The translations under genes were made by a program, and so were the position numbers. Shown one piece after another: positions 1 through 20,822 of a stretch of 20,822 nucleotides of DNA. Origin of the DNA: a virus; IMG/VR virus record IMGVR_UViG_3300005827_000039, positions 1 through 20,822 of that record. The stretch is one strand, 5' to 3'. Each line of letters starts with the position of its first letter. Position 1 is the first letter of the stretch. The notes under the pieces are model-generated. The model did no database searches. It saw nothing but the letters and a program-made list of their open reading frames with translations, and had not been told where the DNA came from.

Positions 1-41
1 ACTATATTAATTTGGGCGTTTGGCGTTTCAGTTGTTTCATT
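1..41. repeat. Left arm of a 41-bp inverted repeat
   Basis: Bases 1-41 equal the reverse complement of 257-297 at 40 of 41 positions; the first 34 are perfect, and the one mismatch is T35 against G263. The arm covers the last codon and stop of the coiled-coil gene and continues to the window edge, where it may extend. The downstream 12-codon frame starting at 40 is not a gene. Either a true inverted repeat or a fold-back join. Confidence 0.85.
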
Positions 42-309
42 TTAATCGTTTTTGGCAACTTGCAATATGTATTTTTAATTCTTCGATTTGTTCAGCGTGT
101 TTAGATACTATATTTTTTGTATTGTGAGAATCTTCTTTAATGCTCTCAATGTCTTTTTCGTGGCTCATGTTCGATAATGCTAATGTACGAACAGAATCGT
201 CAACATTATCCAATGAACGTACAATCCTATTTACAGCCCACCAAATTACGCTACCTAATGAAGCAACTGAAACGCCAAACGCCCAAATTAATATAGTGTA
301 TTTATCCAT
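37..309 (-). CDS. Membrane-anchored coiled-coil protein of the lysis region
   Basis: 90 aa from the ATG at 309 (MDKYTILIW), chosen because it overlaps the preceding stop by 8 nt; a start at 354 would overlap the holin-like gene further and add residues that resemble nothing. One N-terminal membrane segment (TILIWAFGVSVASLGSVIWW, 5-24) is followed by an extended charged helix with heptad character (RTLALSNMSHEKDIESIKED, later HAEQIEELKIHIASC). XhlA-like and spanin-like proteins share this plan. Most of the gene lies between the arms of the inverted repeat described below, and the right arm covers codons 5-18. Confidence 0.6.
   Translation of the reverse strand: MDKYTILIWAFGVSVASLGSVIWWAVNRIVRSLDNVDDSVRTLALSNMSHEKDIESIKEDSHNTKNIVSKHAEQIEELKIHIASCQKRLK
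257..297. repeat. Right arm of the 41-bp inverted repeat
   Basis: This arm lies within the 5' part of the coiled-coil gene and codes for its membrane segment. The arms are separated by 215 bp. The coding strand of this arm is repeated, inverted, beyond the stop codon of the same gene at 1-41. Confidence 0.85.
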
Positions 310-499
310 TTGATTGTTCAAAATAAGTTTTAGACAAATACGACAAACCAGCAACTAATGCGCCTGTAAGCATTATTTTGAAGTTTATAGTTCCACTATT
401 CAACATTTCAATTGAAGTGCTTAAAACTGCTCCGATTGCAGCTAAAATAAAACCTTTTACGATTTCTCGAACATTTAAAGCAAATTTTTTACTTTTCAT
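302..499 (-). CDS. Holin-like small membrane protein
   Basis: 65 aa with two hydrophobic segments, IVKGFILAAIGAVLSTSIEM (about 13-32) and INFKIMLTGALVAGLSYLS (about 38-56), and a basic N-terminus (MKSKKFALNVR). Size, topology and place after the appendage genes fit a class II-like holin, which would form membrane lesions that let a lysin out. The lysin itself would lie beyond the left edge. The stop overlaps the next gene's ATG in the string ATGGATAA. It could also be another small membrane accessory. Confidence 0.6.
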   Translation of the reverse strand: MKSKKFALNVREIVKGFILAAIGAVLSTSIEMLNSGTINFKIMLTGALVAGLSYLSKTYFEQSNG

Positions 500-506
500 A
501 TATTTA

Positions 507-1052
507 TTATTTTACAAGTTTTTGATCGCTGCCATCTGAATCTATTTCATAATGATAACCGATTGTACTAATTGCTAAGTCTCCTGTATGAGTATCATTA
601 ACGTGTGTACCGTCTCGGAAAAATCTAAAATGAAATTGACTACCTAATTCGTTGGGTATCGTAATGTCTGCAAAACTATGTGATTGTTTCGCCCATGCTG
701 TACCACTTGCGGCAAATTCTAAATAAATAGTTGTTGATGACGTAACCGCAACACCCTCTGATGAAAAAAAATATTCAAGCCCTACGCGTACATTTCCAGT
801 ATTTGTGTTAGTTGGATATGCGTGTAAATGGAATGAAAGTGCACTACCTAATTTTGCCTTGTGAGGTATTTCGCGTTTACCTTCGATTTCGTCGAGTTGA
901 TTCGCTGAAAAGGCGGCAATATGTAAACCAGTAGATGCGAATGAAATAGAAGTTGGTAACGTCCCCGATCCTGATAAGGTTGTTGGATCTAAATTATCGT
1001 CGTCCCATACTGTCGACGTTCCTAATAATCTGTTTTTTCTCTTAAATGTCAT
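507..1052 (-). CDS. Putative virion surface / tail protein
   Basis: 181 aa, beta-rich and soluble. Conserved-looking landmarks occur in order: GTSTVWDDDNLDPTTLSGSG (11-30), EIPHKAKLGSALSFHLHAYP (61-80, with the HLH pair), VRVGLEYFF, FHFRFFRDGTHVNDTHTGD and GYHYEIDSDGSDQKLVK at the end. This His/Asp-rich set matches a small domain I have seen in phage structural regions of several phyla, perhaps a metal- or glycan-binding spike, though no named family is claimed. The ATG follows the upstream stop by 3 nt and the next gene starts 7 nt after its stop. Confidence 0.7.
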   Translation of the reverse strand: MTFKRKNRLLGTSTVWDDDNLDPTTLSGSGTLPTSISFASTGLHIAAFSANQLDEIEGKREIPHKAKLGSALSFHLHAYPTNTNTGNVRVGLEYFFSSEGVAVTSSTTIYLEFAASGTAWAKQSHSFADITIPNELGSQFHFRFFRDGTHVNDTHTGDLAISTIGYHYEIDSDGSDQKLVK

Positions 1053-1055
1053 TTT

Positions 1056-2486
1056 TTAAAGTATAAACCAGTTAGTACCGTTTGATATTATTGTAATTGC
1101 ATCGTATTGAACTAATAATTGAGTTAAATCTCCATCGATAGTTTCAGTACTATTTGCGTCAATTGTAATCTCTCCTGTGTTAATGTTTTTTATCTTGTAA
1201 GTTCTGTATTGACAAGTATTTGCAGCTGGCAATGTAATTGTAAATGTACTAGCTGAATTACACAATACAACATTATGCGACTTATCTAATGTAGTATTTG
1301 TTGTTAATGTGATTATTGTAGATCCTATTGCTCCGTTTGTTATTGTTGATCCGTTACCATACCATATCAATCCGCTTTTATTCGGGCTTTGGGCGGTTGC
1401 GAGTGTATCTGTTTGATAGGAATTAGCGAATATTTTACCTATTGAATCAATTTTGCTAACTAAATTACCATTGTAGTACTGTCTAATCTCATTATTACCA
1501 GTACCAAAAATTAAACTATCGTTTTGTGTTTTTGATATACTTTTTACTGTAGTTGCTGAATTTGATGTATTTGTTACTAAATAACCTAACCCATAGTTGT
1601 ATTGAATGTACGACCCTGTATTATAATTTGATCCGATGTAAAAACAATTCGCATAATTTTCTACATTAAAAATAATTGTTGAATAGTTATAATTTGTTTT
1701 TATAATTCCATCTTCATAATTATTAACTGAAAGAAAATATGGAAAAATGTTTAATCCATCTATTGCCGTAATACTTTTACAAGAAATATTACCCAATCTA
1801 TCCAATTCAAATGTTTTCGCACCTACTGTGAATAACTGTATAGCTGTATTACCACCACCTATACGAAGCGAATCGCCTGTTGTTATTCCTACGCTTTTTA
1901 AAGCTGTTGAACTATTTTGTTTATTGTTGATTAATGAGCCTATTTTGTAATTATTATCTATGTTATTTTGTATATTATAATTATTATATATTTGATTATG
2001 AATATCATAATTATTATCTATAACCGAAAAATTATTGTAATTATTTTCAACATATAAACCTAAATTATTCTGATTTACAGAATGATAAAATCCTCCGTTC
2101 ATTGTTGTAATATCGAATATATCATCATCGCCAGTTGTTTTTACATACGGAAACGCAACCACTCCATTAACCAACTTTTGCGCTGCTGTTTTGGTGATTA
2201 GAACGCTGTCGAATGACCCCTTATAAAAATTAGTTGATGTTATTGGATTAATAGTTATTAACCGTTTTGTTAATACTTTCGAATAATCTGAGGTATCGGT
2301 TTTTGAAAGTCTAAAATTTATCAATTTTTCCGTTGCAATCGCAGTTTTAAAAATTGAATCCATTGAAACTTTGTAAAAGTTAGAACCTGTTACCGTTCCA
2401 CTTGCTTTTACATCTTTAACATAAATGTTTGACTGTCCGAAACTTACGGACGTTATGAATAATAATAAAATAATTAGGGTTTTCAT
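1056..2486 (-). CDS. Tail fibre-like protein with signal peptide and decapeptide repeats
   Basis: 476 aa. It begins with a convincing Sec signal peptide (MKTLIILLLFITSVSFGQSN, likely cut FG-Q), unusual for a fibre. The body shows three levels of duplication: an approximately 50-residue repeat (SNFYKVSMDSIFKTAIATEK at 35-54 against TNFYKGSFDSVLITKTAAQK at 85-104), an approximately 118-residue repeat (about 130-235 against 248-352), and four ten-residue rungs in each copy, with Tyr at 150/160/170/180 and 268/278/288/298. This suggests a beta-solenoid shaft. The C-terminal 90 residues (FTITLPAANTCQYRTYKIKN, later ISNGTNWFIL) match the end domain of many phage fibres. It is probably a host-contact protein. 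Confidence 0.75.
   Translation of the reverse strand: MKTLIILLLFITSVSFGQSNIYVKDVKASGTVTGSNFYKVSMDSIFKTAIATEKLINFRLSKTDTSDYSKVLTKRLITINPITSTNFYKGSFDSVLITKTAAQKLVNGVVAFPYVKTTGDDDIFDITTMNGGFYHSVNQNNLGLYVENNYNNFSVIDNNYDIHNQIYNNYNIQNNIDNNYKIGSLINNKQNSSTALKSVGITTGDSLRIGGGNTAIQLFTVGAKTFELDRLGNISCKSITAIDGLNIFPYFLSVNNYEDGIIKTNYNYSTIIFNVENYANCFYIGSNYNTGSYIQYNYGLGYLVTNTSNSATTVKSISKTQNDSLIFGTGNNEIRQYYNGNLVSKIDSIGKIFANSYQTDTLATAQSPNKSGLIWYGNGSTITNGAIGSTIITLTTNTTLDKSHNVVLCNSASTFTITLPAANTCQYRTYKIKNINTGEITIDANSTETIDGDLTQLLVQYDAITIISNGTNWFIL
1948..2067 (-). repeat. Four 30-nt tandem coding repeats (decapeptide rungs)
   Basis: The plus-strand string TAATTATTAT or TAATTATTTT begins a unit at 1948, 1978, 2008 and 2038, an exact 30-nt period. 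On the coding strand each unit gives a ten-residue rung containing Asn-Asn-Tyr. The units are diverged, so this is an old expansion, and the first gene half carries the cleaner copy. Confidence 0.8.
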
Positions 2487-2971
2487 ACTATATGATTTTT
2501 TGAAATTAAAAATGTGACTGAAATTGTTCCAGTTGCTGTAATTGTAATAGGTGTGTTAGTTGTTATATCCAATGATACCAAAAACGTACATCGTCCGTTT
2601 GCGTTTACATTTTGAGTTAAAGTATCATCAAATCCGTTTATGGTTACAGTTCCAGTAGCTTGCACTGTTATTAATAATAAATGACTGTTGGCCGGTATTG
2701 TAGTTGTTATTGAATTTGTTCCCGAAACGTAATTTTTTTCTATTCCACCACCAGCGGCACTAGAAATTAACTCGGCTGTTTCGGTTTTATTATAGTGGTT
2801 TATTAATGGAACTACTAAGGTTTTACCGTTTTCAAATTGTTGGAATACTAAATTATCGCCAGTATCTTGACCTGAAATTATAACAGCTTTTGCCGTTATG
2901 TTATATTTTTCACGAAATCCACTTTGTAGTGTATCGGTTAACTCAATTAGGCTCGGCGAATTACTCGGCAT
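2483..2971 (-). CDS. Putative tail appendage protein
   Basis: 162 aa. The N-terminal third is polar (SLIELTDTLQSGFREKYNIT); the rest is strand-rich and heavy in T, I, N and G (TNSITTTIPANSHLLLITVQ, later ITITATGTISVTFLI), as in short fibre or head-fibre proteins. There is no signal peptide or membrane segment. It opens the appendage block after a leader with a TATATTTG box and G5 hairpin, so it may be made in many copies. The stop overlaps the next ATG by 4 nt. The family is not recognised. Confidence 0.65.
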   Translation of the reverse strand: MPSNSPSLIELTDTLQSGFREKYNITAKAVIISGQDTGDNLVFQQFENGKTLVVPLINHYNKTETAELISSAAGGGIEKNYVSGTNSITTTIPANSHLLLITVQATGTVTINGFDDTLTQNVNANGRCTFLVSLDITTNTPITITATGTISVTFLISKNHIV

Positions 2972-2987
2972 TGTATTTAAAAAATTT

Positions 2988-3004
2988 ATCGCACCCCCTA
3001 CGAT
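2988..3004 (-). promoter_or_regulatory. G5-loop hairpin in the 162-aa gene leader (copy A)
   Basis: On the minus strand ATCGT-AGGGGGT-GCGAT forms a 5-bp stem (one wobble) with a 7-nt loop of the same sequence as in the capsid leader. It ends 16 nt before the ATG at 2971. The 13-nt core AATCGTAGGGGGT differs by one base from the capsid copy. Confidence 0.55.
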
Positions 3005-3013
3005 TTCGTTTTA

Positions 3014-3021
3014 CAAATATA
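3014..3021 (-). promoter_or_regulatory. TATATTTG box before the 162-aa gene
   Basis: TATATTTG on the minus strand lies 9 nt after the 771-aa gene stop and 9 nt before the G5 hairpin. It fits a Bacteroidetes -7 box, but no -33 TTG/TTTG sits at the usual distance. It may allow separate expression of the appendage and lysis genes. Confidence 0.35.
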
Positions 3022-3030
3022 TAACAATTT

Positions 3031-5346
3031 TTAATTAAAATTTGCGAAAGTACAATTTTCGATAAAACTAGGTAAATCAATTTCGTTCTCAAAATCTTCA
3101 AAAGTGAAACTTGCATAATCACTACAACTCATTTCAGGTGTTACTCTATTTAATCCTGCTTTTAAACATTTAAAATGTACCTCCTCATTATTAGGATTAT
3201 ATTTCATTGACCAAATCCAACACGGTATAGCATCGCCATTATCATCTATAATAGTTATGTATCCATTTCGTTTTTGTGAATTACGACCAGTTAATGAATT
3301 TTTAATTAACTCAATTGTAGTTTTTGATAGTCGCTTTTTAAAGTTGTACCAAATAGGAATATAAAGGGCGGCACGTTCGCCAAATTCCGAAAGTGTAATA
3401 TCGTCATTTTCTACTAATGTATTAATACCGTTATTTGTCGAAGCATTACCATTTAATTCATACGTTGTATTATATATTTTTTCGGTATCGCCTTTAAAAA
3501 AAACAGAACTATTAATAAATTCTCTCCAATTTTCTAAATTTCTTCTCGGCGTGATTCTTAAATTTTTACGTGTTTCAGGAGATAACATATTATAACCAAT
3601 AAAACCGCCGTTTGACGTATTTTCAGATGTATAACTATTACCCGAACTAACAACGGCATTTATAAATAAATCCTCGTCAAATGTTCCACTTTCTTTTCGA
3701 GTCTCATCAGTCGATCCAACCCCTGTTATTGGTATCCTTCTCATGTATTCATATGCGTACCCTGAACTAACCAATTTAGATATTAATACAAGTGCCTTTT
3801 TATTTGTTTTTATTGGTGTTGAAAATATAAGTTGAGTATTTGTTTCATCTCTGTATTGCCCTGCTTCTTTTAAAAATTTATCGTAACCTATATTTATTTC
3901 ATTAAAAAGATATTCAGTTGCCGTTGATGTTTCTAAATCATTTACATAACCTAAGTTAATAATTTGTATTGGATTGAAAAAATAATCCAAACGTTCAAAT
4001 ACTATTTTTTGTACTCCATTTATGTATTCATAACCAATACCTATGCCAAAAATAGCTTGTAATGATGTAAATAAATCATTTGCAGAAATTGACATTTTTA
4101 ATTTGTTACTATCACTTAAACGAACCATTAAACCAGTAGATAATAAGTAATTTTTATTAGTATCTGTAAACGTATTTGAAACTATGCAATCATTTTGGCT
4201 TGTTATTGTTTCACATAATGATTTTATTGAATCATATATCAACACGCCTTTTGTTAATGTATCTGAAACAGTTATATATTGTATTATTTCAATTGCTTTA
4301 GTTGTTTCAATAGAAGATGTATATGTATAATTAATTCGTTGAGTAATATTAGGAGTCGATATATTACCACATGAAGCTATACAACTAATTGTAAAATAAT
4401 CACCATTATAAATATCAATATTATGAATACTTTGACCAGTAGTTATTTCTAATAAATTATTTCCAATAAAATCGTTAAAACTACTTATATGTAGATTATT
4501 TATTTCTATAAAACCGCAACCTACAACCTCTCTATACGTTCCCTTAGCAACATTACCATTATCATAATGTATTACATATAATGCAAAAACCATCCCTTCC
4601 GGACGTGGAGGAACTGGTGGTTTATAATTTACTGAAAAATTTATTTTAATATTAATTTTTAAATCAAATCCTAAATAGACACGATTTTCAGGTATTACAA
4701 ATTCTAAAAATTTAATACCATAACTAGGCCCATCAATTTCACTAAAACTAGAAGCTGTATAGCAATTAAAAGTATCTGTTTCAGCTGTATTTAATTCGGG
4801 TGTAAATATAATAGAACTTACTCCATAATTTGTTCCACTGATTGAATCAAAATCATTATTATTTACTATTAAACTATTTTCAATCGCCTGTGATAAAGCA
4901 GTCATATCTTTTAAAACAATTGATGTTTTAGTCACACCATCCAAACTAATTGAACTTAACAAATCAATTTTAGTATCTAATCTCGAATTAACCAAATCGT
5001 TAAATCCTGAATTACTTAACGTAGCCGAAACAACTCCATCGATTAATTTATAACCAGAATTTAAATTTAATTTACCTTTGTATTCTAAAACTTCATTGTC
5101 GTAATAATTTACAAATATTTCGCCATCACTACCTGCATTTGAATACGTTTCTAAAATCTTATCTACTCCATGATCAACGGCAAACATTAATTGAATGTCT
5201 CCATCTGTATACTGATAATTAACACCGAAATACTTTTCGTCTCGATCTAAAACAAATGTTACTTTATCCCAGTTTATAGGCTCACGAATATCAATCGTTT
5301 CATCAACTGTACCGTATTTATAATTTAATTCAAATCGTTTTGCCAT
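3031..5346 (-). CDS. Tail tip / baseplate protein following the tape measure
   Basis: 771 aa, the first gene after the tape measure, where distal tail and hub (Tal-like) proteins are encoded. The N-terminal 130 residues (MAKRFELNYKYGT, then INWDKVTFVLDRDEKYFGV) are beta-rich, followed by a long section with repeated strands and an abundance of S, T and N. A further mixed alpha/beta region (about 380-620) contains LQAIFGIGIGYEYINGVQ. The C-terminal part has an AALYIPIWYNFKKRLSKTT region and a final acidic tail. No signal peptide or clear enzyme motif is seen. It is likely to form the tail tip or the base for receptor-binding proteins. Its ATG overlaps the tape measure stop by one base. Confidence 0.7.
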   Translation of the reverse strand: MAKRFELNYKYGTVDETIDIREPINWDKVTFVLDRDEKYFGVNYQYTDGDIQLMFAVDHGVDKILETYSNAGSDGEIFVNYYDNEVLEYKGKLNLNSGYKLIDGVVSATLSNSGFNDLVNSRLDTKIDLLSSISLDGVTKTSIVLKDMTALSQAIENSLIVNNNDFDSISGTNYGVSSIIFTPELNTAETDTFNCYTASSFSEIDGPSYGIKFLEFVIPENRVYLGFDLKINIKINFSVNYKPPVPPRPEGMVFALYVIHYDNGNVAKGTYREVVGCGFIEINNLHISSFNDFIGNNLLEITTGQSIHNIDIYNGDYFTISCIASCGNISTPNITQRINYTYTSSIETTKAIEIIQYITVSDTLTKGVLIYDSIKSLCETITSQNDCIVSNTFTDTNKNYLLSTGLMVRLSDSNKLKMSISANDLFTSLQAIFGIGIGYEYINGVQKIVFERLDYFFNPIQIINLGYVNDLETSTATEYLFNEINIGYDKFLKEAGQYRDETNTQLIFSTPIKTNKKALVLISKLVSSGYAYEYMRRIPITGVGSTDETRKESGTFDEDLFINAVVSSGNSYTSENTSNGGFIGYNMLSPETRKNLRITPRRNLENWREFINSSVFFKGDTEKIYNTTYELNGNASTNNGINTLVENDDITLSEFGERAALYIPIWYNFKKRLSKTTIELIKNSLTGRNSQKRNGYITIIDDNGDAIPCWIWSMKYNPNNEEVHFKCLKAGLNRVTPEMSCSDYASFTFEDFENEIDLPSFIENCTFANFN

Positions 5347-8048
5347 TATACTAGAGAATTTTGTTTCTTAATATTATTCTTTAATGTATTTTTTTGACGT
5401 GTGTATTCTTGATATCCCTTTTCGTTCCATATTTGAATCGGTTGTGGCATTTCTGCGATACGTTTACCAACTTCTTGACCTATTAATTTTTCGTCAATTT
5501 TCATTGATGAAATTAAGTGTTTAACCTCAATCATTCGAGCATTTTCCATTGTAACCGAAAGACTATCGTTTATCGACTGATTTTTTAAATATGCAGCATT
5601 ATCAATTGTTTTTAAAATATTTTGTGTTTCGAATGCTGTTTTTACCTTATCTCCTTTTTGCAGATTAACGATTTGATTTCGTTTCGTTGGTAAATATGCT
5701 TTATCCTTTCTAATAATCATTTCTTGAAAATTCGAACCGCTACCATCGTTTACTATTGCCAAACCTTCGGGGGCGTTTTCTGTTCCTTTTTCAAATCGCG
5801 GTAAGGGTTGCGAAGCTACGACAGCAGCCTGTGCCCCAGCAACACCCACAGAAATAGCAGTCAATGCACCAGCTACATAAGGTAATTCTCCCCATTTCGC
5901 CCAAATTGAGGAGATCGATTCAGCTAAGTTAATAGCTATATTAAATAATGCTGCGTTTCTTTCAGCTTCAGCGGCTTGTCGTTTTTGATCTTTTATTTGA
6001 TTATTAAATTTTGTTTCTTCGGTTGCTTTATCTCGTAAGTATCTTTTTTCTATTTGTTTTTTTGCGGCTGCATTATTACCGGCGGCTTCAATATCTGCAT
6101 TATATTTATCGGTTAATGATTGAATTGCTACATCTTTTTCATTGGTTAAATTATCAATATTAGCTTGTATGTTTATTTTTTGTATTTCAAAAAGCGAATT
6201 TGCAATTGATACAGCACCGTCAAAACTAGCTTTTTGAATTTCTTCTTTCGCTTCTTTTTTTTTATTCTCTAATTCAATAGCCCTCTCAAGTTCTTCTTTC
6301 GCTTCTACTTCTGATTTTGTTTTCTTTTTTTGATATATTTTTTCCTCTCTATCTTCTTTTTCTTTGTCTAATTTAGCGTTCGCATCTGCTTTTTCTTTTA
6401 ATAATTTAGTATAAAAATCTTTTTCGTCTTGTAAATCTTTTTCAAGTTGATTTTTATATTTTGTTTCAATATCATATGCTTCTTTTGTAGCCTTTTCTGT
6501 AGCCTCTAATTTAGCTTTTCTTATTTCTTCTTCAAACCCTGACAATTTTGATATGTTGCGTTTATTTTCTGAAAAATATTTAGTATCTGCATCAATAGTT
6601 TTTGCATATAGTTCTTCTAACTGTTTAAATTTATCTTCGTTGTTTTCTCGAACTAATTTAATTGAACTTTTTGCATTTTTTTGTTCTTCGTCCGATAATA
6701 ATAAAAAGTCTTTAATTTCTTTTGCAGTTACCTTATTTCTAGAATCACTTTTTGCAGCTAAATAATTTAATTCATTGTTTAGTTTATCATCAGCGAATTT
6801 TTTTTCTTGTAATACTTCTTCTTCACTTATCTTTAAAGCCTCTTTTAAAAACTCACGTCTTTTTTCAACACTATTTTCTTTATTTGCCGCTTCAAATTCT
6901 AATTTGGCAATTTTATTTGCATTTTCAGCACGTTTAGAAATATAATTATCTTCTGAATCATTTAATTTATCAACAGCATAAGCATATTCGTATGCTGCTT
7001 TTGTAGCGTCTTTTAATTGGGCTGAAATGCCTGTAAAAGCTTCTTTAAATGCTTCTGTACTTTCTTGCCAATTACCTTTAAAAAATTCTATTAATCCATT
7101 TGCTACACCTACTATTCTTTGCCTAAATACATCAATAATTGCGCTGAGTTGTTCAAATCTTGCAGCCATCTCCGTCGCACCCGAATCCGTTGAAGTGAAT
7201 GCCTTATATAATAATACAAAAACCCCTACTATTGCGGCAACAAATGCAACAATAGGATTTGCGAGTAATGCTAAAAACGATTTTCTTACATTTTGAACTC
7301 CTGATACTGCGTTACTTAATGGGGTTGGTAATGCTTCAAATGCACTAGAATAATTACCAACATTTCGAGTATAAACACCCATACCAGCATCCATCTTCTT
7401 TAATGCCTTATCGGAATTTTCAATATTTTTTGCTAAAGCAACAGCCTCTTTATTACCCTTATTTAAAGCTCCTGTATTTTTATCAAAAGCATTTGGCATA
7501 TTTTTTAACTGATTTTTCATATCAGTTAAATTTTTGCTTAATCCTGCATAACTATTAGTAACTGTATCTGTATTTTTTTTTGCGTCTGAAAGTATTTTCT
7601 TTTGCAAAGTTAACTCAGAACTAACATCTTTAATAGATTTAATTAAAGGATCAACAACCGCTTTATTTTCTCTTTCTGCCGCTGACAATGATTTATATTC
7701 GTCCTCTAATTGTTTTGCCTTATTCGTCAATCCTTGCATAGAATCTTCTGCAACCTTAACAGATTTATTTGCATTGTCTACATTTTCCTTAACTGTTTTA
7801 AATCGTTCGCTTGTTTTTTCTAGCTGGGTATCTAACTTCTTAAGATTATCTATATCATTCGCCTCTGATACCGATTTTTTATATCCGTTTACTTCATTTT
7901 TAAGCGTAGTAAATTCGGCTTGTAGTGTTGATGACAGTTGTTTTATGCTGTTTGCAAATGAAATTGTTAATTTTTCTACTTCTACAATACTTGCTTTATA
8001 CGCGTCGAAATCAAATAACTCGGTATGCTTAATTGCTGAATCTGACAT
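5346..8048 (-). CDS. Tail tape measure protein
   Basis: 900 aa, the typical long helical ruler of siphophage tails. Coiled-coil-rich regions fill about 20-220 and 360-700 (many E/K/Q heptads such as KEKADANAKLDKEKEDREEK). Two hydrophobic segments, about 257-283 (SFLALLANPIVAFVAAIVGV) and 722-747 (GALTAISVGVAGAQAAVVAS), fit membrane-active parts used in DNA entry. The C-terminal FEKGTENAPEGLAIVNDG motif is common in tape measures of Bacteroidetes phages. With the rule of about 0.15 nm per residue, the tail would be roughly 130-140 nm. The gene overlaps the next ATG by one base. No lytic domain is evident. Confidence 0.92.
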   Translation of the reverse strand: MSDSAIKHTELFDFDAYKASIVEVEKLTISFANSIKQLSSTLQAEFTTLKNEVNGYKKSVSEANDIDNLKKLDTQLEKTSERFKTVKENVDNANKSVKVAEDSMQGLTNKAKQLEDEYKSLSAAERENKAVVDPLIKSIKDVSSELTLQKKILSDAKKNTDTVTNSYAGLSKNLTDMKNQLKNMPNAFDKNTGALNKGNKEAVALAKNIENSDKALKKMDAGMGVYTRNVGNYSSAFEALPTPLSNAVSGVQNVRKSFLALLANPIVAFVAAIVGVFVLLYKAFTSTDSGATEMAARFEQLSAIIDVFRQRIVGVANGLIEFFKGNWQESTEAFKEAFTGISAQLKDATKAAYEYAYAVDKLNDSEDNYISKRAENANKIAKLEFEAANKENSVEKRREFLKEALKISEEEVLQEKKFADDKLNNELNYLAAKSDSRNKVTAKEIKDFLLLSDEEQKNAKSSIKLVRENNEDKFKQLEELYAKTIDADTKYFSENKRNISKLSGFEEEIRKAKLEATEKATKEAYDIETKYKNQLEKDLQDEKDFYTKLLKEKADANAKLDKEKEDREEKIYQKKKTKSEVEAKEELERAIELENKKKEAKEEIQKASFDGAVSIANSLFEIQKINIQANIDNLTNEKDVAIQSLTDKYNADIEAAGNNAAAKKQIEKRYLRDKATEETKFNNQIKDQKRQAAEAERNAALFNIAINLAESISSIWAKWGELPYVAGALTAISVGVAGAQAAVVASQPLPRFEKGTENAPEGLAIVNDGSGSNFQEMIIRKDKAYLPTKRNQIVNLQKGDKVKTAFETQNILKTIDNAAYLKNQSINDSLSVTMENARMIEVKHLISSMKIDEKLIGQEVGKRIAEMPQPIQIWNEKGYQEYTRQKNTLKNNIKKQNSLV

Positions 8049-8064
8049 GGTAATATTAATTAAG

Positions 8065-8078
8065 CAGCCCCCTTGCTG
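8065..8078 (-). promoter_or_regulatory. G5-loop hairpin in the tape measure leader (copy B)
   Basis: On the minus strand CAGC-AAGGGG-GCTG makes a 4-bp stem with a G-rich loop, ending 16 nt before the ATG at 8048. It shares CAAGGGGGCTG with the tail tube leader. If the TATATTTG box at 8083-8090 is used, the RNA would begin at or inside this hairpin. Confidence 0.55.
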
Positions 8079-8082
8079 AATG

Positions 8083-8090
8083 CAAATATA
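8083..8090 (-). promoter_or_regulatory. TATATTTG box before the tape measure gene
   Basis: TATATTTG on the minus strand begins directly after the lipoprotein stop codon (TAG, 8093-8091) and lies 34 nt before the tape measure ATG. It matches the Bacteroidetes -7 box, but no TTG/TTTG is present 17-23 nt upstream. A G5 hairpin follows 4 nt later. Confidence 0.35.
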
Positions 8091-8516
8091 CTAAAGTTTA
8101 CAAAAATATGGATTCATTTTTATTATTTTAAAATGAATATTATATTCAGATATAAATATTTCTTTACATAATAAACCCTTTCGAATATTATTTATAACTA
8201 AATAAACTTGAACAGCACACGTACATTTTTCAGTTGTATATAAATTAATTTCAAGTCTTTCATCAAAATTAAATCTAAAAACCTCTATATTACGCTTTGT
8301 TGTATCTATTTTTAATAATTTTTGTTCTTTAGTATAATTATTGTTTATACTACCAACCCAAACAGGATAAGTATATTTTAATTTATTTATAACAATCTCA
8401 AATGTACTATCGACTTTTACATTTTCTTTAATAGTTGATTTTTTTTCTACTTCAATATTTTCTTTATTGCACGAAAATATAGTAACTAATACGATTAATA
8501 AAATTAATGTTTTCAT
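8091..8516 (-). CDS. Putative lipoprotein encoded among tail genes
   Basis: 141 aa. The N-terminus MKTLILLIVLVTIFSC has a hydrophobic core and a lipobox (IFSC, lipidated Cys16) followed by NKEN, giving a probable signal peptidase II substrate anchored in a cell membrane. The mature protein is Lys/Asn/Ile-rich with four further Cys (the CTC pair at about 98-100, one near 117 and one near the end) that could form disulfides. It is separated on both sides by the clearest gaps in the tail region: an AT-rich 73-nt spacer upstream (8517-8589, no promoter or hairpin recognised) and a TATATTTG plus G5 hairpin downstream. A phage lipoprotein could block superinfection, as with T5 Llp, but that is inferred. 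Confidence 0.75.
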   Translation of the reverse strand: MKTLILLIVLVTIFSCNKENIEVEKKSTIKENVKVDSTFEIVINKLKYTYPVWVGSINNNYTKEQKLLKIDTTKRNIEVFRFNFDERLEINLYTTEKCTCAVQVYLVINNIRKGLLCKEIFISEYNIHFKIIKMNPYFCKL

Positions 8517-8589
8517 TTTTATAATTATTAAATGTTTATTAAAGATAATAAAAAATTTAATTAATTATTATTATTTTATATAAAATTTA

Positions 8590-10179
8590 TTAAGCTGGTG
8601 GTTCTGGATACCCAAGTCTACGAACCCAATAACCTAGAGTTAAATTCCCAGTTATTATGTTTGCAGATGTTCTAAATTTAAAAGTTAAAAGTTCAAAATT
8701 TGTTATGCCTAAAGATGCAAACTCCCAGCTATCCATAATATAAGTTTTACCTGTATTGAATGATGGACTAGATTTTACAAACGTGCCGTTGTAGTATATC
8801 TCCATCCATCCATCCATCCCACCAGATATATTAACAACTTCGACATAAATAAATATTCTTTCGGTAAAAAAATCTCCATATATTATTTGACCTACAAAAG
8901 ACGCATACTGATCTGATGCAGCGCCACCTGAATTTGTTATATAATAAGGTGTCCCATCTGTATTTAATATATCCGAAACTCTATACGGTACAAGTTCACA
9001 TGGATAAATAGTATTTGCGTCTGCATATGCTTGGGCGTCTGCGTCTATATTTGCATCTGCTATATTATTCGCGTCGTCTTGACTTATTTCGCTTGTATAT
9101 ATTTTAGTAAATGAAGTTGCGATGTCTGGGTATCTATTAGGTGGACAATTACCTTTAAATTTACTTGTTGTACGTGTTGCCGTATATTCAATTGGTGGTG
9201 GACAATCACAATCACCATATAAGTTAGCCTCTGCTTGACCCTCTGTTTGAAATACTGCATTGTCAGCATTCTTTTTATCGATTGCGTCTTGTTGGGAAAT
9301 GTAACTAGTATATGTTTTAGTGTAATCGATATGCGAAGGAACACAACCAACTTCACAATTATTTCTTGTAAATGTTACTGTTCTTGTTTCTGAATATATT
9401 GTAATTGCTACCGTTGTACTAGTTTCGGCTGTTTTATCAGTTACGAACGAATCTAACCACATTTCAAAACTACTTGAATTTTCGTCAATCTTAACACCTG
9501 TTTTAAAAGTTAAATACTCGTCATTTATTATAATTGTATCGTGCGAAAGTACAACAGATAAGGCATCGTCAAATTGTTTATCTTTGTAAAGCGAATTGAA
9601 CTTAATCCAATAGAACATTTTACCCTTATAATTCTTAATCAAATCGGTTGTACTTTCTCGATATTGGTCGATTTGATAATCTGGTTGGCGATCAACTTCA
9701 ATAATTGGTAAACGAAATTGATTATAATATGAAGTGTTGCCACTATATGCGAATTGGTAAAAGTCGGTATTATGTTTATATTTTAATGTCGATGAATATT
9801 TTTCAAAGTCTGAACGTGGGACGAAAATAGTGTTAGATATTAGTATAATTAACCCATCAAATGATAAACCTAAACGATATGATCCTACGTTTACATTTGG
9901 ATTTGTCACCTCACAATAACAGTAATCAGTTGAGTCTATTTTAGTAATAGTCCCAATCGAAGTACCTATTTTTGCAAATGTTGAAGCATTTATTAAAAAA
10001 ATTTCATCGATATCGTTTGTTATTCCTGTATTAATTAAAAATTTCGTTTGCTCTCCAACAGCCATAAATATACACGCTGGTTGTTTAAGTTCAGTATTCA
10101 GCATTGGGAATTGTAAATCGTCTACAATATCGTTCAATGTGTACCAACGTAAGAAGCTGTATTTATTTATTGCTGCCAT
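8590..10179 (-). CDS. Tail or surface protein with two DUF5977-like repeats
   Basis: 529 aa. Residues 1-260 are beta-rich and structural-looking. Two repeats follow at about 265-324 and 333-394, each with a start like TFTRNNC, a YTSYISQQDA / YTSEISQDDA core and an A/D/N-rich end closing with Cys; this is the pattern of DUF5977 repeats in Bacteroidetes surface and phage proteins. The C-terminal 130 residues look like a beta-sandwich (IFIYVEVVNISG, MEIYYNGTFVKS), perhaps glycan-binding. The gene lies between the chaperones and tape measure, so it may be a minor tail protein or adhesin. A GGAT tetranucleotide repeat in codons 454-461 makes the C-terminal domain a possible site of slippage. Confidence 0.7.
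   Translation of the reverse strand: MAAINKYSFLRWYTLNDIVDDLQFPMLNTELKQPACIFMAVGEQTKFLINTGITNDIDEIFLINASTFAKIGTSIGTITKIDSTDYCYCEVTNPNVNVGSYRLGLSFDGLIILISNTIFVPRSDFEKYSSTLKYKHNTDFYQFAYSGNTSYYNQFRLPIIEVDRQPDYQIDQYRESTTDLIKNYKGKMFYWIKFNSLYKDKQFDDALSVVLSHDTIIINDEYLTFKTGVKIDENSSSFEMWLDSFVTDKTAETSTTVAITIYSETRTVTFTRNNCEVGCVPSHIDYTKTYTSYISQQDAIDKKNADNAVFQTEGQAEANLYGDCDCPPPIEYTATRTTSKFKGNCPPNRYPDIATSFTKIYTSEISQDDANNIADANIDADAQAYADANTIYPCELVPYRVSDILNTDGTPYYITNSGGAASDQYASFVGQIIYGDFFTERIFIYVEVVNISGGMDGWMEIYYNGTFVKSSPSFNTGKTYIMDSWEFASLGITNFELLTFKFRTSANIITGNLTLGYWVRRLGYPEPPA
8801..8819 (-). repeat. Tetranucleotide repeat (GGAT)4-GGA in a coding region
   Basis: On the minus strand GGAT is repeated four times and followed by GGA, inside the DUF5977 gene, coding for GMDGWME. 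The unit is not a multiple of three, so gain or loss of one copy would shift the frame and remove or alter the C-terminal 70 residues. The tract is short, and no other tetranucleotide tract was noticed in the window. Confidence 0.7.
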
Positions 10180-10519
10180 GCTTTTTATATTTTTTTTCTA
10201 AAACTTCGATTCTATTATAAAATTCAAAGATAGTTAAATTTTCCGTTTTCATATTGTTTTGCTCTAACTGTATTAACATATCACTTAACCGTTTGTCATT
10301 CTTAACAATCTCATTTTTTGGTAGCGCTGGGTGCAATATTAGGGGTTTACTTTGTTCAATAAAGTATTCATTAACTACTTGCATTTGCTCTAAAAAATTA
10401 GCATTGTCGGGATCGTTTATTAATTCACATTTAATAATTAAGTACTGCTTATAATATTCCAAACCATGATTAACGCCGCCAAACCATTTTGGAAAATAAA
10501 TTTTTAGTTCTGAATTAAG
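10163..10519 (-). CDS. Tail assembly chaperone, T-like domain made by frameshift
   Basis: This frame has no ATG; its only near start is a TTG at 10462. Read in the -1 frame from the slippery site it gives 118 residues (LNSELKIYFPKWFGGVNHGL, then EYYKQYLIIK and so on), continuous with the G-like protein, for a fusion of about 247 aa. The region between the slippery site and the TTG reads as plausible protein, which supports the fusion over an independent gene. The domain is helical and ends in a basic tail (EKKYKKHGSNK). In lambda the GT fusion binds the tube protein through T while G binds the tape measure. The end overlaps the next gene by 17 nt. Confidence 0.7.
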   Translation of the reverse strand, partial: LNSELKIYFPKWFGGVNHGLEYYKQYLIIKCELINDPDNANFLEQMQVVNEYFIEQSKPLILHPALPKNEIVKNDKRLSDMLIQLEQNNMKTENLTIFEFYNRIEVLEKKYKKHGSNK

Positions 10520-10905
10520 TTTTTTTTTAAATCTTCAAGAATATTCTCGATGTCAATTTGTTTTAATTTAGGTACATTTTTTAAAGCTTCTACCAAATCA
10601 CTTTCAGAATTACCGATCAATTTACCGTTTATCGATTTAATGTAACAAGCAAACGCCATTGAATCGAAGTTAATCTTATTCAGTATAGAATAGTGATTAA
10701 TCATTAAATTAGTCATTTCATTTAAAGCATCTTCATTTTTATTGTTTGCTATCAATGTTTGTAATTTTTGATAGTGGGAATAAATATCCTGCATCGTATT
10801 CCCAACACCTGACATTTGCATTAAATAGTTCTGACAATCATTATACCGTTGTATTGGCATTTCTTTGATACTTTCAAAAAATTCAATATTATCAATTGTT
10901 TTCAT
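10504..10905 (-). CDS. Tail assembly chaperone, G-like frame
   Basis: 133 aa, acidic and helical. It lies upstream of the tape measure in the place of the lambda G/GT chaperone pair. The C-terminus (ENILEDLKKNLIQN) is encoded over a run of nine A and a C, in the frame AAA AAA AAC, with TAA 12 nt further on. A second frame with no ATG is open in the -1 phase across this end, so some ribosomes should shift and make a longer fusion. Such chaperones coat the tape measure protein during tail assembly. Sequence similarity to known G proteins was not testable; the call rests on gene order and the slippery site. Confidence 0.7.
   Translation of the reverse strand: MKTIDNIEFFESIKEMPIQRYNDCQNYLMQMSGVGNTMQDIYSHYQKLQTLIANNKNEDALNEMTNLMINHYSILNKINFDSMAFACYIKSINGKLIGNSESDLVEALKNVPKLKQIDIENILEDLKKNLIQN
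10519..10525 (-). promoter_or_regulatory. -1 ribosomal frameshift site A AAA AAC
   Basis: The heptamer A AAA AAC is in the right phase of the upstream gene (codons AAA AAA AAC) and fits the X XXY YYZ rule for -1 slippage. It lies 12 nt before the zero-frame stop. The -1 frame is closed by TGA only a few codons upstream and open for 118 codons downstream. A short stem (CCAAA/TTTGG, 10479-10492) lies about 26 nt downstream; it is weak as a stimulator. Confidence 0.7.
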
Positions 10906-11245
10906 TTAATTTTTGAATAAAGTCGTTAAATTGTCTGTAAATCCATCCCATTAAATATGCCAAAGGCTCTTCATTATTAAAGTTATCGAATCCTCTATCA
11001 CGTGCAATTTCCGACAACACATGAAAAGATTCGTGAGCCATTACACTACCTCCAGTTTGTTTTAAGTCAAATACTATCACGTATTGAGTTAAGTTATTTT
11101 TAGTAGGTTCTTTAAATGCCATTGCTGGTGATTCTAATTCATGACCTTCTAAATTTAATTTTTTATATACTTCTTTATAATCAGTTTTTTCAATTAGTAT
11201 TAAATTACCAAAATAAATAGGTATTTTTATTTTCCTATAATTCAT
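10892..11245 (-). CDS. Putative zinc metallopeptidase-like protein (HExxH)
   Basis: 117 aa. AHESFHVLSE (70-79) contains HESFH (71-75), the HExxH zinc site of many metallopeptidases. A possible third ligand is a Glu in NNEEPLAYLMGWIY (92 or 93), about 17 residues later, as in gluzincin-like enzymes. The N-terminal part is short and beta-like. At 117 aa it is a minimal domain. No signal peptide is seen, so it should act in the cytoplasm, perhaps on a tail or neck protein. It may also be catalytically silent. It abuts the membrane protein gene upstream and overlaps the chaperone gene by 14 nt. Confidence 0.65.
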   Translation of the reverse strand: MNYRKIKIPIYFGNLILIEKTDYKEVYKKLNLEGHELESPAMAFKEPTKNNLTQYVIVFDLKQTGGSVMAHESFHVLSEIARDRGFDNFNNEEPLAYLMGWIYRQFNDFIQKLNENN

Positions 11246-11488
11246 TTAATTATATTTTAAAATTATCCATGTCAAAGGTGCAACACAAAATGGGACTATC
11301 ATATAATACCATGGGAAAAAAGATAAAATAATTGGCAATTGAAGTACGGCTATATGAAAACCCCAACAAAATAAGCATTCAGGGTAGTACGGAATATAAG
11401 TATGGAGCCAATCAAAAAAACCCCACTTTCGAAAAGCAAATACAATTGTTGTATTTAGTAGCGATAATATGATAATAAGTTCTAACAT
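11246..11488 (-). CDS. Small membrane protein with a CxxCWGFH motif
   Basis: 80 aa from the ATG at 11488 (MLELIIILS), which overlaps the preceding stop in the 7-nt string ATGTTAG; a start 14 codons earlier is less likely. About three hydrophobic segments are visible: LIIILSLLNTTIVFAF, FHIAVLQLPIILSFF and YYMIVPFCVAPLTWIIL. Between the first two is PECLFCWGFH, a CxxC with aromatic neighbours as seen in several small phage membrane proteins. It should lie in the inner membrane and may be an accessory protein rather than a virion part. The next gene's ATG follows its stop directly. Confidence 0.7.
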   Translation of the reverse strand: MLELIIILSLLNTTIVFAFRKWGFFDWLHTYIPYYPECLFCWGFHIAVLQLPIILSFFPWYYMIVPFCVAPLTWIILKYN

Positions 11489-12033
11489 TGTGAATCTGAA
11501 TAAATTACAGTTACATCGAATCGAAAACAAAAGAAAGGGAACATGTAATACTGTGTATTTTTATCATCAATAGTATATCCATCGAAAACCGTTTCTGCTT
11601 TTTCATCTACAAAACTATTTATTTTTTTTACTTCATACACTTTTGACAGTTCGTTTTCAATTTCTATTTTCAGTTGTTCGGTTGTTTTGCCAATCTCTTT
11701 GATGTTTCCTGAAAAAGTTATTCGCAAATCCCTTGTTTTCATTTTTGAGGTAACTTTAAAAATGCTCAAATATGTTTCGTTTGATATAACTGAAATGAAT
11801 GATTGACTTGCGAAATTATCATTTGGTAAAACATTGTAATAGTCTCCATCTGATTGTAGAATCTTTGGTTTTTTTACTGTTTTATTATCGTACGTTTCAT
11901 TAAATGTAATCGCACGACCAAAAGATTTTTGCAACCAATCCAATGATTGCATCTGTAGTTGTATAGCTTGTATTGGTACTTCGATACCCACAGGCGAATC
12001 TATAATACAAATGTCGGGTTGTTTATAACTCAT
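11482..12033 (-). CDS. Possible tail terminator / neck protein
   Basis: 183 aa, soluble. A beta-strand and helix pattern (LRITFSGNIKEIG, then TTEQLKIEIENELSKVYEV, then FFCFRFDVTVIYSD) is compatible with the small alpha/beta fold of tail terminator proteins, which cap the tail tube and join it to the neck. The position between a gp10-like gene and tail assembly chaperones supports this, but there is no diagnostic motif. The stop TAG at 11484-11482 overlaps the ATG of the next gene. Confidence 0.5.
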   Translation of the reverse strand: MSYKQPDICIIDSPVGIEVPIQAIQLQMQSLDWLQKSFGRAITFNETYDNKTVKKPKILQSDGDYYNVLPNDNFASQSFISVISNETYLSIFKVTSKMKTRDLRITFSGNIKEIGKTTEQLKIEIENELSKVYEVKKINSFVDEKAETVFDGYTIDDKNTQYYMFPFFCFRFDVTVIYSDSQC

Positions 12034-12424
12034 TTCTAAAGTCTTTAATTATGTCAGGTTTAATAAATTCTCCTATATTTTTTACATCTTCTTTTGACAA
12101 AGATAAAATATTTTCGCCAAATTGTGTTACTAACTTTTCTGTTTTAGAATCGGTTGCGTTCATTTCGAAGTACTCCCCATAATTTTTGGGCGCGATAGAT
12201 TTTCGATACGCGCCTGTTAATTTTAAATCTATTGGTTCGAATCTATTTTTATAATTAAAGTCTTTATACTTTCCTAAAGAAGCCCCTTTACCATCTTCGC
12301 CTTTGTCGTAGTGTTTTGTCAATTGGTCGGAAATGTAATCCGAATTACTTTCAACAGCGCGACCAATGATACTATTGATATCGACTTTGCTTAGCCTTTC
12401 AGTAAAGAAATTTTCTTTAATCAC
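12023..12424 (-). CDS. Putative head-tail connector / tail completion protein
   Basis: 133 aa. The segment IDLKLTGAYRKSI (about 74-86), in a short protein with a helical N-terminus, resembles the conserved TGxLxxS-type core of HK97 gp10-like neck proteins. The position, after the 372-aa gene and before a possible tail terminator, fits. The family match is weak because it rests on one motif and on order. The gene overlaps its upstream neighbour by 8 nt and its downstream neighbour by 11 nt, so translation is probably coupled. Confidence 0.6.
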   Translation of the reverse strand: MIKENFFTERLSKVDINSIIGRAVESNSDYISDQLTKHYDKGEDGKGASLGKYKDFNYKNRFEPIDLKLTGAYRKSIAPKNYGEYFEMNATDSKTEKLVTQFGENILSLSKEDVKNIGEFIKPDIIKDFRNEL

Positions 12425-13535
12425 GGGATTTATATTTTATTTTCAAAGCGTTATTTTGACAAGGTAAACACAATTGATTTATATCACTAGTTCCATAGTT
12501 GATTGCTTTGACGGCTTTTTCAAGTTCTTTTTTTACTCCATTAGTTTCGTCACCTAATGCAATAAATGCCATTTGAACCAATTTTTCTCTTAATTGATTA
12601 TCGCGATTCGAGTATGCAATTTCGTTTAAAAAGTCAACAGTCAATTGTTTCCCTAATGCATCCCTGAATAATTCTTTGTTTCTACAAAAAAGCCCCGAAA
12701 GATCACAGATTACAGATATTTGTAAGTTCAAACCAAAATTAGTATTGTTTATATATACTTCGCTTTCTGTAGTCCATTTGGTTTTATCATTATTCAAATT
12801 ATCTATGTCAACATAAAACGATTGTAAATTAACAAATTTACTCCATGATTGAAAAAGATTGTAATTGACAGGTGAACAACTATTACAAGCTGGTGATACT
12901 GTTAGGTTATTATCTCGGTAAATAGCTTGACCAATTAAATCGCTTTCGTAATAACCGATATAGTAGCTACCTTTTATTTCAGGTAAAATTTGAGTTGCAA
13001 TCGTAAACCATGAAAATGAAACTGCTTTATTGTGAATAATATCAATTGTTCCGATAGGTTCTAATTTTGATGTATGATAAACGTATAGTTTAAAATTAGG
13101 GTTTAATTCAGTCAACTGCAATCCTATTGATTTAATCATTAATGATAAATCTGACTGTATCATATCAATTTTAAAACCAACAAAACGATTTTGCTTAATT
13201 ATTTTATTTAAAAAGTTTCCCGAACCTTCGTATAATCTAACTTCGCTCAATAATTCTTTAGAATTTTCATTTAATTGTTTAGCTGTATAAATATTATCAA
13301 TAAGTTTCTCAATTGAATTAATACGCTTCTTTCGTAAATAATCACTAAAATTTGCATTTTTCGGGGCGCAATTATGTAGATTTTCGGTTGTTAATAATGG
13401 GTGCAATTGTTGAATATTACGACCTCCAACACCAGTTAAAATATTAGTTGCCAATGTTGGATAGTCTGAATTAGTTGTTTGTTCATACCCGAACAGATTT
13501 TCGAAACAACTTGTTACTATACTTTGATTTATCAT
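12417..13535 (-). CDS. Conserved neck-region protein of unknown function
   Basis: 372 aa from the ATG at 13535 (MINQSIVTS). A TTG at 13565 would extend the frame by ten codons, but it lies in the loop of the terminator hairpin, so it is rejected. The gene follows the capsid block and precedes probable neck and tail completion genes, a place that suggests a connector, adaptor or minor structural role. Visible features are a charged helical N-terminal third and a middle beta-like domain (KLYVYHTSKLEPIGTIDIIH). Two close Cys pairs, CNSC (about residue 220) and CLPC near the C-terminus, could bind metal or form disulfides. The 3' end overlaps the next gene by 8 nt. I do not recognise the family. 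Confidence 0.72.
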   Translation of the reverse strand: MINQSIVTSCFENLFGYEQTTNSDYPTLATNILTGVGGRNIQQLHPLLTTENLHNCAPKNANFSDYLRKKRINSIEKLIDNIYTAKQLNENSKELLSEVRLYEGSGNFLNKIIKQNRFVGFKIDMIQSDLSLMIKSIGLQLTELNPNFKLYVYHTSKLEPIGTIDIIHNKAVSFSWFTIATQILPEIKGSYYIGYYESDLIGQAIYRDNNLTVSPACNSCSPVNYNLFQSWSKFVNLQSFYVDIDNLNNDKTKWTTESEVYINNTNFGLNLQISVICDLSGLFCRNKELFRDALGKQLTVDFLNEIAYSNRDNQLREKLVQMAFIALGDETNGVKKELEKAVKAINYGTSDINQLCLPCQNNALKIKYKSRD

Positions 13536-13544
13536 ATCGTTTTT

Positions 13545-13586
13545 AATTAAAAAAGCCTCAAACAAAATTAATCATTTGAGGCTTTT
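13545..13586 (-). terminator. Intrinsic terminator before the 372-aa gene
   Basis: A perfect 12-bp stem, AAAAGCCTCAAA at 13551-13562 and TTTGAGGCTTTT at 13575-13586 on the plus strand, with a 12-nt loop. On the minus strand it ends in TTTTTTAATT. This is the strongest terminator in the window. It lies between the exported protein gene and the ATG at 13535 and would limit transcription into the neck and tail genes. Confidence 0.8.
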
Positions 13587-13593
13587 GTTTGCA

Positions 13594-13601
13594 CAAATAT
13601 A
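13594..13601 (-). promoter_or_regulatory. TATATTTG box after the 161-aa gene
   Basis: TATATTTG on the minus strand, 3 nt after the stop codon of the exported protein gene, fits the Bacteroidetes -7 box. No -33 TTG/TTTG is found at 17-23 nt spacing. The terminator hairpin at 13545-13586 follows at once, so any transcript starting here would meet it immediately. Confidence 0.25.
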
Positions 13602-13604
13602 CAA

Positions 13605-14090
13605 TTATTTTGCTTTAAAATACGCTCCTACATAATCAGGAAACGTAATTGTCGAACTTGCCGGCCGGTACTGCTTAAAATTGTAGAAATTGTACTTATC
13701 CGAAGTTGTTACTGAAAATATAAATGTAGTATCGATAGTAGTCGCAGTTACATTATACACTTTTACACCAATATCCGTCCACGCATCGTTTCGAAATTTC
13801 TTACCTTGTAATTTCATATTGACCGCCCCAACTGGACTATTATAAGGCGAACCGTTTGTGGTTTTACCTTTCGTAATTTTGTAAGTAAAATCGTAAACTA
13901 ACTGATATGGTATTTTCCCACCATCGATTTCAATAGGTAAATTCCATATACTATCGTTAACAGATACAGAATCTTTGATGTCTCCATCGTAATAAGTTGA
14001 ATACCTGTCAACCGTAATAGGTTTAACACTTTGCGAATAAACTTGTAGCGAAACAAAAACAATCGCTATTAAAAAAATTATCTTTTTCAT
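13605..14090 (-). CDS. Exported protein encoded beside the capsid gene
   Basis: 161 aa. The N-terminus is a clear Sec signal peptide: MKKII, a hydrophobic core (FLIAIVFVSL) and a likely cleavage site VYS-Q at about residues 19-20, a form common in Bacteroidetes. The mature part is beta-rich (YQLVYDFTYKITKGK, VNMKLQGKKF, TTFIFSVTTSDKYNF) and resembles a small sandwich domain. It should be exported, although its neighbours are cytoplasmic assembly proteins. The gene is bracketed by two terminator hairpins, 14112-14146 and 13545-13586. It could be a moron that alters the cell surface, or a virion protein that keeps a signal peptide. The family is not recognised. Confidence 0.75.
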   Translation of the reverse strand: MKKIIFLIAIVFVSLQVYSQSVKPITVDRYSTYYDGDIKDSVSVNDSIWNLPIEIDGGKIPYQLVYDFTYKITKGKTTNGSPYNSPVGAVNMKLQGKKFRNDAWTDIGVKVYNVTATTIDTTFIFSVTTSDKYNFYNFKQYRPASSTITFPDYVGAYFKAK

Positions 14091-14111
14091 TTTGTTCTAT
14101 TTTTTTTGGTT

Positions 14112-14146
14112 AAAAATTGTTCGGGTAGCTATTACACTACCCAAAC
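14112..14146 (-). terminator. Intrinsic terminator after the capsid gene
   Basis: On the minus strand GTTTGGGTAG, an 8-nt loop and CTACCCGAAC form a 10-bp stem with one T-G wobble, starting 4 nt after the capsid stop. AATTTTTA follows. This is a good intrinsic terminator and would make capsid mRNA more abundant than the message for downstream genes. No promoter is evident before the next ATG at 14090, so some read-through or antitermination is needed. Confidence 0.7.
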
Positions 14147-14150
14147 GAAA

Positions 14151-15182
14151 TTATGCGTTATCAGTCATTGGAACAACTACTTTTATAATACTTGAAGTAG
14201 TATCAGACGAGAATTGTGTTAACCACGCGAACTCAGTATAAAACTCGTATGTAGTTAAATAATTAGTTACATTACCAACTTTAACACAAGTAATACGTTC
14301 GTGAACTCCCCATTTAATACCGAAGATCGGATCTTGCCATACATATTTTTTGTCGCTATCATTTAGCTTCATATTCATACGTGACTCCCAGTCTACATAG
14401 TTGTAAATACCCAAACCGCCCTCAGGAGCAAAATAGTGAATTGCTTTGTTACCATCCAATGCAAGGCGTTTTGTAATAAATCCATTGAATACACCAGCAC
14501 CATACAGAGAACCGTCTACAACCCCTGCGAAGTTTTGGTTATTTCCCATTGCTAAAGTACGATACTCTAGCATTTTGGATTGTTCTTCTAAGTTAGAGAT
14601 ATCGTTCAAAACTCCGTTTATATCATTCATTCCAACGATCGAAGGTATGTCAATGTATAAACGATTTTTGTCGTATTGATCACGACTATAAACATACGCG
14701 CCATTTGCAATAGTTGCAAGTGTTGACGATGCTAATGCAACGTTTCTACGTGTTTCAAGAATACCCAACGATTGAGTATCTAACCATTCGCCAATTCCTT
14801 TTAGATTACCAATCAATTTTTGTGCAAATTCTTGGTCTTTCGTGATATAATTACCGGCGTTTACAGCTTCATTGATTTGAATTTTAAAACCTTTAGGCAC
14901 GTATGCCAATGTTTGAAACTGTGATGTAGCATCTTCCGAAGTAAACGAACATTCTTGACCTGTGATTAAATCCGCTGCCTGTTTGTTTAGAACTGGAATT
15001 TGTTGTGGACGTGTTGCAAGGTCTTTTGTTCCATCTAATAAAGATGCTGGAAGCAACATTTCAGAATTATTTTGAAACGCTTTAAATGCGCCAACTTCTG
15101 ATACTCTGTTTTCGAAGTTTTTTGCATACTGGTCTGTCGCCTGTATAATGGCTGCCAGTTTTTCTGTTGATGTTAATGACAT
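14151..15182 (-). CDS. Major capsid protein
   Basis: 343 aa, the shell subunit of the head, presumably HK97-fold. The call rests on position after a scaffold and portal, on size, and on a soluble mixed alpha/beta sequence with a long helix-like N-terminal third, a middle helix region (QKLIGNLKGIGEWLDTQSLG) and a beta-rich C-terminus (YLTTYEFYTEFAWLTQF). It starts directly at MSLTSTEK with no long cleavable N-terminal delta-like domain, in agreement with a separate scaffold. The translation start shares AAAATGTCATTAACA with the tail tube gene, consistent with very high expression in a host that favours A-rich, SD-less starts. A terminator hairpin follows the stop. Confidence 0.8.
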   Translation of the reverse strand: MSLTSTEKLAAIIQATDQYAKNFENRVSEVGAFKAFQNNSEMLLPASLLDGTKDLATRPQQIPVLNKQAADLITGQECSFTSEDATSQFQTLAYVPKGFKIQINEAVNAGNYITKDQEFAQKLIGNLKGIGEWLDTQSLGILETRRNVALASSTLATIANGAYVYSRDQYDKNRLYIDIPSIVGMNDINGVLNDISNLEEQSKMLEYRTLAMGNNQNFAGVVDGSLYGAGVFNGFITKRLALDGNKAIHYFAPEGGLGIYNYVDWESRMNMKLNDSDKKYVWQDPIFGIKWGVHERITCVKVGNVTNYLTTYEFYTEFAWLTQFSSDTTSSIIKVVVPMTDNA

Positions 15183-15192
15183 TTTGTTTTTT

Positions 15193-15221
15193 GGTTAAGA
15201 TTGTTTATAATTTTCTTAACC
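15193..15221 (-). promoter_or_regulatory. Second hairpin directly before the capsid gene
   Basis: A perfect 8-bp inverted repeat: on the minus strand GGTTAAGA, a 13-nt loop, then TCTTAACC, ending 10 nt before the capsid ATG. It is followed by an A-rich run, not T, so it is not a terminator. It could shield or expose the start region, or mark an RNA processing site. Its first three bases overlap the G5 hairpin. Confidence 0.4.
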
Positions 15222-15235
15222 GCACCCCCTGCGAT
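15219..15235 (-). promoter_or_regulatory. G5-loop hairpin in the capsid leader (copy C)
   Basis: On the minus strand ATCGC-AGGGGGT-GCGGT forms a 5-bp stem with one wobble pair and a 7-nt loop containing five G. It begins at the last base of the scaffold stop codon and lies 36 nt before the capsid ATG. The core AATCGCAGGGGGT occurs again at 15308-15320 and, with one change, before the 162-aa gene. Its last three bases are shared with the next hairpin, so the two structures compete. Confidence 0.55.
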
Positions 15236-16128
15236 TATTTTCTTGTAAAGCCGTGAGCAATGCTTTCGGCTCTCAATTTGTCCATACCTAATTTTGTATT
15301 TAAATCAACCCCCTGCGATTTTAAGTGTTCGATTAAGTCGGCATGTGTTTTGTGTGTTACTGTTTTGTCATCTGTTTTTTGTTGACGACCACCAGCACCA
15401 CCATTGTTTCTATTTTCTTCTTTAGCGACCAAAACAGCATTTCTTTGAACCATTAATTCAAATGCTGTCAATGGCTTTCCATCAGTTTCAGAAACAATTG
15501 GTTTTCCGTTTTGAATGTAGATAATATTCCCCTCATTATCTTCACTCGCTTCAACGCTTCGCATATCCATACGTATCAATGATTTCGATTTTGCAATGAA
15601 CTCATTAATTTCGTTTTCTGTTTTGAGGCTCGAAGGTAATGCTATGTTTATTTTGTCAAGCCCTTTATCAATATCAGTCATTTTATTTTTTTCAAAATAA
15701 CGTGACTTTATTTCTGTAAGTGCTTGTTCTTTTTCTGCTTTTACAACTTCGATTTGTTTTGTTAGCGCATCTAATTGACCTTTAATTAAAGGGTCTTGGC
15801 TTTTCTGCATAACAACGTCAATCGCTCTTTTATTGTATTCATAAGTTTTTTCGTCCTGGCTAAGTTTTGCAACGCCTGTTTTTTCGAAGATTTCAGCATC
15901 CAAACGATCGTATATTTTACGAATTTTTGGTTTAATTACTTCTTCTTCATGTTGTTCTTTTAATTTAGAAATATGATTATCATAATCACTTTTCGAATTA
16001 ACAACATAACCTTTCGATGTCAAAACAGGAATTACCTGTTCTGTTATCGGTTCTTGAAATTTTGTTATAATATCGTTCAACAATTGAGGGTTCGTCCCTA
16101 CCTCGGTTTGTATTTCTTCGATTGTCAT
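15235..16128 (-). CDS. Putative capsid scaffold protein
   Basis: 297 aa immediately upstream of the major capsid gene, the standard place for a scaffold. The protein is highly charged and mostly helical, with coiled-coil-like stretches at about 50-80 and 112-150 (KQIEVVKAEKEQALTEIKSR). A flexible Gly/Asn-rich linker follows (ENRNNGGAGGRQQ, about 238-250), then a short basic helical C-terminus (AESIAHGFTRK), fitting a scaffold that binds the capsid through its tail. No protease motif is seen, and no separate prohead protease is encoded nearby. The TAA at 15237-15235 touches the G5 hairpin of the capsid leader. A 13-nt copy of that hairpin's core lies within this gene at 15308-15320. Confidence 0.75.
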   Translation of the reverse strand: MTIEEIQTEVGTNPQLLNDIITKFQEPITEQVIPVLTSKGYVVNSKSDYDNHISKLKEQHEEEVIKPKIRKIYDRLDAEIFEKTGVAKLSQDEKTYEYNKRAIDVVMQKSQDPLIKGQLDALTKQIEVVKAEKEQALTEIKSRYFEKNKMTDIDKGLDKINIALPSSLKTENEINEFIAKSKSLIRMDMRSVEASEDNEGNIIYIQNGKPIVSETDGKPLTAFELMVQRNAVLVAKEENRNNGGAGGRQQKTDDKTVTHKTHADLIEHLKSQGVDLNTKLGMDKLRAESIAHGFTRK

Positions 16129-16130
16129 AA

Positions 16131-16409
16131 TTAATTTTTAGGATTGTGTAATTCAGTTATTTTATAAGGTTCTAAAATTTTGTTTTTAATTAATTCTGCA
16201 TACTTGCCAACTGTATATGGCATAATCGACAGTGTTGCTGGATCTTCTACTTCGGCTTTCGATGGAAGGGTAAAAGTCATTACTTGACGAACAACAACGC
16301 AATTTTTCCACGTTATATCAAGTTTGTACTCTTCTTTTTTGTCGAGATTACCGTAAAAGAAATTTGCATTTTCTTTTTGTTCCAAATCTTTTAGTTTAGG
16401 TATTGGCAT
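16131..16409 (-). CDS. Small structural-operon protein of unknown function
   Basis: 92 aa, lying between portal and scaffold genes and overlapping the portal end by 14 nt; it ends 2 nt before the scaffold ATG. It has no membrane segment or signal peptide. The middle (ITWKNCVVVRQVMTFTLPSK) is beta-like and the C-terminal part (VGKYAELIKNKILEPYKITE) is helical. It may be a head accessory or assembly factor by position only. I do not recognise the family. Confidence 0.7.
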   Translation of the reverse strand: MPIPKLKDLEQKENANFFYGNLDKKEEYKLDITWKNCVVVRQVMTFTLPSKAEVEDPATLSIMPYTVGKYAELIKNKILEPYKITELHNPKN

Positions 16410-18072
16410 TTTCTTTAGTTTTAAGTTTATTTTGAACCATTAAATTTAATTCTGCTTTAATTTTTTCAATCTTAGTTTTGAATGGTAATTTACTCCCAAA
16501 ATTTTCAAGTTTCCCGAAAGTGTATTCAAATTCATCGACAAAGTTATAAAAGTTTGCCTTTAAAACAAATGATTCTTTGTCAGTTTCATTTATTCCTAAA
16601 TCTTTACACTCTTTTAATGAAAGTAAAGTATAAGGTTCGAGGCTCTTCATTATATTGATTCTATTGGCATCTATATAATTATTTTTGCTCTGTAAATAAT
16701 CAATAATATTTAATTTTTGAATTAATAAATAACTCGGCAACCCTGCAATTTTAGCATCGTTAAAGTCTTTTATTGCTTCTGAAATATTAATTAAATAAAA
16801 TGTAGTGCCGTATGATACTGAACTATCAATATAAAAATTTGAATATCTTAATCTACAAATTGTATCTATCAACCATTTTTCTGTCTGTTCAAAGTTTCGT
16901 GCAATCCAATTTAAAACATTTGTTTGCGTTTCTGTTTGACTTTCAATTTGGCTTTGATTAACGGCTTGGTTATTTGAAATCTTATTCTTTCCTGTTGCAC
17001 TCGCTAAAATGAAATTTCTTTGATCCTCACAAGATTTTGAATTAAATTCTAAGGATGGCACATCAACTTGGATTACTCCTGCTGGTGGAATTGTTAAAGC
17101 GTTTCCATCTCTAGGTGGTGGAACATCTAAATGCACACCCCAACCAATAGATTTATTAGTTTTACAAATCGGACATTCGTAGTAAGAACCTTTGTTTAAT
17201 TTAGATTTATTATAAACAAATCCATTTTCGCATCGATTTTGGTATTGGTCTTCAAACTGACATGGTTCGCCTTCATATCCCCATGTCCACGGATAAGACG
17301 AACTTAAATCTAAATTACCCTTAGCAATTACAGAAAACAAGTACCAATCCAAATGACTTAGTAACTGACTAATTGGCGAAATATCATCTTCCCAAATTTT
17401 CTTAACAGGACAGTATCCTAATGAATGGAATACTTCCGAAACAAAATAAAATTTATCCTTTTCTTTTATAAAAATTTTATAAGATATTTCATCAATGTAA
17501 ATAAACCTATCGCAATCTTTGAAAATGAAATATAAAACTTTATCTTCTTCTTTTGAAAAATCGATAATATCATCACTTTCAACTTTGTAAAAATACGGGG
17601 TCGGAATATTATTGTCAGATTGTTCCATCACTGGCATATCCACAACAATAAACGAACCTATTTCATACATCATACATTCGAAAACCTCTTTATGAAAAAA
17701 ATCTTTAATTTTTAAAGTTTTTTCATATTCTTTGAAATCTTCAAAAAACTTTTCATCAGAAAACTGAATGTCCTTAAATGAATCCTGAGCCTCAAAAACC
17801 TTTAGATACTCATCTTGAATCGCATCACACACCTCATTTGTTTTAATTGGAGTAGTTAGATGTTTTTCAAACTGAGTTTGTTTTGTTTTATCTTTTAAAA
17901 AAGATTTTACCCAGTCCAAATAATCAGTATAGTATGGCGATACGTCATCTTTACAAACAGCGATATCACAATGAAACTTTAACCGATTTTCGTGGTTAAT
18001 CGTTTTTTTTATGTTTACCGTTTGTTTCGGGTTTCTCAGTAATTCGAGTACTTGCTCGTTTGATAATGCCAT
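16396..18072 (-). CDS. Portal protein
   Basis: 558 aa. Portal subunits form the ring at one capsid vertex through which DNA passes and to which the neck attaches. The call rests on size, place between terminase and scaffold/capsid, and architecture: a mixed alpha/beta first half, a central segment rich in small and polar residues, and a long helical C-terminal part (NQSQIESQTETQTNVLNWIA at about 371-391 starts it, matching the clip/stem-helix region of portals). An odd feature is a Cys cluster at C271, C281, C300 and C303 (CPIC), which looks like an inserted zinc ribbon. The ATG at 18072 is the first Met of the frame and lies within the preceding small gene. The 3' end overlaps the next gene by 14 nt. 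Confidence 0.82.
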   Translation of the reverse strand: MALSNEQVLELLRNPKQTVNIKKTINHENRLKFHCDIAVCKDDVSPYYTDYLDWVKSFLKDKTKQTQFEKHLTTPIKTNEVCDAIQDEYLKVFEAQDSFKDIQFSDEKFFEDFKEYEKTLKIKDFFHKEVFECMMYEIGSFIVVDMPVMEQSDNNIPTPYFYKVESDDIIDFSKEEDKVLYFIFKDCDRFIYIDEISYKIFIKEKDKFYFVSEVFHSLGYCPVKKIWEDDISPISQLLSHLDWYLFSVIAKGNLDLSSSYPWTWGYEGEPCQFEDQYQNRCENGFVYNKSKLNKGSYYECPICKTNKSIGWGVHLDVPPPRDGNALTIPPAGVIQVDVPSLEFNSKSCEDQRNFILASATGKNKISNNQAVNQSQIESQTETQTNVLNWIARNFEQTEKWLIDTICRLRYSNFYIDSSVSYGTTFYLINISEAIKDFNDAKIAGLPSYLLIQKLNIIDYLQSKNNYIDANRINIMKSLEPYTLLSLKECKDLGINETDKESFVLKANFYNFVDEFEYTFGKLENFGSKLPFKTKIEKIKAELNLMVQNKLKTKENANT

Positions 18073-18217
18073 TTTCGAAGATGAAATTATTATCGTTTAT
18101 TTCCCAGTCATTAAATTTATGTTCAACTTGGTAGTTGAGTAATTTTTGGGCGTGTTCGATTTTAAAGTATCGATCAGCGCCCAAAGATTTACATTTAAAT
18201 TTTACAGTTGTTTCCAT
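17996..18217 (-). CDS. Small conserved phage protein of unknown function
   Basis: 73 aa from the ATG at 18217, which follows the tail tube stop (18222-18220) by 2 nt. A longer frame starts at 18244, but that would overlap the upstream coding end and adds an unlikely nine residues. The sequence is charged, with a pattern often seen in short phage proteins encoded beside portals (FKIEHAQKLLNYQ, then NNFIFENGIIKR). The last 77 nt overlap the start of the portal gene in another frame, a long overlap for this operon. No enzyme motif or membrane segment is visible. The role is unknown. Confidence 0.65.
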   Translation of the reverse strand: METTVKFKCKSLGADRYFKIEHAQKLLNYQVEHKFNDWEINDNNFIFENGIIKRASTRITEKPETNGKHKKND

Positions 18218-18219
18218 GT

Positions 18220-18858
18220 TTATGGATTGGTTACACTTGCCCATGTATAATCAGTCAATTTATATATTTCCAAATTATCGTCCCAGTCACGAGCTAGGTC
18301 CAATGAAAAATTATGTACGTTATCTGCTCCGTAACCTTCCGAACCTAATGATCCAGTTGCAACGTTATAAACAGGAATACCTTCAATATTCGAACCATTT
18401 TTAATACCAAAAATTCTCCCGTCGGTTGTTAAGAAGTATGCCCATAAATCAGTCGCCCCCGCCATTGGATATTTTGAATAATCCATTAAATTCTGCATTG
18501 CGATTTTTGTAGCACTTGAAATGTTATTCAATGTAGCTGTCATTGTAACAGATTTTTGACCTCTTACATTTCTTATACCGCCAATTGTAGAATTATCACC
18601 ACCACCAACAACGTCAAGTTCCGGGTTTGGAATAACTGGATTGGTCAAAGGTGGAGATAGCACACATTTTGTAGCATCTACTGCTGATAATAAAGGTGTT
18701 AACGTTGCTTTAAGCAGGATTGTTGTTGCTGTAAAACTTGGCGTTGTTTGTCTACGTTGAAAAATGATTTTTGCAATCTGATCAATACGTATCGGACAAG
18801 TTGTTTCGGGTACATTAGGAATTACGGCTGCGACAGGGCATTCGGTTGTTAATGACAT
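18220..18858 (-). CDS. Probable major tail (tube) protein
   Basis: 212 aa, soluble, without signal peptide or membrane segment. The central and C-terminal parts look beta-rich (VTMTATLNNIS, GRIFGIKNGSNIEG, HNFSLDLARDWDDNLEIYKL), and the size is typical of siphophage tube proteins. The leader carries a promoter-like box, a G5 hairpin and an A-rich initiation region whose sequence AAAATGTCATTAACA is shared exactly with the major capsid gene; that is expected for a protein made in many copies. Its place between large terminase and portal is unusual for a tube protein, so a decoration or head protein is an alternative. Cysteines near the N-terminus (C7, C21) are a visible oddity. The functional call is an inference. 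Confidence 0.5.
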   Translation of the reverse strand: MSLTTECPVAAVIPNVPETTCPIRIDQIAKIIFQRRQTTPSFTATTILLKATLTPLLSAVDATKCVLSPPLTNPVIPNPELDVVGGGDNSTIGGIRNVRGQKSVTMTATLNNISSATKIAMQNLMDYSKYPMAGATDLWAYFLTTDGRIFGIKNGSNIEGIPVYNVATGSLGSEGYGADNVHNFSLDLARDWDDNLEIYKLTDYTWASVTNP

Positions 18859-18875
18859 TTTATATTTTATATTTT

Positions 18876-18890
18876 GTCAGCCCCCTTGAC
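18876..18890 (-). promoter_or_regulatory. G5-loop hairpin in the tail tube leader (copy D)
   Basis: On the minus strand GTCA-AGGGGGC-TGAC forms a 4-bp stem with a 7-nt loop holding five G. It ends 17 nt before the ATG at 18858. The core CAAGGGGGCTG is identical to that of the copy before the tape measure gene. Similar hairpins precede the capsid and 162-aa genes. The G run is about 22 nt from the start codon, too far for normal Shine-Dalgarno pairing. The role is unknown. Confidence 0.55.
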
Positions 18891-18914
18891 GTTATTTTGA
18901 ATTTTAATTAGATA

Positions 18915-18922
18915 CAAAGATA
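18915..18922 (-). promoter_or_regulatory. TATCTTTG, possible -7 box before the tail tube gene
   Basis: TATCTTTG on the minus strand matches TAnnTTTG and lies downstream of the hairpin terminator, 56 nt before the ATG at 18858. It could restart transcription for the tail tube and portal genes. No convincing TTG/TTTG is found 17-23 nt upstream, where the sequence is a T/A-rich run, so it is weaker than the site at 19053-19083. Confidence 0.3.
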
Positions 18923-18935
18923 TAAAAAAATTTAT

Positions 18936-18978
18936 AAAAAAAAATCTGAAATGAATTTCTCAATTGATTTCAGATTTT
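18936..18978 (-). terminator. Hairpin terminator between terminase and tail tube genes
   Basis: A perfect 12-bp inverted repeat, AAAATCTGAAAT at 18941-18952 and ATTTCAGATTTT at 18967-18978. The inner sequence can add a 4-bp AATT stem around a TCTC loop. Read on the minus strand the hairpin is followed by a long T-rich stretch, as in an intrinsic terminator. The stem is GC-poor, so termination may be partial. It separates the terminase message from the downstream structural genes. Confidence 0.65.
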
Positions 18979-19047
18979 AAAAACCTATAATGTGTTTTTT
19001 TGATTTAAAATGAATTTATCTTTCAATTAAAGTCCTCACAATAATTG
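18936..19047 (-). ncRNA. Possible short leader RNA or small RNA
   Basis: The DNA between the promoter-like site at 19053-19083 and the hairpin terminator at 18936-18978 has no credible gene. An RNA starting near 19047 and ending after the hairpin would be about 110 nt. It would include most of a 9-bp stem (TTTCAATTA at 19021-19029 with TAATTGAAA at 19042-19050 on the plus strand, 12-nt loop) and the 12-bp terminator stem. It could be a stable small RNA, an attenuator leader, or simply the 3' end region of the terminase mRNA. The start site and existence are inferred. Confidence 0.25.
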
Positions 19048-19052
19048 AAACA

Positions 19053-19083
19053 CAAATATATGTTTTATTCTCGTCTTTTCAAA
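19053..19083 (-). promoter_or_regulatory. Bacteroidetes-type promoter after the terminase gene
   Basis: On the minus strand, TTTG (19083-19080, in the last codons of terL) is followed after 19 nt by TATATTTG (19060-19053). This fits the known Bacteroidetes vegetative promoter pattern, TTTG near -33 and TAnnTTTG near -7. It would start transcription near 19047 and drive the leader towards the tail tube, portal and capsid genes. It is the only TATATTTG copy in the window with a well-placed -33 partner. The call is from the motif alone. Confidence 0.5.
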
Positions 19084-20285
19084 TAAAAATTATTTGAGTT
19101 CAATCCTAAAAATCCATAACCAAAAGCATCCCAAAAATGATTAAATTTATCAATAGGCTCATTTGTAAGCATCCCATTAATTTCTCTCCATTTATAATTT
19201 TCTGCTTCGCGTTTCGCGTTTACATTTCGTACAATATGGATTTTATGTTTCTTCATTAATCCAATTCGCCAATTTATACCTTGACCTTTTGAAACCTTTT
19301 CAACATTTCGCCAACCTATTTGATTCAAATCTGAAACCATGTGATTGTCGTTAAACCTATCGGAACTATCCGCGATAACCTTTATACTTCTATCTACTTT
19401 TGCATTTGCCAATACGTCTCCAATTGTATTAGCATTATCAATCGGTTCGTAACAAAACAATTCCGCAAAAATACCACTACTTGAAATTCCTACTTTTACC
19501 AACGATGTCGGGTCGTTTGTATAACCAAAATCTAACCCGTAAACAAAACGAATATCTTTAGGGAATTCGTCAATCCATGTTATGTTTTGGAAAATACAGC
19601 CTTTCATTGCAGCTCGTTCGCCCAATCCATATACTTTCCACATATAGTCATCTGCGGTTCCGTTTTCTATATTTTTCGCAGTTGGTTCGTAAGACATTAT
19701 CTCATCACGTTGACCTTTTGGCAAAAATGGATTATCTAATTGAGTTGTTTTAATAAATTTAGTATCTGGACGCGTAACGATAGAATTGAAAATCCAATGT
19801 TCTGTTAACGAAGGGTTATAGTCTAAAAAAAATGCTTCATTACATCTTTGGTTTAATTGTCTAAATGAATCGAAATCAATTTCCATTGCTTCGTTACCCC
19901 AGATTATATCATGCCTCTCACCATGCGACCCCATAGAATCTAATCCAGTAAAAAATATTATATTCCCGAAAAGATTATAGTGTGTTGGTGAACTTCTATA
20001 ATACTCATTATCGTTATATAAATCGTATTTCTTTAAAATCTTAATAAAATCTTTAAGTAACGTTTTTTTTAAATCAGCGAATGTTTGGCGAAAACATAAA
20101 ATATCTTTATTCTTATTACGGTTAATCTCACAATAATATAGCAAAAATTGAATTATATCCCACGTCTTAGCAGAACCCGAACCGCCCTCAAAAACAAAAC
20201 CTTGTTTTTCTTGTTTATTAGACTTTTCAAATGAAAAATTTTGTAATAAAAAATCAAAGTTCTTCGCCGCTTTCAGTACTGCCAT
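19065..20285 (-). CDS. terL: Terminase large subunit (packaging ATPase and nuclease)
   Basis: 406 aa, usual length for this family. It powers DNA translocation into the procapsid and cuts the concatemer. The ATPase half shows a Walker A loop GGSGSAKT (34-41), a Walker B-like strand DIIWGNEA (126-133, acidic E132) and a LDYNP segment (154-158). The nuclease half has the RNase H-like acidic triad: LDFGYTNDP (D252), VIADSSD (D306) and HFWDAFGYG (D386). The ATG at 20285 lies inside the end of the small subunit gene; no later Met occurs before Walker A, so this start is preferred. The last codons contain a -33-like TTTG that pairs with the TATATTTG just after the stop. Confidence 0.95.
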   Translation of the reverse strand: MAVLKAAKNFDFLLQNFSFEKSNKQEKQGFVFEGGSGSAKTWDIIQFLLYYCEINRNKNKDILCFRQTFADLKKTLLKDFIKILKKYDLYNDNEYYRSSPTHYNLFGNIIFFTGLDSMGSHGERHDIIWGNEAMEIDFDSFRQLNQRCNEAFFLDYNPSLTEHWIFNSIVTRPDTKFIKTTQLDNPFLPKGQRDEIMSYEPTAKNIENGTADDYMWKVYGLGERAAMKGCIFQNITWIDEFPKDIRFVYGLDFGYTNDPTSLVKVGISSSGIFAELFCYEPIDNANTIGDVLANAKVDRSIKVIADSSDRFNDNHMVSDLNQIGWRNVEKVSKGQGINWRIGLMKKHKIHIVRNVNAKREAENYKWREINGMLTNEPIDKFNHFWDAFGYGFLGLNSNNFYLKRRE

Positions 20286-20709
20286 TTACTCTTACTATTT
20301 GAATACCTGTTATACCTTGTATTTGTTTATAATCACTTGTAACGTCTACTTTATCACCGTATTTTTTTGGGTTCATTTTTGCTAAAACCCATTTTCTTGC
20401 ATCTACTCTTAAACGACTTCTATTTACTAATTCATTATTCGCAATTTCTTTGCCTTCTTCGTTTAGTCTTACATCATTTTTCGAATCGTCGGAAATTTCT
20501 AAAATCTCTTCAAATATAATATCAGAACGTATTTCGCGCGCGTAGTTGTAAAGTTTATCGAAGTCTTTATTATCTTTTAACCAATTATAAAACGATGTTC
20601 TTGTAATTTCGGCTTTGTCAATAGCTGCATTAAAAGATAGCTTATTTTCAATTACATCGGTACATATTGAATTAAATATCATTTCTTTCTGCTCGTCACT
20701 ATATGCCAT
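20254..20709 (-). CDS. terS: Terminase small subunit
   Basis: 151 aa. The small terminase recognises phage DNA and hands it to the large subunit for packaging. A helix-turn-helix-like segment lies at about residues 25-47 (SFNAAIDKAEITRTSFYNWL), followed by an acidic helical middle region. A conserved block at 96-123 (NRSRLRVDARKWVLAKMNPK, then KYGDKVDVT) is typical of small terminases of the phage Sf6-like type. The ATG at 20709 follows the upstream stop by 3 nt. The last 32 nt overlap the start of the large subunit gene, a common arrangement for terminase pairs. Family recognition is from motifs only; position next to a clear TerL makes the call firm. Confidence 0.88.
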   Translation of the reverse strand: MAYSDEQKEMIFNSICTDVIENKLSFNAAIDKAEITRTSFYNWLKDNKDFDKLYNYAREIRSDIIFEEILEISDDSKNDVRLNEEGKEIANNELVNRSRLRVDARKWVLAKMNPKKYGDKVDVTSDYKQIQGITGIQIVRVNGSTESGEEL

Positions 20710-20712
20710 ACT

Positions 20713-20822
20713 TTATTTTTTAAATAATAATCGAACCTTTTTCACTAATTCATTAATCAATGTAAGTGGCAATATCAATATAAACGCTGGTGTCACTATA
20801 AATGTCGATTTAAATTCGTACT
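20713..20822 (-). CDS. C-terminal end of a small membrane-associated protein (partial)
   Basis: An open minus-strand frame enters from the right edge (first full codon at 20820) and ends with TAA at 20715-20713, only 3 nt before the ATG of the small terminase gene. The 35 visible residues hold a hydrophobic stretch (FIVTPAFILILPLTLI) followed by a basic tail (KKVRLLFKK), as expected for a membrane-spanning segment with a cytoplasmic basic anchor. The very short spacing to the terminase suggests translational coupling and one operon. The N-terminus is outside the window, so the function cannot be named. It could also be a chance open frame, but the stop-start arrangement favours a real gene. 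Confidence 0.5.
   Translation of the reverse strand, partial: YEFKSTFIVTPAFILILPLTLINELVKKVRLLFKK

What the first reader, a model, noticed from the sequence alone, without database searches (positions are those of the whole stretch)
2988..18890. Family of four GGGGG-loop hairpins in leaders of virion genes
On the coding strand, short hairpins with a five-G loop lie at 18876-18890, 15219-15235, 8065-8078 and 2988-3004, before the tail tube, major capsid, tape measure and 162-aa genes. Three end 16-17 nt before the ATG; the capsid copy is 36 nt away with a second hairpin between. Two sub-types are seen: AATCG(T/C)AGGGGGT (162-aa, capsid) and CAAGGGGGCTG (tape measure, tail tube). By eye, only two other GGGGG runs occur on the coding strand of this AT-rich window, both within genes. 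The flanking stems differ while pairing is kept, which argues for RNA structure. The G run is too far from the ATG for normal Shine-Dalgarno use. Possible roles: an RNA-protein operator that times or limits translation of virion proteins, a nut/boxB-like antitermination site, an mRNA-stabilising 5' cap structure, or an RNA processing site.
Basis: partly seen in the sequence, partly recalled or inferred. Interest (0 to 1): 0.78.

Follow-up and report, generated by a model that had tools for sequence, protein, structure and literature searches.

The report
Virion-gene leader hairpin of Bacteroidota phages
A short RNA hairpin with a G-rich loop sits just before the main virion genes of this phage and, with other stems but a related loop, before the same genes in dozens of distant Bacteroidota phages, so it is probably an undescribed docking site through which these phages control production of their particle proteins.

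Summary
Four GGGGG-loop hairpins lie on the coding strand before the tail-tube, major-capsid, tape-measure and 162-aa genes: 4 in leaders against 0.10 expected, at most 3 in 1,000 shuffles. All share the loop AGGGGGY.

Leaders of tail-tube, scaffold-like and capsid genes carry a hairpin with a 9-nt loop, typically AAAGGGTAA. With sites chosen by loop sequence alone, 78/103 have a perfect 4-bp stem, against 9/162 elsewhere, 0/54 on the other strand and about 9.5 after shuffling arms. All five pairs covary. Of 116 model hits of at least 18 bits, 105 lie in these leaders. Rfam has no match; I found no paper.

The window's loops are a diverged form: models of the family do not find them significantly. 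Gene, position and intermediate loops (TACGGGACT in L111, AGGGGGTTA in L024/L154) link them.

Most likely it is a protein-binding RNA element for translational control of virion genes; the binding protein is unknown. A Shine-Dalgarno role is unlikely.

The parts
18876..18890 (-). Hairpin GTCA-AGGGGGC-TGAC in the leader of the 212-aa tail-tube-like gene
15217..15237 (-). Hairpin TAATCGC-AGGGGGT-GCGGTTA in the leader of the major capsid gene; its 5' arm overlaps the stop codon of the scaffold-like gene
8063..8077 (-). Hairpin AGCA-AGGGGGC-TGCT in the leader of the tape-measure gene
2988..3004 (-). Hairpin ATCGT-AGGGGGT-GCGAT in the leader of the 162-aa gene
15193..15221 (-). Second hairpin GGTTAAGA/TCTTAACC between the G-loop hairpin and the capsid ATG; shares GGTTA with the first, so the full forms exclude each other
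18915..18922 (-). Promoter-like box TATCTTTG upstream of the tail-tube hairpin
   Evidence: sequence
8083..8090 (-). Promoter-like box TATATTTG just upstream of the tape-measure hairpin
   Evidence: sequence
3014..3021 (-). Promoter-like box TATATTTG just upstream of the 162-aa hairpin
   Evidence: sequence
18220..18858 (-). 212-aa tail-tube-like protein gene (phrog_8193; MP2 of B40-8-like phages)
14151..15182 (-). Major capsid protein gene (phrog_7231; MP1)
5346..8048 (-). Tape-measure gene
2483..2971 (-). 162-aa gene, no family match
15235..16128 (-). Scaffold-like gene (phrog_7970); carries the start-codon hairpin in relatives but not here

Best explanation
Each hairpin is a copy of one cis-acting RNA element: a short stem whose sequence is free, and a G-rich loop whose sequence is fixed within a phage lineage. 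A single trans-acting protein, more likely phage- than host-encoded, recognises the loop and couples translation of the bulk virion genes (tail tube, scaffold-like and capsid; here also tape measure and the 162-aa gene). In the scaffold-like gene of relatives the weak A+U-rich stem abuts or contains the start codon, so binding there should block initiation, like a translational operator. At capsid and tail tube the G+C-rich hairpin stands about 26-50 nt upstream (16-17 nt for three copies here), where a bound protein could repress or help initiation. Shown: the RNA hairpin and its covariation in relatives, its gene set, strand and positions. Inferred: protein binding, an effect on translation and its direction, and that the window's diverged copies belong to the family (about 0.85).
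For: Loop conserved while all stem pairs covary. Coding strand only. Concentrated before three virion genes. Copies inside the operon as well as behind promoters, so the element works at the RNA level wherever the transcript starts. In the scaffold-like gene the stem ends within -4 to +5 nt of the ATG in 31 phages and overlaps it in 15, with stem GC 23% against 69-70% at the other two genes. Tail-tube and capsid loops resemble each other more within a phage than between phages. No counterpart in Rfam; host-chromosome hits outside prophages look like chance.
Against: No binding protein identified; no expression data. Capsid and tail-tube hairpins are too far upstream to block initiation directly, so the effect there is open. 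The window lacks the scaffold-like copy, where the operator reading is strongest. R1 and R2 do not detect the window's copies significantly. Within-phage loop similarity also reflects shared descent.
Confidence: 0.5

Rival explanations
1. The hairpin is an mRNA stability or processing element: it protects the 5' ends of late virion mRNAs from decay, or marks where a nuclease trims the polycistronic late transcript.
For: Tail-tube hairpins follow a TAnnTTTG box by 1-18 nt in 20 of 22 leaders, and the tape-measure and 162-aa copies here lie 6-10 nt behind such a box, so they would sit at the mRNA 5' end.
Against: Stability alone does not need a conserved loop sequence; scaffold-like copies (0 of 29) and most capsid copies (36 of 40) have no promoter box before them; scaffold-like stems are weak and A+U-rich.
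Confidence: 0.2
2. The G-rich loop is a Shine-Dalgarno-like sequence that pairs with the 16S tail, either as a standby site or for special late ribosomes.
For: AGGGGGU can pair with the anti-SD with one G-U; AAAGGG can pair over 6 nt; L092 even has AGGAGG. Phage bS21 and late translation have been linked in Bacteroidota phages (PMC9723584).
Against: Bacteroidia ribosomes sequester the anti-SD and ignore SDs; even AGGAGGU did not raise expression in wild-type cells (PMC9976891). The third G is invariant (109/109) although A would pair better. Capsid and tail-tube copies are 26-50 nt upstream. A stable stem would hinder pairing.
Confidence: 0.08
3. The hairpin is a nut/boxB-like antitermination site that lets late transcription pass terminators.
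For: Small hairpin with conserved loop; promoter-proximal at tail tube; terminator-like hairpins follow the capsid gene in some relatives.
Against: Repeated two or three times within one operon; start-codon contact in the scaffold-like gene is unexplained. No conserved boxA-like motif was looked for.
Confidence: 0.1
4. The window's four GGGGG hairpins are unrelated to the AAAGGGTAA family and are a private or chance feature of this phage.
For: R1 gives no hit at the four sites and R2 only insignificant ones; the gene set differs (162-aa gene in, scaffold-like out).
Against: Same capsid and tail-tube leaders; tape measure shared with L111/L117; intermediate loops TACGGGACT (L111, same CT end as AAGGGGGCT), AGGGGGTTA (L024, L154) and AGGGGAC (L092) in the same leaders. 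Three of R2's 13 best window hits fall on the four claimed sites. Chance alone is unlikely.
Confidence: 0.15

Closest known systems
RNA-phage coat-protein translational operator (MS2/R17, Qbeta; from general knowledge)
   Same: Short hairpin at or near a start codon, loop sequence conserved, stem sequence largely free
   Different: One gene in an ssRNA phage, bound by the coat protein; here several virion genes of tailed dsDNA phages, loop 9 nt with GGG, binding protein unknown, most copies well upstream of the ATG
P22 scaffolding-protein autoregulation (from general knowledge)
   Same: Post-transcriptional control of a scaffolding protein in a tailed phage
   Different: No repeated conserved hairpin is known there; here tail-tube and capsid genes share the element
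Lambda nut/boxB and other phage antitermination RNAs (from general knowledge)
   Same: Small hairpin with conserved loop read by a protein
   Different: Normally placed once near an operon promoter; here repeated within one operon and touching a start codon
Extended Shine-Dalgarno of rpsU in Flavobacteriales (PMC9976891)
   Same: G-rich leader sequence in hosts whose ribosomes otherwise ignore SDs
   Different: Structured, mostly far from the start codon, and the invariant GGG is not the best anti-SD partner

Membership tests
Virion-leader GGG-loop hairpin family (defined here) | Hairpin in leaders of tail-tube and capsid genes of the portal group | tested here: met
   Window copies at both genes
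Virion-leader GGG-loop hairpin family (defined here) | 9-nt loop with GGG at positions 4-6 closed by a stem of at least 3-4 bp | tested here: met
   In the 9-nt register: AAGGGGGCT (tail tube, tape measure; 3 bp) and CAGGGGGTG (capsid; 6 bp); 162-aa copy ATCG-TAGGGGGTG-CGAT by eye
Virion-leader GGG-loop hairpin family (defined here) | Significant match to a covariance model of the family | tested here: not met
   R1 no hit at the sites; R2 hits three sites at E 1.2-6, not significant
Virion-leader GGG-loop hairpin family (defined here) | Copy at the scaffold-like gene start codon | tested here: not met
   No GGG hairpin before window 16128; many relatives also lack it (31/71 have it)
Rfam 15 families | Match to a curated covariance model | tested here: not met
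Shine-Dalgarno sequence | Anti-SD complementarity at about 5-10 nt before the ATG | tested here: not met
   G run ends 19-22 nt (capsid 42 nt) before the ATG in the window
Translational operator (MS2-like mechanism) | Hairpin at the start codon of a regulated gene | tested here: inconclusive
   Met for the scaffold-like gene of relatives, not for other genes or the window
Translational operator (MS2-like mechanism) | Protein binding that represses translation | not testable with these tools
   Needs binding and reporter assays
nut/boxB antitermination site | boxA plus boxB near an operon promoter, N-like protein | not tested
   Only position was examined: multiple operon-internal copies argue against it

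The most novel reading that the evidence does not exclude
A clade-wide RNA regulon of tailed Bacteroidota phages: an undescribed phage RNA-binding protein reads a GGG-loop hairpin placed before tail-tube, scaffold, capsid and some other virion genes and sets their relative translation, with the loop and its reader changing together between lineages.
Probability: 0.45. Interest if true: 0.85.

Novelty: new variant of a known kind. Interest (0 to 1): 0.72.

Why it matters
Bacteroidota ribosomes do not use Shine-Dalgarno pairing, and how their phages make large, balanced amounts of virion proteins is unclear. A conserved, covarying RNA element at the bulk virion genes of a group that includes relatives of cultured gut and marine phages (PDS1, TCUEAP2, P2559S) gives a concrete handle: a model for finding the element, a short list of genes, and a loop that can serve as bait for its protein. 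It could also become a regulatory part for Bacteroides genetics.

Tried and rejected
Rfam at permissive threshold: nothing at these sites. Close relatives by single proteins in phages and IMG/VR: none. Direct DNA patterns for the GGGGG forms in IMG/VR: none or one hit inside an unrelated gene (L112). Chance: rejected. A complementary-loop partner (phage sRNA): no obvious excess of CCC-loop hairpins. Host element: hits in host chromosomes outside prophages look like chance. Portal or tape-measure element family-wide: not clearly enriched. The apparent excess before the gene after capsid comes at least partly from terminator-like hairpins. The 82-aa protein as reader: no informative structure match. 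Literature: no report found. A first version of the leader extraction used a wrong column and was discarded. G692 (L116), a distant prophage, showed no clear element.

Full report
What was checked. The four hairpins exist as described, on the coding (minus) strand. Written out they share one 7-nt loop: GTCA-AGGGGGC-TGAC (tail tube), TAATCGC-AGGGGGT-GCGGTTA (capsid), AGCA-AGGGGGC-TGCT (tape measure), ATCGT-AGGGGGT-GCGAT (162 aa). With gene coordinates fixed and the sequence dinucleotide-shuffled 1,000 times, GGGGG-loop hairpins in 60-nt leaders average 0.097 and never exceed 3; the window has 4. Folding energies alone would not have shown this.

Finding relatives. The window has no close relative in the phage or IMG/VR collections by its capsid or portal protein alone, but its portal (phrog_7376) matches 75 phage records of Bacteroides, Parabacteroides, Alistipes, Elizabethkingia, Croceibacter and Flavobacterium at 22-31% identity. 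A portal alignment brought 80 IMG/VR and 11 genome loci, later 80 more, many the same, and two further prophages came from genome searches. The order terminase, 212-aa gene, small ORF, portal, scaffold-like, capsid, tape measure is shared.

The family element. Leaders of the 212-aa, scaffold-like and capsid genes in these loci carry a hairpin with loop AAAGGGTAA or close to it, and stems of many kinds: GGGC/GCCC, CGGGT/ACCCG, CGTG/CACG, GGTC/GACC, AATTC/GAATT, AGTAA/TTACT. Four tests support it. (i) Without choosing a motif, AGGGT is by far the most frequent 5-mer at the centre of a 9-nt loop closed by four Watson-Crick pairs on the coding strand (7.7%, base 0.87%), with no such excess on the other strand. 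(ii) With sites chosen by loop sequence only, 78 of 103 leader sites have four pairs, against 9 of 162 elsewhere on the coding strand and 0 of 54 on the reverse; exchanging 3' arms among leaders gives 9.5 on average, 18 at most. (iii) On 78 distinct hairpins all five pairs show double changes, covariation 0.998 against 0.211 +/- 0.026, and sliding by one column destroys it. (iv) A covariance model finds 116 hits of at least 18 bits in 1.5 Mb, of which 105 lie in the three leaders (50 capsid, 32 scaffold-like, 23 tail tube); two more lie just before the end of contigs that break off where the capsid gene would follow, and five lie about 2.1-2.7 kb before the tail-tube gene; in PDS1 and AS73P1 that is the leader of the first late gene, a small-terminase-like protein, and TCUEAP2 has a similar hit. 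The model was built from many of these sites, so (iv) shows distribution, not independent discovery.

Anatomy. In the scaffold-like gene the stem ends between -4 and +5 nt of the ATG in 31 phages, in 15 of them overlapping it, and is A+U-rich (23% GC). Capsid and tail-tube stems are G+C-rich (69-70%), with the loop a median of 38-42 nt upstream. Tail-tube hairpins follow a TAnnTTTG promoter-like box by 1-18 nt in 20 of 22 leaders; scaffold-like ones never do, capsid ones rarely. A second short motif, TTAAC, lies at -40 to -11 in the same leaders (57 of 141 against 9.9). Loops of tail-tube and capsid genes resemble each other more within a phage than between phages, which suggests one lineage-specific reader, though shared descent contributes.

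How the window fits. Models R1 and R2 do not detect its copies significantly, so by that test it is not a member. The link is by gene, position and intermediates. L111, a prophage from the family of the Sphingobacterium genome, and its relative L117 carry four copies each, with loops TACGGGACT, TAAGGGACT, TACGGGCCT or AACGGGAAA before tail tube, scaffold-like, capsid and tape measure, and with stems TCGC/GCGA, TAAG/CTTA, GCAAC/GTTGC and CAGC/GCTG; before tape measure L117 has ATCGAC/GTTGAT instead, a compensatory change. L024 and L154 have AGGGGGTTA loops in tail-tube leaders. L092, the closest relative by portal, has TGCC-AGGGGAC-GGCA there. Read as 9-nt loops the window copies are AAGGGGGCT (two), CAGGGGGTG and TAGGGGGTG. 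I put the probability that they belong to this family at about 0.85.

Mechanism. A conserved loop on a free stem points to recognition by a protein. The start-codon contact in the scaffold-like gene points to translation there. Pairing with the 16S tail is possible on paper, but the anti-SD is sequestered in Bacteroidia (PMC9976891), the invariant third G is not the best partner, and most copies are too far upstream. Stability at mRNA 5' ends could be a second role for promoter-proximal copies. Antitermination is less likely because copies are repeated inside one operon. The reader protein is unknown; the small conserved 82-aa protein gave no informative match.

Novelty. No Rfam family matches and paper searches found no report (open-licence papers only). 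Leader hairpins that control phage translation are a known kind. A covarying one shared by several virion genes across a large group of tailed Bacteroidota phages appears undescribed.

Noticed in passing
Relatives, -40 to -11 of tail-tube and capsid genes; window 15193-15200: A second motif TTAAC (often TTTAAC) lies between the hairpin and the ATG: 57 of 141 leaders against 9.9 expected, absent before portal and the gene after capsid. The window's capsid leader has it inside the second hairpin.
   Followed up: partly
window 15193-15237, minus strand: The capsid leader has a second 8-bp hairpin GGTTAAGA/TCTTAACC that shares GGTTA with the G-loop hairpin, so the full forms exclude each other; a possible switch.
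   Followed up: no
window 15303-15320, minus strand: AATCGCAGGGGGT is repeated inside the end of the scaffold-like gene, 84 nt upstream of the capsid copy, and can also form a hairpin.
   Followed up: no
window 18220-18858, minus strand: PHROG calls this family 'major head protein', but the predicted structure has its (weak) matches in tail-tube and related tail proteins.
   Followed up: yes
window 17996-18244, minus strand; alignment A5: A small conserved protein (FEIxHAERLL...NGGWxLP) is encoded between tail tube and portal in the whole group; no Pfam or structure match.
   Followed up: partly
MN929097 gp43, AS73P1_00044, TCUEAP2 gene 1: Homologous 225-227 aa proteins upstream of the large terminase; annotated 'RNA polymerase sigma factor' in PDS1, but sequence and place suggest a small terminase subunit; their leaders carry the hairpin.
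   Followed up: partly
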